Below are positions 1 through 64,000 of a stretch of 64,000 bases of DNA, piece after piece (the first letter of the stretch is position 1; each line of letters starts with the position of its first letter). The notes below the pieces were generated by a model. It did not search any database and was not told the DNA's origin. It worked only from the letters and a program-made list of their open reading frames with translations. A program made the translations under genes and the position numbers. This DNA comes from Anaerorudis cellulosivorans (lineage in GTDB: Bacteria > Bacteroidota > Bacteroidia > Bacteroidales > Dysgonomonadaceae), in contig NZ_JAPCWE010000017.1 in assembly GCF_025943985.1 (NCBI RefSeq), positions 1 to 64,000 on the forward strand. The letters run 5' to 3'.

Positions 1-137
1 AAATATAGATTAATATGCAAGCAAATAGGATACTGATTTTAGTGCATTTTTGAAAAATTTAAACCGTCCCTTCCGGGTGTCACTGAATTGAAAATAAAAA
101 GTCAGAGACTTTTCGGAGTGGACTCAAGGATAAAAAT
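1..137. other. Region upstream of murE, no gene recognised
   Basis: All three plus-strand frames close within the first 36 bases, so at most the last few codons of an upstream gene are present. In related genomes the division transpeptidase ftsI precedes murE, but too little is visible to say so here. An AAGGA sequence at 126-130 is a plausible ribosome binding site for murE. Confidence 0.4.
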
Positions 138-1595
138 ATGGAATTAAGTAAACTTATTGCGAATTGCAATGTGATTTCGATAAAAGGAGATGAAAAAACG
201 GATGTATCGGCAATTACTTCCGATTCACGTCAGGTAAAACCGGGATCGCTTTTTGTGGCTGTTGAAGGCATTTGCACCGACGGGCATTCCTATATAGGAA
301 AAGCAATTGAAGAAGGGGCAAGTGTGATTGTTTACGACAAACCGCTCATCGATGAATTCTTTTCGCGAGTTACCTATATACAAGTGGAAAACAGTGCCAT
401 TGCTTTGGCTATGATTGCTTCGCAATGGTATGGCAATCCTTCCGCTCATCTCAAACTCGTTGGCGTTACCGGAACCAACGGGAAAACCACTGTTGCAACC
501 TTGCTCTATGAAATGTTTCGTCGGCAGGGTTATGCATCAGGGTTGTTGTCTACGGTATGTAACTATGTAAACGGAGAAAAATTTCCTACCACTCATACAA
601 CGCTCGATCCTGTGACTTTGAATCGGTTCCTCCGGATGATGGTTGATGCCGGTTGTGAATATGCATTTATGGAAGTTAGTTCGCATGCCATTCATCAAAA
701 ACGGGTATATGGTTTAAAATTTGCCGGTGGCATTTTTACCAATCTCACCCAAGATCATTTGGATTATCACAAAAATATGCAGGAGTACCGTGACGTTAAG
801 AAATCGTTTTTTGATGATTTGCCTTCCGATGCATTTGCACTTACCAATATTGATGACAAGAACGGTTTGTTCATGATCCAAAACACCCAAGCTAAAAAAT
901 ATACGTATTCGTTGAAAAATATGGCTGATTTTAAGGCGCGTATTTTTGAAAAACATTTTGAGGGTACCGATATCGAAATCAACGGAAAACCGCTTACTGT
1001 CCGGTTTGTGGGTTTATTTAATGTATATAATCTGCTGGCCGTTTATGGAGCGAGCATATTGCTTGGATTGAACGAGGAGGATGTGTTGAGAACGCTTACC
1101 GTTGTTAAGCCGGTTGCCGGGCGTTTTCAAACCATTCGTTCACCGAAGGGTTTTACCGCTATTATCGATTATGCGCATACTCCCGATGCCTTGATCAATG
1201 TACTCAATGCCATTCATGATGTTCTGGAGAAAAAAGGGAATATCATTACTGTGGTAGGCTGTGGAGGCAATCGCGATAAAACTAAACGTCCGATTATGGC
1301 TCGTGAGGCGTACCGGTTGAGCAACAAGGTTATTTTTACTTCCGATAATCCTCGTTTTGAAGAACCTCAAGATATACTGAACGATATGCTGGCAGGTTTG
1401 TCGGAAGACGAACGGCGTGATGTCCTCACCATTGCTGACCGCCGTGAAGCAATAAAAACGGCTTGTGCTTTGGCAAAACCCGGCGATGTGGTTCTCATTG
1501 CAGGAAAAGGTCACGAAGATTATCAGGAAATAAGAGGTGTAAAGCATCATTTTGACGATAAAGAGGAAGTGGAAAAATTATTTTTCGGCAATTGA
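138..1595 (+). CDS. murE: UDP-MurNAc-L-Ala-D-Glu:meso-diaminopimelate ligase MurE
   Basis: Cytoplasmic ATP-dependent ligase that adds meso-diaminopimelate to the peptidoglycan precursor dipeptide. The 485 residues show the N-terminal UDP-binding domain (about 1-105), the central ATPase domain with P-loop GTNGKTT at 112-118, and the C-terminal ligase domain. The motif DNPR at 403-406 is the family signature for choosing meso-DAP rather than lysine, so the cell wall is predicted to be DAP-type; the lysA gene at 26.4 kb fits the same pathway. The ATG start is preceded by AAGGA eight bases upstream. It opens the visible part of the division and cell wall cluster, with mraY 28 bases downstream in the same direction. 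Confidence 0.96.
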
Positions 1596-1623
1596 GTCGT
1601 AAATTAAAAGCAAATTATTCACG

Positions 1624-2883
1624 ATGTTATATTATCTTTTTGAGTATTTGGAGCAATTTGATTTTCCCGGAGCCGGTATGTTTCAATACGTGACGTTTCG
1701 CTCTGCTATGGCTGCTTTGTTGGCACTTTTTATTTCGATTTTTGCCGGCAAGTACATCATCCGATGGTTGCAGAAGAAACAGATTGGGGAAACTATTCGT
1801 GATCTCGATTTAGAGGGGCAATATAGTAAACGAGGGACACCGACGATGGGAGGAATTATCATTATTTTGGCCATTTTGCTTTCAATATTATTGTTTGGTA
1901 AATTGGAAAATATATACATTATTCTATTGATCGTAAGCACCCTATGGGTTGGAGCTCTTGGCTTTGCCGACGATTATATCAAAGTATTCAGGAAAGATAA
2001 AGAAGGAGTAAAAGGAAAATTCAAAGTGGTTGCCCAAGTCGGATTGGGATTAATAGTGGGAATGGTCATGTATTTAAGTCCCGATATCGTTGCAAGAGAG
2101 AATACCGAGATCCGTGTGAATAATGTTATTGAAAGTGTTCAATATGGAAATAAAGAAGTAAAGACAACAAAAACGACCATTCCGTTTGTGAAAAATAACA
2201 ACTTCGATTATCGATGGTTGGTTTCCTTTATGGGTGATTTTGCCGATGAGGCGGTATGGGTGATCTTTGTGATTGCCGTGATTCTTATTGTTACAGCAGT
2301 TTCAAATAGTGCAAATCTTACGGACGGTTTGGATGGATTGGCGGCAGGTTCGTCGGCAATCATTGGCGTGGCATTAGGTATATTGGCTTATCTCTCGGGG
2401 CGAGTCGACTTTGCTTCCTACTTGAATATTATGTATATACCCGGTAGTGATGAGTTGATGGTTTTTGCTGCCGCTTTTGTGGGGGCTACCATCGGATTTT
2501 TATGGTATAATGCTTATCCTGCCGAAGTATTTATGGGTGATACCGGGAGTTTGACATTGGGAAGCATAATCGGAGTATTTGCCGTATTGATTCATAAGGA
2601 ATTGCTACTTCCCATTTTGTGCGGAGTATTCTTTGTGGAAGCGCTATCGGTCATTATTCAGGTGACTTATTTTAAATATACAAAGAAAAAATATGGCGTT
2701 GGTAAACGGGTTTTTAAGATGACCCCGTTGCATCATCATTTTCAAAAACCGGGGAATGCCGGTATCGATGCGCTCATTCAAAAACCGATTGCACCTGTTG
2801 CCGAACCGAAATTAGTTACCCGATTTTGGCTTATCGGAATAATCTTGGCTGTTTTTGCAGTGGCAACACTTAAAATGCGGTAG
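1624..2883 (+). CDS. mraY: Phospho-MurNAc-pentapeptide transferase MraY
   Basis: Polytopic inner-membrane enzyme that transfers phospho-MurNAc-pentapeptide to undecaprenyl phosphate, making lipid I. Family motifs are clear: the Asp-rich ADDY near residue 114, [12 protein letters not shown] near 236, [14 protein letters not shown] near 298, and PLHHHFQK near 368. At 419 residues it is longer than the E. coli enzyme (360). The extra length is mainly a charged, Asn/Thr/Lys-rich stretch around residues 155-195 between membrane helices, which I understand to be common in Bacteroidota MraY. It lies between murE and murD with short gaps, so it is probably in one transcript. Confidence 0.96.
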
Positions 2884-2915
2884 TCAAAATAAACAGGATA
2901 TAATAATTGAACAAT

Positions 2916-4304
2916 ATGAACGTTGATAATATAGATAAAACACCATCCGAATCTGCTATCGGTAAATCTAAGAAATTCATGGTAATTCTTGGCGGTGGAG
3001 AAAGTGGGGTTGGGTCTGCTATTCTTGCTCAGGTAAAAGGATTCGATGTGTTTTTGTCGGATAACGGAAAACTAACCGATGAACATCGTCAAACACTCAT
3101 TGATTATCGTATCGATTTTGAAGAAGGGAAACACACGGAAGAGAAGATTTTGTTGGCAGACGAAATCATAAAAAGCCCCGGAATACCTAATACAGCGTCT
3201 TTAATTCAGAAAATCAGAGCAAAAGGCATCCCCGTGATTTCCGAGATTGAATTCGCCGGTCGTTATACTGATGCTAAGATGGTTTGTGTTACCGGCAGTA
3301 ACGGGAAAACAACCACAGCCAGTCTTATTTATCATATTTTACGATCGGCAGGATTGAATGTGGGTTTAGGCGGTAATATCGGTAAAAGTTTTGCTCTACA
3401 GGTTGCGGAAGAACACTACGACTATTATGTATTGGAATTGAGCAGCTTCCAACTCGAGGATATGTATGATTTTAAAGCGGATATTGCGGTGTTGATGAAT
3501 ATCACTCCCGATCATCTTGACAGGTATGATCATAACATGCAAAACTATGTAGATGCAAAAATGCGTATTATTCGCAATCAGACCGTTGATGATGCTTTTG
3601 TTTACTGGGTGGATGATCCCATCGTAACCCGTGAAATCGAGAAATTGAAGCCTCGCGTTTCGCTCTATGGTTTCAGCGAAACAAAACGCAACAATTCCTG
3701 TGCTTATACTAAAAACAATAGGATATATATACATGTGAAAAACAATATGTTTACAATGGATCAGGAGTTATTGGCATTGCAGGGTATTCACAACTTGTAT
3801 AATTCACTCGCATCGGGCATCGTGGCTAAATTGCTTGATATTACCGACGATAATTTACGCCAGTCGCTAAGTGATTTTCAGGGTGTTCCACACCGGTTGG
3901 AGAAAGTTGCAACCATTCGCGGTGTACAATATATCAACGATTCGAAAGCAACCAACGTCAATTCATGTTGGTATGCTTTACAAAGTATGCGATCAAAAGT
4001 GGTACTTATTCTCGGCGGCACGGATAAAGGAAACGATTATTTGGAAATCGAAGATCTGGTTAAATCAAAAGTACGAGCTTTAATTTTTTTAGGTAAAGAT
4101 AACTCGAAGCTGCATGCTTTTTTTGATGGGAAAGTACCAGTAATCGAGGATGCTTGTTCAATGGATGAAGCCGTAAAAAAGGCTTACCGATTGGCTGAAA
4201 AGGGCGATACGGTATTGTTGTCGCCATGTTGCGCAAGTTTCGATTTGTTTAAGAATTATGAAGATCGAGGCGAGCAGTTCAAAGAATGTGTAAGAAGACT
4301 TTAG
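2916..4304 (+). CDS. murD: UDP-MurNAc-L-alanine:D-glutamate ligase MurD
   Basis: Adds D-glutamate to UDP-MurNAc-L-Ala in the cytoplasm. A Rossmann-type N-terminal domain (GGGESGVG near residue 27) is followed by the Mur ligase P-loop GSNGKTTT near residue 127, the ITPDHLDRY segment of the central domain, and a C-terminal domain with LILGGTDKG. I use the ATG at 2916; an in-frame TTG at 2907 would add three residues and is less likely. The first roughly 20 residues are polar and look disordered. Followed 12 bases later by ftsW. Confidence 0.95.
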   Translation: MNVDNIDKTPSESAIGKSKKFMVILGGGESGVGSAILAQVKGFDVFLSDNGKLTDEHRQTLIDYRIDFEEGKHTEEKILLADEIIKSPGIPNTASLIQKIRAKGIPVISEIEFAGRYTDAKMVCVTGSNGKTTTASLIYHILRSAGLNVGLGGNIGKSFALQVAEEHYDYYVLELSSFQLEDMYDFKADIAVLMNITPDHLDRYDHNMQNYVDAKMRIIRNQTVDDAFVYWVDDPIVTREIEKLKPRVSLYGFSETKRNNSCAYTKNNRIYIHVKNNMFTMDQELLALQGIHNLYNSLASGIVAKLLDITDDNLRQSLSDFQGVPHRLEKVATIRGVQYINDSKATNVNSCWYALQSMRSKVVLILGGTDKGNDYLEIEDLVKSKVRALIFLGKDNSKLHAFFDGKVPVIEDACSMDEAVKKAYRLAEKGDTVLLSPCCASFDLFKNYEDRGEQFKECVRRL

Positions 4305-4316
4305 TTTTTAACAAAC

Positions 4317-5675
4317 ATGGATTCAACGATGGAAATTTCCGAACTTTCTTCTGTGAAGGAAACAGAGGAGAGGCAGGATAGTATTTTTTCAAAAATATTT
4401 AAAGGCGATAAGGTAATCTGGACAGTATTCATTTGCCTAAGCGTGATTTCACTGATAGAGGTGTTCAGTGCAACCAGTACTATTGTTTATCGTCAACAAA
4501 ATCTCTGGGGACCAATTTTGCGTCATGCAACTTTTCTCATAGGAGGAGTAGGTGTGATCCTTTTTATCCATAACATTCCTTACCGGTATTTTTCGTCGCT
4601 GATTTTTGTTCTCCTGGCCTCTATCGTTTTGTTAATATTGACCCCATTTATTGGGACCACGGTCAATGGGGCCGAGCGATGGATTTCTTTTTTTGGATTC
4701 ACAATACAGCCTTCTGAGATTGCCAAAATATCGTTGATCGGAACCATTGCTTTTTTGCTAAGCAAACAAAACGGCGAAAACGATGCGGTTCTCTTTAAAT
4801 GGATGATTGGTCTTACAATCGTTGTATGCGGAATCATCGCCTTTGATAATTTGTCGACAGCTATTTTACTGTTTGTTGTCTGTTATTTGCTTATGTTTAT
4901 CGGAAAAGTTAAATTCGTGAGACTGGCAAAAGTTGCACTGGCCGTGATTGGGTTGGCTGCAGTTTTTGTTTTTTTATTGAAAGTAATTCCTGAAGATTGG
5001 ACACAAAAGGGAATTTTGAGTAGAGCCGGAACATGGCAAAATCGTATCGAAAATTTCAGTAACCACAAGGAGGAAACAGAGGAGTCTTATTTTACGATAA
5101 CCGATGAGAATTATCAGGTAGCCCATGCGAAGATTGCTATTTCCAATGGCGGACTTTTAGGTAAGTTTCCGGGAAACAGCACGGAGCGTGATTTTCTGCC
5201 ACAAGCTTATTCCGATTTTATTTATGCCATTATCATTGAGGAGTTGGGCTTTTTGGGAGGAGTGATTGTATTATTGTTGTATGTGATTCTTCTCATTCGT
5301 GGAGGAATGATTGCTCGAAAGGTCGACAAACTGTTCCCCAAATATTTGATTTTGGGGTCAGCTCTGATTCTTTCCTTTCAGGCATTTATTAATATGGCTG
5401 TTGCCGTTAATTTGATTCCCGTAACGGGTCAGCCGTTACCGCTTATAAGCCGGGGAGGTACTTCAACCTTAATAACGTGTGCATATTTTGGAATCATTTT
5501 GAGTGCGGATCGTTTTGGCTCAACCAAGAAGAAGGAAGAAGATGCGGTTTCGCAAAATGATGAGGATAACAATGCTAATGAAAATGATAGCGATGGAACG
5601 GATGTTGAGGTGAAAAACTCCGATAAATCGCTTGAATTGGAAGAAAAAGTTGAATTCGAGATTATTCGTCTTTGA
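4317..5675 (+). CDS. ftsW: Peptidoglycan glycosyltransferase / division protein FtsW (SEDS family)
   Basis: SEDS-family membrane glycosyltransferase that polymerises septal glycan from lipid II with its partner transpeptidase. About ten hydrophobic segments run from residue 36 to 395. Typical features are NGAERWI with the QPSEIAKI segment near residue 118-135, and the late PLPLISRGGTS motif near 375, which marks FtsW/RodA. Both ends are soluble: an acidic 30-residue N-terminal tail and a Glu/Asp/Asn-rich C-terminal tail of about 55 residues (DEDNNANENDSDGTD). Position inside the mur cluster and next to murG favours FtsW over RodA. The stop overlaps a possible TTG start of murG. Confidence 0.93.
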   Translation: MDSTMEISELSSVKETEERQDSIFSKIFKGDKVIWTVFICLSVISLIEVFSATSTIVYRQQNLWGPILRHATFLIGGVGVILFIHNIPYRYFSSLIFVLLASIVLLILTPFIGTTVNGAERWISFFGFTIQPSEIAKISLIGTIAFLLSKQNGENDAVLFKWMIGLTIVVCGIIAFDNLSTAILLFVVCYLLMFIGKVKFVRLAKVALAVIGLAAVFVFLLKVIPEDWTQKGILSRAGTWQNRIENFSNHKEETEESYFTITDENYQVAHAKIAISNGGLLGKFPGNSTERDFLPQAYSDFIYAIIIEELGFLGGVIVLLLYVILLIRGGMIARKVDKLFPKYLILGSALILSFQAFINMAVAVNLIPVTGQPLPLISRGGTSTLITCAYFGIILSADRFGSTKKKEEDAVSQNDEDNNANENDSDGTDVEVKNSDKSLELEEKVEFEIIRL

Positions 5676-5680
5676 ATATT

Positions 5681-6796
5681 ATGAAGGAGAAGGGACTTAG
5701 AGTTATTATCAGCGGTGGTGGAACGGGAGGGCATATTTTCCCTGCCATTTCCATAGCCAATGCCATAAAAAAACGGTGGAATGATTCGGAGATTCTTTTT
5801 GTTGGAGCAAAAGATCGCATGGAAATGGAACGTGTGCCTGCTGCAGGCTATGCGATTGTTGGACTTCCCGTTTCCGGTTTCGATCGTAAGCATTTGTTGA
5901 AGAATATCGCAGTGGCAATAAAATTGTTGAAGAGCATGTATATGGCGAATAAGATTATTGCCGGTTTTAAACCGGATGTGGCTGTCGGCGTTGGGGGATA
6001 TGCCAGTGGACCCATCTTGCGTGCGGCTGCTTCGAAAGGTATCCCTACCCTCATTCAAGAGCAAAACTCTTATCCCGGAGTAACGAATAAGATGTTGGCT
6101 GAAAAGGCAGTAAAGATTTGTGTCGCTTATGAAGGTCTCGAGAAATATTTTCCGAAAGAGAAGATTGTACTGACGGGAAACCCTTGCCGCCAGGATTTGA
6201 CGGTTTCAGAGGAAAATAAAATGAAAGGGATCGAATTTTTTAGACTCTCTCCCGAAAAGAAAACGATTCTCATGATTGGCGGGAGCCTTGGAGCAAAAAC
6301 CCTTAACGAAAGCATTATGGCGGCTTTTCCAAAAATTGAACAAGCGGATGATGTGCAGATTATCTGGCAATGCGGTAAATATTATTACGATAACATAAAG
6401 CAGTTGCAGGACGAAGGAAAAATTCCTTCAAATGTTCGGCTTCATGATTTTATTTCGCATATGAATTATGCTTATTCGGTGGCCGATCTGATTATTTCGC
6501 GTGCAGGAGCAGGCTCCATATCCGAATTCTGTTTGCTGGGGAAACCGGTTATTTTGGTACCTTCGCCCAATGTGGCTGAAGACCACCAGACAAAAAACGC
6601 ACAAGCATTGGTGGAAAAAGGCGCTGCCATCATGATTGCTGATGCCGATGCACTTTCTTTGCTTTTTGATGTGGCATTGGATGTTGTTAGAGACAAAGAG
6701 CGCTTGAAATCGTTGAGTAATAATATTGCTAAATTAGCGCAACCGGATTCTGCCGATCGTATTGTCGACGAGATTGCAAAAATTGTGGGGAAATGA
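5681..6796 (+). CDS. murG: UDP-GlcNAc:lipid I N-acetylglucosaminyltransferase MurG
   Basis: Peripheral inner-membrane GT28 glycosyltransferase that converts lipid I to lipid II. The glycine-rich SGGGTGGHIFPA loop near the N-terminus, the QEQNSYPG motif near 128, GGSLGAK near 202 and the donor-binding ISRAGAGSISE segment near 274 are all present, at the usual family length. I place the start at ATG 5681; a TTG at 5672, overlapping the ftsW stop, would add three residues. The stop TGA overlaps the murC ATG (ATGA), suggesting translational coupling. Confidence 0.95.
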   Translation: MKEKGLRVIISGGGTGGHIFPAISIANAIKKRWNDSEILFVGAKDRMEMERVPAAGYAIVGLPVSGFDRKHLLKNIAVAIKLLKSMYMANKIIAGFKPDVAVGVGGYASGPILRAAASKGIPTLIQEQNSYPGVTNKMLAEKAVKICVAYEGLEKYFPKEKIVLTGNPCRQDLTVSEENKMKGIEFFRLSPEKKTILMIGGSLGAKTLNESIMAAFPKIEQADDVQIIWQCGKYYYDNIKQLQDEGKIPSNVRLHDFISHMNYAYSVADLIISRAGAGSISEFCLLGKPVILVPSPNVAEDHQTKNAQALVEKGAAIMIADADALSLLFDVALDVVRDKERLKSLSNNIAKLAQPDSADRIVDEIAKIVGK

Positions 6797-8196
6797 ACGA
6801 AAGCATGAAACAATATTCCAATTATTATTTTATAGGAATCGGTGGCATAGGCATGAGTAACCTGGCCCGATATTTTTTGGCAGAAGGGAAGACTGTTGGA
6901 GGGTATGATCGTGTGCAGACACCGTTAACAGAAACCCTGGAAAAAGAGGGTGCTTTTATTCATTATGAGGATAATATTGATGCTGTTCCCCGGCAATTTT
7001 TCGATAGAGAACATACGTTGATCGTTTATACCCCTGCTGTTCCTTCTACTCATTCGGAGCTGAATTTTTTCCGTTCGGCAGGATTTATGTTGATGAAGCG
7101 TGCACAGGTTTTGGGAGAGATTACCAAATTGAGCGATGCTATTTGTGTTGCAGGTACACATGGGAAAACTACGGTTTCGGGCATGATTGCCCATCTATTG
7201 CGGCAGTCGCATGTCGATTGCAATGCATTTCTTGGAGGAATCTCGAAAAATTACAACAGCAACCTGCTTTTGTCTGACAAAAGCCGCATTACGGTGGTGG
7301 AGGCCGATGAATACGATCGCTCTTTTCATTGGTTGCGACCGTGGATTGCCGTCATTACGGCGGCTGACCCCGATCATTTGGATGTTTATGGCTCTATGGA
7401 AGCTTATCGGGAAAGTTTCGAAATGTTTACGTCGCTTATTCGCCCTGACGGATATTTGATCCTAAAAAAGGATATTGCCGTAATGCCACGCTGCGAATCT
7501 ACCGTTCAGGTTTTCACCTATTCCGAAAATAAGGGTGATTTTCATGCTGAAAATACTCGAATCGGAAACGGCGAAATTGTGTTTGATTTTGTTTCTCCTT
7601 TCGGTGTTATACCCAATATTCAATTGGGTGTTCCTGTGAAAATAAATATCGAAAATGCAATAGCTGCTATTGCAGCTGCCACACTTTCCGGTGTCAATCC
7701 CGAGGAAGTGCATGAAGCCATGCGCACATTCGAAGGTGCTAAACGTCGGTTCGATATCCGATTAAAAACGGATGATATTGTTTTTATTGATGATTATGCC
7801 CATCATCCTAAGGAATTGGCCGAATCCATCGATTCGATCAAGGCTTTGTATCCAACAAAGAAAATAACTGGGGTTTTTCAGCCTCATCTCTATACGCGTA
7901 CACGTGATTTTTTTGAAGATTTTGCTCAAAGTCTTTCCAAACTCGATGAGGTAATTCTCCTGGATATTTATCCTGCACGCGAAGAACCTATTAAAGGAGT
8001 GACGTCGGAGATTATCTTTGACAAAATTACGACAGAAAACAAAGTGTTATGTAAAAAGTCGGAACTTCTTACGATATTAAAGGATAGAAATATTGAAGTA
8101 TTGGTAACATTGGGAGCAGGCGATATCGATCGACTTTTGCCCGATATAGAGAAGCTCTTAAAAGAGAAATCGGAGAGAAATCATACGGTATTGTAA
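6793..8196 (+). CDS. murC: UDP-N-acetylmuramate:L-alanine ligase MurC
   Basis: First Mur ligase of the stem-peptide pathway, adding L-alanine to UDP-MurNAc. The N-terminal GIGGIGMS nucleotide-binding loop (about 15-22) is the MurC signature. The P-loop GTHGKTTVS near 121, the EADEYDRSF motif and the C-terminal FQPHLYTRT segment complete the three-domain fold in 467 residues. The ATG at 6793 shares the sequence ATGA with the murG stop; a second ATG lies four codons later. No murB or ddl follows as in many Proteobacteria; ftsQ comes next after a 50-base gap that contains a promoter-like element. Confidence 0.96.
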   Translation: MNESMKQYSNYYFIGIGGIGMSNLARYFLAEGKTVGGYDRVQTPLTETLEKEGAFIHYEDNIDAVPRQFFDREHTLIVYTPAVPSTHSELNFFRSAGFMLMKRAQVLGEITKLSDAICVAGTHGKTTVSGMIAHLLRQSHVDCNAFLGGISKNYNSNLLLSDKSRITVVEADEYDRSFHWLRPWIAVITAADPDHLDVYGSMEAYRESFEMFTSLIRPDGYLILKKDIAVMPRCESTVQVFTYSENKGDFHAENTRIGNGEIVFDFVSPFGVIPNIQLGVPVKINIENAIAAIAAATLSGVNPEEVHEAMRTFEGAKRRFDIRLKTDDIVFIDDYAHHPKELAESIDSIKALYPTKKITGVFQPHLYTRTRDFFEDFAQSLSKLDEVILLDIYPAREEPIKGVTSEIIFDKITTENKVLCKKSELLTILKDRNIEVLVTLGAGDIDRLLPDIEKLLKEKSERNHTVL

Positions 8197-8221
8197 TTTT
8201 TTACGGTTTCATTTTAAAGTG

Positions 8222-8229
8222 TAACTTTG
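8222..8229 (+). promoter_or_regulatory. Promoter -7 element upstream of ftsQ
   Basis: TAACTTTG fits the Bacteroidota -7 consensus TAnnTTTG, 17 bases before the ftsQ start. A T-rich stretch lies where the -33 TTTG is expected but is not a perfect match. It would give ftsQ-ftsA-ftsZ their own promoter inside the cluster. Confidence 0.5.
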
Positions 8230-8246
8230 CAATCATATAGCTTCGA

Positions 8247-8978
8247 ATGAAGAAATTTCTGATTATATTGGTTTCGTTGGTGATAATGGGATACCTCGTT
8301 TTTGCGGTATTTTATTTTCGAAATTCATCGAAAAATCAGTTATGTACACGTTTTGAGGTTCTCATAAAAGATAGCTCGGAAAACCGATTTGTGCATGCCG
8401 ACGATATTATCCGGTTGGTAAAAAACAAAGACTTGTATCCCGTCGGAAAACAAATGGATGAGGTGAATACACTTGATATTCAAACTGCAATTATGACCAA
8501 TAAGCTGGTAAAATCTGCTGAAGTGTATTCCACTTCGAATGGTTCGGTAATAGCCAATATTTATCAACGAAGCCCTATTCTCCGCGTTATTTCTGACACA
8601 GAAGGCGATTTTTATATCGATAAAAATCGGGAAATAATGCCGACTTCGAGTCGTTTTACCGTATATGTTCCTATTGCAACAGGTGATATAAGTAAAGAAT
8701 TTGCCAAAGATAAGTTGTATGATTTCGCCAAATTTTTGTATGAAAATCCCGATTGGGATGCCTGGATAGAGCAAATTGTGGTGAGAAAAAACGGGAAAGT
8801 CGAATTGATCCCTCGAGCCGGGGATTTTCGTATCCTATTGGGAACGTTGGATAATTATCCTGCTAAATTGGCAAAATTTGCACTTTTCGTAAAAAAAGGT
8901 CTTAATATAGTGGGATGGAATCGCTACTCCGAAATCAATCTTTCGTTCGATAATCAGGTAGTGTGTACAAAAAAATAA
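8247..8978 (+). CDS. ftsQ: Cell division protein FtsQ
   Basis: Bitopic inner-membrane divisome protein that links early and late division proteins. One N-terminal membrane segment (about 4-25) is followed by a periplasmic POTRA-like region (about 35-110) and a FtsQ/DivIB-type domain. Sequence conservation in this family is low; the call rests on the topology, on length (243 residues) and on position between murC and ftsA. The motifs VHADDIIRLV and ANIYQRSPILRV match what Bacteroidota FtsQ proteins usually show at these places. Confidence 0.88.
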   Translation: MKKFLIILVSLVIMGYLVFAVFYFRNSSKNQLCTRFEVLIKDSSENRFVHADDIIRLVKNKDLYPVGKQMDEVNTLDIQTAIMTNKLVKSAEVYSTSNGSVIANIYQRSPILRVISDTEGDFYIDKNREIMPTSSRFTVYVPIATGDISKEFAKDKLYDFAKFLYENPDWDAWIEQIVVRKNGKVELIPRAGDFRILLGTLDNYPAKLAKFALFVKKGLNIVGWNRYSEINLSFDNQVVCTKK

Positions 8979-9080
8979 TTTACATTTTCTCTTATGAAAA
9001 TGAATGTGTGTGTAAAACAAAAATAAGTGCCGAAGCGTTTGATAAAAACAATCCGGTCTTATATCGTTTATAATTAAGGT

Positions 9081-10418
9081 ATGATACAATCAGAATCAGG
9101 ATTTATTGCAGCTATTGATTTGGGAACTTCCAAAATTACCGGAGTTGTCGGACGCAGAAATGAAAATAATGTCATTTCTGTATTGGCTTGTGAAACCATT
9201 CCGTCCGATCAATGCATTCGTCGCGGGTTGGTATATAATATAGAAGAGACGGGGGCTAAGGTTCGTAAGTTGATCAGTTTACTCGAGAACAGATTGAGCA
9301 GGAAAATCGGTAAAGTGTATATTCCTATAGCAGGACAATCGCTGCATACTGTTGATTTCAGGGAAAGAATGCAACTTCCTCCTTCAGGAATAGTTACGGC
9401 TGAGATAATTGCGCAGCTTCGCAAGGAAGCAGAGAAATACAATCCCGAGATGACCGGACGATATGCTATTGCTGATGTGGAATATTTTTTGGACGGAAAA
9501 CCTGAAAAAAATCCTGTTGGCATTACGTGTTCTATCATCGAAGCCAATTATAAGATGATTGTCGGACGCCCCAACATCATCGCCAATATCCAAAAAAGCA
9601 TTCGGGATAGAACCCAAGTGGATATTGCCGGTTATACCGTAGGAGCATTGGCTTCGGCAGCTATTGCATTGAATGAAGAAGAAAAGGAATTGGGCTGTGC
9701 TTTCATCGATTTTGGTGCGGGTACTACTACATTGTCAATCTACAAAGGGGGCATCTTGCGAAGAATGGTAGTTGTTCCTTTTGGAGGACGTTCCATCACA
9801 AAAGATATCTGTGAATTGAATTTCATTGAAAGCGATGCCGAACAGTATAAAATCAAATTCGGTAAAGCACACGAGAATCAGGATAATTTACTTTCTTCTC
9901 CGTTTTTCTCAAAACCGGATATCGATCTGGTGGAGCTCAATAAAGTCATACGGATGCGTATAGATGAGATTGTGGCTAATTTAAAGGAACAGATTGAATT
10001 GTCGGGATATAACGGACAGTTGGGTGCCGGAATCGTGATGACAGGAGGTGCCTCACAATTGAAGAATCTCGATATCTATCTCACGGAGAAATTGAAAATG
10101 CCGGTACGACAAGCATCGGCAAAAAAGTCTTTCATCAACAATTTCCCCGAATTGGCAAATGATCCTTCTTTGACACAGGCTTTGGGGTTGTTGTTGTTTG
10201 GAACAGAAGATTGCGAAAAAAAACCGGTCGTTGAAACAGCAGGCGAGAAAATTATGCAGGAGGAACGGGATTTTTCTAAAAATATGAGCGAACGGAAAAG
10301 AAAAGGCGATAAAAAGAAAACGGAGAAAAACAGTGAAGAGAAAAAGCGTACGGACGGTTTTTTTTCCAAAATGGGAAATATTCTTGGAGAGATGTTTTCC
10401 GAGGATGAAAATAATTGA
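9081..10418 (+). CDS. ftsA: Cell division protein FtsA
   Basis: Actin-like ATPase that anchors FtsZ filaments to the inner membrane. The phosphate-1 loop AAIDLGTSKITGVVG is at the N-terminus, CAFIDFGAGTTTLSIY near 213 is phosphate-2, and GIVMTGGASQLKNL near 317 is the adenosine motif; the SHS2/1C region lies between. After the fold ends near residue 380 there is a highly charged Lys/Glu linker of about 45 residues and then an amphipathic segment, FFSKMGNILGEMFS, likely the membrane-targeting helix. Followed by ftsZ after 30 bases. Confidence 0.95.
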   Translation: MIQSESGFIAAIDLGTSKITGVVGRRNENNVISVLACETIPSDQCIRRGLVYNIEETGAKVRKLISLLENRLSRKIGKVYIPIAGQSLHTVDFRERMQLPPSGIVTAEIIAQLRKEAEKYNPEMTGRYAIADVEYFLDGKPEKNPVGITCSIIEANYKMIVGRPNIIANIQKSIRDRTQVDIAGYTVGALASAAIALNEEEKELGCAFIDFGAGTTTLSIYKGGILRRMVVVPFGGRSITKDICELNFIESDAEQYKIKFGKAHENQDNLLSSPFFSKPDIDLVELNKVIRMRIDEIVANLKEQIELSGYNGQLGAGIVMTGGASQLKNLDIYLTEKLKMPVRQASAKKSFINNFPELANDPSLTQALGLLLFGTEDCEKKPVVETAGEKIMQEERDFSKNMSERKRKGDKKKTEKNSEEKKRTDGFFSKMGNILGEMFSEDENN

Positions 10419-10454
10419 GGATTAAAAAGATAAACAAGCATTTAGGGAGTGAGT

Positions 10455-11747
10455 ATGGATGATACGATATTGGATTTTCAGTTAGAAACCCGCACGGAAG
10501 CGATTATTAAGGTAATCGGGGTTGGAGGGGGCGGTGGCAATGCCGTCAACCATATGTTTCTTGAAGGAATACACAATGTTTCTTTCGCTCTATGCAATAC
10601 CGACAATCAGGCATTGATGGAATCGCCTGTACCCGTGAAAATTCAGTTGGGAGAACATACAACCGGTGGGCTGGGTGCCGGAAACAGACCCGATATCGCT
10701 CGCAGTGCTGCCGAAGAAAGTATCGATGCAATACGTGATTTATTGAGTGACGGTACACGTATGGCGTTTATCACAGCCGGTATGGGTGGAGGAACAGGAA
10801 CAGGTGCTGCTCCCGTTGTGGCTAAAGTCGCTAAAGATATGGGCATATTAACAGTGGGAATCGTGACTATCCCTTTCGTTTTTGAAGGTCCAAAAAAGAT
10901 TATCCAGGCATTAAAAGGAGTAGAAGAAATCGCTGCCAATGTGGATGCACTTCTCGTAATCAACAACGAGCGATTACGCGATATTTATCACGATTTAACG
11001 ATGATGAATGCTTTTGCTAAGGCCGATGATACGTTGACGATTGCTGCAAAAAGCATTGCCGAAATCATTACGGTTCACGGCTATGTAAACCTTGACTTTG
11101 CCGATGTTTACACAACGTTGAAAGATGGCGGCGTTGCCATTATGAGTAGAGGCGTGGGGAAAGGGAGAGACAGGGTTGAAGAGGCTATTCGTGATGCTCT
11201 TCATTCGCCTTTACTTAACAATAATGATGTGTTTAGTGCGAAAAAAATACTCATTAATCTTTCCTTTGGTGAAAAAAACCCATTAATGATGGAAGAGATG
11301 AATGCGTTGCATGAGTTCATGTCGAAGTTTAGCCGTGAAATCGAGGTAATTTGGGGTGCGGCTTTGGAAGATGATCTTACCGATGAGGTTAAGATAACAT
11401 TATTGGCTACCGGTTTTTCCATTACAAGTGTTCCCGGCATTGAAGAACATCGATTAGTAGAATCTCAAGCTGAGGAATTGGAACGTAAGATACGCGAAGA
11501 TGCACGAAAAGAACAGGAAGAACAGGATAGACAACTAATTGAGAAGTACTATGGGAAAAAAGGACTGAAAGATCTTTTGACAACTAGCTATCGGATTGAG
11601 CCGATTGTGCTTACGACAGAAGAACTGGATGATGATAAAATTTTGGAAGCAATGGAGAGGATAGCGGTTTTCAAACGCGATGTAAATTTTAATCCTCGTG
11701 CATTTCGAAACGAAGCTCAAACCCCATCATCTTCTTTGTTCGATTAA
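10455..11747 (+). CDS. ftsZ: Cell division protein FtsZ
   Basis: Tubulin-like GTPase forming the cytokinetic ring. GVGGGGGNAVNHM near the N-terminus and the tubulin signature GGGTGTGAAPVV near residue 112 are intact, as is the catalytic loop region around NLDFADVYTTLKDGG. I use ATG 10455; an in-frame GTG at 10449 adds two residues. The globular part ends near residue 330 and is followed by a charged linker. The C-terminal end reads NPRAFRNEAQTPSSSLFD, which only loosely resembles the usual IPxFLR-type binding peptide. Confidence 0.96.
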   Translation: MDDTILDFQLETRTEAIIKVIGVGGGGGNAVNHMFLEGIHNVSFALCNTDNQALMESPVPVKIQLGEHTTGGLGAGNRPDIARSAAEESIDAIRDLLSDGTRMAFITAGMGGGTGTGAAPVVAKVAKDMGILTVGIVTIPFVFEGPKKIIQALKGVEEIAANVDALLVINNERLRDIYHDLTMMNAFAKADDTLTIAAKSIAEIITVHGYVNLDFADVYTTLKDGGVAIMSRGVGKGRDRVEEAIRDALHSPLLNNNDVFSAKKILINLSFGEKNPLMMEEMNALHEFMSKFSREIEVIWGAALEDDLTDEVKITLLATGFSITSVPGIEEHRLVESQAEELERKIREDARKEQEEQDRQLIEKYYGKKGLKDLLTTSYRIEPIVLTTEELDDDKILEAMERIAVFKRDVNFNPRAFRNEAQTPSSSLFD

Positions 11748-11774
11748 AAAAAGAATTTTTATACTATTTTACTT

Positions 11775-12224
11775 ATGAATTTATTCGAGACAATTAATGA
11801 AGAAATAAAAAAAGCAATGCTTGCAAAAGATAAAATAAGATTGGAAGCGTTGCGAGGAATCAAAAAAGAATTTTTGGAAGCAAAAGTTGCCAAGGGTGCT
11901 AATAATGAACTTTCGGATGAGGCTGCTGTGGCTATTTTGCAGAAAATGGCAAAACAACGGAGAGATAGTGCCGATATTTATTTGTCGCAAAATCGTTCTG
12001 ATTTGGCAGAAACCGAATTGGCTCAATTAAACGTCATTCAGGAATTTTTGCCCCGACAGATGTCTCCCGATGAACTGGAGGAAGCAGTGAAAAAAATTAT
12101 CGCCGATGTTGGAGCGACTTCCATGAAAGATATGGGTAAAGTGATGGGCGTTGCCACTAAACAGTTTGCAGGAAAAGCCGAAGGACGCTTGATCTCTGAA
12201 ACCGTAAAGAAACTACTCGGTTAA
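11775..12224 (+). CDS. GatB/YqeY domain-containing protein
   Basis: A 149-residue YqeY-family protein. The family shares the small helical C-terminal domain of GatB/GatE amidotransferase subunits and is thought to act on tRNA-linked amino acids, though its exact role is unsettled. The whole length matches: the N-terminal helical part with LEALRGIKKEFLEAK and the C-terminal DVGATSMKDMGKVMGVATKQFAGKA-type segment. It starts 28 bases after ftsZ and may be read through from it. Its last codons overlap the 3' end of the convergent minus-strand gene by 12 bases. Confidence 0.9.
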   Translation: MNLFETINEEIKKAMLAKDKIRLEALRGIKKEFLEAKVAKGANNELSDEAAVAILQKMAKQRRDSADIYLSQNRSDLAETELAQLNVIQEFLPRQMSPDELEEAVKKIIADVGATSMKDMGKVMGVATKQFAGKAEGRLISETVKKLLG

Positions 12225-12905
12225 TTCCTTCTTCATCCGTTTGTCAATGTAATTGCTTTTACGGGCTTTCTTATCCAATTTTTCCAATGCTTTCAGTTGG
12301 TTTTTCCCGGGTTCGAAATCGCTCGACAAAAGCAAAACGGAGAGGGTTTCGTCGTCCACTTTTTTCAATCTGAAAGCAACAGTTCGGTTTTCAATGATAT
12401 TGTTTTTTACCAATCTAACAAGAAAATCGCTGGTCGGATCATAAGGGAATGAAATATTATCGTATCCCATATCCGATACTTTTATCTTTTGAACTTTAGG
12501 ATTCTTTTTGAAAAGAATTTTCCCCTCGCTATTGGTTACGCCTCCCTGCAGTGTTTTTCCCGATGAATTTACTAGCTCAACCAGTATTCCCGACAACGAA
12601 AAATTGCGGTTGTCTGTTACCTTGATCCCTACCGAGTCTTCTTTTGATCCCGCAAGCGGCTGGACAGTCGATTTTTCACCTGAATATTCCCCCGTCATTA
12701 CCAACAAATAATCGCCCATAATTTCATAACTGCCTTCACCCACTTTGTTGGTTATCATGTTTCCCATTTCATCCATGTCGAAATATACTTTTCCATTCTC
12801 AAATTTAAGCACATCATTACCTTCCTTGAATACACCTTCATATTGTTGGGTATATGTCGGTAGAGTAATCGCAAGAAAAAACAGGATGTCACATATTTTC
12901 TTCAT
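12213..12905 (-). CDS. Secreted protein with a carboxypeptidase-regulatory-like segment, function unknown
   Basis: 230 residues with a likely type I signal peptide (first about 19 residues, ending TYTQ). Residues 20-75 are short beta-rich repeats (YEGVFKEG, YFDMDEMG, GSYEIMGDYLLVMTGEYSG). Residues 90-150 (GILVELVNSSGKTLQGGVTNSEGKILFKK) look like a carboxypeptidase-D regulatory-like beta sandwich, a module common in Bacteroidota envelope proteins. The C-terminus is Lys-rich. I do not recognise a specific function; envelope location is inferred. It converges on the yqeY gene with a 12-base overlap. Confidence 0.7.
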   Translation of the reverse strand: MKKICDILFFLAITLPTYTQQYEGVFKEGNDVLKFENGKVYFDMDEMGNMITNKVGEGSYEIMGDYLLVMTGEYSGEKSTVQPLAGSKEDSVGIKVTDNRNFSLSGILVELVNSSGKTLQGGVTNSEGKILFKKNPKVQKIKVSDMGYDNISFPYDPTSDFLVRLVKNNIIENRTVAFRLKKVDDETLSVLLLSSDFEPGKNQLKALEKLDKKARKSNYIDKRMKKELTE

Positions 12906-12982
12906 TTTCGACCGGTTTATTGTGTGTAATTAAAATGAGGTTTATATTATTTCTTTTGTAAAGTACACAAAGGCTTTTTATT

Positions 12983-13022
12983 TACTCCCCAACCGAGTAA
13001 CATGTTGCTCGGTTGGGGAGTA
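12983..13022. repeat. 15-bp GC-rich perfect hairpin downstream of the EF-G paralog
   Basis: Left arm 12983-12997 and right arm 13008-13022 are perfect reverse complements (TACTCCCCAACCGAG and its complement), with a 10-base loop that is itself partly self-complementary. It lies 30 bases past the stop of the minus-strand EF-G paralog. Neither side carries a good T-tract, so it may be a factor-dependent terminator or an mRNA 3'-end stabiliser. Confidence 0.75.
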
Positions 13023-13052
13023 CAACGTTTCAGTATGGTTGTTTGAAAAGAC

Positions 13053-15209
13053 TTACTCTTCTTTTTCTCCTGCTTCGTATTCTTTCAGCAATTTCTCCTG
13101 AATATCCGAAGGCACAAGTTCATAACCGGAAAACTTCATGGTAAAGGAAGCGCGTCCGCCGGTTAGCGAACTTAGTGAAGTAGAATATGAACTCATTTCT
13201 TTTAGTGGAACTTTGGCTTTGATTCTCTCGAAATGTTTATCACTTTCCATACCCATAATCATAGCCCGTCGTGTTTGAAGATCACTTATCACATCTCCCA
13301 TATATTCCGATGGCACAGAAACGGTGACATCATAGATGGGTTCGAGAATTTTGGGCCCTGCATTTTTGAATGCTATGCTGAAGGCATTACGTCCGGCAAG
13401 CATGAAAGAGATTTCGTTGGAATCGACAGGGTGCATCTTGCCGTCATATACGATAACGCGAACGTCACGCGCATACGATCCCGTTAAAGGTCCTTGTTCC
13501 ATGCGGCTCATAATTCCTTTCAAAATAGCAGGCATGAAGCGGGCATCGATGGATCCTCCCACAATACTGTTTACGAAAACCAATTTACCTCCCCATTCAA
13601 GCTTTATTTCCTGAACATCGCGTGTTTGAACTTTGTATTCTTGCCCGTTGAATTTATATACTTCCGGGATCGGCATACCTTCTGTATAAGGTTCTACAAT
13701 AAGGTGGACTTCACCAAACTGTCCGGCTCCTCCCGATTGTTTTTTGTGCCGGTAGTCGGCGCGAGCTGCTTTGGTGATCGTTTCACGATAAGGGATTTTC
13801 GGTTCAAGAAATTCAACTTCGATTTTATCGTTATTTTCTAATCTCCATTTGAGCGTTTTCAGGTGAAATTCCCCCTGTCCGGAAACAATGGTTTGCTTCA
13901 ATTCTTTCGATATTTCCGAGATCCATGTGGGATCTTCTTCGTGCATTCGGGTGAGTGCCTCGTTTAGTTTTTCGGCATTGGCTTCGTTTAATGGTTTAAT
14001 GGCCCGACGATAGCGGGGTTCGGGATATTTGATGAAATCGAATCGGTTGTCGGCACCTTTTGCATTCAAGGTATCGCCGGTGCGCACGTCTTTTAATTTT
14101 ACGGCGGCACCGATGTTGCCTGCCTGCATTTCTTCAACTTTAGTGCGGATTTGTCCGGCTACCGAAAAAATTTGAGCCAAACGTTCTTTGGAGCCCCGAT
14201 TGGCATTGGTCAGGTCATCGCCTTCTTTTATGGTGCCCGACATGACTTTGAAGTAGGAAATTTCTCCGATATGGGGCTCAACAGTAGTTTTAAAAACGAA
14301 AAGACTGGCAGGGGCATTGGGGTCGGGTTTTACCTCCTTGCCTTCGGTGTTTTTCGGCGCAGGCATCTGATCCGGTGATGGTGCTACAGCACTCAGAAAA
14401 TTCATCACCCGGTGCACTCCCATATTTTTTGAAGACGAAACACAGAATACGGGGAAAATGCTACGATCGATTAACCCCTTTTGGATCCCTTCTCTCATTT
14501 CTTCTTCCGATAGTGTTCCCTGCTCGAAATATTTTTCCATCAATCCTTCATCGTTTTCAGCTGCTGCTTCCAATAGTGTTTTATACAATTCGTCAGCTTT
14601 GTTTTTTTCACTATCCGGAATGTCCATTACGTCAGGAGCCGTAGCATCCGTTTTCCATTTATACATTTTTTGTTTCAGTACATCAACAATGCCTACAAAC
14701 GAGTTTCCGCTGCCGATTGGATATTGGATTGGAATCACCTTGTTTCCCCACATTTCTTTCATGCCGGCGAGGGTATTGTCATAATCGGCTTTTTCGTTAT
14801 CCATCTGATTGATGACAAACACAACCGGTTTATTCAAGTCTTCTGTATAGTGAAACTGATTAATGGTTCCTACTTCAATTCCGTTGACGGCATGAATAAC
14901 CATTAATGCAGTGTCGGTAACATTGAGCGAAGTGATGACACCGCCAATGAAGTCGTCCGATCCCGGGCAGTCAATGAAATTCATCATTTTGTCTTTCCAC
15001 TCAATGGAAAATACGGTAGGAAACACCGAATAGCCATATTCTTTTTCTACGGGAAAATAATCACTGACGGTATTCCCGTTTTCAACCGTACCGCGTCGTT
15101 TTATAAGACCACTCTCGAAAAGCATAGCTTCTGCGAGAGTGGTCTTTCCTGATCCCGAATTGCCTATGATAGCAATATTTTTAATGTCTTTCGTTTGATA
15201 TACTTTCAT
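13053..15209 (-). CDS. fusA2: Elongation factor G paralog (EF-G2 / FusA2 type) with altered G domain
   Basis: Full-length five-domain EF-G homologue (718 residues). The P-loop is GNSGSGKT at 16-23 instead of the usual AHxDAGKT. The switch I segment lacks the RGITI-type motif (here EYGYSVFPTV). The G3 motif reads DCPGSDDF at 80-87 where canonical EF-G has DTPGHVDF, so the catalytic histidine is a serine. G4 is NQMD (134-137). Domains II-V are intact, including the GGAGQFGEVHL and GSYARDVRVIVYDGKMHPVDS regions. In Bacteroides a second EF-G with these traits supports translation without GTP hydrolysis during carbon limitation; the same role is inferred here. It is monocistronic and divergent from the Ca2+ ATPase gene. 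Confidence 0.9.
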   Translation of the reverse strand: MKVYQTKDIKNIAIIGNSGSGKTTLAEAMLFESGLIKRRGTVENGNTVSDYFPVEKEYGYSVFPTVFSIEWKDKMMNFIDCPGSDDFIGGVITSLNVTDTALMVIHAVNGIEVGTINQFHYTEDLNKPVVFVINQMDNEKADYDNTLAGMKEMWGNKVIPIQYPIGSGNSFVGIVDVLKQKMYKWKTDATAPDVMDIPDSEKNKADELYKTLLEAAAENDEGLMEKYFEQGTLSEEEMREGIQKGLIDRSIFPVFCVSSSKNMGVHRVMNFLSAVAPSPDQMPAPKNTEGKEVKPDPNAPASLFVFKTTVEPHIGEISYFKVMSGTIKEGDDLTNANRGSKERLAQIFSVAGQIRTKVEEMQAGNIGAAVKLKDVRTGDTLNAKGADNRFDFIKYPEPRYRRAIKPLNEANAEKLNEALTRMHEEDPTWISEISKELKQTIVSGQGEFHLKTLKWRLENNDKIEVEFLEPKIPYRETITKAARADYRHKKQSGGAGQFGEVHLIVEPYTEGMPIPEVYKFNGQEYKVQTRDVQEIKLEWGGKLVFVNSIVGGSIDARFMPAILKGIMSRMEQGPLTGSYARDVRVIVYDGKMHPVDSNEISFMLAGRNAFSIAFKNAGPKILEPIYDVTVSVPSEYMGDVISDLQTRRAMIMGMESDKHFERIKAKVPLKEMSSYSTSLSSLTGGRASFTMKFSGYELVPSDIQEKLLKEYEAGEKEE

Positions 15210-15242
15210 GATCTGACTGTTTATAAAAATTGTTTGGAGTTA

Positions 15243-15250
15243 CAAAATTA
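15243..15250 (-). promoter_or_regulatory. Possible proximal -7 element of the EF-G paralog
   Basis: Minus-strand TAATTTTG fits TAnnTTTG, 33 bases upstream of the ATG. There is no TTTG at the right distance. It competes with the element at 15289-15296. Confidence 0.35.
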
Positions 15251-15252
15251 AA

Positions 15253-15284
15253 ACGACTTTGCATCTTGCATAAAGCAAAGTCGT
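15253..15284 (-). promoter_or_regulatory. 10-bp perfect inverted repeat in the leader or promoter of the EF-G paralog
   Basis: ACGACTTTGC at 15253-15262 and GCAAAGTCGT at 15275-15284 are exact reverse complements with a 12-base spacer. If transcription begins at the distal element (15289-15296), this stem-loop would form almost exactly the 5' end of the mRNA. If it begins at the proximal element, it overlaps the -33 region like an operator. Confidence 0.6.
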
Positions 15285-15288
15285 ATCA

Positions 15289-15296
15289 CAAAAATA
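15289..15296 (-). promoter_or_regulatory. Possible distal -7 element of the EF-G paralog
   Basis: Minus-strand TATTTTTG fits TAnnTTTG. The start it predicts (about 15284) coincides with the first base of the 10-bp inverted repeat, and the palindrome at 15357-15370 would then be centred near -79, a normal activator position. No clear -33 TTTG is seen. Confidence 0.45.
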
Positions 15297-15356
15297 ACGC
15301 TCGCAAGTTAAAAAAAACCGGGCAATTCAAGAAATATACAATAATGTTAAAGAATT

Positions 15357-15373
15357 ATGTTTTATAACATATA
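15357..15373. promoter_or_regulatory. Crp-like palindrome, site A
   Basis: ATGTTTTATAACATATA matches the window's recurring motif ATGTTnTATAAyATATA; the core TGTT-N4-AACA is an inverted repeat. It lies between the divergent EF-G paralog and Ca2+ ATPase genes. Related copies are at 15436 and 41428. Confidence 0.6.
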
Positions 15374-15435
15374 AATAGGATTGATTCTATTTTGTGTGCC
15401 TTGCTATAGGTTTTTTATATGTCGCTGAAAACTAT

Positions 15436-15452
15436 ATGTTCTATAATATATA
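15436..15452. promoter_or_regulatory. Crp-like palindrome, site B
   Basis: ATGTTCTATAATATATA matches the motif ATGTTnTATAAyATATA. It sits inside a wider inverted repeat, ACTATAT at 15431-15437 and ATATAGT at 15448-15454. Seven more bases beyond the motif (GTATTTT) are also shared with the copy upstream of susC. Centre is about 67-74 bp upstream of the predicted Ca2+ ATPase transcription start. Confidence 0.6.
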
Positions 15453-15495
15453 GTATTTTTGCAATACCTTTTAAATCATATAGATTCAAATCGAT

Positions 15496-15511
15496 TATTT
15501 TTGTAATTTTG
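15496..15511 (+). promoter_or_regulatory. Tandem -7 elements upstream of the Ca2+ ATPase, with a long leader
   Basis: TATTTTTG (15496-15503) and TAATTTTG (15504-15511) both fit TAnnTTTG. Starting here would give a leader of about 260 bases before the ATG at 15776. In that leader I see two small hairpins: TCTGCCC paired with GGGTAGA (about 15535-15558, one G-U pair), and GGTG with CACC (15670-15687). I do not recognise a known riboswitch. Confidence 0.4.
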
Positions 15512-15775
15512 TCGGATTAAAGAATAAATAACGCTTCTGCCCATCAAGTAAGGGTAGATGCAAAATGTGTTTCTTGGAATAAGTAGGCATGATAAGACCG
15601 GTATTTATTCAATATACATTGTTTTTGCAAAAGATAAGGTTGCTAATGATTAAGCAATTATGGATGTCAGGTGTAGATCCGGGCACCATGTAAAACCTTG
15701 TATATTTTTTGTATGCCTTAAAAAAATACCTTTCTATTCCATTTATTTATTCAACGGTTTAAAATAGTATTTTAA

Positions 15776-18448
15776 ATGAAATATTTCTATAATCAATCTA
15801 TTGAAGAGATACTTCAACAATTCGGTGTGTCTGCCGAAAAAGGATTGTCGGCTGCTGAAGTGAAAAAACGTCTCGAAACTTATGGCCCGAATCGTCTTCA
15901 ATCCATAAAGCAAAAATCCACTTTACAAATCTTTCTCGATCAGTTTAAAGGATCGATGGTGATGATCCTTTTCGTCGCTGCCATTATTTCGGGAGTAATT
16001 GGTCTGCAAAACGGTGAAGGATTTTTAGATACGATAGTTATTCTTGCCATTTTGGTGGTTAATGCCGTGATCGGAATGGTAGAAGAGAAAAAAGCGCAAT
16101 CTTCCTTAGAAGCGCTGAAAAAGATGAGTGCGCCGCGTTCTAAAGTGCTACGCGAGGGAGAAATTGTCGAAATTTCTTCTACAGAGATCGTTCCCGGCGA
16201 CATTGTTGTGTTGGATACGGGAGATATTGTTCCTGCAGATATGCGACTCTTAGAAGCGGTAAACCTGAAAATCCAGGAATCGGCATTGACCGGTGAATCT
16301 GTTCCGGTAGAAAAAAACGTCAAGACGTTGAATATTGAGGACGTGCCGCTTGGCGATCGCACGAACATGGCGTTCTCAACGTGTGTAGTGACTTATGGTC
16401 GAGGGAAAGGGATTGTTGTGGCGACAGGAATGAATACTGAAGTTGGCAAGATCGCTCATCTCCTTCAACATGCCGAAGGAACTGAAACGCCGATGAGTAA
16501 ACGGTTGGAACAGTTGGGAAAAATATTGGGATATGTCGCTCTTATCATCTGTGCTGTTATTTTTATTATAGGACTGCTTTACGGTAACAATTGGCTTGAA
16601 ATGTTCATGATGGCAGTGAGCCTTGCGGTTGCTGCCATTCCAGAGGGGCTTCAGATTGTTTCTACGTTGGTGCTTTCTATTGGGGTACAGCGGCTCGTCA
16701 AGCTTCATGCCATTGTGCGCAAGTTGCCTTCGGTCGAATCATTGGGGAGTGTTACGGTGATTTGTTCCGACAAAACGGGGACACTTACCCAAAATAAGAT
16801 GACGATAGTAAAAGGATGGACAGTCGGGAACGAAATCGATTTTCGTGAGAAGGGGGTTTTCGAACGTTCGGATTCAGATGGTAAAATATTGTTGCATTCA
16901 GCATTGTTGTGTACGGACGCTCATCTGAGAATGTTTCCTGACGGGAGTCACGAAAACTCGGGCGATCCCACCGAGACAGCTATTGTCGACATTGCGCTGA
17001 ATTTCGGTATGAATAAGAATGAGGAAGAGAAAAAATATCCCCGGGTTGGTGAGGTGCCTTTCGATTCCGAACGGAAGCGCATGGCTACCATCAACAGAAT
17101 GGAAAACGGGCAACTGCGTGTTAATGTGAAAGGCGGGGTTGATGAAGTCTTGAGTGTTACCTCTTTCATCCTTGTTAAGGGCAAGGTTCGTCCGATTACC
17201 CAAGAAGATATTGAATCAATCAGAAGACAAAATGAGAGCATGGCGCAAGATGCTTTACGTGTACTTGCTGTGGCGTATAAAGATATTGACGAACTTCCAG
17301 ATAAAGTGACTGTTGAAACCGTCGAAAATACGTTGGTTTTTGCAGGGTTGATCGGCATGATCGATCCTCCCCGTCCTGAAGTGAAAGAAGCGGTGAGTAA
17401 ATGCAAAATGGCCGGTATACGTCCGGTAATGATCACGGGAGATCATAAGATTACTGCTCTTGCCATTGCTAAAGAGATCGGGATTTACCGTGAAGGCGAT
17501 CAAACCGTCACAGGTTCAGATTTGGAGAATATGTCCGATAGCGAATTGTATCGCAATGTGAAATCGTATTCGGTTTATGCCCGTGTGGCGCCGGTGCACA
17601 AAGTGCGAATCGTGAAAGCATGGCAATCTTATGGCGATATTGTTGCCATGACGGGTGATGGGGTAAACGATGCCCCTGCTTTAAAGCAGGCCGATGTAGG
17701 TGTTGCAATGGGTGTTGTGGGAACTGAGGTGGCAAAGGAAGTGTCGGACATAATCCTTACCGATGATAATTTTGCTACCATTGTCAATGCCGTCGAAGAG
17801 GGACGGCGTATTTACGACAATATTCTCAAAGGCATTCAATATTTGTTATCATCCAATGTTGGTGAGGTCCTGCTCATCCTTATTGCCTCGTTGCTGAATC
17901 TTGGCAATCCACTGACGCCGATTCTTATTCTTTGGATTAATTTGGTAACAGACAGTCTCCCCGCGCTGGCATTGAGTATGGATCCTGCCGAAAATGATAT
18001 TATGAAACGTAAACCGCGAGATCCCCAAAAGGGAATTTTCAGTCGGGGAATGGTTTGGCGCATTATTTATCAGGGAACAACCATCGGGTTGATTTCACTG
18101 GCAGCTTATCTGATCGGATTTAACGATGGGGGTCAACCCTTAGGACAAACCATGGCTTTTGCCGTACTGGGATTTGCCCAGTTGATTCATGTTCGGAATC
18201 TGCATTCCAACAAAATATCATGTTTCAAAATCAGTCCGCTCCTCAACAAACCGTTGATAGGTGCCATTGTTGTTTCGGCAGCGTTTATGGCTTTGATTCT
18301 TCTGATTCCGCCCGTCATGAATATTTTTGGCACAGTCGTCATGGACGGAATGCATTGGACTTATGTATTACTGCTCTCGTTAGTCCCTGTTGTTGTGGTC
18401 GAGTTGATGAAATTGTTGAAATTAAACAGTTCAAAAGACGAATATTAA
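15776..18448 (+). CDS. Calcium-translocating P-type ATPase
   Basis: 890-residue type II P-type ATPase, predicted to export Ca2+ across the inner membrane. Order: N-terminal cation ATPase domain, actuator with TGES near residue 170, phosphorylation motif DKTGTLT with Asp332, nucleotide domain with KGGVDEVL, hinge TGDGVNDAP near 627, and six C-terminal membrane helices. Helix M6 has NLVTD, expected for Ca2+ pumps. Helix M4 reads VAAIPEGLQ where most Ca2+ pumps have PEGLP, a change next to the ion site. No Lys or Ser pattern typical of Na/K pumps is evident. It is monocistronic, with a strong terminator after it. Confidence 0.9.
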   Translation: MKYFYNQSIEEILQQFGVSAEKGLSAAEVKKRLETYGPNRLQSIKQKSTLQIFLDQFKGSMVMILFVAAIISGVIGLQNGEGFLDTIVILAILVVNAVIGMVEEKKAQSSLEALKKMSAPRSKVLREGEIVEISSTEIVPGDIVVLDTGDIVPADMRLLEAVNLKIQESALTGESVPVEKNVKTLNIEDVPLGDRTNMAFSTCVVTYGRGKGIVVATGMNTEVGKIAHLLQHAEGTETPMSKRLEQLGKILGYVALIICAVIFIIGLLYGNNWLEMFMMAVSLAVAAIPEGLQIVSTLVLSIGVQRLVKLHAIVRKLPSVESLGSVTVICSDKTGTLTQNKMTIVKGWTVGNEIDFREKGVFERSDSDGKILLHSALLCTDAHLRMFPDGSHENSGDPTETAIVDIALNFGMNKNEEEKKYPRVGEVPFDSERKRMATINRMENGQLRVNVKGGVDEVLSVTSFILVKGKVRPITQEDIESIRRQNESMAQDALRVLAVAYKDIDELPDKVTVETVENTLVFAGLIGMIDPPRPEVKEAVSKCKMAGIRPVMITGDHKITALAIAKEIGIYREGDQTVTGSDLENMSDSELYRNVKSYSVYARVAPVHKVRIVKAWQSYGDIVAMTGDGVNDAPALKQADVGVAMGVVGTEVAKEVSDIILTDDNFATIVNAVEEGRRIYDNILKGIQYLLSSNVGEVLLILIASLLNLGNPLTPILILWINLVTDSLPALALSMDPAENDIMKRKPRDPQKGIFSRGMVWRIIYQGTTIGLISLAAYLIGFNDGGQPLGQTMAFAVLGFAQLIHVRNLHSNKISCFKISPLLNKPLIGAIVVSAAFMALILLIPPVMNIFGTVVMDGMHWTYVLLLSLVPVVVVELMKLLKLNSSKDEY

Positions 18449-18522
18449 AATCGTGCCGTTTTTTTGTCATTAACGAATGTAAAGGGATTAAAATTCAGCT
18501 TAAATAAATGATAAATTTACAC

Positions 18523-18561
18523 TTACCTTGTTCTTTGAATGGGCAAGGTAAATTTTTTTTT
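18523..18561 (+). terminator. Intrinsic terminator after the Ca2+ ATPase
   Basis: Perfect 8-bp stem TTACCTTG (18523-18530) and CAAGGTAA (18544-18551), followed at once by a run of nine T. Confidence 0.85.
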
Positions 18562-18563
18562 AT

Positions 18564-18571
18564 TATTTTTG
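18564..18571 (+). promoter_or_regulatory. Possible -7 element for the oadGAB operon
   Basis: TATTTTTG fits TAnnTTTG, just after the preceding terminator and 76 bases before oadG. No TTTG at the expected -33 distance, so support is partial. Confidence 0.35.
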
Positions 18572-18647
18572 AAGCCGTAAAAAATTGATTTTTCATCAAA
18601 TTACTTATTTTTCTTTTCAATTTTAAATATATTAATCGATTTATCAT

Positions 18648-18917
18648 ATGGCGAATCTGAATGAAGCTCTTTTTCTTCTGGTTGTAGGAATGCTTACGGT
18701 TTTTGTTATTCTTTTGTTGGTAGTGGCGGTGGGAAATTTTATTATAGGAGTTACTAATCGTTTTCTACCAACTCCACGTATACCAAAGAAAAACGATACC
18801 GAAGGTGATAAGGGTATACATCCCAAAAAAATGGCAGCCATTGTTGCAGCGGTGGATGTCGTTACCAAGGGAAAGGGCAGAATAATTAACATAGGGAAAA
18901 CAAAAAGTACAAAATAA
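18648..18917 (+). CDS. oadG: Sodium-pump decarboxylase gamma subunit (OadG family)
   Basis: 89-residue small membrane protein with one N-terminal transmembrane helix (about 7-35) and a Lys-rich cytoplasmic tail. This is the layout of OadG, which holds the carboxyltransferase and the membrane beta subunit together and binds a metal ion in some members. Sequence alone is weakly informative; the call rests on the helix and on lying six bases ahead of oadA and oadB. No His-rich C-terminus is visible, unlike the Klebsiella protein. Confidence 0.85.
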   Translation: MANLNEALFLLVVGMLTVFVILLLVVAVGNFIIGVTNRFLPTPRIPKKNDTEGDKGIHPKKMAAIVAAVDVVTKGKGRIINIGKTKSTK

Positions 18918-18923
18918 CTAATT

Positions 18924-20825
18924 ATGGCAAAACAGATAGGATTTAGTCTTTTATATCGCGACATGTGGCAGTCGTCGGGAAAATATGTGCCACGAGTAGA
19001 TCAATTGAAAGCCGTAGCTCCTGCTATTATCGACATGGGATGTTTTGCTCGTGTTGAAACCAACGGTGGAGGGTTTGAGCAGATTAACCTGTTGTTTGGT
19101 GAAAATCCAAATATTGCAGTGAGAGAATGGGTGAAACCTTTCAATGAGGCGGGTATTCAAACACACATGCTCGAAAGGGGATTGAACGGTATCCGCATGA
19201 CTCCTGTTCCTGCTGATGTGCGCCGACTGATGTTTCAGGTGAAGAAAAAACAGGGTACCGATATTGCCCGTTCGTTTGACGGATTGAACGATGTCCGCAA
19301 CTTGGAGAATTCCATCAAATTTGCAAAGGAAGCGGGGATGATTTCCCAAGCTGCGCTTTGCATTACCGTTTCACCTATCCATACTGTAGCATATTATACA
19401 CAGTTGGCCGATACATTGATAGAAATGGGTGCGGATGAAATTTGCATAAAAGATATGGCCGGCATAGGACGACCGGTATCGCTGGGCAAGATTGTGAAAA
19501 ATATCAAAACGCGTCATCCTCACGTTCCTGTGCAGTATCACGGTCATGCCGGTCCCGGTTTTCAGATGGCATCGATTCTTGAAGTTGCACTGGCCGGCAT
19601 CGATTACGTTGACGTAGCTATGGAGCCGCTTTCTTGGGGTACTGCTCATGCCGATGTGCTTGCCGTGCAGGCAATGCTGAAGGATGCCGGATTTGCTGTT
19701 CCCGATATCAACATGAAAGCCTATATGAAAGTACGGTCGCTTACACAAAGTTTTATCGACGATTTTCTGGGTTATTACATCAATCCCAAGAATCGGTTGA
19801 TGAATTCGTTGCTTATCGGCCCCGGTTTGCCGGGCGGAATGATGGGGAGCCTGATGGCCGATTTGGAAAATAACCTGGAGTCGCTTAACAGATGGTTGGC
19901 AAAAAACGGCAAACAGGAACTCACGCTGGACGATTTGCTGATAAAATTGTTCGATGAGGTAACCTATATTTGGCCGAAGGTGGGATATCCTCCATTGGTG
20001 ACACCGTTTAGTCAGTATGTGAAAAACCTTGCCCTGATGAACGTGATCCAGATGGAAAAAGGCAAAGAGCGCTGGTCGATGATTGCCGATAACATTTGGG
20101 ATATGATTCTTGGTAAATCGGGTAAACTGCCCGGTAAGGTTGCTCCTGAGCTTGTGGCATTGGCGAAAGAACAAGGAAGGGAATTTTATACCGGCAATCC
20201 GCAGGATTTGTATCCTGATCAATTGGATGAATTCCGTGCCGAGATGAAAAAGAACAATTGGGACTTTGGCCGTGATGACGAAGAACTTTTTGAGTTAGCC
20301 ATGCATCCCGAACAGTACAGAGCATACAAAAGTGGCGAAGCTAGGGCGGCATTCGAAAAAGATTTGGCCGAGAAAAAAGCAGCTGAAAAGCAAAGAAAAG
20401 GAGAGACACCTGTCGTTTCGCTTCAACAAAATAATGAGTATAAGCCGAAGAAGTTAATCATCACTATCGATGATGAGGAATATGAGGTAAATATTTCTTA
20501 CTCGGATGAGGATGTGAATGATAATAAGGGAGCCGATAAATCGGCAAAGGATGTGAAACCTGCCGAAAAATCCTCATCTACTCCAAAAGGGAAAATCAAA
20601 ACGCTTGTTACACCTCTCGAAGGGAAATTTTTTTTGACGAAAGATCCCTCCGAAAAACCTATTAAAGTAGGCGATAAAGTTAAAAAGGGTGATGTAATCG
20701 GATACGTAGAATCCATGAAGACCTATAATACGATTGCTGCCGAAGAGGAGGGGACCGTGGTAGAAATTTGTGTATCGAATGGTGATTCTGTGTTTGAAGA
20801 TGATGTGATTATTAAATTGCAATGA
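18924..20825 (+). CDS. oadA: Biotin-containing carboxyltransferase (oxaloacetate decarboxylase alpha / pyruvate carboxylase B-like)
   Basis: 633 residues: carboxyltransferase TIM barrel (about 1-300), conserved PYC/OADA domain (about 300-470), a Lys/Asp-rich linker and a C-terminal biotinyl domain. The biotin site is ESMKT with Lys599, 34 residues from the end, the usual spacing; the common form is AMKM. The barrel keeps KDMAG with Lys176, which is carbamylated in the family. Other conserved spots differ: RDMWQSS replaces RDAHQS near the start, and the metal motif is HGHAGPG (His206, His208) rather than HTHDTSG. With OadB it should couple decarboxylation to Na+ export; the substrate could be oxaloacetate or a related acid. 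Confidence 0.86.
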   Translation: MAKQIGFSLLYRDMWQSSGKYVPRVDQLKAVAPAIIDMGCFARVETNGGGFEQINLLFGENPNIAVREWVKPFNEAGIQTHMLERGLNGIRMTPVPADVRRLMFQVKKKQGTDIARSFDGLNDVRNLENSIKFAKEAGMISQAALCITVSPIHTVAYYTQLADTLIEMGADEICIKDMAGIGRPVSLGKIVKNIKTRHPHVPVQYHGHAGPGFQMASILEVALAGIDYVDVAMEPLSWGTAHADVLAVQAMLKDAGFAVPDINMKAYMKVRSLTQSFIDDFLGYYINPKNRLMNSLLIGPGLPGGMMGSLMADLENNLESLNRWLAKNGKQELTLDDLLIKLFDEVTYIWPKVGYPPLVTPFSQYVKNLALMNVIQMEKGKERWSMIADNIWDMILGKSGKLPGKVAPELVALAKEQGREFYTGNPQDLYPDQLDEFRAEMKKNNWDFGRDDEELFELAMHPEQYRAYKSGEARAAFEKDLAEKKAAEKQRKGETPVVSLQQNNEYKPKKLIITIDDEEYEVNISYSDEDVNDNKGADKSAKDVKPAEKSSSTPKGKIKTLVTPLEGKFFLTKDPSEKPIKVGDKVKKGDVIGYVESMKTYNTIAAEEEGTVVEICVSNGDSVFEDDVIIKLQ

Positions 20826-20829
20826 GGAT

Positions 20830-22038
20830 ATGGGGGATATTTTTACGGGTTTGTCTGAAATGACGGCTTTTGGGGCTATAGACTTCAAAACCGTTGTAAT
20901 GTGGATTATAGCATTTGTTCTCTTATATTTGGGGATAAGGAAGCAATATGAGCCACTTTTGCTTGTGCCAATTGGCTTTGGAGTGTTGTTGGCAAATTTG
21001 CCCGGCGCCGGATTGGGAATAGTGGATGCATCAGCTGTTCATTATGAAGATGGTACCTATATGAATCTGCTGGAAATAGCAAACGAATACGGCATCATGA
21101 ATTTTCTTTACTACGCGCTCATTAAAACCGGTTTGCTTCCCCCTATCATTTTTATGGGCGTGGGTGCTCTTACCGATTTTGGGCCAATGTTGCGTAATCT
21201 CAAATTATCTTTTTTTGGTGGTGCCGCACAGTTGGGAATTTTTTCGGTGCTGATCGGTGCAGTTTTGATTGGTTTCAATTTGAACGAGGCCGGCTCGTTG
21301 GCAATCATTGGCGGAGCCGATGGGCCTACGGCTATTTATACCACTATTAAGTTGGCACCTCATTTGTTGGGGCCCATTGCGATTGCTGCTTATTCTTACA
21401 TGGCACTGGTGCCGGTGATTATTCCCTTGGTTGCTAAACTGTTGATGACCGAAAATGAATTTAAAATACATATGCGCCACATGGATGAATTGTACCCTCC
21501 CAAACATGCGATCAAACATTTGAAAGTGGTGAAGATTGTTTTCCCTATCGTATTGGGTGTGGTTGTGGCTGTTTTTGTTCCTTCGTCGGCACCCTTGCTC
21601 GGTATGTTGCTGTTCGGAAATTTGGTTAAGGAAATCGGAACTTCCACAAGTCGTCTGGCTGAAGCAGCGTCAGGTCCCATCATGAATACGGCAACCATTT
21701 TTCTTGGTTTGTGTGTGGGGGCTACCATGACGGCCGAGGTATTCCTTTCGCCACAAACATTGGGTATTGTGGTCGGTGGATTTTTGGCTTTCGCCATATC
21801 GGTTGCCGGCGGCATTTTGGGAGCGAAGGTCTATAACATGTTTTCGAATAAAAAGATCAATCCGCTTATCGGGGCAACCGGTTTGAGTGCCGTACCGATG
21901 GCTTCGCGTGTGGCAAACGAAATGGCATTGAAATACGACAAATCGAATCATATTCTGCAATATTGTATGGCAAGTAACGTTTCCGGAGTAATTGGATCGG
22001 CTATTGCCGCAGGGGTATTGATTTCGTTCTTGGCATAA
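20830..22038 (+). CDS. oadB: Sodium ion-translocating decarboxylase beta subunit
   Basis: 402-residue polytopic membrane protein of the OadB/MmdB/GcdB family, which carries out the decarboxylation of carboxybiotin and pumps Na+. About ten hydrophobic segments are present. Family motifs include LGIFSVLIGAVLIGFN, the conserved IGGADGPTAIY near residue 157 with its key Asp, and a C-terminal GATGLSAVPMASRVAN-type segment. It starts four bases after the oadA stop. The gamma, alpha, beta order makes a complete pump; the family does not by itself separate oxaloacetate from methylmalonyl-CoA or glutaconyl-CoA partners. Confidence 0.93.
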   Translation: MGDIFTGLSEMTAFGAIDFKTVVMWIIAFVLLYLGIRKQYEPLLLVPIGFGVLLANLPGAGLGIVDASAVHYEDGTYMNLLEIANEYGIMNFLYYALIKTGLLPPIIFMGVGALTDFGPMLRNLKLSFFGGAAQLGIFSVLIGAVLIGFNLNEAGSLAIIGGADGPTAIYTTIKLAPHLLGPIAIAAYSYMALVPVIIPLVAKLLMTENEFKIHMRHMDELYPPKHAIKHLKVVKIVFPIVLGVVVAVFVPSSAPLLGMLLFGNLVKEIGTSTSRLAEAASGPIMNTATIFLGLCVGATMTAEVFLSPQTLGIVVGGFLAFAISVAGGILGAKVYNMFSNKKINPLIGATGLSAVPMASRVANEMALKYDKSNHILQYCMASNVSGVIGSAIAAGVLISFLA

Positions 22039-22406
22039 GAGAAGAATCGATTCCGGAGTTATTTTTTCATTTCTCAAATTTTGTTTTGGCCATCAACCGT
22101 TTTTTATTCTCTTTCAGAATTTCCGAATGGGTTGCAAGAAGTTTTTATCCTTTGCAGGAAAACGTGATGGGCGGGCAAAAAAATTTAATTCCTTGCCTGA
22201 AAAGTGGATGAGATTGCTTGAAAATTTCATCCCTTTTCTGAAGCCCGTGTTAACTGAAATAACTTAAATCCTCCATCAGAAACCCGATTTGTACGTCTTA
22301 CATCTATTAGTAATATTTTGTTTTATAAACATCCATTATCGATATATTTTTCTGTCAAACAGCTAAATGTGCAACTAAAATAATATTAAAATGATATTTC
22401 ATTTTC
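22039..22406. other. Intergenic region after oadB, no gene seen
   Basis: All frames are broken by stops and I see no coding pattern. A weak inverted repeat TGTTT/AAACA lies at 22319-22331. No convincing terminator follows oadB. Confidence 0.5.
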
Positions 22407-22437
22407 TTTGCTATAACATAAATATTCTATACCTTTG
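22407..22437 (+). promoter_or_regulatory. Consensus Bacteroidota promoter of the AraC-family gene
   Basis: TTTG at 22407-22410, exactly 19 bases, then TACCTTTG at 22430-22437, a perfect -33/-7 match. The spacer contains TATAACATA (22412-22420), equal to one half of the recurring palindrome in this window. Confidence 0.7.
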
Positions 22438-22473
22438 AAAGGTAGAAAGTTGTCCGATAGATAAGGAAAAACA

Positions 22474-22533
22474 ATGAAGGCAAAAACTATTTTAAATCTG
22501 CATTTATCAGGAACACAAGCAATGAGTCCTTAA
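22474..22533 (+). CDS. Possible 19-residue leader peptide upstream of the AraC-family gene
   Basis: A short frame encodes MKAKTILNLHLSGTQAMSP. It begins about 30 bases after the predicted transcription start and has an AAGGA sequence at a good distance. It ends 21 bases before the regulator's ATG. It could be a leader peptide or chance; nothing else supports it. Confidence 0.25.
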   Translation: MKAKTILNLHLSGTQAMSP

Positions 22534-22554
22534 TTAAAATAATAGGATGATAAC

Positions 22555-23448
22555 ATGAGATATAACGATTTGCCTATCGATTTTAAATATCTGATCGTAA
22601 ATGAGAAAGACAGAAGTTTCGGCTTAACCGTAAATACGGTCGGGTTTCAGCCTGTTGCTCCCAACACGGTCTATCCTTCCACGCAACATCCCAAAAGCTA
22701 TTATTTTGACCCATGTAAAGGACGAATTCTTTCAGAGTATCAGATACTGTATATCAGCAAAGGGCATGGCTCTTTTATGTCGGAAACCACCAAGAAAACG
22801 AATATAGATAAGGGGCAAATTATTTTTCTTTTTCCCAATCAATGGCATACCTATTGTCCTTCGCCGGAAACAGGATGGAACGAATATTATGTCGGATTTG
22901 AAGGACAAGTCATTGACGAAATGGTAAAAAACGAATTTATCGGCCCTAATAAACAGGTTATTGATATTGGTGTGAATGAAGATTTGGTAAATCTTTATTC
23001 TTCTGCTTTACAAGTAGCTAAAGATGACAGAATAGCGGCTCAGCAACATTTGGCCGGCATTGTTTTACATATTATCGGCATGATATTATCGTATTCGCAG
23101 AATAAAGATTTTGAAAACAACAATATGAGCCAAATTGTTGAACGTGCCAAAATCATTATGAGTGAAAATATGCATAGAGGTATTAATGTAGAAGAAATTG
23201 CATCGAAATTGGGGATAAGTTATTCGCGATTCAGAAAAGTATTTAAAGATTATACAGGCTATGCTCCTGCACAATATTTTCAGGAATTGAAATTAAGAAA
23301 ATCAAAAGAATTGTTGGCTGAAACGAACCGATCTCTAAAAGAGATTGCTTATGAGTTGAATTTCAATTCTTATGAATATTTTATCTTTTTCTTTAAAAAA
23401 AGAGTAGGAATTACCCCTTTGGAATACAGAAATTTAGGGAAATTATAA
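22555..23448 (+). CDS. AraC-family transcriptional regulator
   Basis: 297 residues. The N-terminal half (about 20-165) has the look of an AraC-type cupin ligand-binding domain (LYISKGHGSFMSE, GQIIFLFPNQWHTY). The C-terminal 100 residues carry two helix-turn-helix motifs, INVEEIASKLGISYSRFRKVFKDYTGYAPAQYF and SLKEIAYELNFNSYEYFIFFFKKRVGITPLEYR. Such regulators usually sense a sugar or organic acid. There is no adjacent transport or catabolic operon in the same direction, so the target is unknown; the oad operon upstream is a possibility only by proximity. Confidence 0.9.
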   Translation: MRYNDLPIDFKYLIVNEKDRSFGLTVNTVGFQPVAPNTVYPSTQHPKSYYFDPCKGRILSEYQILYISKGHGSFMSETTKKTNIDKGQIIFLFPNQWHTYCPSPETGWNEYYVGFEGQVIDEMVKNEFIGPNKQVIDIGVNEDLVNLYSSALQVAKDDRIAAQQHLAGIVLHIIGMILSYSQNKDFENNNMSQIVERAKIIMSENMHRGINVEEIASKLGISYSRFRKVFKDYTGYAPAQYFQELKLRKSKELLAETNRSLKEIAYELNFNSYEYFIFFFKKRVGITPLEYRNLGKL

Positions 23449-23457
23449 TACCATATC

Positions 23458-23476
23458 GGCTCTATCAGCCTTTTTT
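23458..23476 (+). terminator. Weak intrinsic terminator after the AraC-family gene
   Basis: GGCT (23458-23461) pairs with AGCC (23467-23470), followed by six T. A second GAGCC at 23477-23481 offers an alternative stem. Confidence 0.45.
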
Positions 23477-23655
23477 GAGCCTATCATGAATACTTATCAG
23501 GTTTGTATATTTTTTACCGATTCTATGCCTTTTTTACGTGTATTCCGATTTGTGGCGACAAGTCTTGTATAGATCTCAACCACCTTCTTTGTCTTTATAT
23601 CGTCTTGTATTTTACATTTACTGTAAACTTATTTCAGGACAGACATACCTTCTCC

Positions 23656-23710
23656 GCACCAAGTCCGTACCAAGGCTGCACCATCCTCGCTCCAAGGTCG
23701 CTCCAAGATT
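23656..23710. repeat. Five-unit degenerate 11-bp tandem repeat
   Basis: Consecutive 11-base units: GCACCAAGTCC, GTACCAAGGCT, GCACCATCCTC, GCTCCAAGGTC, GCTCCAAGATT. The consensus is about GCWCCAAGGYC. The run is GC-rich in an otherwise AT-rich gap of about 480 bases between the AraC gene and lemA. Frames crossing the gap look non-coding. A small hairpin, CTGCA with TGCAG then six T, follows at 23723-23745. Confidence 0.7.
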
Positions 23711-23872
23711 TTGCTTTTTTTGCTGCAAAAATGCAGGTGTTTTTTACGATAAATCTGCATAATCCGATGTTTTTCTCCCTGCCTTGAAGCAAGCATGAAG
23801 CAGCCCGGAGATATTTATTTAGGGGTTGCGCTTCGATTTTGAACATAATTCTTTTGTCATCGGATGTTTTTG

Positions 23873-23880
23873 TATATTTG
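23873..23880 (+). promoter_or_regulatory. -7 element upstream of lemA
   Basis: TATATTTG fits TAnnTTTG, 45 bases before the chosen lemA start. A TTTG lies 16 bases upstream, shorter than ideal. It places the transcription start after the earliest in-frame ATG (23839), favouring the later start at 23926. Confidence 0.5.
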
Positions 23881-23925
23881 TCGAAAATTATGGACGAAAA
23901 TTATTTGGTAAAATTCAACAACACA

Positions 23926-24504
23926 ATGAGAAATATTAAAATTCTTTTTTCGGTAATCCTTTTGGGTGCTATCTTTTCCGGTTGCGGATACAACACGATG
24001 GTTGAAAAACAGGAAGCCGTAGCCTCGCAATGGGGTAATGTGCAAAATGCATATCAGCGCAGGGCCGATCTGATTCCAAATCTTGTAGCTACCGTGAAGG
24101 GCTATGCCGAACATGAACAAGAAACCCTTACGAAGGTGACCGAGGCTCGTGCCAAAGCTACTCAGATAACGATAGATCCGGAAAATCTTACGGATGAGAA
24201 TATCCGGGAATATCAGCAGGCTCAGGCCGAGTTGAGTGCGGCGTTGAGCAGATTGCTTCTCATTCAGGAGAATTATCCCGAGTTGAAAGCCAATCAGAAT
24301 TTTCTTGCTCTTCAGGACGAACTTGCTGGTACAGAGAATCGAATCGCTGTTGAACGGAACAGATTCAACCAACTGGTAAAAGAGTATAATGCATATATTC
24401 GCAAATTCCCTCAAATCATCTATGCCGGTTTGTTTGGATTTAAACCCAAAGCCTATTTTCAAGCTGTCGAAGAAGCTCAGACAGCTATAAAAGTTCAATT
24501 TTAG
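23926..24504 (+). CDS. lemA: LemA family lipoprotein
   Basis: 193 residues from ATG 23926. The N-terminus MRNIKILFSVILLGAIFSGC looks like a lipoprotein signal with the cysteine at 20, although Phe at -3 is unusual. The rest is the LemA four-helix domain with VEKQEAVASQWGNVQNAYQRRADLIPNLVATV and the end motif KPKAYFQAVEEAQ. Function in bacteria is not settled. An earlier in-frame ATG at 23839 would put 29 residues before the signal peptide and lies before the predicted promoter, so I reject it. The next gene, a TPM-domain protein, starts 32 bases later; this pairing is common. Confidence 0.9.
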   Translation: MRNIKILFSVILLGAIFSGCGYNTMVEKQEAVASQWGNVQNAYQRRADLIPNLVATVKGYAEHEQETLTKVTEARAKATQITIDPENLTDENIREYQQAQAELSAALSRLLLIQENYPELKANQNFLALQDELAGTENRIAVERNRFNQLVKEYNAYIRKFPQIIYAGLFGFKPKAYFQAVEEAQTAIKVQF

Positions 24505-24536
24505 CCAAAAAGTTGGCAACTTCAGTAAATTATCTG

Positions 24537-25310
24537 ATGAAGATATTAAGTAAAATTAAACATCGATTTTGGTTATTCATTTTGTTTTTCGGCGTAGCTG
24601 CGGTCTATGCTCAGGATATTCCTAAACCGATGTATCCTCCTTGTTTGGTAAACGATTTTGCCCGTCTTTTCTCGCCGGAAGAAACGCGCGCTTTGGAGCA
24701 AAAACTCCGTGCTTACCACGATTCCACTTCTACTCAAATTTATGTGGTTACCGTGAATGATTTGGAAGGGTATGCCGTTTCCGATTATGCTTTCAAAATA
24801 GGCGAGGAGTGGGGTGTGGGGCAAAAAGGCAAAGATAACGGAGCGGTAATCCTCATTAAGCCGAAAGTTGGCAACAGTAGAGGGCAAGTCTTTATTGCAA
24901 CGGGTTATGGTTTGGAGGCACGTTTGAACGATGCGTATGTGGGTAGGATCGTGCGCGATAGGATGATTCCCTATTTTAGGGAAAACGATTATTTTGGTGG
25001 CGTTAACGCTGCTGTAGATGCCATAATAGAGCGTTTGTCGGGAGAATTCGATGCAGATGAGCAGCAGGATAACGAGGGTATTCCCATTGGTCTTATTGTT
25101 GTGTCGGTTATTGGTCTCATCGTTATTCTTCGTTTGATTTTTGGCAATAACCGGCATATAAATAATGGTGGGAGTAACCGTGGAGGGGGTCGTTTTATTT
25201 TCTTCCCGCCTTTCGGTGGCGGAAGCAACCGTACCGGAGGGTTTGGAGGCACTTTTGGTGGAGGCGGAGGCGGTCGTTTCGGAGGCGGAGGTGCCGGAGG
25301 TAGTTGGTAA
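24537..25310 (+). CDS. TPM-domain (YgcG/Psb32-type) membrane protein
   Basis: 257 residues from ATG 24537. A signal peptide (to about residue 25, VYAQ) is followed by a TPM domain (about 35-165) with RLFSPEETRALEQKL and FIATGYGLEARLNDAYVGRIV. One transmembrane helix (IPIGLIVVSVIGLIVILRLIFG, near 180-201) follows, then a tail rich in Gly/Asn/Arg ending GGGGAGGSW. This is the classic YgcG layout. A TTG at 24513 would add residues before the signal peptide and is unlikely. It follows lemA and ends four bases before miaA. Confidence 0.88.
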   Translation: MKILSKIKHRFWLFILFFGVAAVYAQDIPKPMYPPCLVNDFARLFSPEETRALEQKLRAYHDSTSTQIYVVTVNDLEGYAVSDYAFKIGEEWGVGQKGKDNGAVILIKPKVGNSRGQVFIATGYGLEARLNDAYVGRIVRDRMIPYFRENDYFGGVNAAVDAIIERLSGEFDADEQQDNEGIPIGLIVVSVIGLIVILRLIFGNNRHINNGGSNRGGGRFIFFPPFGGGSNRTGGFGGTFGGGGGGRFGGGGAGGSW

Positions 25311-25314
25311 ATCA

Positions 25315-26250
25315 ATGGGAAAGATAATGTTGAATATGTTGCCGCTCATTACTATTCTTGGACCTACCGCTACCGGCAAAACCTGTTTTGCCGCTCATCT
25401 GGCTTACGAACTGGATGGAGAAATTATCAGTGCCGATTCACGACAGGTTTACAAGGGTATGGATATCGGAACAGGTAAGGATTTATCGGATTATGAGATA
25501 AATGGCCGGCATATTCCCTATCATTTGATCGATATTCGTGAAGCGGGTGAAAAATATACGCTTTTTCATTTTCAACATGATTTTCATCAGGCCTATTCCG
25601 ACATTCTTTCGCGAAATAAAACCCCTATTTTGTGCGGAGGAACAGGATTGTATATCGAATCGGTGTTAAAGGGGTACCGCTTACCGGATGTTCCTGAGAA
25701 TCCCGAATTGCGAAAGCAATTGGCTAATAAGTCGCAGGAAGAACTGACAAAAATGTTGAGCTCGTACAAAAAATTGCACAATATTACCGATACAGATACC
25801 AGGCAGCGTACCATACGGGCTATTGAAATTGCCGATTTTCAAGAAAAGCATGACATCGATTGCGCAGCATATTTGCCTGTTGAAAGTGTAATCATCGGCC
25901 TTTCGGTAGATAGGGAATTACGGCGCAAAAAAATTTCGGAACGGTTGAAAAAACGCTTGGATGAGGGAATGGTTGAAGAAGTTGAAAAACTTCTGGCGAG
26001 AGGCTTGTCGGCTGACGATCTTATATATTACGGGTTGGAATATAAATATATAACGTTATACCTCTTGGGAATGTTGTCATATGAGGAGATGTACTCGAAA
26101 TTGGAAATCGCCATACATCAGTTTGCCAAGCGACAAATGACTTGGTTTAGGGGAATGGAACGCCGCGGTTTTACCATTCATTGGATTGATGCTACATTGC
26201 CAATGGAAGATAAAATAGCCTGTGGTTTACAGTTGTTACAGCATTTATGA
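25315..26250 (+). CDS. miaA: tRNA dimethylallyltransferase MiaA
   Basis: Transfers a dimethylallyl group to adenosine 37 of tRNAs reading UNN codons. P-loop GPTATGKT at residues 16-23, DSRQVYKGMDIGTGK near 42, and CGGTGLY near 106 are the expected motifs, in 311 residues. A longer open frame runs back to 25165 through the Gly-rich tail of the previous gene in another frame, but its translation is a repeat artefact, so I start at ATG 25315, four bases after the preceding stop. Other in-frame ATGs at 25327 and 25336 are possible. Confidence 0.93.
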   Translation: MGKIMLNMLPLITILGPTATGKTCFAAHLAYELDGEIISADSRQVYKGMDIGTGKDLSDYEINGRHIPYHLIDIREAGEKYTLFHFQHDFHQAYSDILSRNKTPILCGGTGLYIESVLKGYRLPDVPENPELRKQLANKSQEELTKMLSSYKKLHNITDTDTRQRTIRAIEIADFQEKHDIDCAAYLPVESVIIGLSVDRELRRKKISERLKKRLDEGMVEEVEKLLARGLSADDLIYYGLEYKYITLYLLGMLSYEEMYSKLEIAIHQFAKRQMTWFRGMERRGFTIHWIDATLPMEDKIACGLQLLQHL

Positions 26251-26284
26251 AAAGGCTTTTCATTTATAATTGTCCAAAAAATAG

Positions 26285-26292
26285 TACATTTG
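26285..26292 (+). promoter_or_regulatory. -7 element upstream of lysA
   Basis: TACATTTG fits TAnnTTTG, giving a leader of about 80 bases. The -33 region is T-rich without a clean TTTG. Confidence 0.45.
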
Positions 26293-26375
26293 TAACTCAA
26301 AAAATGATTGCTCGATTTTTTTAAACTTTTCGGCAACCAATGATGTTGTTTTATTTACTGATTATACGCTAAAGA

Positions 26376-27533
26376 ATGATTAAAGGTCAATTTCCGATTG
26401 AGAAGTTTCGTTTTCTTGAAACCCCATTTTATTATTATGATATCGATTTGCTTCGTCAAACCTTGGATATCATAAAAAAAGAAACGCAAGGGAAAAATTA
26501 TCATATTCATTATGCCGTCAAGGCAAATGCCAATCCTCGCATTTTGAGGGAGATTTCCTCTTATGGCTTTGGAGCTGATTGTGTAAGCGGAAACGAAATT
26601 CTTCGGGCTGTTGAATGTGGATTTTCTCCATCGAATATTGTTTTTGCGGGTGTCGGGAAAACCGATAAAGAGATTAATTTGGCTTTGGATAGCGATATTT
26701 TTTGTTTCAATGTGGAGTCGTTGCCCGAAATGGAAACCATTGAAGGGTTGGCTTCAAAGAAAGGAAAACGAGCACGCATTGCTTTGCGTATCAATCCCAA
26801 TATTGATGCTCATACACACGAATACATCACAACCGGCTTGAATGAAAATAAATTCGGCTTGAATGAACAAGATTTGCCGAAAGCGTTGAATTTTATTACA
26901 GGAGCATCGCATATCGAACTGATCGGAATTCATTTTCATATTGGATCGCAAATCACGGATTTGTGCGCTTTTGAAAATTTGTGTGTCAGAGCTATGGGTT
27001 GGAAACACTGGTTCGAAAACCGAGGTGTTCGCCTTCAGCTTATCAATGTAGGGGGGGGATTAGGAATTAACTATAAGCACCCGAATCATTGTCCCATTGC
27101 TAATTTCGAATCGTATTTTCGCCTTTTCGATAAACACATGAAGTTAAACGATGACCAATCCATTCATTTTGAACCGGGAAGATCAGTGGTCGCTCCTTGT
27201 GGCTCGCTTATTGCACAAACAGTATATGTAAAAGAAGGACTCAGCAAAAAGTTTTTAATTATCGATGCCGGCATGACCGATCTTATTCGTCCGGCTTTAT
27301 ACCAGGCGTTTCATCATATCGAAAATATGAGTTCGGAAGAAGAACCGACTTGCTATGATGTCGTAGGTCCTATTTGCGAATCAAGTGATACTTTCGGCAA
27401 AAACAGGGAGATCAACAAAGCAAAACGGGGCGATTTGATTGCTATTCGATCTGCCGGAGCCTATGGAGAAGTGATGGCATCGCAATACAATTGCAGGAAA
27501 TTGCCCAAATCGTATTTTTCGGATCAAATTTAA
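26376..27533 (+). CDS. lysA: Diaminopimelate decarboxylase LysA
   Basis: PLP-dependent fold-III decarboxylase converting meso-diaminopimelate to lysine. HYAVKANANP carries the PLP lysine at Lys49; HFHIGSQ near 189, GGGLGINY near 226, EPGRSVV near 269 and GPICESSDTF near 328 are the family motifs. The 385-residue length is usual for Bacteroidota. The closely related carboxynorspermidine decarboxylase family differs in the active-site region; the CESSDTF motif favours LysA. The glycosyltransferase gene follows after six bases. Confidence 0.92.
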   Translation: MIKGQFPIEKFRFLETPFYYYDIDLLRQTLDIIKKETQGKNYHIHYAVKANANPRILREISSYGFGADCVSGNEILRAVECGFSPSNIVFAGVGKTDKEINLALDSDIFCFNVESLPEMETIEGLASKKGKRARIALRINPNIDAHTHEYITTGLNENKFGLNEQDLPKALNFITGASHIELIGIHFHIGSQITDLCAFENLCVRAMGWKHWFENRGVRLQLINVGGGLGINYKHPNHCPIANFESYFRLFDKHMKLNDDQSIHFEPGRSVVAPCGSLIAQTVYVKEGLSKKFLIIDAGMTDLIRPALYQAFHHIENMSSEEEPTCYDVVGPICESSDTFGKNREINKAKRGDLIAIRSAGAYGEVMASQYNCRKLPKSYFSDQI

Positions 27534-27539
27534 TCGGAT

Positions 27540-28715
27540 ATGAATTTTTTGCTTTCGTCGGTGTTTGATTTCTCCATCATCGATTGGATTATTGTTGCTG
27601 CTCTTTTGCTATTTTTTATCATTCAGTTTCTTTTTTATTTTCTTCTCTATAGAAAACCTTATTCTTATCAGTCCAAAAAAGGGAAAATTTCGCTATCGGA
27701 AAATGATTTGCCATCGGTTTCGGTTGTGATTGTTTCGAAAAACGATTCTGAAAATCTGGCAAAGCATCTCCCTGCTATTCTCAATCAGGATTATCCCGAT
27801 TTTGAAGTTGTGGTTGTAAACATGGGGTCGACCGATGAAACCGATATGGTTTTAAAGCGTTTGGAACAGACGTATAACAATCTCTATCACACGTACGTTC
27901 CGCAAGAAGCCGAAGAGCTGAATGAAAAAAAACTGGCATTGACAATAGGAATTAAAGCTGCAAAAAACACTATTTTGCTTTTCACGGAACCTTATTGTCA
28001 GCCGGCATCCAATCAATGGATTAAAGAATTTGCAGAAGAATTTGCCAAAGGGAAAGAAGTGGTTTTGGGCTTTTGTAAACTCGATATTCCGAAAAAAGTT
28101 CCTATGCGTAAGTTCATTCATTACGATAACCTGATACAAGGGCTGAAATATTTATCTATGGCAATTGTTCATCGACCGTTTATGGGCATTGGAAGAAATA
28201 TGGGATATATTCGAGAATTGTTTTTCAGACAAAAAGGATTTTCTTCGATCTTAAATTTCGAAGATGGCGAAGACGATCTGTTTATTAATGAAATAGCAAA
28301 CGGTAAAAATACCGGAGTTGTTATATCACCCGAAAGCATGACTATAAGCGATGTTGTGACCAGTTTTTCGGTTTGGCGTGCGTTAAAATCGAAATATTTA
28401 CACACAAAACGATTTTACAAGGGCTTTTTTTCTTCTATTTTCGGTTGGGAAACCTTTTCCAAATATGGTTTTTATCTTTCTGTCATTTGTGCTGTTTGTT
28501 GGGGACTGCTAAATACCAATTTTATCCTTCTTTCCATTGGAATCGTATTGTTTATTGCCAGATATTGTTTTCAGGCAATTATTATCAACCGTAATAGCAA
28601 ACTTTTTGGTGCCGGTAAGCATTATCTCGATCTTGTTTTTATGGATATCTTTCAACCTTTCAACAATTTCAGGTTTAAGAAATATGCGGAGAAAAAAAGA
28701 AAAAAATTCCGATGA
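27540..28715 (+). CDS. Membrane-bound family 2 glycosyltransferase
   Basis: 391 residues: one N-terminal membrane helix (about 14-38), a GT2 catalytic region (about 58-280) opening with SVSVVIVSKNDSENLAKHL and DYPDFEVVVVNMGSTDETD, and two or three C-terminal helices (about 305-350). The GT-A fold Asp-rich region is less clean than in standard GT2 members; GEDDLFINEIA near 246 is the likely acceptor-side motif. The product is unknown, probably a cell-surface glycan. It shares a transcript with lysA by spacing; the pairing has no evident metabolic meaning. Confidence 0.82.
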   Translation: MNFLLSSVFDFSIIDWIIVAALLLFFIIQFLFYFLLYRKPYSYQSKKGKISLSENDLPSVSVVIVSKNDSENLAKHLPAILNQDYPDFEVVVVNMGSTDETDMVLKRLEQTYNNLYHTYVPQEAEELNEKKLALTIGIKAAKNTILLFTEPYCQPASNQWIKEFAEEFAKGKEVVLGFCKLDIPKKVPMRKFIHYDNLIQGLKYLSMAIVHRPFMGIGRNMGYIRELFFRQKGFSSILNFEDGEDDLFINEIANGKNTGVVISPESMTISDVVTSFSVWRALKSKYLHTKRFYKGFFSSIFGWETFSKYGFYLSVICAVCWGLLNTNFILLSIGIVLFIARYCFQAIIINRNSKLFGAGKHYLDLVFMDIFQPFNNFRFKKYAEKKRKKFR

Positions 28716-28759
28716 TAAAGAATTAAACAAAATGTCAGGGAATGCGTTAAATATAAGGG

Positions 28760-28776
28760 AATGACAATGTGTCATT
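28760..28776. repeat. Short palindrome between the glycosyltransferase and htrA
   Basis: AATGACA and TGTCATT are exact reverse complements separated by ATG. No T-tract follows, so it is unlikely to be a terminator. It could be an operator. Confidence 0.45.
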
Positions 28777-28801
28777 TAAACCTTTGATGATTTAAAATGT
28801 C

Positions 28802-28846
28802 GGTTAAAGCGGGTTAAGTGTGTAGGTATTTGGTTAAAAGTGTTAA
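28802..28846 (+). promoter_or_regulatory. Phased GGTTAA direct repeats upstream of htrA
   Basis: GGTTAA at 28802, 28812 and 28832, and TGTTAA at 28841, give start-to-start spacings of 10, 20 and 9 bases, close to whole turns of the helix. The block ends about 55 bp before the predicted htrA transcription start, a typical place for an OmpR-type response regulator. Confidence 0.55.
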
Positions 28847-28887
28847 AAACAAAGAGATATAGAGATAAGGTGTATGTTTTTTGTTAT

Positions 28888-28895
28888 TATTTTTG
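28888..28895 (+). promoter_or_regulatory. -7 element upstream of htrA
   Basis: TATTTTTG fits TAnnTTTG, 52 bases before the ATG. There is no -33 TTTG, which suits a promoter needing an activator. Confidence 0.45.
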
Positions 28896-28947
28896 AGTGC
28901 TGAATGAAGCAACGAAGCAATAGAGTGATCATTTAAAATAGAAAGAT

Positions 28948-30462
28948 ATGAAAGCAAATAATACCAAAAGAGTATTGGGCATTATTTTAATTGCCGTATT
29001 GAGTTCTGTCATAACATTGTTTGGTTATGACCAGATAAACAAAAAAAGAAGTAGAGCCGTTTCGGGAAATGTTGGAGAGTATGTGAGTTCTTTTGGACAA
29101 GATAAAAATGTTGTTCTGACCAACCTAACAGCATCTCAAGGATATTTCGATTTTACAGAAGCAGCCGAAAAAGCTGTTCATGGTGTCGTTCACGTGAAAA
29201 CGAAAGCAGTGCGAGAACAAGTGGTAATTGATCCTTTCGATTTCTTTTTCGGTTTCGGGGGAAGACAGCAGATAATCCCTCGCGAGCAAGTAGGTTTCGG
29301 ATCGGGAGTCATTGTTTCGAAAGATGGTTATATCATTACCAATAATCATGTTGTTGAAGGTGCTACAGAGGTATCGGTAACCTTAAATGACGAGCGTGAG
29401 TTCACAGCAAAAGTTGTTGGTGCTGATGCACAGTCGGATATAGCACTTCTTAAGATTGATGGTGATAATTTTCCTTATCTGTCTTTCGGTAATTCCGATG
29501 CGTTAAGAGTAGGTGAATGGGTTTTAGCTATTGGCAATCCGTTTAATTTGACATCGACTGTTACTGCCGGAATTGTCAGTGCAAAGAACCGGACCAACAT
29601 CGTGGGTGAAAATATGGGCCTTCAATCATTTATTCAGATTGATGCAGCTGTCAATCCCGGAAATAGTGGAGGAGCATTGGTTAATACAAAGGGAGAATTG
29701 GTGGGTATCAATACCGCTATTTATTCGGAAACCGGCAATTTTACAGGTTATGCTTTTGCCATTCCGATTTCCATAGCCGGAAAAGTGGCAGCCGATCTTA
29801 AAGAATATGGAATTGTGCAACGTGCCGTATTGGGAATTCAAGTACCCAATATTGAATATCTTAAACGATATGATCCCAAGAGGGCAAGCGAATTGGCAAA
29901 GATCCAAGGCGTAATGGTCGAGGACTTTTCCGATAGAAGTCCTGCAAAAGCTGCCGGCATAGAAAAAGGCGATATTATTAAAGCCATAAATAATGTGCCG
30001 ATTCGTAATTTTGGAGAATTGCAGTATCAACTGAGCAAGTATCGGCCGGGAGATAAAGTGAAAGTGACTGTTGATAGAAAAGGCAGCGAAAAAACCTTCA
30101 CGGTGGAATTAATCAATATGCAAGGCAGCACCGAAATCATTAAAAGGCCGGATGCATTAAAAATATTGGGAGCTACTTTCAAAGCATTGTCCGACGAACA
30201 GAAAAGACGATTGGGAATAAGTAGCGGAGTTGAGGTTACTGATGTAACCAAAGATGGAATATTCAATAAAGAAGGCATCAAAAAAGGATTTATCATTATG
30301 AGGATAAATAATTCTCCGGTAAATAATGAGGATGATGTTGCGAGAATTGTTGCCTCTGTTGCCGCACGAGGCGTTGATGAAGACAAAGTTATTTTGATAG
30401 CCGGCTTTTATCCGCCTAATGGAAGAACGCAGTATATTGCGATTGATCTATCTAAAAAATAA
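28948..30462 (+). CDS. htrA: Periplasmic serine protease HtrA/DegP family
   Basis: Envelope quality-control protease, 504 residues. An N-terminal membrane or signal segment (about 9-25) is followed by a trypsin-like domain with the full triad: His134 in NNHVVEGA, Asp164 in SDIALLKID and Ser240 in GNSGGAL. Two PDZ domains follow (about 285-385 and 405-500), the first with GVMVEDFSDRSPAKAAGIEKGD. The two-PDZ layout is DegP/DegQ-like. It is monocistronic and preceded by phased repeats that may be a stress-response operator. Confidence 0.94.
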   Translation: MKANNTKRVLGIILIAVLSSVITLFGYDQINKKRSRAVSGNVGEYVSSFGQDKNVVLTNLTASQGYFDFTEAAEKAVHGVVHVKTKAVREQVVIDPFDFFFGFGGRQQIIPREQVGFGSGVIVSKDGYIITNNHVVEGATEVSVTLNDEREFTAKVVGADAQSDIALLKIDGDNFPYLSFGNSDALRVGEWVLAIGNPFNLTSTVTAGIVSAKNRTNIVGENMGLQSFIQIDAAVNPGNSGGALVNTKGELVGINTAIYSETGNFTGYAFAIPISIAGKVAADLKEYGIVQRAVLGIQVPNIEYLKRYDPKRASELAKIQGVMVEDFSDRSPAKAAGIEKGDIIKAINNVPIRNFGELQYQLSKYRPGDKVKVTVDRKGSEKTFTVELINMQGSTEIIKRPDALKILGATFKALSDEQKRRLGISSGVEVTDVTKDGIFNKEGIKKGFIIMRINNSPVNNEDDVARIVASVAARGVDEDKVILIAGFYPPNGRTQYIAIDLSKK

Positions 30463-30469
30463 GTAAGAC

Positions 30470-30589
30470 ATGATAGAAGAATTTGAAGTTTTTGCAAAAC
30501 AAAAAACGGACAAAAGTGTTCTTAATGACGAAGGATTCAGTGTAAATACTGTATCCTTCGGTGCGGATCTAGGAAATATAAATAGATGA
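30470..30589 (+). CDS. Possible 39-residue small protein between htrA and the sigma factor gene
   Basis: An open frame encodes MIEEFEVFAKQKTDKSVLND and 19 more residues, starting seven bases after the htrA stop. It overlaps the hairpin at 30530-30559, which argues that the region may be structural RNA instead. I recognise no homology. Confidence 0.25.
   Translation: MIEEFEVFAKQKTDKSVLNDEGFSVNTVSFGADLGNINR
30530..30559 (+). terminator. Hairpin between htrA and the sigma factor gene
   Basis: Arms GAAGGATTCAGT (30530-30541) and ACTGTATCCTTC (30548-30559) pair with a single T-T mismatch around a six-base loop. It could end the htrA transcript or structure the sigma factor leader. No T-tract follows, so intrinsic termination is uncertain. 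Confidence 0.45.
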
Positions 30590-30639
30590 ATATAAGGATA
30601 TAAAAATAAAAGAATAAAAAATTATAGGATAGCTGGAGA

Positions 30640-31500
30640 ATGAGACAATTAAAGATTACAAAATCAATAACAAATAGAGAAAGTGCTTCTCTCGATAAAT
30701 ATCTCCAAGAGATTGGGAGAGAGGATTTAATTACTGTTGAAGAGGAGGTAGAATTAGCACAGGCAATCAAAAAAGGCGACAGACAAGCATTGGAAAAACT
30801 AACGCGCGCCAATCTTCGTTTTGTCGTATCGGTTGCCAAGCAATATCAAAATCAAGGACTCAGTCTTCCCGATTTAATTAATGAAGGGAACTTGGGATTA
30901 ATAAAGGCTGCGGAGAAATTTGACGAAACGAGAGGATTTAAATTCATCAGTTATGCTGTATGGTGGATTCGCCAATCCATCTTGCAGGCTTTGGCTGAAC
31001 AATCGAGAATCGTGCGATTGCCTCTTAATCAGGTAGGTTCATTGAACAAGATAAGCAAAGCATTTCAGAAATTTGAGCAGGAAAACGAGCGACGTCCTTC
31101 TGCTGAAGAGCTTGCCGAGGAATTGGATGTGTCAGTAGATAAAGTTTCCGATTCACTGAAAGTGTCCGGACGTCATATATCGATGGATGCGCCTTTTGTG
31201 GAAGGTGAAGACAACAGTTTGTTGGATGTTTTGGTGAACGATGATGCGCCGTCTGCAGACCAAACGTTAATGAAAGAATCGCTTCACAAAGAAATCGAAC
31301 GTGCCTTATCTACGTTAACAGAACGGGAAAGTGATATCATTAAAATGTTTTTTGGTATTGGTTGTCAGGAAATGACGCTCGAAGAAATCGGAGATAAATT
31401 TCAATTAACCAGAGAGAGGGTTCGTCAAATTAAGGAGAAGGCGATCAGGCGACTTCGCCAAGATTCCAGATGCAAATTGCTGAAAAGCTATTTAGGATAA
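30640..31500 (+). CDS. rpoD: Primary sigma factor RpoD (sigma-ABfr type)
   Basis: 286-residue sigma-70 lacking region 1.1, the form used as the housekeeping factor in Bacteroidota. Region 1.2 ([16 protein letters not shown]), region 2 ([20 protein letters not shown] and [16 protein letters not shown]), region 3, and region 4 ([26 protein letters not shown]) are in order. Region 2.4 and 4.2 should recognise the TAnnTTTG and TTTG elements found across this window. It stands alone. Confidence 0.94.
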
Positions 31501-31866
31501 ACAGGGATAGTATAAAAAAAAGTGAATAATATGTAGAATTGTAAAATTGAATGCTCTAACATCTGTTTATAAGCATTTTTTTTGCTGAAAATATTATTTA
31601 CTTAAAATTTAATTTTATCTTTGCATGATATTCGGTATTCATGGGGAAAAATGTCGTATGAGTACACGATTTTAAAATGATGAGAACCGAAACGGAAGAT
31701 ATAAATTTATCATATTTTTCTAACAGTATCGAACATTTTAAAAAGGTATATGTTATATATATTGGAACAAATAATGAAAATCCCGCTCAGACGGGTTTGT
31801 AGATGAAAATAATTATCGAGTTATTGAAATTAAGAATTCAATTGTTCAAATTTAAATTTTAAATTT
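31501..31866 (+). other. Intergenic region and long leader of ompA
   Basis: A promoter-like element is at 31616-31623. Downstream are a half-palindrome TATATGTTATA (31747-31757) and a small hairpin, CCCG with CGGG, around 31779-31798. A 41-codon frame at 31677-31802 has no recognisable product and is probably chance. Confidence 0.4.
31616..31623 (+). promoter_or_regulatory. -7 element upstream of ompA
   Basis: TATCTTTG is a common strong form of TAnnTTTG. It predicts a leader of about 240 bases, long for a porin-type gene. No TTTG lies at the usual distance; the nearest is 31 bases upstream. Confidence 0.5.
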
Positions 31867-33009
31867 ATGAAAAAGTTTGGTTTACTTTTAATCTCTGCTC
31901 TTGTAGCATTTGGAATAAGTGCTCAAGAAGCTCAGAATGTTTCTAACGGTACTGTTTACCTGAAGAATAAGGCTAGTGACAACTGGTTTATGGGATTGTC
32001 AGGTGGTATTAACACCTACAATATGAAGGATTTTGACAATTTCGGCGATCGAATCGGATGGATTGGTCAACTGACATTTGGAAGATGGAATTCGCCGATT
32101 TGGGGTTTCCGTTTTGGTATTGACGGTGGAGAACCGGTAATCGATTACGAGAACGACACAAAAATGAAATGGATTGGCGGTCATGCCGAAATCATGTATA
32201 ACATGACCAATGCCATTATGGGTTATAAACCGGATAGAGTTTATAGTTTCGTACCTTATTTGGGTATAGGGTACATGTATGGCATGGAAGATTGGTTTGA
32301 AAAGCCAAATCCTGATAATGATCTTTTTAAAGATCAAAATCAATCGTTAACTTTCAATGCCGGTATCATCAACAATTTCCGTGTAGGTAAAAACGTAAAT
32401 CTTTTCCTTGAAATCGGTTACCGATTGATGAACGAATCTTTCGATTTCGGTGCTACTCCTGAGGGAGATTGGGAATATGATGCTATGTTGTCAGCATTGG
32501 CAGGCGTTCAATTCGGCCTTGGTGGAAAACAAGACTTCACACCTGCTGAACTGATGGATTATAGCCTAATCAACGATTTGAATAGTCAAATCAATAGGCT
32601 GCGTGCTGAAAATGAAGAGCTCGGTAAACGTCCCGTATCGTGTCCGGAATGTCCGGAATGCCCGGAAGTACAACCGGAAGCAACCGTTTATGTGCCTAAT
32701 GTAGTATATTTCCGTATCGATTCTTATAAGATTGACAGAGCTCAGCAAGTAAGCATCTATAATACGGCTGAATATCTGAAACAAAATCCGGATGCTAAGG
32801 TTAAGATTGTTGGTTATGCCGATAAATTGACCGGTTATCCCGAATATAACTGGAAACTATCCGAAAAACGTGCTAAAGCTGTAGCTGATGCATTAATTAA
32901 AGAGTACGGAATTGACAGCACCCGCGTAAGTGTTGATTGGAAGGGTGATACCGAACAACCTTATCCGCAGAATGACTGGAACCGCGTAGCTATCTTTTTC
33001 ACTGAATAA
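31867..33009 (+). CDS. OmpA family outer membrane protein
   Basis: 380 residues: signal peptide (MKKFGLLLISALVAFGISAQ), an outer-membrane beta-barrel (about 35-225), a short helix-prone linker, a Cys-Pro-Glu-rich hinge (CPECPECPEVQ near 260), and a C-terminal OmpA peptidoglycan-binding domain (about 275-380). The domain has NPDAKVKIVGYADKLTG and the NWKLSEKRAKAVADALI motif. Members in Bacteroides and Porphyromonas are abundant surface proteins that tether the outer membrane to the wall. A strong terminator follows. Confidence 0.93.
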   Translation: MKKFGLLLISALVAFGISAQEAQNVSNGTVYLKNKASDNWFMGLSGGINTYNMKDFDNFGDRIGWIGQLTFGRWNSPIWGFRFGIDGGEPVIDYENDTKMKWIGGHAEIMYNMTNAIMGYKPDRVYSFVPYLGIGYMYGMEDWFEKPNPDNDLFKDQNQSLTFNAGIINNFRVGKNVNLFLEIGYRLMNESFDFGATPEGDWEYDAMLSALAGVQFGLGGKQDFTPAELMDYSLINDLNSQINRLRAENEELGKRPVSCPECPECPEVQPEATVYVPNVVYFRIDSYKIDRAQQVSIYNTAEYLKQNPDAKVKIVGYADKLTGYPEYNWKLSEKRAKAVADALIKEYGIDSTRVSVDWKGDTEQPYPQNDWNRVAIFFTE

Positions 33010-33050
33010 GCATTAATTTGGACGAAGAGGGGAAATTCCCCTGAATATAT

Positions 33051-33086
33051 AAAAACCGTCATATTGAAAAATATGGCGGTTTTTTA
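33051..33086. terminator. Bidirectional terminator between ompA and the EnvC-like gene
   Basis: AAAAACCGTCATA pairs with TATGGCGGTTTTT (one G-U pair), with A-run and T-run on opposite sides, so it can act on both converging transcripts. It touches the minus-strand stop codon. Confidence 0.85.
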
Positions 33087-34460
33087 ATGTCTAAGCCACG
33101 GTTGAGGATCTAGTTTGTTCGTCTTTTGCCAGAGCTGAAAGTGCATAGTGGAAATGCCTGTGTCCGGATCGGTATAGATCTTTCCTAATGCTTGGCCGGT
33201 TTTTACTTTATCTCCTTGTTTTACATAGGGATCAATGATGTTGGCATAGAATGTATAATAGTCTCCGTGGCGAACAATCATACAGGTGTTTGATCCGGGG
33301 AACGAGAATACTTTTGATACTTCCCCCTCAAATACTGAACGAATAACGGCGCCTTGTTGTGCTTGAATATCGATTCCGTTACTATTGATAGATACATTCC
33401 ATTCGCTGCTTCTGTTAATGCCGAAGTTCGATACAATGGTCGATATTCCGGTTACGGGCATAGGTAATTGCCCTTTATTGGCTGCAAAATTTTTAGAAAG
33501 ATTAAACGTCTCGGCCGAAGCAAGATGTGCCTCTTCAGTATGGGATTTTTGTGTTGGAGATTTTAATTCTTCATGTTTTTCCTGCGACGTTGTTTTTCCT
33601 TCTTCGCTTTTGGCTTTGCTGTTTTTTGCTATTTGTTCCGGTTTTTTCCGCTTTTCTTCGGTTTTTTTTGCTTCGAGAACACGCTGCTTTTCGGCTTCTT
33701 CGGCACGGCGACGAGCTTCGGCTTCCCTTTCCTGACGGGCAACTTCTTCGGCTATTAATTGTTCGATTCGGGCATTCAATTTAGCTGCTTGTTGGCGTTT
33801 AGTTTGAAGAGTTTTTTGTAATTCCCGTTGTTTGCTTTTCGCTTCAGCCATTTCTGTTTGGCGCATTTTTTCTTCGTTGATCAGTTTATTTTGTTCATTT
33901 TGCAACGCAAGCAACGCATTTTGTTTATCGGCTTTAGCTTTTGCAAGTTCACTTTTTTTCTCTGCCAGTTCTGCTTGTTTCTTTTTGATTTCTTCTGCTT
34001 GTTTTTTTTGCCATTTTGAATAATCTTTCAGATATTGCATCCTACGCAGGGATTCTCCCAACGTTTTTCCGGAAAGTATATAAATCAATTTGTTTTCCGC
34101 TCGTTGGTTATTCAGCATTCCTTTAATTGCTTTTGCATAGTTCTTTTGTTTTTTCTCTAATTCATCATTGAGTTTTGCAATTTCCTTTTCCAATTGTTTT
34201 TGTTCTTTCTCAAGAGCAACAATTTCGTTTTGATATACCGTAATCAGTTCTCTCCTTGTTGTGAGTCGTTTATTGATAAGATTGATGCGTTGCAGAAGGG
34301 TTGTGGTATGTTTTTTAACGTCGAGAAAAAGCTTATTTGTGTTTTGAATTTCTTCCTGTAACAATTCTCGTTGTCTTTGTAGCGTTTCGATTTGTTTAGT
34401 TTGAGAAAATAAAGGAAAGCTGAGAAGAAACAGAAACGGTATGATAACGGTTTTTTTCAT
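33084..34460 (-). CDS. EnvC-like coiled-coil protein with degenerate M23 (LytM) domain
   Basis: 458 residues: signal peptide (to about 19), long coiled coil (about 20-255), a Lys/Glu/Ala-rich linker, and a LytM/M23 domain (about 334-458). The domain has lost most metal and catalytic residues: the HxxxD motif is S360-NGI-D364, the middle histidine position is Asn407 (FYANI), and HxH is T438-M-H440. This matches EnvC, whose LytM domain cannot cut but switches on amidases during division. I infer a regulatory role rather than hydrolysis. Its ATG overlaps the stop of the upstream DUF4292 gene (ATGA). Confidence 0.87.
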   Translation of the reverse strand: MKKTVIIPFLFLLSFPLFSQTKQIETLQRQRELLQEEIQNTNKLFLDVKKHTTTLLQRINLINKRLTTRRELITVYQNEIVALEKEQKQLEKEIAKLNDELEKKQKNYAKAIKGMLNNQRAENKLIYILSGKTLGESLRRMQYLKDYSKWQKKQAEEIKKKQAELAEKKSELAKAKADKQNALLALQNEQNKLINEEKMRQTEMAEAKSKQRELQKTLQTKRQQAAKLNARIEQLIAEEVARQEREAEARRRAEEAEKQRVLEAKKTEEKRKKPEQIAKNSKAKSEEGKTTSQEKHEELKSPTQKSHTEEAHLASAETFNLSKNFAANKGQLPMPVTGISTIVSNFGINRSSEWNVSINSNGIDIQAQQGAVIRSVFEGEVSKVFSFPGSNTCMIVRHGDYYTFYANIIDPYVKQGDKVKTGQALGKIYTDPDTGISTMHFQLWQKTNKLDPQPWLRH

Positions 34461-35323
34461 GAATTGTTTGCCGTAATGATTTTTTCGATTTCAGAAAAAT
34501 TAACTTGAGTATAATTATTGGGTATGGTAATCGATAATTCTATAGGTTCGTCGAGTACTATATTAGAATAGTTGATTTCGATATCTAATTTGCGTTTCGG
34601 AGAACTTACTTCAATTTTCATATTATAAGGGAAAATTTGTGATCCAACTCGTGCAAAATCACTATAGCTCCATTGCAGCGAATAATTATTTATAGGATCG
34701 AGCAAATGACAAAATGTGATTCGATCATCGGCATTTACAGAGAAGAAATGTTCGATATTCGTCTCTTCATTTATTGATTGCAGGTAATAATTGGTTGTAG
34801 TTTTTTTATACGCAAATTTGGTATAATCGGTTGGTGAAGTAATGTAGTCTGTTTCCGAAAAAAGCCGGTTTGTCAGCAATGATTGTAATGTATGATAATT
34901 GAACCCTGCTAAAAAGTGGTTTTCAAGTTCTTTTAGCGATTCTTTTACATAACGTTTGTTCATTCGATCGAGAATAATAAGGGTATCCGTATCTATATAA
35001 AAACGAAATATTTCTACTCCAAAAAGCGGTTGAACAGATAGTTGAAGCATTTGATCATTTATAATTTTCAAATGTGCTTTTGAAGCTAAGGTGCGTTTCC
35101 CATTGCTTAATGAAATGTTCAAGTTTGATGAAAAAGAAGAAAAAACCAATTGTTTAGACAATATATCTGAAAAGAGTTCACTATCGGCTTTTTCTATGGT
35201 ATGCAATGAGGGACGGATGATTTCCTTTTTGGTTTTGCACGAATTTACGCTCAAGAGAATTACGCTTGATAAAAAAATAAGGTAATAATTGGCTGCTTTC
35301 ATTTTTTGAAAGTAAGAATTCAT
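34457..35323 (-). CDS. DUF4292 lipoprotein
   Basis: 288 residues with a lipoprotein-type signal, cysteine at residue 29 (LLSVNSC). The body fits DUF4292, a Bacteroidota family with a beta-rich fold that I recall resembling LolA/LolB-like lipid or lipoprotein carriers (RMNKRYVKESL, VQPLFGVEIFRFYID). Function is unproven. The start ATG overlaps the TPR gene stop, and the stop overlaps the EnvC-like start, so it is translationally coupled on both sides. An internal ATG at residue 8 is another possible start. Confidence 0.82.
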   Translation of the reverse strand: MNSYFQKMKAANYYLIFLSSVILLSVNSCKTKKEIIRPSLHTIEKADSELFSDILSKQLVFSSFSSNLNISLSNGKRTLASKAHLKIINDQMLQLSVQPLFGVEIFRFYIDTDTLIILDRMNKRYVKESLKELENHFLAGFNYHTLQSLLTNRLFSETDYITSPTDYTKFAYKKTTTNYYLQSINEETNIEHFFSVNADDRITFCHLLDPINNYSLQWSYSDFARVGSQIFPYNMKIEVSSPKRKLDIEINYSNIVLDEPIELSITIPNNYTQVNFSEIEKIITANNS

Positions 35324-37077
35324 TTTGCTTCGATATATTTTCCGGTTCGAATCTTTTCGTCAAGAGTTTTGGAATCGCTCCCTAATTCTTTGGCTTTTTT
35401 CCATTGCTCCACCGCTTTTTCGGGTTCTCCCGTCATATACAGCACATCGCCATAATGTTCAAAGATTTCGGCAGAAGGCTCTTCTTTACTGTATTTAACA
35501 GCATTTTCTATATAAATCTTAGCCGTAGTATAAGCTCCCTGTTTAAAGAGAACCCATCCATACGTGTCCAAGTAAGTAGGATTTGTCGGCTCCGCTTTCA
35601 CTGTTATGCTGCTCATTTGTTCGGCTTTATCCAGATCTTTTCCTTCTAAGGACAAATAATAACTGTAATTGTTTAATACCGGCAGATTCCGAGGATTGAG
35701 TTTTAACGCTTTTTCGTAATTCTTGAACGCCGCTTCTTTGTTCCCGAGAAAATAATTCAAATCACCTATTTGGCCATAAAAATCGGATTTAAGCATTGGA
35801 TTTTCAATTTTTGCCGATTTCAGCCCTTCTTCAAATACTTCCAATGCTTCTTTATATTTTTTTTGTTGGTATTTTGCGCCTCCCAAGTAAAAGTAAAATT
35901 GAGGAGCTTCGGGAATATGTTTTATAGCTTCAGTGGTAATTTCTATCACTTTATCGATGCTGTCGGGTAAGACAATGCGTAGCATTTGTTCGTATCCGGC
36001 CGGATCGGTTGGATTGGCTTTTGTATAAATTTCAAATTGCTTCATCGCTTCTTCTTTATTCTCTTGCAGCAACAATACGTTTCCATAAATAAGGTTTAGT
36101 AGTGTATTACGAGGATACTGATCGAATAATGTTTCGAAAAGAGAGTTTACCAATTGCATATCGCGTTTGTTTTGCCGAAGGATATCAATGTAGCGGGTAA
36201 GCAATTGAACTTTCGTATCCACATCTATTTCAGTACCCATAATGGCTTTTCGTAGTTCTTCTTCAGCAGCTTCTTCATTCCCCGTTTTTTCATAATAATT
36301 GACCATAGAATGTATCAGATTGGGATAATCCGGGTCAATTGCTTTTGCCTGATTGTAATAATATATGGCTTTATCCGGTTGGTTATCCTGCAAATACAGA
36401 TCCCCTATAAGAACAATATAACGAGGATCGTCAGGATTTTGAGCGATGATATTTTCAATTTCCGTGAAAGCTTTTTCTTTTTGGTTGAGCATGGAATACA
36501 GCTGAAATTTATTGAGGGCTGTAGTTTCTGAAACTCCGGAAATTTTTTCCAATTCGTTTAGTACTTCTACGGCTTTTTGCAGCTCACCACTGTCGGCATA
36601 TGCCTGCGAAAGTTGCATATAGAGCTCCAATTTGGAAGGGTATTCTTTTAGCAAAAACTGATAAATAGCTATTGCTTCCTGATTATTACCCGATTCTTTG
36701 CTCAAACCGGCAAGCATCGTGTTATAGTAATAATTTTTCGGATCGTATTTTACGGCTTTTTTCAAAAAAACCAATGCTTTGCTCTTTTCATCGAGCACAT
36801 TATAAAAAGTTCCCAATTCTGTCAACACATTAGCATTGGTTGAATCGATCGAATAGCAATGCTGTAAATAGTCAAATGCCTCATCGTATTTGCCTTGCAC
36901 TTTGGCATTGATCCCTTCATAAAAATAATAATCGAATTTTCTTTGTTCTTTTTCGTTCAGAGCTATTCCTTTCTTTTCGTTGGCAGGTTGTGTAGATTGA
37001 GCAGTTGCAAAAAGGGCACAAAAAAGAAAAAAAGCAAGGGTAAAACTAGTTAAAAAGAATAATTTTCTTTGATGCAT
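35320..37077 (-). CDS. Secreted tetratricopeptide repeat protein
   Basis: 585 residues: signal peptide (about 1-26) followed by at least ten tetratricopeptide repeats across the whole length, for example YDEAFDYLQHCYSIDSTNANVLTELGTFY and PDKAIYYYNQAKAIDPDYPNLI. TPR arrays mediate protein binding; periplasmic or outer-membrane placement follows from the signal. It lies between dut and the DUF4292 gene in a four-gene minus-strand operon, suggesting an envelope scaffold working with the DUF4292 and EnvC-like proteins. Confidence 0.85.
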   Translation of the reverse strand: MHQRKLFFLTSFTLAFFLFCALFATAQSTQPANEKKGIALNEKEQRKFDYYFYEGINAKVQGKYDEAFDYLQHCYSIDSTNANVLTELGTFYNVLDEKSKALVFLKKAVKYDPKNYYYNTMLAGLSKESGNNQEAIAIYQFLLKEYPSKLELYMQLSQAYADSGELQKAVEVLNELEKISGVSETTALNKFQLYSMLNQKEKAFTEIENIIAQNPDDPRYIVLIGDLYLQDNQPDKAIYYYNQAKAIDPDYPNLIHSMVNYYEKTGNEEAAEEELRKAIMGTEIDVDTKVQLLTRYIDILRQNKRDMQLVNSLFETLFDQYPRNTLLNLIYGNVLLLQENKEEAMKQFEIYTKANPTDPAGYEQMLRIVLPDSIDKVIEITTEAIKHIPEAPQFYFYLGGAKYQQKKYKEALEVFEEGLKSAKIENPMLKSDFYGQIGDLNYFLGNKEAAFKNYEKALKLNPRNLPVLNNYSYYLSLEGKDLDKAEQMSSITVKAEPTNPTYLDTYGWVLFKQGAYTTAKIYIENAVKYSKEEPSAEIFEHYGDVLYMTGEPEKAVEQWKKAKELGSDSKTLDEKIRTGKYIEAK

Positions 37078-37095
37078 TATGTAAACAATATAGCG

Positions 37096-37530
37096 TTAAT
37101 TTTTTCCTGTATGACCAAATCCTCCTGATCCTCTATTGGTTTCTTCCAATTTGCAAACCTCTCGCCATTCAACTCGTGAATGTTCAGTGATGACCATTTG
37201 GCAAATGCGATCTCCATCGTTAATCGTGAATTCTTCATCCGATAAATTAATTAGGATTGCACAGATTTCCCCTCGGTAATCGGCATCGATGGTCCCCGGT
37301 GAATTAACGACTGAAATGCCGTGTTTAATAGCCAAGCCGCTTCTTGGACGAATTTGTGCCTCATACCCTTCCGGTAGTTGGATGAATATACCCGTTGGTA
37401 CCAGTGCACGTTGTAAGGGCTTCAAAACAATAGGTTTATCGATATTGGCACGGAGATCCATTCCTGCCGAATGAAGGGTAGCATATTCCGGTAAAGGATG
37501 TTTGGATTGATTGACAATTTTGACCTGCAT
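37096..37530 (-). CDS. dut: Deoxyuridine 5'-triphosphate nucleotidohydrolase (dUTPase)
   Basis: Hydrolyses dUTP to dUMP, keeping uracil out of DNA and feeding dTMP synthesis. All five trimeric dUTPase motifs are present in 144 residues: [36 protein letters not shown] and [10 protein letters not shown]. The last has His where Ser is usual, a change I believe is common in Bacteroidota. It is the first gene of the minus-strand operon, 18 bases ahead of the TPR gene. Confidence 0.96.
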
Positions 37531-37667
37531 TTTTTTGATATTTCTCTAACAGTGAAAAAAGATAAGATTTTTTATTATGCGAATTTAGGTATTTCTACTC
37601 AAATAATTATCAATTTGATGAAATTTAAGGAAGTTCATTTTCTCTTGCTCCTTTTATGGCACTTATT

Positions 37668-37698
37668 TTTCATGAAAATATAAAAATGCTTATCTTTG
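37668..37698 (+). promoter_or_regulatory. Promoter directly abutting the gene at 37705
   Basis: TTTC at 37668-37671, 19 bases, then TATCTTTG at 37691-37698. The start codon begins only seven bases after the -7 element, so the message is predicted to be leaderless or nearly so. Confidence 0.55.
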
Positions 37699-37704
37699 TG
37701 AGAG

Positions 37705-38433
37705 ATGAATGATCAAGACGATATATTAGGCAGATTGCGTCAGACATTGAATGAGCAAGGGATTGATTCTTTTCATATTCTTGAGGAGCTTGTTCCAATT
37801 GAGGAACAAATGGAGTATTTTCGTCATTTCGAAAGATTGAGAAGAGAAAATGCACCTTTTGTTTGTGACGAGGAAATCGCGATACTTTTTTCACCGGATG
37901 CCTCCATTGAAAGAAAAAAAAGAAGTCTTTCGTTATTAGCATCCATTCCCGATGTTGCAGCATATCGTGCCATTGAAACTTATCATAGCAGCCCGTTAGA
38001 ACCCGAGCTGAAAAACTGGTCGGCAATGGCATTGGTTAGCAGTCGCATTGTCCTTAATTCCAATCTTTCGGGTAAACAGCAGGTGTATATTTCTTCCGGT
38101 TTGGGAGGACACGATAAAAAGCTTCGTTTTTTTGGGCTGTTTACTACGCCAAACAGAGAAAATTTTACCGAGCTTCAGAAAGGGATCGTTGAAAGCGAAT
38201 TTCGTTTCCAATTGGAACAAGCCAATGTTGATATTGAGAAATTCGAAATCAAAGATCATTATTTTATCATTTTGATGCTTGTTCCTTTTGAAATCGATAT
38301 AAAGTCGATTCTTCAAGCTGCTATAAACGAGTGCAATCAATATGGAAATTTTCTGGATACAAAGTTCTTGTTCACTAATGTGAAAATACTGGGTGACGAA
38401 GAAATTGCTAATTTGCTGAAGAAAAAAGATTAA
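37705..38433 (+). CDS. Conserved protein of unknown function upstream of the utilization locus regulator
   Basis: 242 residues, soluble, no signal peptide. The N-terminal part is helical and acidic (MNDQDDILGRLRQTLNEQ, LVPIEEQMEYFRHFERL); the middle contains HEAT-like helical text (SIERKKRSLSLLASIPDVAAYRAIETY). The C-terminal half is alpha/beta with KLRFFGLFTTPNRENF and ends in a Lys-rich tail. I recognise no domain. The regulator gene starts 12 bases after its stop, so the two are probably cotranscribed. No other start codon is close to the promoter. Confidence 0.7.
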   Translation: MNDQDDILGRLRQTLNEQGIDSFHILEELVPIEEQMEYFRHFERLRRENAPFVCDEEIAILFSPDASIERKKRSLSLLASIPDVAAYRAIETYHSSPLEPELKNWSAMALVSSRIVLNSNLSGKQQVYISSGLGGHDKKLRFFGLFTTPNRENFTELQKGIVESEFRFQLEQANVDIEKFEIKDHYFIILMLVPFEIDIKSILQAAINECNQYGNFLDTKFLFTNVKILGDEEIANLLKKKD

Positions 38434-38445
38434 GGAAACCGTTAC

Positions 38446-41331
38446 ATGTTGCCATTTTTTTCGTATAAAAAACAATATTTTGTTTGTTTAGCAATATTTT
38501 TTTTATTCCTTTTTACTACCGTGCAGGCACGAATTCCTTCATTTGTGCCGCCCGTTTATAATTACACCAGCACTATTTATAATGCAGAAAATCAAAATTG
38601 GGCAATAGCTCAGGGTAAAGATGGTGTGATTTATATTGGGAATAACAAAGGCTTGTTGACTTTTGACGGCGTTAACTGGAATTTATATCGTTTGCCGAAT
38701 AATTTGGGAATTAAATCGATCTTTATCGATAAAAACCGCAATCCCGAAAGAATATATGTAGGGTCTTTCGAAGAGTTTGGTTTTTTTGAAAGAAATGCAG
38801 CAAATCGTTTTATTTATCATTCGTTCAAACCTTTAGTGAAGAACTATCAATTTCATAATGATGAGGTTTGGACCATTCAACAATTAAACGATACCCTGTT
38901 TTTTCAGACTTTTTCTTCTTATTTTGTTTACAATGAAAAATGGCCGGAAATTAAATATTTCAAATCTGATCCTGCACCTTTGTACTTTTTTTCGATTAAG
39001 GACACATTGTATGCTCAATACATTAATGAACATTTCTATCGATATAACGGTAATGATTTTGAACTTTTGTTAACCCACGAACAACTCAAAAATGATGAGA
39101 TTGTATCGGTACAACCTTTTGGAAAGAATTTGCTTCTTTTTTCTTCGAAAAGCGGGATATTGGAATATTCGATTCATTCGAACACGCTTTCTGAATGGAA
39201 AACAGCTGTGGATAAAGAATTGAAGAGAGCAAGAATAAATAGGGTTGTATCGATAGCCGATTCAATTTATATTATCGGAACGTTAAGCGACGGAATTTTT
39301 GTTTTAGATATGAAAGGCCAACTGAATTATCATTTAAACCGAAACAACGGGCTTAACAATAATACTGTTCTTGGCCTTTTTTGCGATAATGAAAACAACG
39401 TATGGGTGGCATTAGATAACGGGGTAGCCTATGTTCAGACAAAATCTCCCATCTCCTTTTTCGAACCCGTCGATATTCAGATTGGACTGGTTGAAGATTT
39501 GCTTATCGATAACCATACGTTTTATTTGGCCACCAACCAGGGAATTTATAAGTATTCCGAAACATTGGATAAAATAATTGCTTTGCCGGGATTTGAAATT
39601 CAATCTTGGTTTATTCGGAAGTTTAATGACCAAATTATTATAGGTAATAATGAAGGAACTTCATTCCTAAAAGATGACAAGAATATTCCTGTGATAAATT
39701 CGAGTGGCGGAGGGATGGACATAAAAGCAGTCAATCTTTATGGTCGCGACCTGTTGTTAGAGTCTACTTATTCCGATTTACAGATGTTTAACCAAATTAA
39801 CGGGCAGTGGGTATTCAGCCATAAACTCGATAATTTTTCCGATCTGATCAATCGTATTGAGGTTGATCATACCGGAAATGTTTGGGCTGGTCACATGTAC
39901 AAAGGCGTCTATCGATTACGGATTGATGAGCAATTACAAAAAATTGTCGAAAAAGAATATTTTTCCACGCTCGATTCCCTGCAAAATTATCCAAATCCCA
40001 TTCGGGTAATGAAATTGCGCGGGAGAATTATATTTGCCGATGGGCATGCTTTTTATACGTATGATGATATTGCACAAAAAATCACTCTCTTTGATCAATT
40101 AAACCAAGATCTTTCGGAATTGGCCGATACACATCGAGTGGTTATGGTGAATGACAGTTTATGTTGGTTTGTTCGAAACAATGAATATTCCCTTATTCGT
40201 TATAAAGACGGGCATTATAAGATCCAGGAAAAGATCCCTTTCAGTATCCTGAATAATCCTCCGAATATGGGACGCGGTAATGTTTATGTAGATGATAACG
40301 GAATATCCTATTTTTGTTTGAACGGCGGAATAGGGAAATATGTTCCCGTGAAAAAAACAGATCAAAAAATGTGGCCTCGTTTTGCTTTGTCTTGGGTGTC
40401 TTGTTATAATCGCAAGAGCAATCAAGTAACCTATTTGCCTCTTACTAAAAAGAATGCAATTTCTTATAAAAATAATAACCTGACTTTCCAATTTCAATAT
40501 CCGGACTATTCGAGGAAACCCATTAAAATTGAGTGCCTTCTTGAGGATTATGACTCGGAGTGGATGACTCTTCCTCCCGACTTGAGTGTAAATTATGCGA
40601 ATCTTCCCTCCGGAAATTATATGTTGAAAGCAAGGGTGATAAGCGAGGACGGTCGCGAGTTATCCCAATATACGTTTCCTTTTCAAATAACAACTCCTTG
40701 GTATAAAACAGGTTGGGCTATTTTGTTTTATGTCTTGGCGTTTATGATGCTTACCGGTTGGATTATTAATCAATATCTGAATACCGTTATTCGACGCAAA
40801 AATAAAGCTTTTGCCCAACGGGAAAAAGAAAGGATTGCACAAGTGGAAAGACAGGAGAAAATCATAACCGCTTTGAAAAACGAACAGTTACAAGCCGATT
40901 TAACCCATAAAAGTAAAGAATTGGCCAATGCCACAATGCTTATCATTAATCATGAGGAATTTCTGAATAGTCTCAAAAAAGAGATTCAGCATAATATCCT
41001 TTCAGGGAAGATTCAGCGAACCCAAGGAAACGAACTGATTAAAATGATTGAAAGTAATTTTTCGGAGAAAGATGAATGGACGGTTTTTCAGGATAACTTT
41101 GATCTTATTCACGAAAATTTTTTCAGAAAACTTAAGGAGAGATATCCGTCGCTTACTTCTTCCGACCTTAGATTATGTGCACTTCTTCGGCTGAATTATT
41201 CATCTAAAGATATTGCAAAGATGTTGAACCTTTCCATTAGAGGCGTTGAAGCTGCCCGATATCGCCTAAGAAAAAAATTAGCCCTTGAAGAGAAAGACGA
41301 CTTGATCGCTTTTATGATTAATTTCAAATAA
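38446..41331 (+). CDS. Membrane regulator: beta-propeller, Y_Y_Y domain and LuxR-type HTH
   Basis: 961 residues. A signal-anchor (about 12-30) is followed by a long beta-propeller-like sensor region (about 40-655) with repeats such as YIGNNKGLLTFDGVNWNLY and VWVALDNGVAYVQ. Next come a Y_Y_Y domain (about 665-750), one transmembrane helix (about 755-779), a coiled coil, and a C-terminal LuxR/GerE helix-turn-helix (about 902-945, SSKDIAKMLNLSIRGVEAARYRLRKKL). It resembles the periplasmic half of Bacteroidota hybrid two-component systems but has no histidine kinase or receiver, so it would bind DNA while anchored in the membrane. Its position before susC makes it the probable locus regulator. 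Confidence 0.85.
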   Translation: MLPFFSYKKQYFVCLAIFFLFLFTTVQARIPSFVPPVYNYTSTIYNAENQNWAIAQGKDGVIYIGNNKGLLTFDGVNWNLYRLPNNLGIKSIFIDKNRNPERIYVGSFEEFGFFERNAANRFIYHSFKPLVKNYQFHNDEVWTIQQLNDTLFFQTFSSYFVYNEKWPEIKYFKSDPAPLYFFSIKDTLYAQYINEHFYRYNGNDFELLLTHEQLKNDEIVSVQPFGKNLLLFSSKSGILEYSIHSNTLSEWKTAVDKELKRARINRVVSIADSIYIIGTLSDGIFVLDMKGQLNYHLNRNNGLNNNTVLGLFCDNENNVWVALDNGVAYVQTKSPISFFEPVDIQIGLVEDLLIDNHTFYLATNQGIYKYSETLDKIIALPGFEIQSWFIRKFNDQIIIGNNEGTSFLKDDKNIPVINSSGGGMDIKAVNLYGRDLLLESTYSDLQMFNQINGQWVFSHKLDNFSDLINRIEVDHTGNVWAGHMYKGVYRLRIDEQLQKIVEKEYFSTLDSLQNYPNPIRVMKLRGRIIFADGHAFYTYDDIAQKITLFDQLNQDLSELADTHRVVMVNDSLCWFVRNNEYSLIRYKDGHYKIQEKIPFSILNNPPNMGRGNVYVDDNGISYFCLNGGIGKYVPVKKTDQKMWPRFALSWVSCYNRKSNQVTYLPLTKKNAISYKNNNLTFQFQYPDYSRKPIKIECLLEDYDSEWMTLPPDLSVNYANLPSGNYMLKARVISEDGRELSQYTFPFQITTPWYKTGWAILFYVLAFMMLTGWIINQYLNTVIRRKNKAFAQREKERIAQVERQEKIITALKNEQLQADLTHKSKELANATMLIINHEEFLNSLKKEIQHNILSGKIQRTQGNELIKMIESNFSEKDEWTVFQDNFDLIHENFFRKLKERYPSLTSSDLRLCALLRLNYSSKDIAKMLNLSIRGVEAARYRLRKKLALEEKDDLIAFMINFK

Positions 41332-41427
41332 AACACTTCGTTTTCGAGTCAAGGTTTAACTTTTCAAAAAATCTAATAGACAATGAATTATAAGCTTTTG
41401 TGAGGTGATAAAGTATACTTCAAAAAC

Positions 41428-41444
41428 ATGTTATATAACATATA
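41428..41444. promoter_or_regulatory. Crp-like palindrome, site C, upstream of susC
   Basis: ATGTTATATAACATATA; the first 14 bases are a perfect palindrome. The centre is about 69 bp upstream of the predicted susC transcription start. The same motif occurs twice between the EF-G paralog and the Ca2+ ATPase. Confidence 0.65.
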
Positions 41445-41466
41445 GTATTTTCAACGAACCATAAAT

Positions 41467-41498
41467 TTTGCTTTTGGAATATGCAATCATTTTCTTTG
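41467..41498 (+). promoter_or_regulatory. Probable susC promoter
   Basis: TTTG at 41467-41470, 20 bases, then TTTCTTTG at 41491-41498 (one mismatch from TAnnTTTG). A start near 41504 gives a leader of 20-35 bases. Confidence 0.45.
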
Positions 41499-41524
41499 TT
41501 TCGAAAAATTCAGTTAACAAGTAA

Positions 41525-44500
41525 ATGATTGAACTTATGAAATTCAAATTAATTTTTATTTTCACATTACTTCTCGTTCCTCTATGCTCTTTTGCTCAAC
41601 AGCGCATAAGAGTTTCCGGAGTAGTGACAGAGAAGGCTACCGGTAATCCTGTTATCGGGGCTACCGTAATGGTTAAGGGAACAACTATTGGAACGGTTAC
41701 CGATATGGACGGAAATTATACATTGGAAAATGTTCCCGAGAATGCCACGATTGTATACAGTTATATTGGCATGCTCACAGTGGAAGAGCAAGTAAATGGG
41801 CGTTCCACGATAAATGTTGCTTTAGCGGAAGACGTTCAAGCATTGGAGGAAGTGGTGGTAATAGGGTACGGCACCAGTAAGTCAAAAGATCTAACAGCTC
41901 CTATAGCGGTTGTAAAGTCAGAAGACATTATTAAACATGCTACAACTTCTCCCATGAGTTCCCTGCAAGGAAAAGTTGCCGGTGTTTTGATAAATAACAC
42001 CGGCCAACCTGGAGCAGGACCCGATGTCAAAATTCGCGGAATAGGTTCATTTGCCGATACCCAGCCTTTGTATGTGGTGGACGGCATGTTTTATGATAAC
42101 ATCAATTTTCTGAATAACAGCGATATTCAGGATATATCTATTTTAAAAGATGCTTCCGCCGCTTCTATTTATGGAGTTCGGGCTGCGAACGGTGTTGTTA
42201 TTGTGACAACCAAAAAAGGCATACTCAATGCAAAACCTACGATTACTTACGATGGATATTATGGCGTTCAAAGTGCCACAGATGTTCTTAAAATGGCCAA
42301 TTCGCAACAGTATGCCACTATGCAGCTGGAAAAAGGAAGCGAAACGGATAAGGCTGTTCTGCTTAAATCTATCGAACTGTATGGCGGAGACAAAACTAAT
42401 ATCATTCCTGCTGTAAGTACCGACTGGTACGACGAATTGCTGCGGACAGCACAAATGCAAAATCATTCGTTGGATATTACGGGAGGATCGGATAAAGTAG
42501 CCTATTCTGTAGGTCTGAATTATTTATTTCAAGAAGGGATAATGGATGCCGTAAATGATTATGAACGTTTTAATATTCGTACCAAATCAGATTATTTTGT
42601 ATCGGATTGGTTAAAGGTCGGAGCTAATCTGATTTACAGCAATGCAAAGAAAAGGGATCCCAACAATTTTGCATGGGAATCGGCTTTTATTGCTCCTCCC
42701 ATATTCCCTGTTTATGATGAAAAAAATACGGCAGCTTATCCTGAGAAATTTGCTGCACCTGCACAAGTAGGATACTCGTCTTATTTCGGTAATCCTGTTG
42801 CTGCTGCATATTATAATAATGCAAAAAGCAATAAAAGTCAGTTTTTACCTACTTTCTACGCAGAATTGTATCTTTTACCTCAAAACAGGTTAACTTTTAA
42901 AACCTCTTATAGTCAGGATATTTCTTTTGAAAACGGAAGAACATATACCCCGGAATTTCGTGTTGGAGGAGGTCAAGAAAACACAGTTTCTCGTTTAAAC
43001 AAATACAACAATAATGTAAGGAACTGGATTGTTGACAACACGTTGACTTATATGCAGGATTTTGATAAACACAATGTTACTGCAATGTTAGGTCAATCTT
43101 TTAGAAGCGAAAGTTATCGTAATTTGTGGGGTGAAGCAACTGGTGTGCCCGGCGATTTTGAAGAATATCTTTATCTTTCTCAGGGGAATGCCGATGGAAG
43201 AAAAACAGGTGATGACGGTTATACCTACAAAGGGCTCTCTTATTTTGGTCGTGTAACCTATAATTATGCTGGCAAATATTATCTTTCTGCCACTATGCGG
43301 GCTGATGGAAGTTCCAAATACCAGGAAAAATGGGGGTATTTTCCGTCTTTTGGTGTTTCGTGGAATGTGAGTGAAGAGGATTTTATGAAACAACAAAATT
43401 TCATTGATTACCTTAAACTTCGTGCAAGCTGGGGAAAATTGGGTAACGACAAAGTACCGGCAAGTGATGGGTTTGCCTCAGTAACCCAAAACTTGAGTAC
43501 CTCGGGTGTTTTTGGCAACGGCATCATTCCCGGATATACTAACCTTATTTATTTCAGTTGGTTGCGATGGGAAGTGATAAACGAAACCAACATCGGTTTT
43601 GAAACCAATATGCTTGCCAATCGTTTACACCTTGAAGCCGATTATTATTACCGTATGACCGAAAATGCCGTTATTGATGCTCCACTTCCCATGGGTGCCG
43701 GCTCGTTGTTGGGAAATTATGGAAGAATCCTTAATTCAGGTATAGAATTGACATTGAATTGGCAGGATAAAATCAACCCCAACCTCTCTTACTTTGTGGG
43801 AGGAAATATCACAACCATTAATAATAAGGTGAAAGATTTCAATGGCTTGCCTTACCTCTATGGCGGATCTGCCGAATTTAGGACGATTTCAAAAGTGGGA
43901 GGACCATTGAATGCTTATTATGGCCATAAAGTTGTGGGAGTTTATCAAAATCAAGAAGAGATTAATAATGATCCTATTGCTGTGGCAAACGGTTTGAATC
44001 CCGGCGATTTTAAGTACCAGGACATCAATGGAGATAAAAAGATCAATGATGAAGACAGGGTAATTCTTGGTTCGTATATTCCTGATTTTAATTACGGTTT
44101 GAATGCAGGGTTAACATATAAGAATTTTGATTTCTCTGTGGTTATGCAAGGTGTTTACGGAAACGAAATTGTTAATCAGAAGAGAGGACTCAGAAGATGG
44201 CAAGGAGATATTAATTATGATGCCGATATGGTTGTAAACAGATGGACCGGTGAAGGTTCTACGAACAAATATCCTTCGGCGAAAGGGACAGTCAATCCTT
44301 GGAATATATCGAAATTCAACTCATTTTTCATTGAGGATGGATCGTATTTTCGTATTCAAAATATTCAGGCAGCCTATACTTTCCCGAAAAAAGAAATGGG
44401 ATCGTTCACCATGCCGACCATCCGTATCAGCCTAACGGCTGAAAGACCCTATACCTATTTCACTTCCAACGGATTTACACCTGAAGTTGGCGGAATAGGG

Positions 44501-44563
44501 TTCGACCGTCAGGTATATCCTTTATCGGCAACATATACCGTTGGCTTGCGAATTGTTTACTAA
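41525..44563 (+). CDS. susC: SusC/RagA family TonB-linked outer membrane transporter
   Basis: 1012-residue TonB-dependent transporter. Order: signal peptide (ending SFAQ), carboxypeptidase-regulatory-like domain (about 28-105, VSGVVTEKATGNPVIGATVMVKG), TonB box near VVVIGYGT, plug domain (about 125-230, with LQGKVAGV and YVVDGMFYDN), and the 22-strand barrel. It imports oligosaccharides captured by its SusD partner. The ATG at 41537 is an alternative start that gives the more typical signal peptide MKFKLIFIF. susD follows after 21 bases. Confidence 0.95.
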   Translation: MIELMKFKLIFIFTLLLVPLCSFAQQRIRVSGVVTEKATGNPVIGATVMVKGTTIGTVTDMDGNYTLENVPENATIVYSYIGMLTVEEQVNGRSTINVALAEDVQALEEVVVIGYGTSKSKDLTAPIAVVKSEDIIKHATTSPMSSLQGKVAGVLINNTGQPGAGPDVKIRGIGSFADTQPLYVVDGMFYDNINFLNNSDIQDISILKDASAASIYGVRAANGVVIVTTKKGILNAKPTITYDGYYGVQSATDVLKMANSQQYATMQLEKGSETDKAVLLKSIELYGGDKTNIIPAVSTDWYDELLRTAQMQNHSLDITGGSDKVAYSVGLNYLFQEGIMDAVNDYERFNIRTKSDYFVSDWLKVGANLIYSNAKKRDPNNFAWESAFIAPPIFPVYDEKNTAAYPEKFAAPAQVGYSSYFGNPVAAAYYNNAKSNKSQFLPTFYAELYLLPQNRLTFKTSYSQDISFENGRTYTPEFRVGGGQENTVSRLNKYNNNVRNWIVDNTLTYMQDFDKHNVTAMLGQSFRSESYRNLWGEATGVPGDFEEYLYLSQGNADGRKTGDDGYTYKGLSYFGRVTYNYAGKYYLSATMRADGSSKYQEKWGYFPSFGVSWNVSEEDFMKQQNFIDYLKLRASWGKLGNDKVPASDGFASVTQNLSTSGVFGNGIIPGYTNLIYFSWLRWEVINETNIGFETNMLANRLHLEADYYYRMTENAVIDAPLPMGAGSLLGNYGRILNSGIELTLNWQDKINPNLSYFVGGNITTINNKVKDFNGLPYLYGGSAEFRTISKVGGPLNAYYGHKVVGVYQNQEEINNDPIAVANGLNPGDFKYQDINGDKKINDEDRVILGSYIPDFNYGLNAGLTYKNFDFSVVMQGVYGNEIVNQKRGLRRWQGDINYDADMVVNRWTGEGSTNKYPSAKGTVNPWNISKFNSFFIEDGSYFRIQNIQAAYTFPKKEMGSFTMPTIRISLTAERPYTYFTSNGFTPEVGGIGFDRQVYPLSATYTVGLRIVY

Positions 44564-44584
44564 TCATTAAAAACTTGAATAACA

Positions 44585-46054
44585 ATGAAAAAAATTATAT
44601 CGATTAAGGGAATATTCATCGTTGCGTTCGTTTCCCTTATCCTATTCATGAGTGGATGTTCCGATTTTTTGGACAAGTTGCCCGAAAATACGGTTGCACA
44701 GGAAGAAGTGGATTATACCAATCTGAACAACATGTATATGCCTGTTTCCGGCGTATATGCGGTAGCGGCTTTCAAGTTTTCTTTTTGGGGTGCTTATGGC
44801 TTGATTGCAATAAGGGGTGATGATGTGAATAAAGGTTCGGCCCCAAATGATCAGATAGAATTCAATTATGCCAAACAGTTTCAATACGATAGGATTAGTG
44901 GTTTTTGGGCATTAAATGCCACTTGGGAAGGGCTTTATAATGTGGTTACTACGGCAAATGCTGCATTAGAATCGTTGGACAGATACAAGGAAAACATTAC
45001 AAGCAGCTCCGATATGGAAAAATACAATCAATATACGGCTGAAGTGCGTTTTTTAAGAGCAATGGCTTTCTACAGGATAACCCAATATTGGGGCGCAGCA
45101 CCTATATTGATAGATAATCAGGCTTTGACTATTGAAAAAAATTCGATAGAAGAAGTACGGCAATTCATTCAAAATGAAATGGATTATTGTATTGCTCATC
45201 TTCCTAATCTTCGGCCGAATGAAGTTCCCAATAAACCGGGTGCGGTTACCAAATATTCGGCATTGATGCTGAAAGCAAAAGTGGCACTTTTGGATGGCGA
45301 TTATACTACTGTGCTGAATGCAACTCAAGAGATTATCGATAGCCAGAAATTTAGCTTATATCCCGATTATTATCAACTGTTCAAGATCCCGGGCAAATTA
45401 TCGAATGAATCTCTTTATGAATTGCAGTTTACCGATTTTGGCGCTGGCAGTGGGGATGCGGTGACTTCCGATGCGTGGTTTGCTTTTCAAGGACCAAGAA
45501 ACGGCATCAGTCCGATTCAGGGATGGGGATTTATGGTCCCGACGCAAGAAATCCGCTCGTTTATGGCTGAAAGGAATGATTCTGTTCGTGCAAAGACGAC
45601 TTTCCTTTATGCCGGTCGGCGCACGCCTTCGGGCGATACCATTCCTCCTGGAAATCCGGGTGAACCCGATTGCTATAACGGCAAGGCCTATACACCTGCT
45701 AATCAGATGACACCCGGAAGAAATGCATACGGCATGAACAACAATATCCGGGTATTCCGTTATGCCGATGTGCTCTTGATGAATGCCGAAGCAAAAGTTC
45801 GCACCCAACAGAATGGCGATGAGCCGTTTAATTTGGTGCGTGCCAGAGCAAAATTGTCCCCCATTGCCAATGTAACGCTCGATCAGATATTGGATGAACG
45901 TCGTGCGGAGTTCGCTATGGAGTGGGGCGAACGTTTCTTCGATCTTGTTCGTACAGGCAAAGCTCCAGACGTCCTTCCGGGATTTGTACACGGAGAAGGC
46001 GAATATTATCCTATTCCGCAGAATCAAATCGATTTGAATCCGAATTTAAAATAA
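44585..46054 (+). CDS. susD: SusD/RagB family surface glycan-binding lipoprotein
   Basis: 489 residues with a lipoprotein signal (FMSGC, Cys25), followed by the helical SusD fold with four TPR-like units (EVRFLRAMAFYRITQYWGAAPI is the standard landmark) and the C-terminal RagB/SusD segment (ILDERRAEFAMEWGERFFDLVRTGKA). It binds glycan at the surface and acts as the lid of SusC. The ending YYPIPQNQIDLNPNLK is the family's usual C-terminus. A strong terminator lies ten bases after the stop. Confidence 0.95.
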   Translation: MKKIISIKGIFIVAFVSLILFMSGCSDFLDKLPENTVAQEEVDYTNLNNMYMPVSGVYAVAAFKFSFWGAYGLIAIRGDDVNKGSAPNDQIEFNYAKQFQYDRISGFWALNATWEGLYNVVTTANAALESLDRYKENITSSSDMEKYNQYTAEVRFLRAMAFYRITQYWGAAPILIDNQALTIEKNSIEEVRQFIQNEMDYCIAHLPNLRPNEVPNKPGAVTKYSALMLKAKVALLDGDYTTVLNATQEIIDSQKFSLYPDYYQLFKIPGKLSNESLYELQFTDFGAGSGDAVTSDAWFAFQGPRNGISPIQGWGFMVPTQEIRSFMAERNDSVRAKTTFLYAGRRTPSGDTIPPGNPGEPDCYNGKAYTPANQMTPGRNAYGMNNNIRVFRYADVLLMNAEAKVRTQQNGDEPFNLVRARAKLSPIANVTLDQILDERRAEFAMEWGERFFDLVRTGKAPDVLPGFVHGEGEYYPIPQNQIDLNPNLK

Positions 46055-46063
46055 TATTATCCG

Positions 46064-46110
46064 AAAGAGAGTGATGCCTACAACAGGCAGGCTCTCTTTT
46101 TCTTTTTTTT
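46064..46110 (+). terminator. Strong intrinsic terminator or attenuator between susD and the enzymes
   Basis: Outer stem AAAGAGAG (46064-46071) with CTCTCTTT (46092-46099), inner stem TGCCT with AGGCA, then a long T-rich tract. It ends seven bases before the next ATG, so it should limit expression of the downstream enzymes relative to susCD. Confidence 0.85.
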
Positions 46111-46117
46111 ATGTTTT

Positions 46118-48292
46118 ATGAGGTTATTTTTTTGTGTACTATCGGGTTTATTGCTTTTCCCTGTTTTTTTGAAAGCCTGCGAACCATTGTTCGACTATGT
46201 TTTTTTCGACAACAGTCTGATGAAGGGACGTTATTATTACTCTAAAACCGATTATCAATCCCCTTCATGGTTAAAAAATGCACAACAGAAGTTACTCGTG
46301 AATGAGGAAGAGTTTTACTCACCGGGAAATTCACTGGAATTACAATATGTGTCGGCAGAAAATGGAGATTGGTGCGCTGAGGTGCAGTATCGTCCTGTAA
46401 GGGGAAACGATCATTTCAAAAAACCGGCTGTTTTGTCTTTTCAGCTGAAGATTGACGGATGCTTTTCTTCTTTGGTGTTGCCGAAAATAGGGTTGCGTTA
46501 TAAAGACAGCTCCTTGACAAATTTTGTTTCGTTGGAAAATTATATTCCGCATGTAGAGTCAGGTAAATGGCAGAATATTTCCATTCCATTGATCGATTTA
46601 GGATGTAGCGATATAGATAGCAATCGCATCAAAGACTTAGCGGCAGTTGTTTTCCGTCAGAATCAATCCGACAATCAGACACACCTGCTTTATGTTGACG
46701 ATATCGAATTTTTACCCGTGAGAGGAGGATATTTTTTTCCTTTGAAAATACCCGAGCTGAAAGGAATCAAGGCTTTTGAAAGGCATATCGATTTATGGTG
46801 GGAGGCAGAGAACATCGAAAACATAAAATATATTCGCATTTATCGTTCTTTCGACGGGCAAACTTTTGTACCCATCGGTATTCAACGTCCTCGAATAGAC
46901 CGATTTACAGATTTTATAGGCGAGACCGGCAAAAAAGCTTTTTACCGGATTTCGGCTGTCGATTATGCGTTGAAAGAAACGTCTTTATCTTCCGTTTTAT
47001 CAGCAGAAACGAGGAAAATGACCGACGACGTTTTTTTGGACATGATCGAGGAGGCCCATTTTCGTTACTATTGGGATGGTGCCGAAAGGTATAGCGGATT
47101 GGCAAGAGAAAATATTCCGGGAAGGTCGGTGATGATCGCTGCCGGTGCATCGGGCTTTGGAATAATGGCCAATCTGGTTGCCATTGAACGAGGGTTTATA
47201 ACAAGAGAAGAAGGTGTTGAACGATTTCTTAAAATCACTTCTTTTCTCGAAAATGCGGAAAAATATCACGGTGCTGTATCTCATTTCATGAATGGGCGAA
47301 CAGGGAAGACCATTTCTTTTTTTGGACCGAAAGATAATGGAGGAGATTTGGTGGAGACCGCTTTTTTGACGCAGGGGCTATTGGCTGCACATCAATTTTT
47401 TGACAGAAATTCGTTCGAAGAGAAAACCATACGGGAAAGAATCGATACTTTTTGGAGAAATATCGAATGGGATTGGTACAAACAAACTGAAGACAGTCCG
47501 TTTCTTTACTGGCACTGGTCGCCTGATCAGGGTTGGATTATCAATCATCCGCTCATCGGTTGGAACGAAACGATGATTGTCTATTTGCTGGCTATCATGT
47601 CACCCACTCACCCCATTGAGCCGGAAATGTATTATACCGGATGGGCCAGTCAAAGCAAAAGGGCACAAGAATATAGGAAGAATTGGGGAAAAACAGAAGA
47701 CGGCTCCCTGTATGTGAACGGGAAGACCTATTACGGATTGCCTTTGAAAGTGGGCGTATCCAATGGTGGACCGCTGTTTTTTATTCATTATTCTTATTTG
47801 GGATTGAACCCCCACGATTTTACCGATAAATACACCAATTATTTCGAAAACAACAAAACCATTGCCCAAATTAACTATCGGTATTGTGTGGAAAATCACG
47901 GGAAATATGTTGGCTACGGAGAAAACTGCTGGGGAATTACGGCTAGCGATTTTGCATGGGGGTATCAAGCCAATGAGCCGGTCATTTCAAGGGATAACGG
48001 AACCATTGCACCAACCGGAGCATTGGCTTCTTTTCCGTATACCCCTTCGCAATCAATGCAGGCTTTGAGAAACTATTATGATCATTACGGCCATTTTTTG
48101 TGGGGTGAATATGGATTTAGGGATGCCTTTAATTTGACCGAAAACTGGTGCTCTACAATTTTCATGGGATTGAATCAGGCTCCCATTACCGTGATGATCG
48201 AGAATTATCGCAGCGGTTTTGTATGGGACTTGTTCATGAGTCATCCCGACGTACAACGGGGAATAAGGGAAATTAATAACATCGAACATTAA
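46118..48292 (+). CDS. Glycoamylase-fold (GH144-type) protein with N-terminal accessory domains
   Basis: 724 residues. A signal peptide (about 1-21) is followed by a beta-rich segment (about 25-205) that resembles a carbohydrate-binding sandwich, an FN3-like segment (about 213-300), and a C-terminal catalytic domain (about 304-715) of the PF10091 glycoamylase family. Landmarks are FRYYWDGAERYSGLA, GASGFGIMANLVAIERGF, KDNGGDLVETAFLTQGLL, LYWHWSPDQGW and GYGENCWGITASD. Family members with measured activity, classed as GH144, cleave beta-1,2-glucans. This copy may bind or degrade longer glucan because of its extra domains. Its start is crowded against the upstream terminator; no ribosome binding site is evident. 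The second copy follows five bases later. Confidence 0.85.
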   Translation: MRLFFCVLSGLLLFPVFLKACEPLFDYVFFDNSLMKGRYYYSKTDYQSPSWLKNAQQKLLVNEEEFYSPGNSLELQYVSAENGDWCAEVQYRPVRGNDHFKKPAVLSFQLKIDGCFSSLVLPKIGLRYKDSSLTNFVSLENYIPHVESGKWQNISIPLIDLGCSDIDSNRIKDLAAVVFRQNQSDNQTHLLYVDDIEFLPVRGGYFFPLKIPELKGIKAFERHIDLWWEAENIENIKYIRIYRSFDGQTFVPIGIQRPRIDRFTDFIGETGKKAFYRISAVDYALKETSLSSVLSAETRKMTDDVFLDMIEEAHFRYYWDGAERYSGLARENIPGRSVMIAAGASGFGIMANLVAIERGFITREEGVERFLKITSFLENAEKYHGAVSHFMNGRTGKTISFFGPKDNGGDLVETAFLTQGLLAAHQFFDRNSFEEKTIRERIDTFWRNIEWDWYKQTEDSPFLYWHWSPDQGWIINHPLIGWNETMIVYLLAIMSPTHPIEPEMYYTGWASQSKRAQEYRKNWGKTEDGSLYVNGKTYYGLPLKVGVSNGGPLFFIHYSYLGLNPHDFTDKYTNYFENNKTIAQINYRYCVENHGKYVGYGENCWGITASDFAWGYQANEPVISRDNGTIAPTGALASFPYTPSQSMQALRNYYDHYGHFLWGEYGFRDAFNLTENWCSTIFMGLNQAPITVMIENYRSGFVWDLFMSHPDVQRGIREINNIEH

Positions 48293-48297
48293 TAACA

Positions 48298-49686
48298 ATG
48301 AAAAAAAATCATCTCGAATATTCGAACTCCATTTTTGTTTTACTGATTGTTTGCGTTGTCTCCTTGTCGTCATGTAACGATAATAATTCAAAAGGGAAAG
48401 CATCTTCACAAGTAGCTGATCATCCCACCGATTTTGCTTCGGATGACGAATTTTTGGATTATATTCAGAAAACACATCTCAATTATATGTGGGAAGGTGC
48501 TGAAAAAACTTCAGGATTGGCGCCTGAACGCATTCATATGGACGGTATTTATCCGCAAAACGATGCCGAGGTGATAACTACCGGAGGAAGCGGTTTTGGT
48601 ATTGCCGGACTGATTGTAGGTATCGAGCGTGGGCTTATTCCGCGATCGAAAGGCGTTGCCCGCTTTCATCAAATCGTGGATTACTTGGCCAAAGCCGACC
48701 GTTTCCACGGTGTATGGCCGCATTGGATGTATGGTCCTACAGGAAAAGTTAAGCCTTTCAGCACGAAAGACAATGGGGGGGATTTGGTGGAAACGGCTTT
48801 TCTCACGCAAGGACTGCTTTGTGCACGCGAATATTTTAAAAACGGTAATGCAGAGGAAAAATGGCTTGCACAAAAAATCGACACGTTATGGCGCGAAATA
48901 GAGTGGGACTGGTATCTCAACGGTCAAGATGTGCTGTATTGGCATTGGAGCCCCGAATATCAATGGGAAATGAATTTTCCGCTTGAAGGCTACAACGAAT
49001 GTCTCATTACCTATATTTTGGCAGCTTCTTCCCCTACGCACCCCATCCCCGCTTCGGCTTATCATAATGGATGGGCTCGCGGTGGTGATATAAAGAGCGA
49101 TGCCGTAGCCTATGGTTATCCGCTCATTCTTAAGCACAACGGGGCTGAAGAGTACGGAGGCCCGCTATTCTGGGCGCATTATTCGTATATTGGATTGAAT
49201 CCAAAAGGCCTATCCGATAGATATGCCGATTATTGGGATGTAAATTACAATCAGACCATGATCAATTACACTTATTGTGTTCAGAATCCTAAAGGTTTCA
49301 AAGGTTATGGTGAATCATGCTGGGGATTAACGGCAAGTTATTCGATTGACGGATACTCGGCTCACATGCCGATGAAAAACGATAAAGGGGTGATTGCTCC
49401 AACAGCGGCATTGTCGAGTTTTCCTTACACACCGGAGGAGTCGATGAGAGCACTCCGTTATTTCTACAACGAACTCGGTGACCGCATCTGGGGGAAATAT
49501 GGGTTTTACGATGCTTTCAGTATTCATCACAACTGGTATCCAAAGCGTTATCTTGCTATAGATCAATTAACTATTGCCCCCATGATCGAAAATTATCGGA
49601 CGGGGCTTCTCTGGGAATTGTTTATGCAAGCTCCGGAAATTCAGGAGGGGTTGAAAAAACTCGGTTTCATTTCAAATCCCTTATAA
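48298..49686 (+). CDS. Glycoamylase-fold (GH144-type) lipoprotein
   Basis: 462 residues, the single-domain paralog of the preceding gene. Lipoprotein signal with Cys26 (SLSSC), then the PF10091 fold (about 48-455) with the same landmarks: LNYMWEGAEKTSGLAPERI, TGGSGFGIAGLIVGIERG, KDNGGDLVETAFLTQGLL, YWHWSPEYQW and GYGESCWGLTASY. By family knowledge it is an endo- or exo-acting beta-1,2-glucanase. The two copies are clearly related but not a recent duplication. Surface placement is inferred from the lipid anchor. Confidence 0.88.
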   Translation: MKKNHLEYSNSIFVLLIVCVVSLSSCNDNNSKGKASSQVADHPTDFASDDEFLDYIQKTHLNYMWEGAEKTSGLAPERIHMDGIYPQNDAEVITTGGSGFGIAGLIVGIERGLIPRSKGVARFHQIVDYLAKADRFHGVWPHWMYGPTGKVKPFSTKDNGGDLVETAFLTQGLLCAREYFKNGNAEEKWLAQKIDTLWREIEWDWYLNGQDVLYWHWSPEYQWEMNFPLEGYNECLITYILAASSPTHPIPASAYHNGWARGGDIKSDAVAYGYPLILKHNGAEEYGGPLFWAHYSYIGLNPKGLSDRYADYWDVNYNQTMINYTYCVQNPKGFKGYGESCWGLTASYSIDGYSAHMPMKNDKGVIAPTAALSSFPYTPEESMRALRYFYNELGDRIWGKYGFYDAFSIHHNWYPKRYLAIDQLTIAPMIENYRTGLLWELFMQAPEIQEGLKKLGFISNPL

Positions 49687-49712
49687 CGGTAATCTCTATA
49701 AAAATTCGAAAA

Positions 49713-52007
49713 ATGAAAAAAATTATACTTGTTTTTTTATCGCTGATCGGCCTTTTCTTTTTATCCGGATGTAATCAAAACAGTAAAGAGTCAGCATCGG
49801 TAAAATGGAAAAGTTTCAGTGGAGATAAACGCATCGAACAGCGTGTCGATTCGGTTCTCAAACTTATGACATTGGAGGAAAAAATCGGTCAGATGACCCA
49901 ATTCTCGGCTAATTGGTCGATCACAGGACCGGTTATGTCGGACGATTTCAAACCCTATCTATATAAAGGTCTAATTGGAAGCGTTTTCAACGCCACATCG
50001 GTTGAAGGGATCAAAAGGATGCAGCAGATAGCAGTCGATTCCACACGATTGGGAATCCCCATTCTCTTCGGGCTGGATGTGATTCATGGTTACAAAACCA
50101 TTTTTCCCATTCCATTGGCTGAGGCCTGTTCATGGGATTTAGATCTCATGAAACAAACGGCTCGCGTTGCAGCTATCGAAGCCGCTTCGGACGGTGTCAA
50201 CTGGACGTTTGCGCCAATGGTTGACATTTCTCGCGATCCCCGATGGGGAAGGGTAATGGAAGGAGCCGGAGAAGATCCTTATCTGGGAAGTCGCATTGCC
50301 GAAGCTCGGGTAAAAGGATTTCAAGGTGAGAAAGGATGGAAATCCTTGTCGGATGTCACAACGCTTTTGGCTTGCGTGAAACATTTTGCTGCCTATGGAG
50401 CTTCCGAAGCGGGAAAGGATTATAATCCGGCCGAATTATCGGAACATACCCTTCGGAATGTGTATCTGGAACCTTATCGGGCTGCAATAGAGGCAGGCGT
50501 AGGTACGGTCATGGCTTCCTTCAATGAGGTAAACGGTGTTCCCGCAACGGCAAGCCGATGGTTGCTGACCGATATCCTTCGCAAGGAGTGGGGCTTTACG
50601 GGTTTCGTAGTGAGCGATTATACGGGTATCAACGAGTTGGTTCCACACGGTGTGGCAAAGGACGAAAAACAGGCGGCCGAACTTGCAGTCAATGCCGGAG
50701 TGGATATGGATATGACCGGCGCCACATATATCAAGTATCTTTCGAAGCTCGTTAAAGAAGGCAAAGTATCGGAAAAAACCATCGACAATGCGGCATGTCG
50801 TATCCTTGAAATGAAGTTTCTGTTGGGTCTCTTCGACGATCCTTACCGATATCTGGATGAGAATCGGGCAAAAGAAAACATCGAAAAACCTGAATTTATA
50901 GAAACGGCACGAAAGGCTGCGGCGGCATCGGTCGTTCTGCTCAAAAACGACAACAATCTTCTTCCGATAAAAAAAGATTGCACTGTGCGCATTGCACTCA
51001 TCGGACCCCTTATGAACGATTCTATCAATCTGAATGGCGAATGGGCAGGCTCGGGTGACCGCAATAAAAGCGTTTCGATTCTCAAAGGACTTACGGAAGC
51101 ATACAAAGGCACAAACGTGAAATTAAATTATGCGAAAGGATGTACCATTACCGAATCGAGTCCCACAAGCATCGCTCAAGCAGTATCTGTTGCACACAAT
51201 TCCGATGTTATACTGGTGGCCGTAGGCGAAGATTTCAACTGGTCGGGCGAAGCAGCTTGTCGCACCGACATCCGACTGCCCGAAGCACAGCGACAATTAT
51301 TAAAAGCATTAAAAGAAACAGGGAAGCCTATTGCTCTGATCGTGTTAAGCGGACGTCCGCTCGATTTGTCGTGGGAAGACTCACAATTCGACGCTATCCT
51401 CCAAGCCTGGTTTCCCGGAAGAGAAGGTGGAAATGGAATTGCCGACGTTATCTCAGGTGAATATAATCCGTCGGGACGTCTGGTCATGTCTTTCCCGCGC
51501 AATGTCGGACAAATTCCCATTTACTATAATCACAAAAATACCGGTCGCCCGGTTGATCCGGCTAATCCCGATGTGGATTACAAATCGCGCTATCTGGATG
51601 TTGCAATCACTCCGCTTTATCCTTTCGGTTATGGATTGAGTTACACGACGTATGCCATTAGCGATGCGAAGATCGATAAATCGACAATGAAGTCGAAAAA
51701 CGACAAAATTATCGTTTCGGCAACTGTCGAAAATACCGGTTCGATGGATGGCGAAATGGTAGTGCAGCTCTATGTACGCGATCTGGTAGGAAGCGTTACG
51801 CGACCTGTAAAGGAATTGAAAGGATTCAGGAAAGTGGTTTTGAAAGCCGGTGAAAGCAAAACAATTGCATTCGAACTTTCATCTGAGGATTTGGCTTTTT
51901 ATGGTATCGATATGAAGAAAAAGACAGAGCCCGGCGAATTCAAGTTGTGGGTTGCACAAAACTCGGCCGACAATTCGAATGAACTTTCATTTTCGGTTAC
52001 AGAATAA
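49713..52007 (+). CDS. GH3 beta-glucosidase lipoprotein (BglX-like)
   Basis: 764 residues, lipoprotein signal with Cys20 (FLSGC). A GH3 TIM-barrel domain contains the substrate motif KHFAAYGASEAGKDYN and the nucleophile Asp302 in FVVSDYTGI. An alpha/beta sandwich domain (about 395-610) with GEDFNWSGEA and a C-terminal FN3-like domain (about 660-755) follow. The layout is that of BglX-type beta-glucosidases, which remove terminal glucose. In this locus it would finish oligosaccharides released by the GH144-type proteins, most plausibly sophorose-like beta-1,2 disaccharides. Confidence 0.93.
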   Translation: MKKIILVFLSLIGLFFLSGCNQNSKESASVKWKSFSGDKRIEQRVDSVLKLMTLEEKIGQMTQFSANWSITGPVMSDDFKPYLYKGLIGSVFNATSVEGIKRMQQIAVDSTRLGIPILFGLDVIHGYKTIFPIPLAEACSWDLDLMKQTARVAAIEAASDGVNWTFAPMVDISRDPRWGRVMEGAGEDPYLGSRIAEARVKGFQGEKGWKSLSDVTTLLACVKHFAAYGASEAGKDYNPAELSEHTLRNVYLEPYRAAIEAGVGTVMASFNEVNGVPATASRWLLTDILRKEWGFTGFVVSDYTGINELVPHGVAKDEKQAAELAVNAGVDMDMTGATYIKYLSKLVKEGKVSEKTIDNAACRILEMKFLLGLFDDPYRYLDENRAKENIEKPEFIETARKAAAASVVLLKNDNNLLPIKKDCTVRIALIGPLMNDSINLNGEWAGSGDRNKSVSILKGLTEAYKGTNVKLNYAKGCTITESSPTSIAQAVSVAHNSDVILVAVGEDFNWSGEAACRTDIRLPEAQRQLLKALKETGKPIALIVLSGRPLDLSWEDSQFDAILQAWFPGREGGNGIADVISGEYNPSGRLVMSFPRNVGQIPIYYNHKNTGRPVDPANPDVDYKSRYLDVAITPLYPFGYGLSYTTYAISDAKIDKSTMKSKNDKIIVSATVENTGSMDGEMVVQLYVRDLVGSVTRPVKELKGFRKVVLKAGESKTIAFELSSEDLAFYGIDMKKKTEPGEFKLWVAQNSADNSNELSFSVTE

Positions 52008-52018
52008 TATGAACTAAA

Positions 52019-53755
52019 ATGAAGAAAAAGAAAATTGCTTCTGCATTGATTATCGCTTCATTTGTCGGGATTTTCGATATCGGACTTCGTGCACAACAAA
52101 CCCGATCGACCACGTATTGCAATCCGCTTGATATAGATTATACCTATATGATCTACAATTCTGACCGTGATATTTCTTACCGTTCGGGTGCTGATCCGGC
52201 TGTTGTGGAATTTCGAGGCGAGTATTATATGTTCGTAACCCGATCGATGGGATATTGGCATTCGTATGACCTGTTACATTGGAATTTCATCAAACCCGAG
52301 AAATGGTATTTTCAGGGAAGCAATGCTCCTGCGGCTCACAATTACAACGATTCGGTGCTTTACGTAACCGGAGACCCTTCGGGGTCGATGAGTATTCTCT
52401 ATACCGACAATCCGAAAAAAGGCGATTGGAAAGCGGTTCCTGCAATTTTGCACGATTTGCAGGATCCCGATTTGTTTATCGACGACGATGGTTCTGCTTA
52501 CATGTTTTGGGGATCGTCCAATCTTTATCCTATTCGAGGAATGCGGTTAAACAAAAATCATCGTTTTTTGCCTGTCGGTAATCCGGATTCTTTGTTCAAT
52601 AAGAATATGGAACGGCATGGTTGGGAACGTTTCGGAGAAAACAACAGCGATACCATACCGGGTTATATCGAAGGTCCTTGGCTTACTAAACACAATGGCA
52701 AATATTATATGCAATATGCAGCACCGGGGACAGAATTCAATGTCTATGCCGACGGTGTATACGTGGCCGATCACCCAATGGGGCCTTATGTGTATGCACC
52801 TAATAATCCTATCAGTTTTAAACCGGGAGGATTTATGAATGGAGCGGGACATGGGAGTACGGTGCTTGGACCGCAAAACACCTATTGGCATTTTGCGTCG
52901 ATGGCTTTATCCTATAATGTCAACTGGGAAAGACGTCTTTGCATGTTCCCTCTTTTTTTCGATCGCGACGGGCTGATGTGGGCAGACACCTCGTATGGCG
53001 ACTATCCACATTTTGCTCCGTCGGAACCCGGGAAAAAGGGTGAATTTTCCGGATGGATGTTGCTTTCGTATAAAAAACCCGTTAAAGTCTCTTCTGCTGT
53101 TGAAGATCATACGGCGCAAATGTTAACAGACGAAAACGCAAAAACCTTTTGGCTTGCCGACAGCAACAACAATAGTCAGTGGGTTGAGATCGATCTGTTG
53201 CATCCCTGTACGGTGAGAAGTATTCAGATCAATTACTTCGATTACAAATCGGATCTTTACGGTCGCATTGACGGATTACGACATCGATATACGGTAGAAG
53301 GTTCGTTCGACGGCAAAACGTGGCAAACTTTGATCGACAAAAGCAATAGCTATCGCGATGCTCCAAACGATTATGAGGAACTTGCCGTGCCACAACGCGT
53401 GCGTTATGTTCGTTATAAACACATCGAAGCACCCACACCCTATCTGGCAATTTCCGACATTCGCATTTTCGGAACCGGTGATGGCCAAAAACCGCATAAA
53501 GTAAGCGGATTCAAAGTCGAAAGAAAAGATGACCGACGTGGTGCTCTCTTAACCTGGGATGTGCAGGAAAATACTCAGGGATACAACATACGATGGGGAA
53601 TCGCGCCGGATAAATTGTACAATTCTTGGCTGGTTTACAACGACAATCAATTGATGATGCGCTCACTTACGGTAGATCAACAATACTATTTCACCATCGA
53701 AGCATTTAACGAAAACGGGATTTCGGAACAATGCACACTTGTTCACGTCAAATGA
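52019..53755 (+). CDS. GH43-like glycoside hydrolase with discoidin and FN3 domains
   Basis: 578 residues: signal peptide (ending LRAQ), five-bladed propeller GH43-type domain (about 30-345), F5/8 type C discoidin domain (about 358-489), and FN3-like domain (about 495-578). The GH43 catalytic trio can be placed: Asp59 in RSGADPA, Asp149/151 in LQDPDLF, and Glu218 in YIEGPWL. GH43 enzymes usually act on arabinose, xylose or galactose linkages, so it does not fit a pure beta-1,2-glucan; the substrate may carry side groups or this subfamily may have another activity. Last gene of the locus. Confidence 0.85.
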   Translation: MKKKKIASALIIASFVGIFDIGLRAQQTRSTTYCNPLDIDYTYMIYNSDRDISYRSGADPAVVEFRGEYYMFVTRSMGYWHSYDLLHWNFIKPEKWYFQGSNAPAAHNYNDSVLYVTGDPSGSMSILYTDNPKKGDWKAVPAILHDLQDPDLFIDDDGSAYMFWGSSNLYPIRGMRLNKNHRFLPVGNPDSLFNKNMERHGWERFGENNSDTIPGYIEGPWLTKHNGKYYMQYAAPGTEFNVYADGVYVADHPMGPYVYAPNNPISFKPGGFMNGAGHGSTVLGPQNTYWHFASMALSYNVNWERRLCMFPLFFDRDGLMWADTSYGDYPHFAPSEPGKKGEFSGWMLLSYKKPVKVSSAVEDHTAQMLTDENAKTFWLADSNNNSQWVEIDLLHPCTVRSIQINYFDYKSDLYGRIDGLRHRYTVEGSFDGKTWQTLIDKSNSYRDAPNDYEELAVPQRVRYVRYKHIEAPTPYLAISDIRIFGTGDGQKPHKVSGFKVERKDDRRGALLTWDVQENTQGYNIRWGIAPDKLYNSWLVYNDNQLMMRSLTVDQQYYFTIEAFNENGISEQCTLVHVK

Positions 53756-53771
53756 AGACTTCACTATTATG

Positions 53772-53813
53772 AAAGAACAAAAGAGTGGCTGGCGGTCACT
53801 CTTCGTTCTTTTT
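53772..53813. terminator. Bidirectional terminator overlapping the 3' end of the methyltransferase gene
   Basis: AAAGAAC pairs with GTTCTTT, and AAGAGTG with CACTCTT, separated by a small internal loop; a T-run follows on the plus strand. The inner right arm contains the stop codon of the minus-strand gene. Confidence 0.8.
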
Positions 53814-55376
53814 GGGAGATGATGTTCCTGAAGATTTTCTATCGGAACGGAACGTTTTCTTTTCGCCTTTATACGTTTTTCCCTTTTTCTCAAATCGTGT
53901 GTTTGATGAAGATTTTTCGTCGAATCTATGTCTGGGTGGAAAATCGTTTTTTGGTCGATATTCGCGTTTTTCCCGATCGTCTTCCGACAATTTTTCCCGA
54001 CGTCTGAATGGCTTCTTTTCGGTTGTCGAATTGTTATCGCGATTTCTCGCCTCGTACGATCTTTTATACGGCCTTTCGCCATCCTTTTCCGAAAACCGTT
54101 TTCCCCGATTTGATGAAAAGTCTTTTCCTTTGAAATCTTCATGAGGATTCCTTCGTGCTACCTCTGTCGTTTTCCGCTCTTTGTGTTCGCGACGAAGATC
54201 ATATTCGGTATGTTCGTGGCGAACGTGATCTTCTCGCTTGCCCGAGAAAATTTCATATTCTCGCATTTCGCATTCCAGTTGACCGTTGAACAGCGGGAAT
54301 CGCCTGCTTGCTTTCAGTCCGATTTTATCGAACAATTCTTTTTTGTAACTCAAAATATAAGCACGGTATCCCATAAAAACGTGCTTAAGCCGTTCGCCGA
54401 TTAGCGCATAGAGTTCGTCGATATCTTCAACCTTGATGCGTTCTCCATACGGAGGATTGGTCATTAACACGCCTGCCGGTTTAGGTGCTTCAGTGTATTG
54501 CTGTAATGCTTTCACCTCCAAATCGATATATTTTTTCAATCCGGCATTTCGAATATTCTTTTCGGCAACTGCAATAGCCTTTGGAGAGATGTCGGAACCA
54601 ATGATGCGATAGCGAAAGTCGCGTGCGCAGGAGTCATCATTGTAAATTTCGCTAAAAAGTTCTTCATCGAAATCGCTCCAGTTTTCAAAGGCGAAATGTT
54701 TTCGATGAATACCCGGAGGAATACCCAAGGCAATCATTGCCGCTTCAATCAGTAATGTTCCCGATCCGCACATCGGGTCGATAAAGGTGCTTTCTCCATG
54801 CCATCCCGATTTCAGGATCATGCCGGAAGCCAGCACTTCGTTAAGAGGTGCTTCGGTTTGTGCTACTCGATAGCCGCGCTTGTGCAGCGATTCACCCGAA
54901 CTGTCGAGCGACAGCGTGCAGGTTTTGTGAGTTATGTGGATATTGAATACCAAATCGGGATTACTGACACTTACCGATGGACGTTTGCCGTATTTTTCCG
55001 TAAAATAGTCGGCGATGGCGTCTTTCACCCGATAAGCGACGAACTTGGAATGGGTAAAAATGTGTGAATTAACTACCGAATCCACGGCAAAAGTTTTGTC
55101 GAGCGAAAGGTATTCTTCCCAATTCATTTTTTTCACTTCATCGTACACTTCATCGGCATTTTCGGCTTTGAAGGTATAGATGGGTTTCAATATTCTCAAC
55201 GCAGTGCGGCAATGGATATTTGCCTTGTACATTAAGGCTTTGTCTCCTGTAAAAGATACCATGCGGGTGCCGATTTCCACATTTTCGGCTCCAATACCGA
55301 TAAGTTCTTCTGCAAGTACATCTTCGAGTTCTGCCATTGTTTTGGCAATCAGGGGGAATTTGTCGGATTCGTTCAT
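53796..55376 (-). CDS. THUMP-domain class I rRNA (guanine-N2) methyltransferase with long charged tail
   Basis: RlmL/TrmN-like SAM methyltransferase. A THUMP RNA-binding domain (about 55-165) is followed by a Rossmann methyltransferase domain with DPMCGSGTLLIEAA near 205 and catalytic NPPYGERI at 312-319 (numbered from the upstream ATG at 55391). It probably makes m2G in 23S rRNA. Unlike the usual 370-390 residue form it has about 145 extra residues, rich in Arg, Lys, Glu, Asp and Ser with scattered Phe, low in hydrophobic residues and likely disordered. I start at ATG 55376, with residue 1 MNESDKFP; the upstream ATG at 55391 adds five residues. Confidence 0.9.
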   Translation of the reverse strand: MNESDKFPLIAKTMAELEDVLAEELIGIGAENVEIGTRMVSFTGDKALMYKANIHCRTALRILKPIYTFKAENADEVYDEVKKMNWEEYLSLDKTFAVDSVVNSHIFTHSKFVAYRVKDAIADYFTEKYGKRPSVSVSNPDLVFNIHITHKTCTLSLDSSGESLHKRGYRVAQTEAPLNEVLASGMILKSGWHGESTFIDPMCGSGTLLIEAAMIALGIPPGIHRKHFAFENWSDFDEELFSEIYNDDSCARDFRYRIIGSDISPKAIAVAEKNIRNAGLKKYIDLEVKALQQYTEAPKPAGVLMTNPPYGERIKVEDIDELYALIGERLKHVFMGYRAYILSYKKELFDKIGLKASRRFPLFNGQLECEMREYEIFSGKREDHVRHEHTEYDLRREHKERKTTEVARRNPHEDFKGKDFSSNRGKRFSEKDGERPYKRSYEARNRDNNSTTEKKPFRRREKLSEDDREKREYRPKNDFPPRHRFDEKSSSNTRFEKKGKTYKGEKKTFRSDRKSSGTSSPKKNEE

Positions 55377-55403
55377 TCGCGGAATTATCAATTATTTCGG
55401 GTG

Positions 55404-55411
55404 CAAAGATA
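55404..55411 (-). promoter_or_regulatory. -7 element of the THUMP methyltransferase gene
   Basis: Minus-strand TATCTTTG, a strong TAnnTTTG form, about 28 bases before the chosen ATG. Confidence 0.5.
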
Positions 55412-55541
55412 GGAAATCTTTGGTTATGAGCGATATTAAAATTGGTTGAGGAAATCGGTATAGAAGAAAAGGTGCGGTTTCAAAAATTAACCGCTGAGAA
55501 TTGAATAGTCGAAATTGTTTCCCGTTAAAAGAAGAAAGACA

Positions 55542-55575
55542 AAAAGGGTGAAATCACATTGTGATACACCCTTTT
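55542..55575 (-). terminator. Terminator downstream of the DUF3575 gene
   Basis: AAAAGGGTG pairs with CACCCTTTT, with an inner ATCAC/GTGAT stem. On the minus strand it is followed by a T/C-rich tract, 20 bases after the stop. Confidence 0.7.
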
Positions 55576-55593
55576 GCTTGTGTTTAATAGGTT

Positions 55594-56352
55594 TTAGAAT
55601 CGGTATCCGATAGAGAATGAGCCGCGAATAAATGCCCACGGCCCCTTAATCTTGACATGAGCCGAATGATCGTTAACTGTAACTTCGCTCTTGATGATAG
55701 GGATGTCCAATGCGTCTTCAATATCTTCTTTTATTTCTTCTTGATCTTGTGGAGAGATTGTCTCCTGCGTTAAACCATTAAAATTACCCGAGCTTATTCC
55801 TCCATGAATTCCCAGAATAGACCAGTCCAATACAATGTTTTTTCTCGATCCCACCAACCATTGACAACCCAGAACGATTCCCCCACTGTGTGTTTTGAGT
55901 GAACCGTCGAGATCGATCGTATGTTCTTCTTCATCGGCATCAAAAGTTGTCGATAGTTGATAGAGGGAAAAACGTTCGAACCGGTAATAAGGGCCGATGT
56001 AAAAACCTCCGCCGTATCCCGAAGCCAAATAAAATCGGAGTTCGGGCGTGAACGAGAATGTGCCCACTTCAAGTGTTTTCAACGTTTCATCGTCTGTAAA
56101 ATTTTCGAGATAAGGTACGCCTCCTCTCGGCATGAAATTGCAACCGAGGATTAAACTTACCTTTCTGCTCAGCATACGTTCGCCATAAAAAGCGTAATTC
56201 CTTATAGCAGCACCCAACAGATTAAATTTTATGATGTTCTTCCCATCTGTCGGCCCATACGACAAATACATGGGTTTCGTAGTCGGTTTGCCTTGCGAAA
56301 ACAAGGCAAGTGAACACGTTGCTGCTAACCATAAAGCAACAAATTTTTTCAT
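55594..56352 (-). CDS. DUF3575-like outer membrane beta-barrel protein
   Basis: 252 residues with a signal peptide (ending LFSQ). Alternating hydrophobic strands suggest an eight-stranded outer membrane barrel, and the C-terminal residue is Phe (SIGYRF), the usual outer-membrane targeting end. The segment NIIKFNLLGAAIRNYAFYGERMLSRKVSLILG fits DUF3575. An acidic loop near 200-215 (DQEEIKEDIEDALD) is probably surface or periplasmic. Function unknown. Stands alone between terminators or gaps. Confidence 0.78.
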   Translation of the reverse strand: MKKFVALWLAATCSLALFSQGKPTTKPMYLSYGPTDGKNIIKFNLLGAAIRNYAFYGERMLSRKVSLILGCNFMPRGGVPYLENFTDDETLKTLEVGTFSFTPELRFYLASGYGGGFYIGPYYRFERFSLYQLSTTFDADEEEHTIDLDGSLKTHSGGIVLGCQWLVGSRKNIVLDWSILGIHGGISSGNFNGLTQETISPQDQEEIKEDIEDALDIPIIKSEVTVNDHSAHVKIKGPWAFIRGSFSIGYRF

Positions 56353-56383
56353 ACCGCTTTGAATTTAAAGGGTGAATTCAAAG

Positions 56384-56391
56384 CAAATATA
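56384..56391 (-). promoter_or_regulatory. -7 element of the DUF3575 gene
   Basis: Minus-strand TATATTTG fits TAnnTTTG, 32 bases upstream of the ATG. No -33 TTTG at the right spacing. Confidence 0.4.
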
Positions 56392-56534
56392 CAGCATTAT
56401 TTTCTTTTTCGGTTTAAAAATTTAATTTATTTTTCAAATTAATGGAAATATTTTGTTCGCGGTTTTATATCAGTTGTTTTGGTTAAAATATATGCGCCTT
56501 ACAACGACTTTTTAATCATATTTTTTATCAAATA

Positions 56535-58067
56535 TTAGAGCTTTACTTTTATCTTTTTTGCTTTTGATTCATTCTTAAAAGCATCTAATGCGGTAACCAC
56601 ATACGTGTAACTGTTTTTTCCTCCTTCGTAGGGAAGAATATAGAAATTGTCCGGCGTAACTTCTAGTATATTTTCAGCTTTACCAGTATCTGTTTTTTCG
56701 CCTTTGCGAAACCGGTAGACCACAAAATACTGAGCAGCTTCGGGATTATCCGATTGTTTTTTGTGATCCCATGTAAGAAAGTGCATATCTTCGGTAAAAA
56801 CCTCGGTAAGGTTTTTAACTTTATCGGGACGTCCGTTGTGCATGTGGGTATAAGGAGGAATAAGCGATTTTGCCGGATGAATGCGGCTTTTGAGGATATC
56901 GGCTGCCTCATTGGTGTTTTCGGTGATCAGATAACCGTACCAGTAACAGTTTCCTTCCACAAATGCCATTTCACGTGATTGACGAATTTTGGTTAGCAGT
57001 TCATTTTTATCGATACTGCGTTTCAAATCCTGTCCGATATAGAGCGGGCGATCAAAACTGTTGGCGTTCCACCAGTTGAGTAAAGTCTGGTAATCGGCAT
57101 TCTTGTGGCCTATTTCCCAATACAGCTGTGGTAAATTATAGTCGACCCATCCTTTTTTCACCCACAGTTGAATGTCGGCATACAGATCACCATAATTTTC
57201 CAGTCCGTTTGTTTCGCTTCCCGAACCGTCAGGCGTGTTTTTCTTGTTGCGGTAAATGCCAAATGGGCTGATTCCGAAACGCACCCAAGGTTTTGCTCCT
57301 GCAATCGTATATTTAATCTGCTGAATAAGTAAATTGACATTGTTTCTGCGCCAATCGTCGCGCTGATTTTGCGAGAATCCTTGCAGCGCAGCGTATTTAT
57401 TGAAGCTTTTATCGTCGGGGAAAGGTTTTCCAGCAATGGGATAAGGATAAAAATAATCGTCCATGTGGATGGCATCCACATCGTATCGTGATACGATATC
57501 TTTCACTACACGACAAATAAATTCGCGGTTTTCGGGCAAACCCGGGTCGAAAAACAATTGGTTCCCATATTGAATGAATCTTTCCGGGTATTGCCAATAG
57601 ATATGGTTGGGAGCAAGCTCGTAGTTGACGTTTGTTTTTACCCGGTAGGGGTTAAGCCAGGCATGGAGTTCCATCCCTCGTTTGTGGCATTCGTCGATGA
57701 TGAAAGCCAGCGGATCAAAGTCGGGATCATCAGGTGCCTGACCCTGTTTGCCTGTCAGAAATCGACTCCAGGGTTCTATGTTCGATTTGTAAAAAGCATC
57801 TGCTTCGGGTCTTACCTGAAAAATCACGGCGTTTATCCCCGCCTCATCCAGTTTCCGTACCATTTCTGCGATGTAATGTTTCATGGCGGCACTGTTCATT
57901 TTTTGATACCGTGTTTGTCCTACAGTCTGTACCCATGTACCCCGGAATTCATGTTTCGGGGTCGGGTCGGCAACATGAATCAGTGCCTGTTTAGATGAAC
58001 CACAGGAAAAAAATAGAAAAACGGAGAGAACAAAGATCGAGTCGTATAAAATTGATTTGGGGTTCAT
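56535..58067 (-). CDS. GHL10 family glycosyl hydrolase-like lipoprotein
   Basis: 510 residues, lipoprotein-like signal with Cys22. The glycosyl hydrolase-like 10 domain (PF02638/DUF187, about 40-370) shows EFRGTWVQTVGQTRYQ, GINAVIFQVRPEADAFY, LHAWLNPYR and DVDAIHMDDYFYPYP. A C-terminal FN3-like part (about 410-510) ends it. Relatives such as YngK-type proteins are linked to cell-wall glycan; some have been shown to cut peptide-free peptidoglycan strands. The ATG overlaps the stop of the upstream antiporter gene by four bases, so they are cotranslated, though no functional link is obvious. Confidence 0.86.
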   Translation of the reverse strand: MNPKSILYDSIFVLSVFLFFSCGSSKQALIHVADPTPKHEFRGTWVQTVGQTRYQKMNSAAMKHYIAEMVRKLDEAGINAVIFQVRPEADAFYKSNIEPWSRFLTGKQGQAPDDPDFDPLAFIIDECHKRGMELHAWLNPYRVKTNVNYELAPNHIYWQYPERFIQYGNQLFFDPGLPENREFICRVVKDIVSRYDVDAIHMDDYFYPYPIAGKPFPDDKSFNKYAALQGFSQNQRDDWRRNNVNLLIQQIKYTIAGAKPWVRFGISPFGIYRNKKNTPDGSGSETNGLENYGDLYADIQLWVKKGWVDYNLPQLYWEIGHKNADYQTLLNWWNANSFDRPLYIGQDLKRSIDKNELLTKIRQSREMAFVEGNCYWYGYLITENTNEAADILKSRIHPAKSLIPPYTHMHNGRPDKVKNLTEVFTEDMHFLTWDHKKQSDNPEAAQYFVVYRFRKGEKTDTGKAENILEVTPDNFYILPYEGGKNSYTYVVTALDAFKNESKAKKIKVKL

Positions 58068-60169
58068 GAGGGTTGTTGTTTATAAATCTTGAATGGTGTA
58101 AATATGGGATGATCGGCTTCGAGCAACACATTAGGAGTATGTTGCTGTGGGTAAATAATAATGCGGTTATGGTGGGGAAAGAGGGTTTCCAAACGGGTGG
58201 GGAAATGATCAAGTCCTATAATATAGGAGATATATCCTCGATGTGCCGAAACCAACATGATGAGATCTCCCTCTTTGATGTACTCTGCGCAACTCATCGG
58301 ATTGTTCCAGTCGGTGAACGGAATGAAAACGAAAAGGTTTTTGATGTTTTTTTGATCGGCAATTGTTTTTTGTGTGTCGGGATGGCCTAGATGGACGACA
58401 GGTAGAGAAAGTTCTTGAGCCAGCTTTACCACTTTTCTCAGCCATACACTGAAGCCGTATTCTTTTTCTGCCAGTGGCGGAGAAATGACAACGATCCTAC
58501 TGTTTGAAATTAATGGTTTTTCGAGATGGCAGATAAAAAGATTTTTGTCCAGACTCCGAATGGTGGCATCTACTTTATCTCCGAGTAATTTATCGAGAAG
58601 TCCTATTTTTCCGCCCGGCCATCCCATGATGACAATATCGGCCATCGTTTCTCGCGCTGTGCGTACGATACCATTGGGGATGTTATAATCGATGGTGGTG
58701 ATAATGTCCACATTCATTTCTGCTGCAGAAGCATCCATTACCGATTCTTGTAGTTTTTGGCGGAATTTGATGATGTTTTTTTCGGCTTCTACATTATTGG
58801 GAACCACACCCAACAAGGAAACGGGATTTGGAGATTTGGGGTCTTTAATCAATAAGGCCAAGTCCACAAGATATCCTATGTTTGCCGGATTGGCAATGGC
58901 CACGAGGATTTTTTCCTGAGCATAGTTTCCCAATGCGGCGGGAGTGAAGCTGCTTTCTTCCTCCTCCATCACCAATTGTTTGGCTGCTCTTTGAGTGGCT
59001 AACGACGAAATAATGCAGGTGATGAGGATAAGGATAATGGTTCCGTTGAGGATATACTCGTCGAGAATGCCCGCCTGGTAACCAACAATGATGATTGCCA
59101 GTGTAGCTGCTGCATGTGAACTGCTTAATCCGAAAATAAGTCCCCGCTGCGATGCCGAATAATTGAACGCCTTTTGCGTGAAAAATGCCGCCAGCCATTT
59201 ACCCATAATGGCGACACAGGTTAAAACCAGCGCCACAATCAGGGTTTCCCATCCGGTAAGAACCACTTTTACGTCGACAATCATGCCCACCGAAATAAGA
59301 AAAATGGGAATAAATAAGGCATTTCCGAAAAAATCGATACGGTTCATTAAGGCTGAGGTGTGGGGAATCAGTCGGTTGAGGGCCAAGCCGGCAGCAAACG
59401 CGCCGATAATGGGTTCCAATCCCCCGAGTTCGGCAAGAAAGCCACAGACGAATAAAATGAAAAGGACAAAAATATAATGAGAATATTTATCGTCTTCCAC
59501 TTTTTGAAAAAACCATTTTGCCAGTTTTGGAATTAAGAGGAAAACAATGATGGAGAACAGGATTAACGAAACAATCAGTTTTACCCAGAATCCGCCATTC
59601 AGTGCGCCATCGTTGGCCGAGGTGATAATTGCAAGTATGATGAGCACAGCAGCATCGGTAAAGATAGTCCCCCCTACCGTAATGGCAATAGCCTGATTTT
59701 TGGAAACTCCCATCCGGCTGACAATAGGGTAGGAAACCAGGGTGTGGGTCGAAAACATGCTTGCTGTAAGAAAAGCAGGCATCTGATCGTAGCCGAGTAC
59801 ATAGCGACAAATGGGGTAACCGATCAGCAATGGAAACATAAAAGTAAAAAAACCAAAAATAAGACTTTTGTTCCGATTAGCCACAAATTCGTTGAAGTCC
59901 AGCTCTAGCCCGGCTGTAAACATGATGTACATTAATCCGATGGTGGAAAACATTTCCATACCGGAATCGTTGGAAAGGATATCGAATCCATAAGGTCCGA
60001 CAAGTATTCCGGCGATAATAAGACCGATAATGGAGGGTAGATTGATTCTTTTGAATAGGGAGGGGATAATCAGAACAATGGCTAAAAGTACCAGAAAAAC
60101 AAGGATAGGATCGTGTAGAGGCAAAGCAAAATCGCCTGTTGCAATCGATGTCGTTTGTTGAGTTTGCAC
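58064..60169 (-). CDS. CPA2-type cation:proton antiporter with C-terminal universal-stress-like domain
   Basis: 701 residues. Twelve or so membrane helices (about 25-405) form a Na+/H+ exchanger domain; GLELDFNEFVANR near 88, GGTIFTDAAVLII near 166 and GLSSSHAAATLAIIIVG near 350 are Kef/NapA-like landmarks. The last 270 residues are soluble and hold two universal-stress-protein-like segments (ILVAIANPANIGYLV and RIVVISPPLAEKEYGFSVW), suggesting control by nucleotides or ligands. Predicted role is K+ or Na+ and pH balance. It is the first gene of a two-gene operon and divergent from uvrA. Confidence 0.88.
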   Translation of the reverse strand: MQTQQTTSIATGDFALPLHDPILVFLVLLAIVLIIPSLFKRINLPSIIGLIIAGILVGPYGFDILSNDSGMEMFSTIGLMYIMFTAGLELDFNEFVANRNKSLIFGFFTFMFPLLIGYPICRYVLGYDQMPAFLTASMFSTHTLVSYPIVSRMGVSKNQAIAITVGGTIFTDAAVLIILAIITSANDGALNGGFWVKLIVSLILFSIIVFLLIPKLAKWFFQKVEDDKYSHYIFVLFILFVCGFLAELGGLEPIIGAFAAGLALNRLIPHTSALMNRIDFFGNALFIPIFLISVGMIVDVKVVLTGWETLIVALVLTCVAIMGKWLAAFFTQKAFNYSASQRGLIFGLSSSHAAATLAIIIVGYQAGILDEYILNGTIILILITCIISSLATQRAAKQLVMEEEESSFTPAALGNYAQEKILVAIANPANIGYLVDLALLIKDPKSPNPVSLLGVVPNNVEAEKNIIKFRQKLQESVMDASAAEMNVDIITTIDYNIPNGIVRTARETMADIVIMGWPGGKIGLLDKLLGDKVDATIRSLDKNLFICHLEKPLISNSRIVVISPPLAEKEYGFSVWLRKVVKLAQELSLPVVHLGHPDTQKTIADQKNIKNLFVFIPFTDWNNPMSCAEYIKEGDLIMLVSAHRGYISYIIGLDHFPTRLETLFPHHNRIIIYPQQHTPNVLLEADHPIFTPFKIYKQQPS

Positions 60170-60252
60170 TTTTATTTCCTTGATTTAGAGGTGATTTTAA
60201 GAATAATAGTGCCTGGATAAAACTTCATGCGAAATGAATTTTCATCTAGGTG

Positions 60253-60260
60253 CAAAAATA
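60253..60260 (-). promoter_or_regulatory. -7 element of the antiporter operon
   Basis: Minus-strand TATTTTTG fits TAnnTTTG, about 85 bases upstream of the ATG. Confidence 0.4.
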
Positions 60261-60317
60261 GTCAAATTATTTCGATTTATTGACATTGATGTACTTTTTT
60301 GTCGCTGCTAAAGTGAT

Positions 60318-60325
60318 TATCTTTG
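60318..60325 (+). promoter_or_regulatory. -7 element of uvrA
   Basis: TATCTTTG fits TAnnTTTG, 12 bases before the first ATG; a TTTG lies 16 bases further upstream. The leader would be very short. Confidence 0.5.
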
Positions 60326-60337
60326 CATATTTAAAAC

Positions 60338-63136
60338 ATGATGAGCAATCTTAAGCAAATCGAAATAAAAGGTGCACGCGTCAATAATTTGAAAAACGTT
60401 GATGTAACCATTCCCCGAAATACGTTTACCGTTATTACCGGACTTTCGGGTTCGGGGAAATCGTCGTTGGCATTCGATACACTGTATGCTGAGGGACAGC
60501 GACGTTACGTAGAGAGCCTTTCGGCTTATGTACGGCAGTTTCTTGGTCGCATGAACAAACCCGAGTGCGATTACATCAAAGGCATTCCTCCCGCCATTGC
60601 AATCGAACAAAAGGTGAATACCCGCAATCCGCGTTCAACAGTAGGCACTTCCACCGAAATTTACGATTATCTGCGTCTGCTTTATGCACGTATCGGGAAA
60701 ACCATTTCGCCTGTTTCGGGTAAAGAGGTGAAAAGGCATTATGTGAGCGATGTCATTCGCAAGATGCTGGAATATCGCGAAGGCACGCGTATGGTTGTTC
60801 TTTCTCCCATCGTGTTGCGCAACGGGCGCGATTTGCGTGAACAGTTGAATATCCTGATCAAGGAAGGATTCACTCGGGTAAATGTTGGGGATGAATTTTA
60901 TCGGATCGACGAGCTGCTTGCACAAAAAAATCTTCCTCCGGCAGAAGAAGTGATGCTGGTGATCGATCGTCTTTCGTGTTCCTCCGACAAAGCCACCATC
61001 AACCGGTTGTCCGATTCGTTGGAAACGGCTTTTCTGGAAGGAGAAGGAGAGTGTGTGGTGCGATTTTGGGGAGAAAAGGGGGTTGAGTCGTATACTTTTT
61101 CCAACCGCTTCGAAGCCGACGGGATAAAGTTCGAAGAACCAACCGAACTGATGTTCAATTTCAACAGTCCGGTTGGTGCTTGTCCCCAATGCGAGGGGTT
61201 CGGCATGGTTATAGGAATCGATGAGAATCTGGTAATTCCCGACAAAAGCCTGTCGGTTCAGGAAGAATGTGTGCAGTGTTGGAGAGGCGAAAAAATGAGC
61301 GAATGGCGCAAGGAGTTTGTCAACAATGCCTACAAAGTGGATTTTCCCATTTATCGGGCCTATTACGATTTGACCGACGAAGAAAAGGACATTTTGTGGA
61401 ACGGGCGTCATGAATTGGGCATTTATGGCATAAACGATTTCTTTCGGATGCTTGAGCAGAATCTCTACAAAATACAATATCGGGTCATGCTGGCGCGCTA
61501 TCGAGGCAAAACTGTTTGTCCCCAATGCAAAGGCACGCGATTAAAACCTGAGGCATTGTATGTGAAAGTTGGCGGAAAATCGATTACCGAACTGGTAACA
61601 ATGCCGGTTGTCGAACTTAAGGATTTTTTTAATCGGTTGAACTTGGACGAAACCGATGCTTTCATTGCCGAGCGCTTGCTCATCGAGATTCATAACCGAT
61701 TGCAGTTTCTGATCGATGTGGGGTTAGGTTATCTTACCCTTAATCGCCTTTCCAATACCCTTTCCGGAGGAGAGAGTCAGCGCATTAACCTCGCTTCGTC
61801 GCTCGGGAACAGCCTGGTGGGATCGCTCTATATTCTCGATGAACCCAGCATCGGACTCCATTCGCGGGATACCCATTTGCTCATTCAGGTACTCAGAAGG
61901 TTGCAGCAGTTAGGCAATACGGTGGTTGTTGTGGAGCACGATGAAGAGATTATCCGTGCGGCAGATTACATTATCGATATTGGACCAAAAGCGGGAGTAC
62001 TGGGTGGTGAAATCATATATCAGGGGAAGGTGTCGGAATTGGAAATGAATTCCGATAGTTACACCGTGAAGTATCTCACAGGAGAAGAAAAGATAGAAGT
62101 GCCCAAAACGCGTCGCAAATGGAACAATTACATCGAAGTGAAAGGTGTACGCCAGCATAATCTGAAGAATATCGACGTGAAGTTTCCGCTCAACGTAATG
62201 ACGGTGGTGACCGGTGTGAGCGGATCGGGCAAATCGTCCCTCGTAAACGATGTGCTTTATAATGCTTTGATGTATCAGTACAAAGGTACGGCTATGGAAC
62301 ATGCCGAATTCAACGGCCTTTCAGGCGATATTAAATTGGCAAAACATGTCGAGTACGTCGATCAGAATCCTATCGGCAAATCGTCACGCTCAAATCCGGT
62401 AACCTACCTCAAGGCGTATGACGAGATCCGTAAGCTTTTCGCCGCGCAACCGCTATCTAAACAAATGAATTTTTCGCCTGCCTACTTCTCGTTCAATGTA
62501 GAAGGAGGACGATGCGAAGAGTGTAAAGGGGAAGGTACCATCACAGTGGAAATGCAGTTTATGGCCGATATCAAGCTGGAGTGTGAAGCCTGTCATGGTA
62601 AACGATTCTCGCCCGAAGTACTCGAAGTGGAATATCGGGGAATGAATATTTACGATGTGTTGGAAATGACTGTGGATCAGGCGATCGATTTTTTTGGTGC
62701 ACAAAAAGGATCAATCGAGAAAAAGATAGTGAAACGTCTTCAACCCCTTCACGATGTCGGTTTGGGTTATGTAAAACTGGGACAGTCGTCAGCTACACTA
62801 TCAGGTGGTGAAAATCAGCGGGTTAAGCTGGCTTATTATCTGGGTGAAGAAAAAACCGAACCTACCCTTTTTATTTTCGACGAACCCACGACCGGTTTGC
62901 ACTTTCATGATATCAAAACACTGCTGAAAGCTTTTGATGCGCTGCTTGAGAGAGGTCACACGGTTATTATTATCGAGCATAACCTGGAAGTGATCAAGTG
63001 TGCCGACCATATTATCGATTTGGGTCCCGAAGGCGGAAAAGCCGGGGGATACATTGTCTGTGAAGGTACACCTGAGCAAGTTGCCGCTTGCGATAAATCG
63101 TATACCGGCCGGTTTTTAAAAGAGAAATTGCAATGA
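60338..63136 (+). CDS. uvrA: Excinuclease ABC subunit A (UvrA)
   Basis: Damage-recognition ATPase of nucleotide excision repair, 932 residues. Two ABC ATPase modules are present: Walker A GLSGSGKS at 35-42 and GVSGSGKSSL near 627; signatures LSGGESQR near 476 and LSGGENQR near 820. Zinc-binding cysteine pairs are at CPQC near 280 and CEEC...CEAC near 725-750. Full length, all ATPase and zinc motifs intact. There are two ATGs in a row at 60338 and 60341. A terminator follows. Confidence 0.96.
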   Translation: MMSNLKQIEIKGARVNNLKNVDVTIPRNTFTVITGLSGSGKSSLAFDTLYAEGQRRYVESLSAYVRQFLGRMNKPECDYIKGIPPAIAIEQKVNTRNPRSTVGTSTEIYDYLRLLYARIGKTISPVSGKEVKRHYVSDVIRKMLEYREGTRMVVLSPIVLRNGRDLREQLNILIKEGFTRVNVGDEFYRIDELLAQKNLPPAEEVMLVIDRLSCSSDKATINRLSDSLETAFLEGEGECVVRFWGEKGVESYTFSNRFEADGIKFEEPTELMFNFNSPVGACPQCEGFGMVIGIDENLVIPDKSLSVQEECVQCWRGEKMSEWRKEFVNNAYKVDFPIYRAYYDLTDEEKDILWNGRHELGIYGINDFFRMLEQNLYKIQYRVMLARYRGKTVCPQCKGTRLKPEALYVKVGGKSITELVTMPVVELKDFFNRLNLDETDAFIAERLLIEIHNRLQFLIDVGLGYLTLNRLSNTLSGGESQRINLASSLGNSLVGSLYILDEPSIGLHSRDTHLLIQVLRRLQQLGNTVVVVEHDEEIIRAADYIIDIGPKAGVLGGEIIYQGKVSELEMNSDSYTVKYLTGEEKIEVPKTRRKWNNYIEVKGVRQHNLKNIDVKFPLNVMTVVTGVSGSGKSSLVNDVLYNALMYQYKGTAMEHAEFNGLSGDIKLAKHVEYVDQNPIGKSSRSNPVTYLKAYDEIRKLFAAQPLSKQMNFSPAYFSFNVEGGRCEECKGEGTITVEMQFMADIKLECEACHGKRFSPEVLEVEYRGMNIYDVLEMTVDQAIDFFGAQKGSIEKKIVKRLQPLHDVGLGYVKLGQSSATLSGGENQRVKLAYYLGEEKTEPTLFIFDEPTTGLHFHDIKTLLKAFDALLERGHTVIIIEHNLEVIKCADHIIDLGPEGGKAGGYIVCEGTPEQVAACDKSYTGRFLKEKLQ

Positions 63137-63157
63137 AATTCCTCTTTTATTCTGCAT

Positions 63158-63182
63158 AACCCCGGTTGCGGGTGTTTTTTAA
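63158..63182 (+). terminator. Intrinsic terminator after uvrA
   Basis: CCCG (63161-63164) pairs with CGGG (63169-63172) around GTTG, followed by six T. Short but GC-rich. Confidence 0.65.
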
Positions 63183-63189
63183 TCTTATT

Positions 63190-63531
63190 TCAATACACCG
63201 ATACCCCGGCGGCGCTTTGCATTAAATCCGTAATGGATGACCAAAATGCGGCCAAAAATAAGATGTAAAGTATCAAGCCGATAGCAGTCCACACTAGGGA
63301 TGCTTTTGCCCAGTTTGATTTGTTGGGATTAATGTTTTTGTCGAATGCCCAAATAAACAGCATCACGATGTTTACAATGGGAATAATCATAATGAGATAG
63401 ATGATGAGCCAGTCTTTTACTTTCATCACGGGTGCCTGTTGAAAATCATCGCATGTTTCCACCGGGGTTGCCGTCGGCGGAGTTACTGGCTGTTGTTGAT
63501 TAGATTGAAATTCTTCGTTTTCCATTTTCAA
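63190..63531 (-). CDS. Small two-helix membrane protein, function unknown
   Basis: 113 residues. A polar, Gln/Pro/Thr-rich N-terminal 33 residues precede two transmembrane helices (about 40-62 and 78-100) separated by a short basic loop (KNINPNKSNWAKAS). The layout recalls small Bacteroidota envelope proteins with an interaction-type N-terminus, but I assign no family. The start may be the second ATG at 63525. It converges on uvrA. Confidence 0.65.
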   Translation of the reverse strand: MKMENEEFQSNQQQPVTPPTATPVETCDDFQQAPVMKVKDWLIIYLIMIIPIVNIVMLFIWAFDKNINPNKSNWAKASLVWTAIGLILYILFLAAFWSSITDLMQSAAGVSVY

Positions 63532-63634
63532 ATAAAGTTAGATTCTTAATAGATTAACATCGCAACGATAAAAAAGTTTGAAAAATGATCGAAAGGATGA
63601 CTGTTTTATCAAAAATGGAGATTCAGAAAAAATA

Positions 63635-63664
63635 TTGGCAGAATGTCTCCCGACGCCCTGCCAA
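63635..63664. repeat. Inverted repeat upstream of the small membrane protein gene
   Basis: TTGGCAG (63635-63641) and CTGCCAA (63658-63664) are perfect reverse complements with a 16-base loop. A minus-strand TATATTTG at 63710-63717 could start a leader that contains it. Confidence 0.4.
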
Positions 63665-63796
63665 ACATGTTAACCTTAAATCTAATACTATTATGAAAAA
63701 ACCACGATGCAAATATAAAAAAGAAATCAAAACGCACCAAATAATTTCAATAAAAAAGAAAAATTATTTTCAAAATATCAATTTATTACTTTGAAT

Positions 63797-64000
63797 TTAA
63801 ATTTCCGGCAACCCCATGCCTGTTATTTTCCGGTACAAATCCAATGCATACAAATCGGTCATTCCCGATATATAATCGATGATGGATTGGATCTTTCCGT
63901 ATAACGATGAAGCGCAGGTTTCGTATTGATCCGGTATCCGCCCCAACAAAAGTCGGGAATATACATGCGAGGGTGTTTGTACGGCATTCACAAATTTTTC
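63797..64000 (-). CDS. dgt: C-terminal end of a dGTP triphosphohydrolase-like protein (partial)
   Basis: The frame stays open to the window edge, so only the last 67 residues are seen. The segment IIDYISGMTDLYALDLYRKITGMGLPEI is characteristic of the C-terminal end of HD-domain dNTP triphosphohydrolases, which degrade dGTP. The catalytic HD motifs lie outside the window, so this rests on the tail alone. A GTG at 63989-63991 is not the true start, since coding continues upstream. Confidence 0.7.
   Translation of the reverse strand, partial: EKFVNAVQTPSHVYSRLLLGRIPDQYETCASSLYGKIQSIIDYISGMTDLYALDLYRKITGMGLPEI

Follow-up and report, generated by a model that had tools for sequence, protein, structure and literature searches.

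A predicted Cur operator at the fusA2 and susC promoters of Anaerorudis cellulosivorans

Three copies of a palindrome

The window, the whole 64-kb stretch of DNA that was analysed, contains three intergenic copies of one palindrome. Two lie between fusA2, a gene for a backup translation factor, and a divergent ATPase gene, and the third precedes the sugar-uptake gene susC.

13053..15209, minus strand: fusA2, EF-G2, 718 aa (NCBIfam NF058620 EFG2_Bacteroid, 1336.6 bits, cut-off 1000)
15356..15371, minus strand: site 1, predicted Cur site of fusA2, TATGTTATAAAACATA, with no mismatch to the core of the published consensus
15435..15450, plus strand: site 2, palindrome TATGTTCTATAATATA with one mismatch, suggested as an ATPase site, not conserved
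15776..18448, plus strand: divergent Ca2+-type P-type ATPase, 890 aa, which exceeds the cut-off solely for the TIGR01517 PMCA-type and general P-type models
38446..41331, plus strand: sensor/regulator adjacent to susC (Reg_prop, Y_Y_Y)
41427..41442, plus strand: site 3, predicted Cur site in the susC promoter, CATGTTATATAACATA
41525..46054, plus strand: susC (41525-44563, possibly starting at 41537) and susD (44585-46054)

The initial annotation had described the copies as a shared 17-base motif. Its starts at 15357, 15436 and 41428 are exact, the copies differ solely at positions 6 and 12, and GTATTTT directly follows the copies at 15436 and 41428, as had been reported. The palindrome is that of the consensus wwwTATGTTnTAnAACATAwww, published for the Crp-family regulator Cur (BT4338) in the parts of PMC6989115 and PMC3878776 (section 11) covered here, which supports the early guess of a Cur counterpart. 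When the core was scored against this consensus, with the outer www positions excluded, site 1 had no mismatch and sites 2 and 3 had one each. The window has only two perfect TGTT-N4-AACA cores (15358 and 41429), neither of them in site 2.

Across the 2.82-Mb genome, ATGTTNTATAAYATATA has seven matches with at most one mismatch, against none for the backwards pattern, and all three exact copies fall inside the window. With up to three mismatches, the window itself holds 10 matches (mean of 100 shuffles, 2.07). The published 16-mer TATGTTNTANAACATA is found at 10 places genome-wide with at most one mismatch, compared with 5 for its backwards control. At up to two mismatches no excess was found genome-wide (39 versus 42 in the control); such loose matches are about as frequent as the control and are therefore meaningless unless conserved. 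Conservation in relatives, named beforehand as a test, was observed for sites 1 and 3 and not for site 2.

The fusA2 promoter and its leader

The distances to transcription starts proposed earlier (-79 for fusA2, -67 to -74 for the ATPase and -69 for susC) were not reproduced. From the palindrome centre to the predicted -7 box we find 54 bp at fusA2 and 62 bp at the ATPase gene, the latter to one of three candidate boxes. The placement expected of an upstream-bound activator holds for fusA2 and fails for susC, where the palindrome is much closer, about 28 bp upstream of an imperfect box, in a class-II-like arrangement.

15243..15284, minus strand: terminator-like stem-loop ACGACTTTGC / GCAAAGTCGT (15253-15284) with T-run, fusA2 leader
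15303..15310, minus strand: fusA2 -7 box TAACTTGC, resembling the sigma-ABfr consensus TAnnTTTG (PMC7366714)
15345..15356, minus strand: half-degenerate second Cur core (plus-strand TGTTAAAGAATT), promoter-proximal, 13 bp downstream of site 1

Site 1 tops the genome ranking with profile R1, which was trained solely on 26 distinct fusA2 sites, site 1 among them. The site is kept in 29/29 of the closest placeable fusA2 loci of the family, drawn from the closest 30 of 56. L165, whose contig ends at the gene start, was left out. In every one of the 29, the -7 box lies 41, 42 or 54 bp from the site (0.7 expected; the register of 41-42 plus 54-55 bp and some box variants, TAACTTTC and TAnnTTTC, were set after inspection of the data), while the distance from site to start codon varies between 93 and 412 bp. 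The site is mostly degenerate in the 26 more distant family loci: seven have one with at most two mismatches within 700 nt, five of them in register, and in several others cores with a single mismatch lie out of register, at 53 or 58 bp.

A wider set of 80 named fusA2 loci has sites with at most two mismatches within 200 nt in 36 cases. Controls gave 0/75 farther upstream, 0/80 in the gene, 3/80 with the backwards pattern and 0.7 with shuffles, and none of 300 permuted palindromes equalled the 36 loci. A good in-register core is missing from 17 of the 80, and a box from 5. The exact B. thetaiotaomicron fusA2 site has no occurrence in 393 genomes of the order.

Site 1 belongs to a degenerate 13-bp tandem, of which it is the half farther from the promoter. 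The second core of the window is 41 bp from the -7 box, with 2 of its 8 core positions off. All 22 promoters of the 54-55 bp class have a second core 13 bp downstream, often degenerate, which preserves a core-to-box spacing of 41-42 bp there as well. The same 13-bp tandem extends across the start site of cur itself, and among the fetched loci close tandems occur nowhere but at these two genes, fusA2 and cur (29/29). With site 1, the degenerate second core or both occupied, a Cur dimer would sit at a constant spacing from the fusA2 -7 box, from where it would recruit sigma-ABfr RNA polymerase from upstream once the preferred sugar is exhausted. At cur, the tandem across the start site probably lets the protein repress its own gene.

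The leader hairpin covaries across the family: 28/29 loci keep 7 or all 8 of its pairs, and a T-run follows it in 27/28 (z -2.73). It was missing from the output of a terminator scan limited to loops of at most 8 nt. In Rfam, no family reached its gathering score in the window, and 15200-15800 gave one chance-level match. The fusA2 RNA would traverse this terminator-like hairpin ahead of the coding sequence, and attenuation may contribute to control. We give about even odds to the fuller scheme of a composite operator, TGTTN4AACA-N-TGTTN4AACA, which would drive fusA2 with one core at a fixed 41-42 bp from its -7 box and, placed across the cur start site, would shut off cur, combined in the family with a leader-hairpin checkpoint at a fixed distance from the fusA2 promoter.

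The ATPase and susC promoters

15454 and 15496, plus strand: alternative candidate ATPase -7 boxes, TATTTTTG
15504..15511, plus strand: candidate ATPase -7 box TAATTTTG, by position only
41405..41466, plus strand: conserved block AGTAnnCTTnnAAA-palindrome-GTAnTTTnAA round site 3
41462..41470, plus strand: candidate susC -7 element TAAATTTTG, imperfect

Site 2 had been put forward as a control site of the Ca2+-ATPase. As a true, lineage-specific Cur site it would give this gene its own starvation control, and its single mismatch to the consensus, its distance of 62 bp from the perfect TAATTTTG box and the low likelihood of a chance origin so near site 1 all point that way. We consider this unlikely, because site 2 is absent from 3/3 loci of the same genus, has no perfect core, reaches an E-value of only 0.41 with profile R1 and has a -7-like box, TATTTTTG, beginning just 12 bp from its centre. 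Rather less probable is a single conserved site serving both divergent genes. Such a pair with a site between occurs in 21/29 of the closest family loci, but the spacing is fixed toward fusA2 and not toward the ATPase gene in these 21, whose ATPase promoters show no fixed site spacing. Moreover, an ATPase orthologue adjoins fusA2 in just 3/80 named loci, and many loci without the ATPase have sites. The ATPase is probably not a target of Cur via site 2, or is one in this species alone. Non-conservation and the absence of fixed spacing leave its control by site 2 or by a shared site unsupported.

The susC promoter presents a different picture. Site 3 is kept in 20/20 fetched orthologous susC promoters (10/10, then 10/10), and the profile trained on fusA2 sites places it third genome-wide. 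The block around it is confined in full length to the orthologous susC promoter, whereas the palindrome itself is not locus-specific. Beside it, the C-terminus of the sensor/regulator looks like a LuxR-type HTH, judged by eye and from weak NCBIfam hits.

The susC palindrome could be imagined as the operator of this sensor-regulator, its likeness to the fusA2 sites arising by convergence. The block is far longer than a Cur site, it is complete only at orthologous susC promoters beside the regulator, and GTA...TTT elements 32 bp apart flank the palindrome, read by eye as a direct repeat. We nevertheless regard convergence as improbable: the third place of site 3 was obtained with fusA2 sites only, orthologue variants (TATGCTTTACAACATA in L114 and L115) repeat the TGCT variant of cur promoters, and it is the full-length flanks, not the palindrome, that are specific to the locus. 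In the Cur reading, which we prefer, one Cur dimer would bind within the locus-specific block at that short distance from the susC -7 box, and the block probably also contains the operator of the adjacent sensor-regulator. Two conditions would then be required for the PUL, starvation acting through Cur and the signal of its own glycan.

Cur as the candidate regulator

PF13545 detects two Crp/Fnr-type proteins in the genome, C1 Crp and C6. C1 Crp is the sole close Crp in 15/15 genomes searched (50-97% identity); Crp paralogues in three of these genomes share 25-30%. The BT4338 deletion-primer DNA printed in PMC12548429 was found in 2/80 genomes searched, both Bacteroides. The Crp protein encoded directly after it shares 67% identity with C1 Crp and 27-28% with the other Crp, and like C1 Crp it contains the stretch TTSNAIRTLS in the HTH. 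By these sequence comparisons, C1 Crp is the orthologue of Cur (BT4338).

With a Cur orthologue encoded and the fusA2 and susC sites conserved, the regulator named in the initial annotation gains support, and its ATPase link and promoter distances fall away. The best joint explanation from the sequence evidence, to which we assign a probability of about 0.87, is that the motif is the Cur operator, through which Cur would activate fusA2 and susC and likely represses cur. Cur would act here as the Crp-type activator that Bacteroidales use, independently of cAMP, in carbon starvation. Binding by C6 instead is very improbable: it belongs to the same superfamily and is detected by the same PF13545 model, but no site precedes its own gene among the matches listed, its HTH differs, and the published DNA from upstream of BT4338 adjoins the gene for the C1 Crp orthologue. 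A chance set of AT-rich palindromes is scarcely credible, since the missing genome-wide excess at up to two mismatches is outweighed by the conservation and regular spacing of sites 1 and 3, for which, though not for site 2, chance is already contradicted.

Further sites ranked by the profile recur in relatives upstream of galM and other genes. Other Cur-like sites lie 17, 18 or 28 bp from a box, or have no clear box, and 41-42 bp is therefore not a general rule. E. coli CRP works in a comparable manner, with a dimeric palindrome upstream of the promoter (class I) or close to it (class II), a parallel to fusA2 and susC. The system here differs in its sigma-ABfr promoters, its half-site and its tandem centres 13 bp apart, and Bacteroides is without cAMP according to the part of PMC10294740 covered.

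In B. thetaiotaomicron, as far as the covered text of PMC6989115 goes, fusA2 is the strongest known Cur target and the most enriched Cur ChIP peak, and gut colonisation requires Cur-driven EF-G2. The Cur (BT4338; MalR, 'Crp') regulon of that species is alike in its consensus, its sites before fusA2 and cur and its Crp-family orthologue, to the extent of the published portions covered; the locus-specific block around the susC site sets the present case apart. The covered parts of the published Cur accounts mention no fixed spacing, no tandem of cores 13 bp apart and no hairpin in the leader. The fixed geometry and the tandem may help to explain the prominence of fusA2 among the ChIP peaks. The last bases of the published 22-bp B. 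thetaiotaomicron site are TTGTT. If the tandem exists there, they would form the first half of another core, and in that case the published deletion took parts of two sites. With a fixed promoter geometry and a tandem, the predicted roles of Cur as activator and autorepressor become open to direct test.

The family also differs from that of B. thetaiotaomicron, the nearest named relatives being UBA1410, Fermentimonas and Petrimonas. Fermentimonas belongs to the Dysgonomonadaceae. The occurrence of sites in environmental relatives suggests that the circuit predates the gut niche.

The palindrome and its probable regulator

A pattern search of the window confirmed the three 17-base motifs at the positions reported in the initial annotation. 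The features considered here are:

13053-15209 (-), fusA2, the EF-G2 gene
15243-15284 (-), hairpin and T-run in the fusA2 leader
15356, site 1, palindrome upstream of fusA2
15435, site 2, palindrome proposed for the ATPase
15776-18448 (+), divergent ATPase gene
41427, site 3, palindrome upstream of susC
41525-44563 (+), susC

The three exact copies in the genome (2.82 Mb, 38 contigs) are all inside the window, and allowing one mismatch yields 7 places against 0 for a backwards control, so the motif is rare. Cur (BT4338), its consensus and its control of fusA2 are already known. The reported prediction for the BT4338 palindrome is wwwTATGTTnTAnAACATAwww, with one site preceding BT4338 itself (Ravcheev 2013, PMC3878776, section 11). 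Under carbon limitation, BT4338 is described as activating fusA2 via CCTTATGTTACATAACATTGTT, the deletion of which abolishes binding and induction (PMC6989115). Site 1 matches the 16-base core consensus perfectly, while sites 2 and 3 carry one mismatch each.

Two Crp-type proteins are found in the genome by a PF13545 search. One of them, C1, has one close relative per genome in all 15 genomes searched (50-97% identity). The primers printed for BT4338 deletion (PMC12548429) supplied the 27 bases upstream of BT4338 as a probe. Among 80 genomes of a Bacteroides group, two contain it; in both, the Crp protein directly after the match shares 67% identity with C1 and 27-28% with the other Crp-type protein. 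This comparison, which runs through primer DNA and not through the BT4338 protein itself, supports C1 as the probable Cur orthologue.

Site and promoter spacing at fusA2

NCBIfam identifies the fusA2 product as EF-G2. Among the closest 80 of at least 595 named fusA2 loci, the nearest is Bacteroidales bacterium UBA1410 (97% EF-G2 identity), followed by Petrimonas (85%, partial) and Fermentimonas (79%), a member of the Dysgonomonadaceae. Sites with up to two mismatches lie within 200 nt of fusA2 in 36 of these 80 loci, compared with 0/75, 0/80 and 3/80 in three controls, and none of 300 permuted palindromes reached 36 loci.

In the family of the window species, fusA2 was found in 56 of 61 genomes. 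The site is present in all 29 placeable loci among the 30 closest, and only the window locus has two. A -7 box is located 41, 42 or 54 bp from the site centre in 29/29 (the variant TAACTTTC being required for two), where random points predict 0.7; the distance from start codon to site ranges from 93 to 412 bp. Among the 26 family loci that are more distant, a site with up to two mismatches lies within 700 nt in only 7, of which 5 keep the register (41-42 or 54-55 bp). Both the site and its spacing are thus strict among close relatives of the window species and weaken with increasing distance. One additional distant locus has a one-mismatch core (TGTT-N4-AACA) at 42 bp, and two have a core tandem at 54 and 41 bp.

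In other distant family promoters (L265, L268, L269, L276; L270, L271, L277, L278, L280) the core carries one mismatch and is placed at 58 or 53 bp; these could be either weak sites or another register.

Tandem cores and the fusA2 leader

A survey of 110 upstream regions (80 named and 30 family, some from the same or near-identical genomes) revealed a site with up to three mismatches within 450 nt in 83, located at 41-42 bp in 50, at 54-55 bp in 22 and elsewhere in 11. A second core lies exactly 13 bp downstream in 22/22 regions of the 54-55 bp class and in 0/50 of the 41-42 bp class. This second core has on average 0.91 mismatches of 8 (background 5.7), with at most one in 14/22; at the window promoter it is half-degenerate. 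When a box at 41-42 bp is required, 34 of the 80 named loci are tandem, 7 of these having two mismatches in one core; a further 24 are single, 17 show neither arrangement and 5 lack a box.

Pairs at 13 bp that together carry no more than one mismatch occur 25 times in 777 kb of named loci, every one 120-225 nt before fusA2, and other spacings from 10 to 31 occur 0 to 2 times each. A further 604 kb of other loci contains 3 distinct pairs, all at cur, and another 35 kb contains 1, at fusA2; the loci were chosen around fusA2, cur and Cur-like sites, and the tally is therefore not genome-wide.

At 13 of the 18 cur loci, a script placed a core immediately behind a TAnnTTTG box, and all 13 have a second core at +13 (0 to 3 mismatches). 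Inspection by eye shows the same arrangement of core and box in two further loci, L125 and L223, for which the script picked another core; it is absent from L120, L121 and L131. A core pair just past the -7 box would cover the cur start site, where Cur may repress its own gene.

Between the -7 box and fusA2 lies a covarying hairpin. Seven or more of its 8 stem pairs can form in 28/29 family loci, starting 16-31 nt past the -7 box, and a T-run follows in 27 of these 28. Two-sided stem changes include G-C to A-T, T-A to C-G and C-G to T-A. Its distance to the promoter is nearly constant and that to the start codon variable. By eye the hairpin is visible in 5 newly added in-register loci, but not in L261, L274 and L279. 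A terminator scan restricted to loops of up to 8 nt found nothing at this leader. We infer that the hairpin may act in attenuation. The portions of published text searched contained no description of the spacing, the 13-bp tandem or the leader hairpin; an earlier description in supplementary alignments is possible.

Sites beyond fusA2

The genes downstream of site 3 encode SusC and SusD. Site 3 is kept in 10/10 fetched loci covering the susC promoter (L116, where it is not covered, was excluded) and in 10/10 added afterwards, within a longer conserved block of the promoter alignment. Of 11 genomes, 8 give full-length matches to a 62-base profile (56-62 bits), always only at the orthologous susC; matches elsewhere are partial. 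The nearest -7 box is imperfect, about 28 bp from the site 3 centre. The polysaccharide utilization locus at 41525-53755 encodes SusC/SusD and, after them, two PF10091 proteins, GH3 and GH43, a set that suggests beta-1,2-glucan as a possible target.

Of the 29 closest family loci, 21 have the Ca2+-type P-type ATPase as divergent neighbour of fusA2, but its orthologue is beside fusA2 in only 3 of the 80 closest of at least 595 named loci. The proposed role of site 2 in ATPase control is not supported: the site is absent from 3/3 same-genus loci, and comparison of family loci gave no fixed -7 distance toward the ATPase. A long leader upstream of this gene (~15520-15775), without an Rfam match, is partly conserved and similar in L025.

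A profile built from family fusA2 sites (26 distinct sequences) was also run against the genome, with scores computed for 150 of the 2508 candidates of a first look. The fusA2 site, a training member, ranks 1st, a galM-upstream site 2nd and the susC site 3rd; site 2 has E 0.41 and the cur site E 0.52. In five relatives, top sites recur upstream of galM, at the contig-end C15 site (beyond which an ECF-sigma-like gene is found in two), upstream of a GSCFA-type gene and in intergenic DNA following an acyl-CoA ligase gene, the last three gene names being read from translations. Behind the acyl-CoA-ligase-like gene in L011, L226, L248 and L252 (near 1501), a conserved Cur-like site lies 18 bp from a TATCTTTG/C box; the downstream genes differ between loci, and the site could drive an unannotated RNA. 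The fusA2 geometry reappears in L228 and L245, where a LacI-type gene is preceded by a perfect Cur-like site at a distance of 41 bp from a -7 box.
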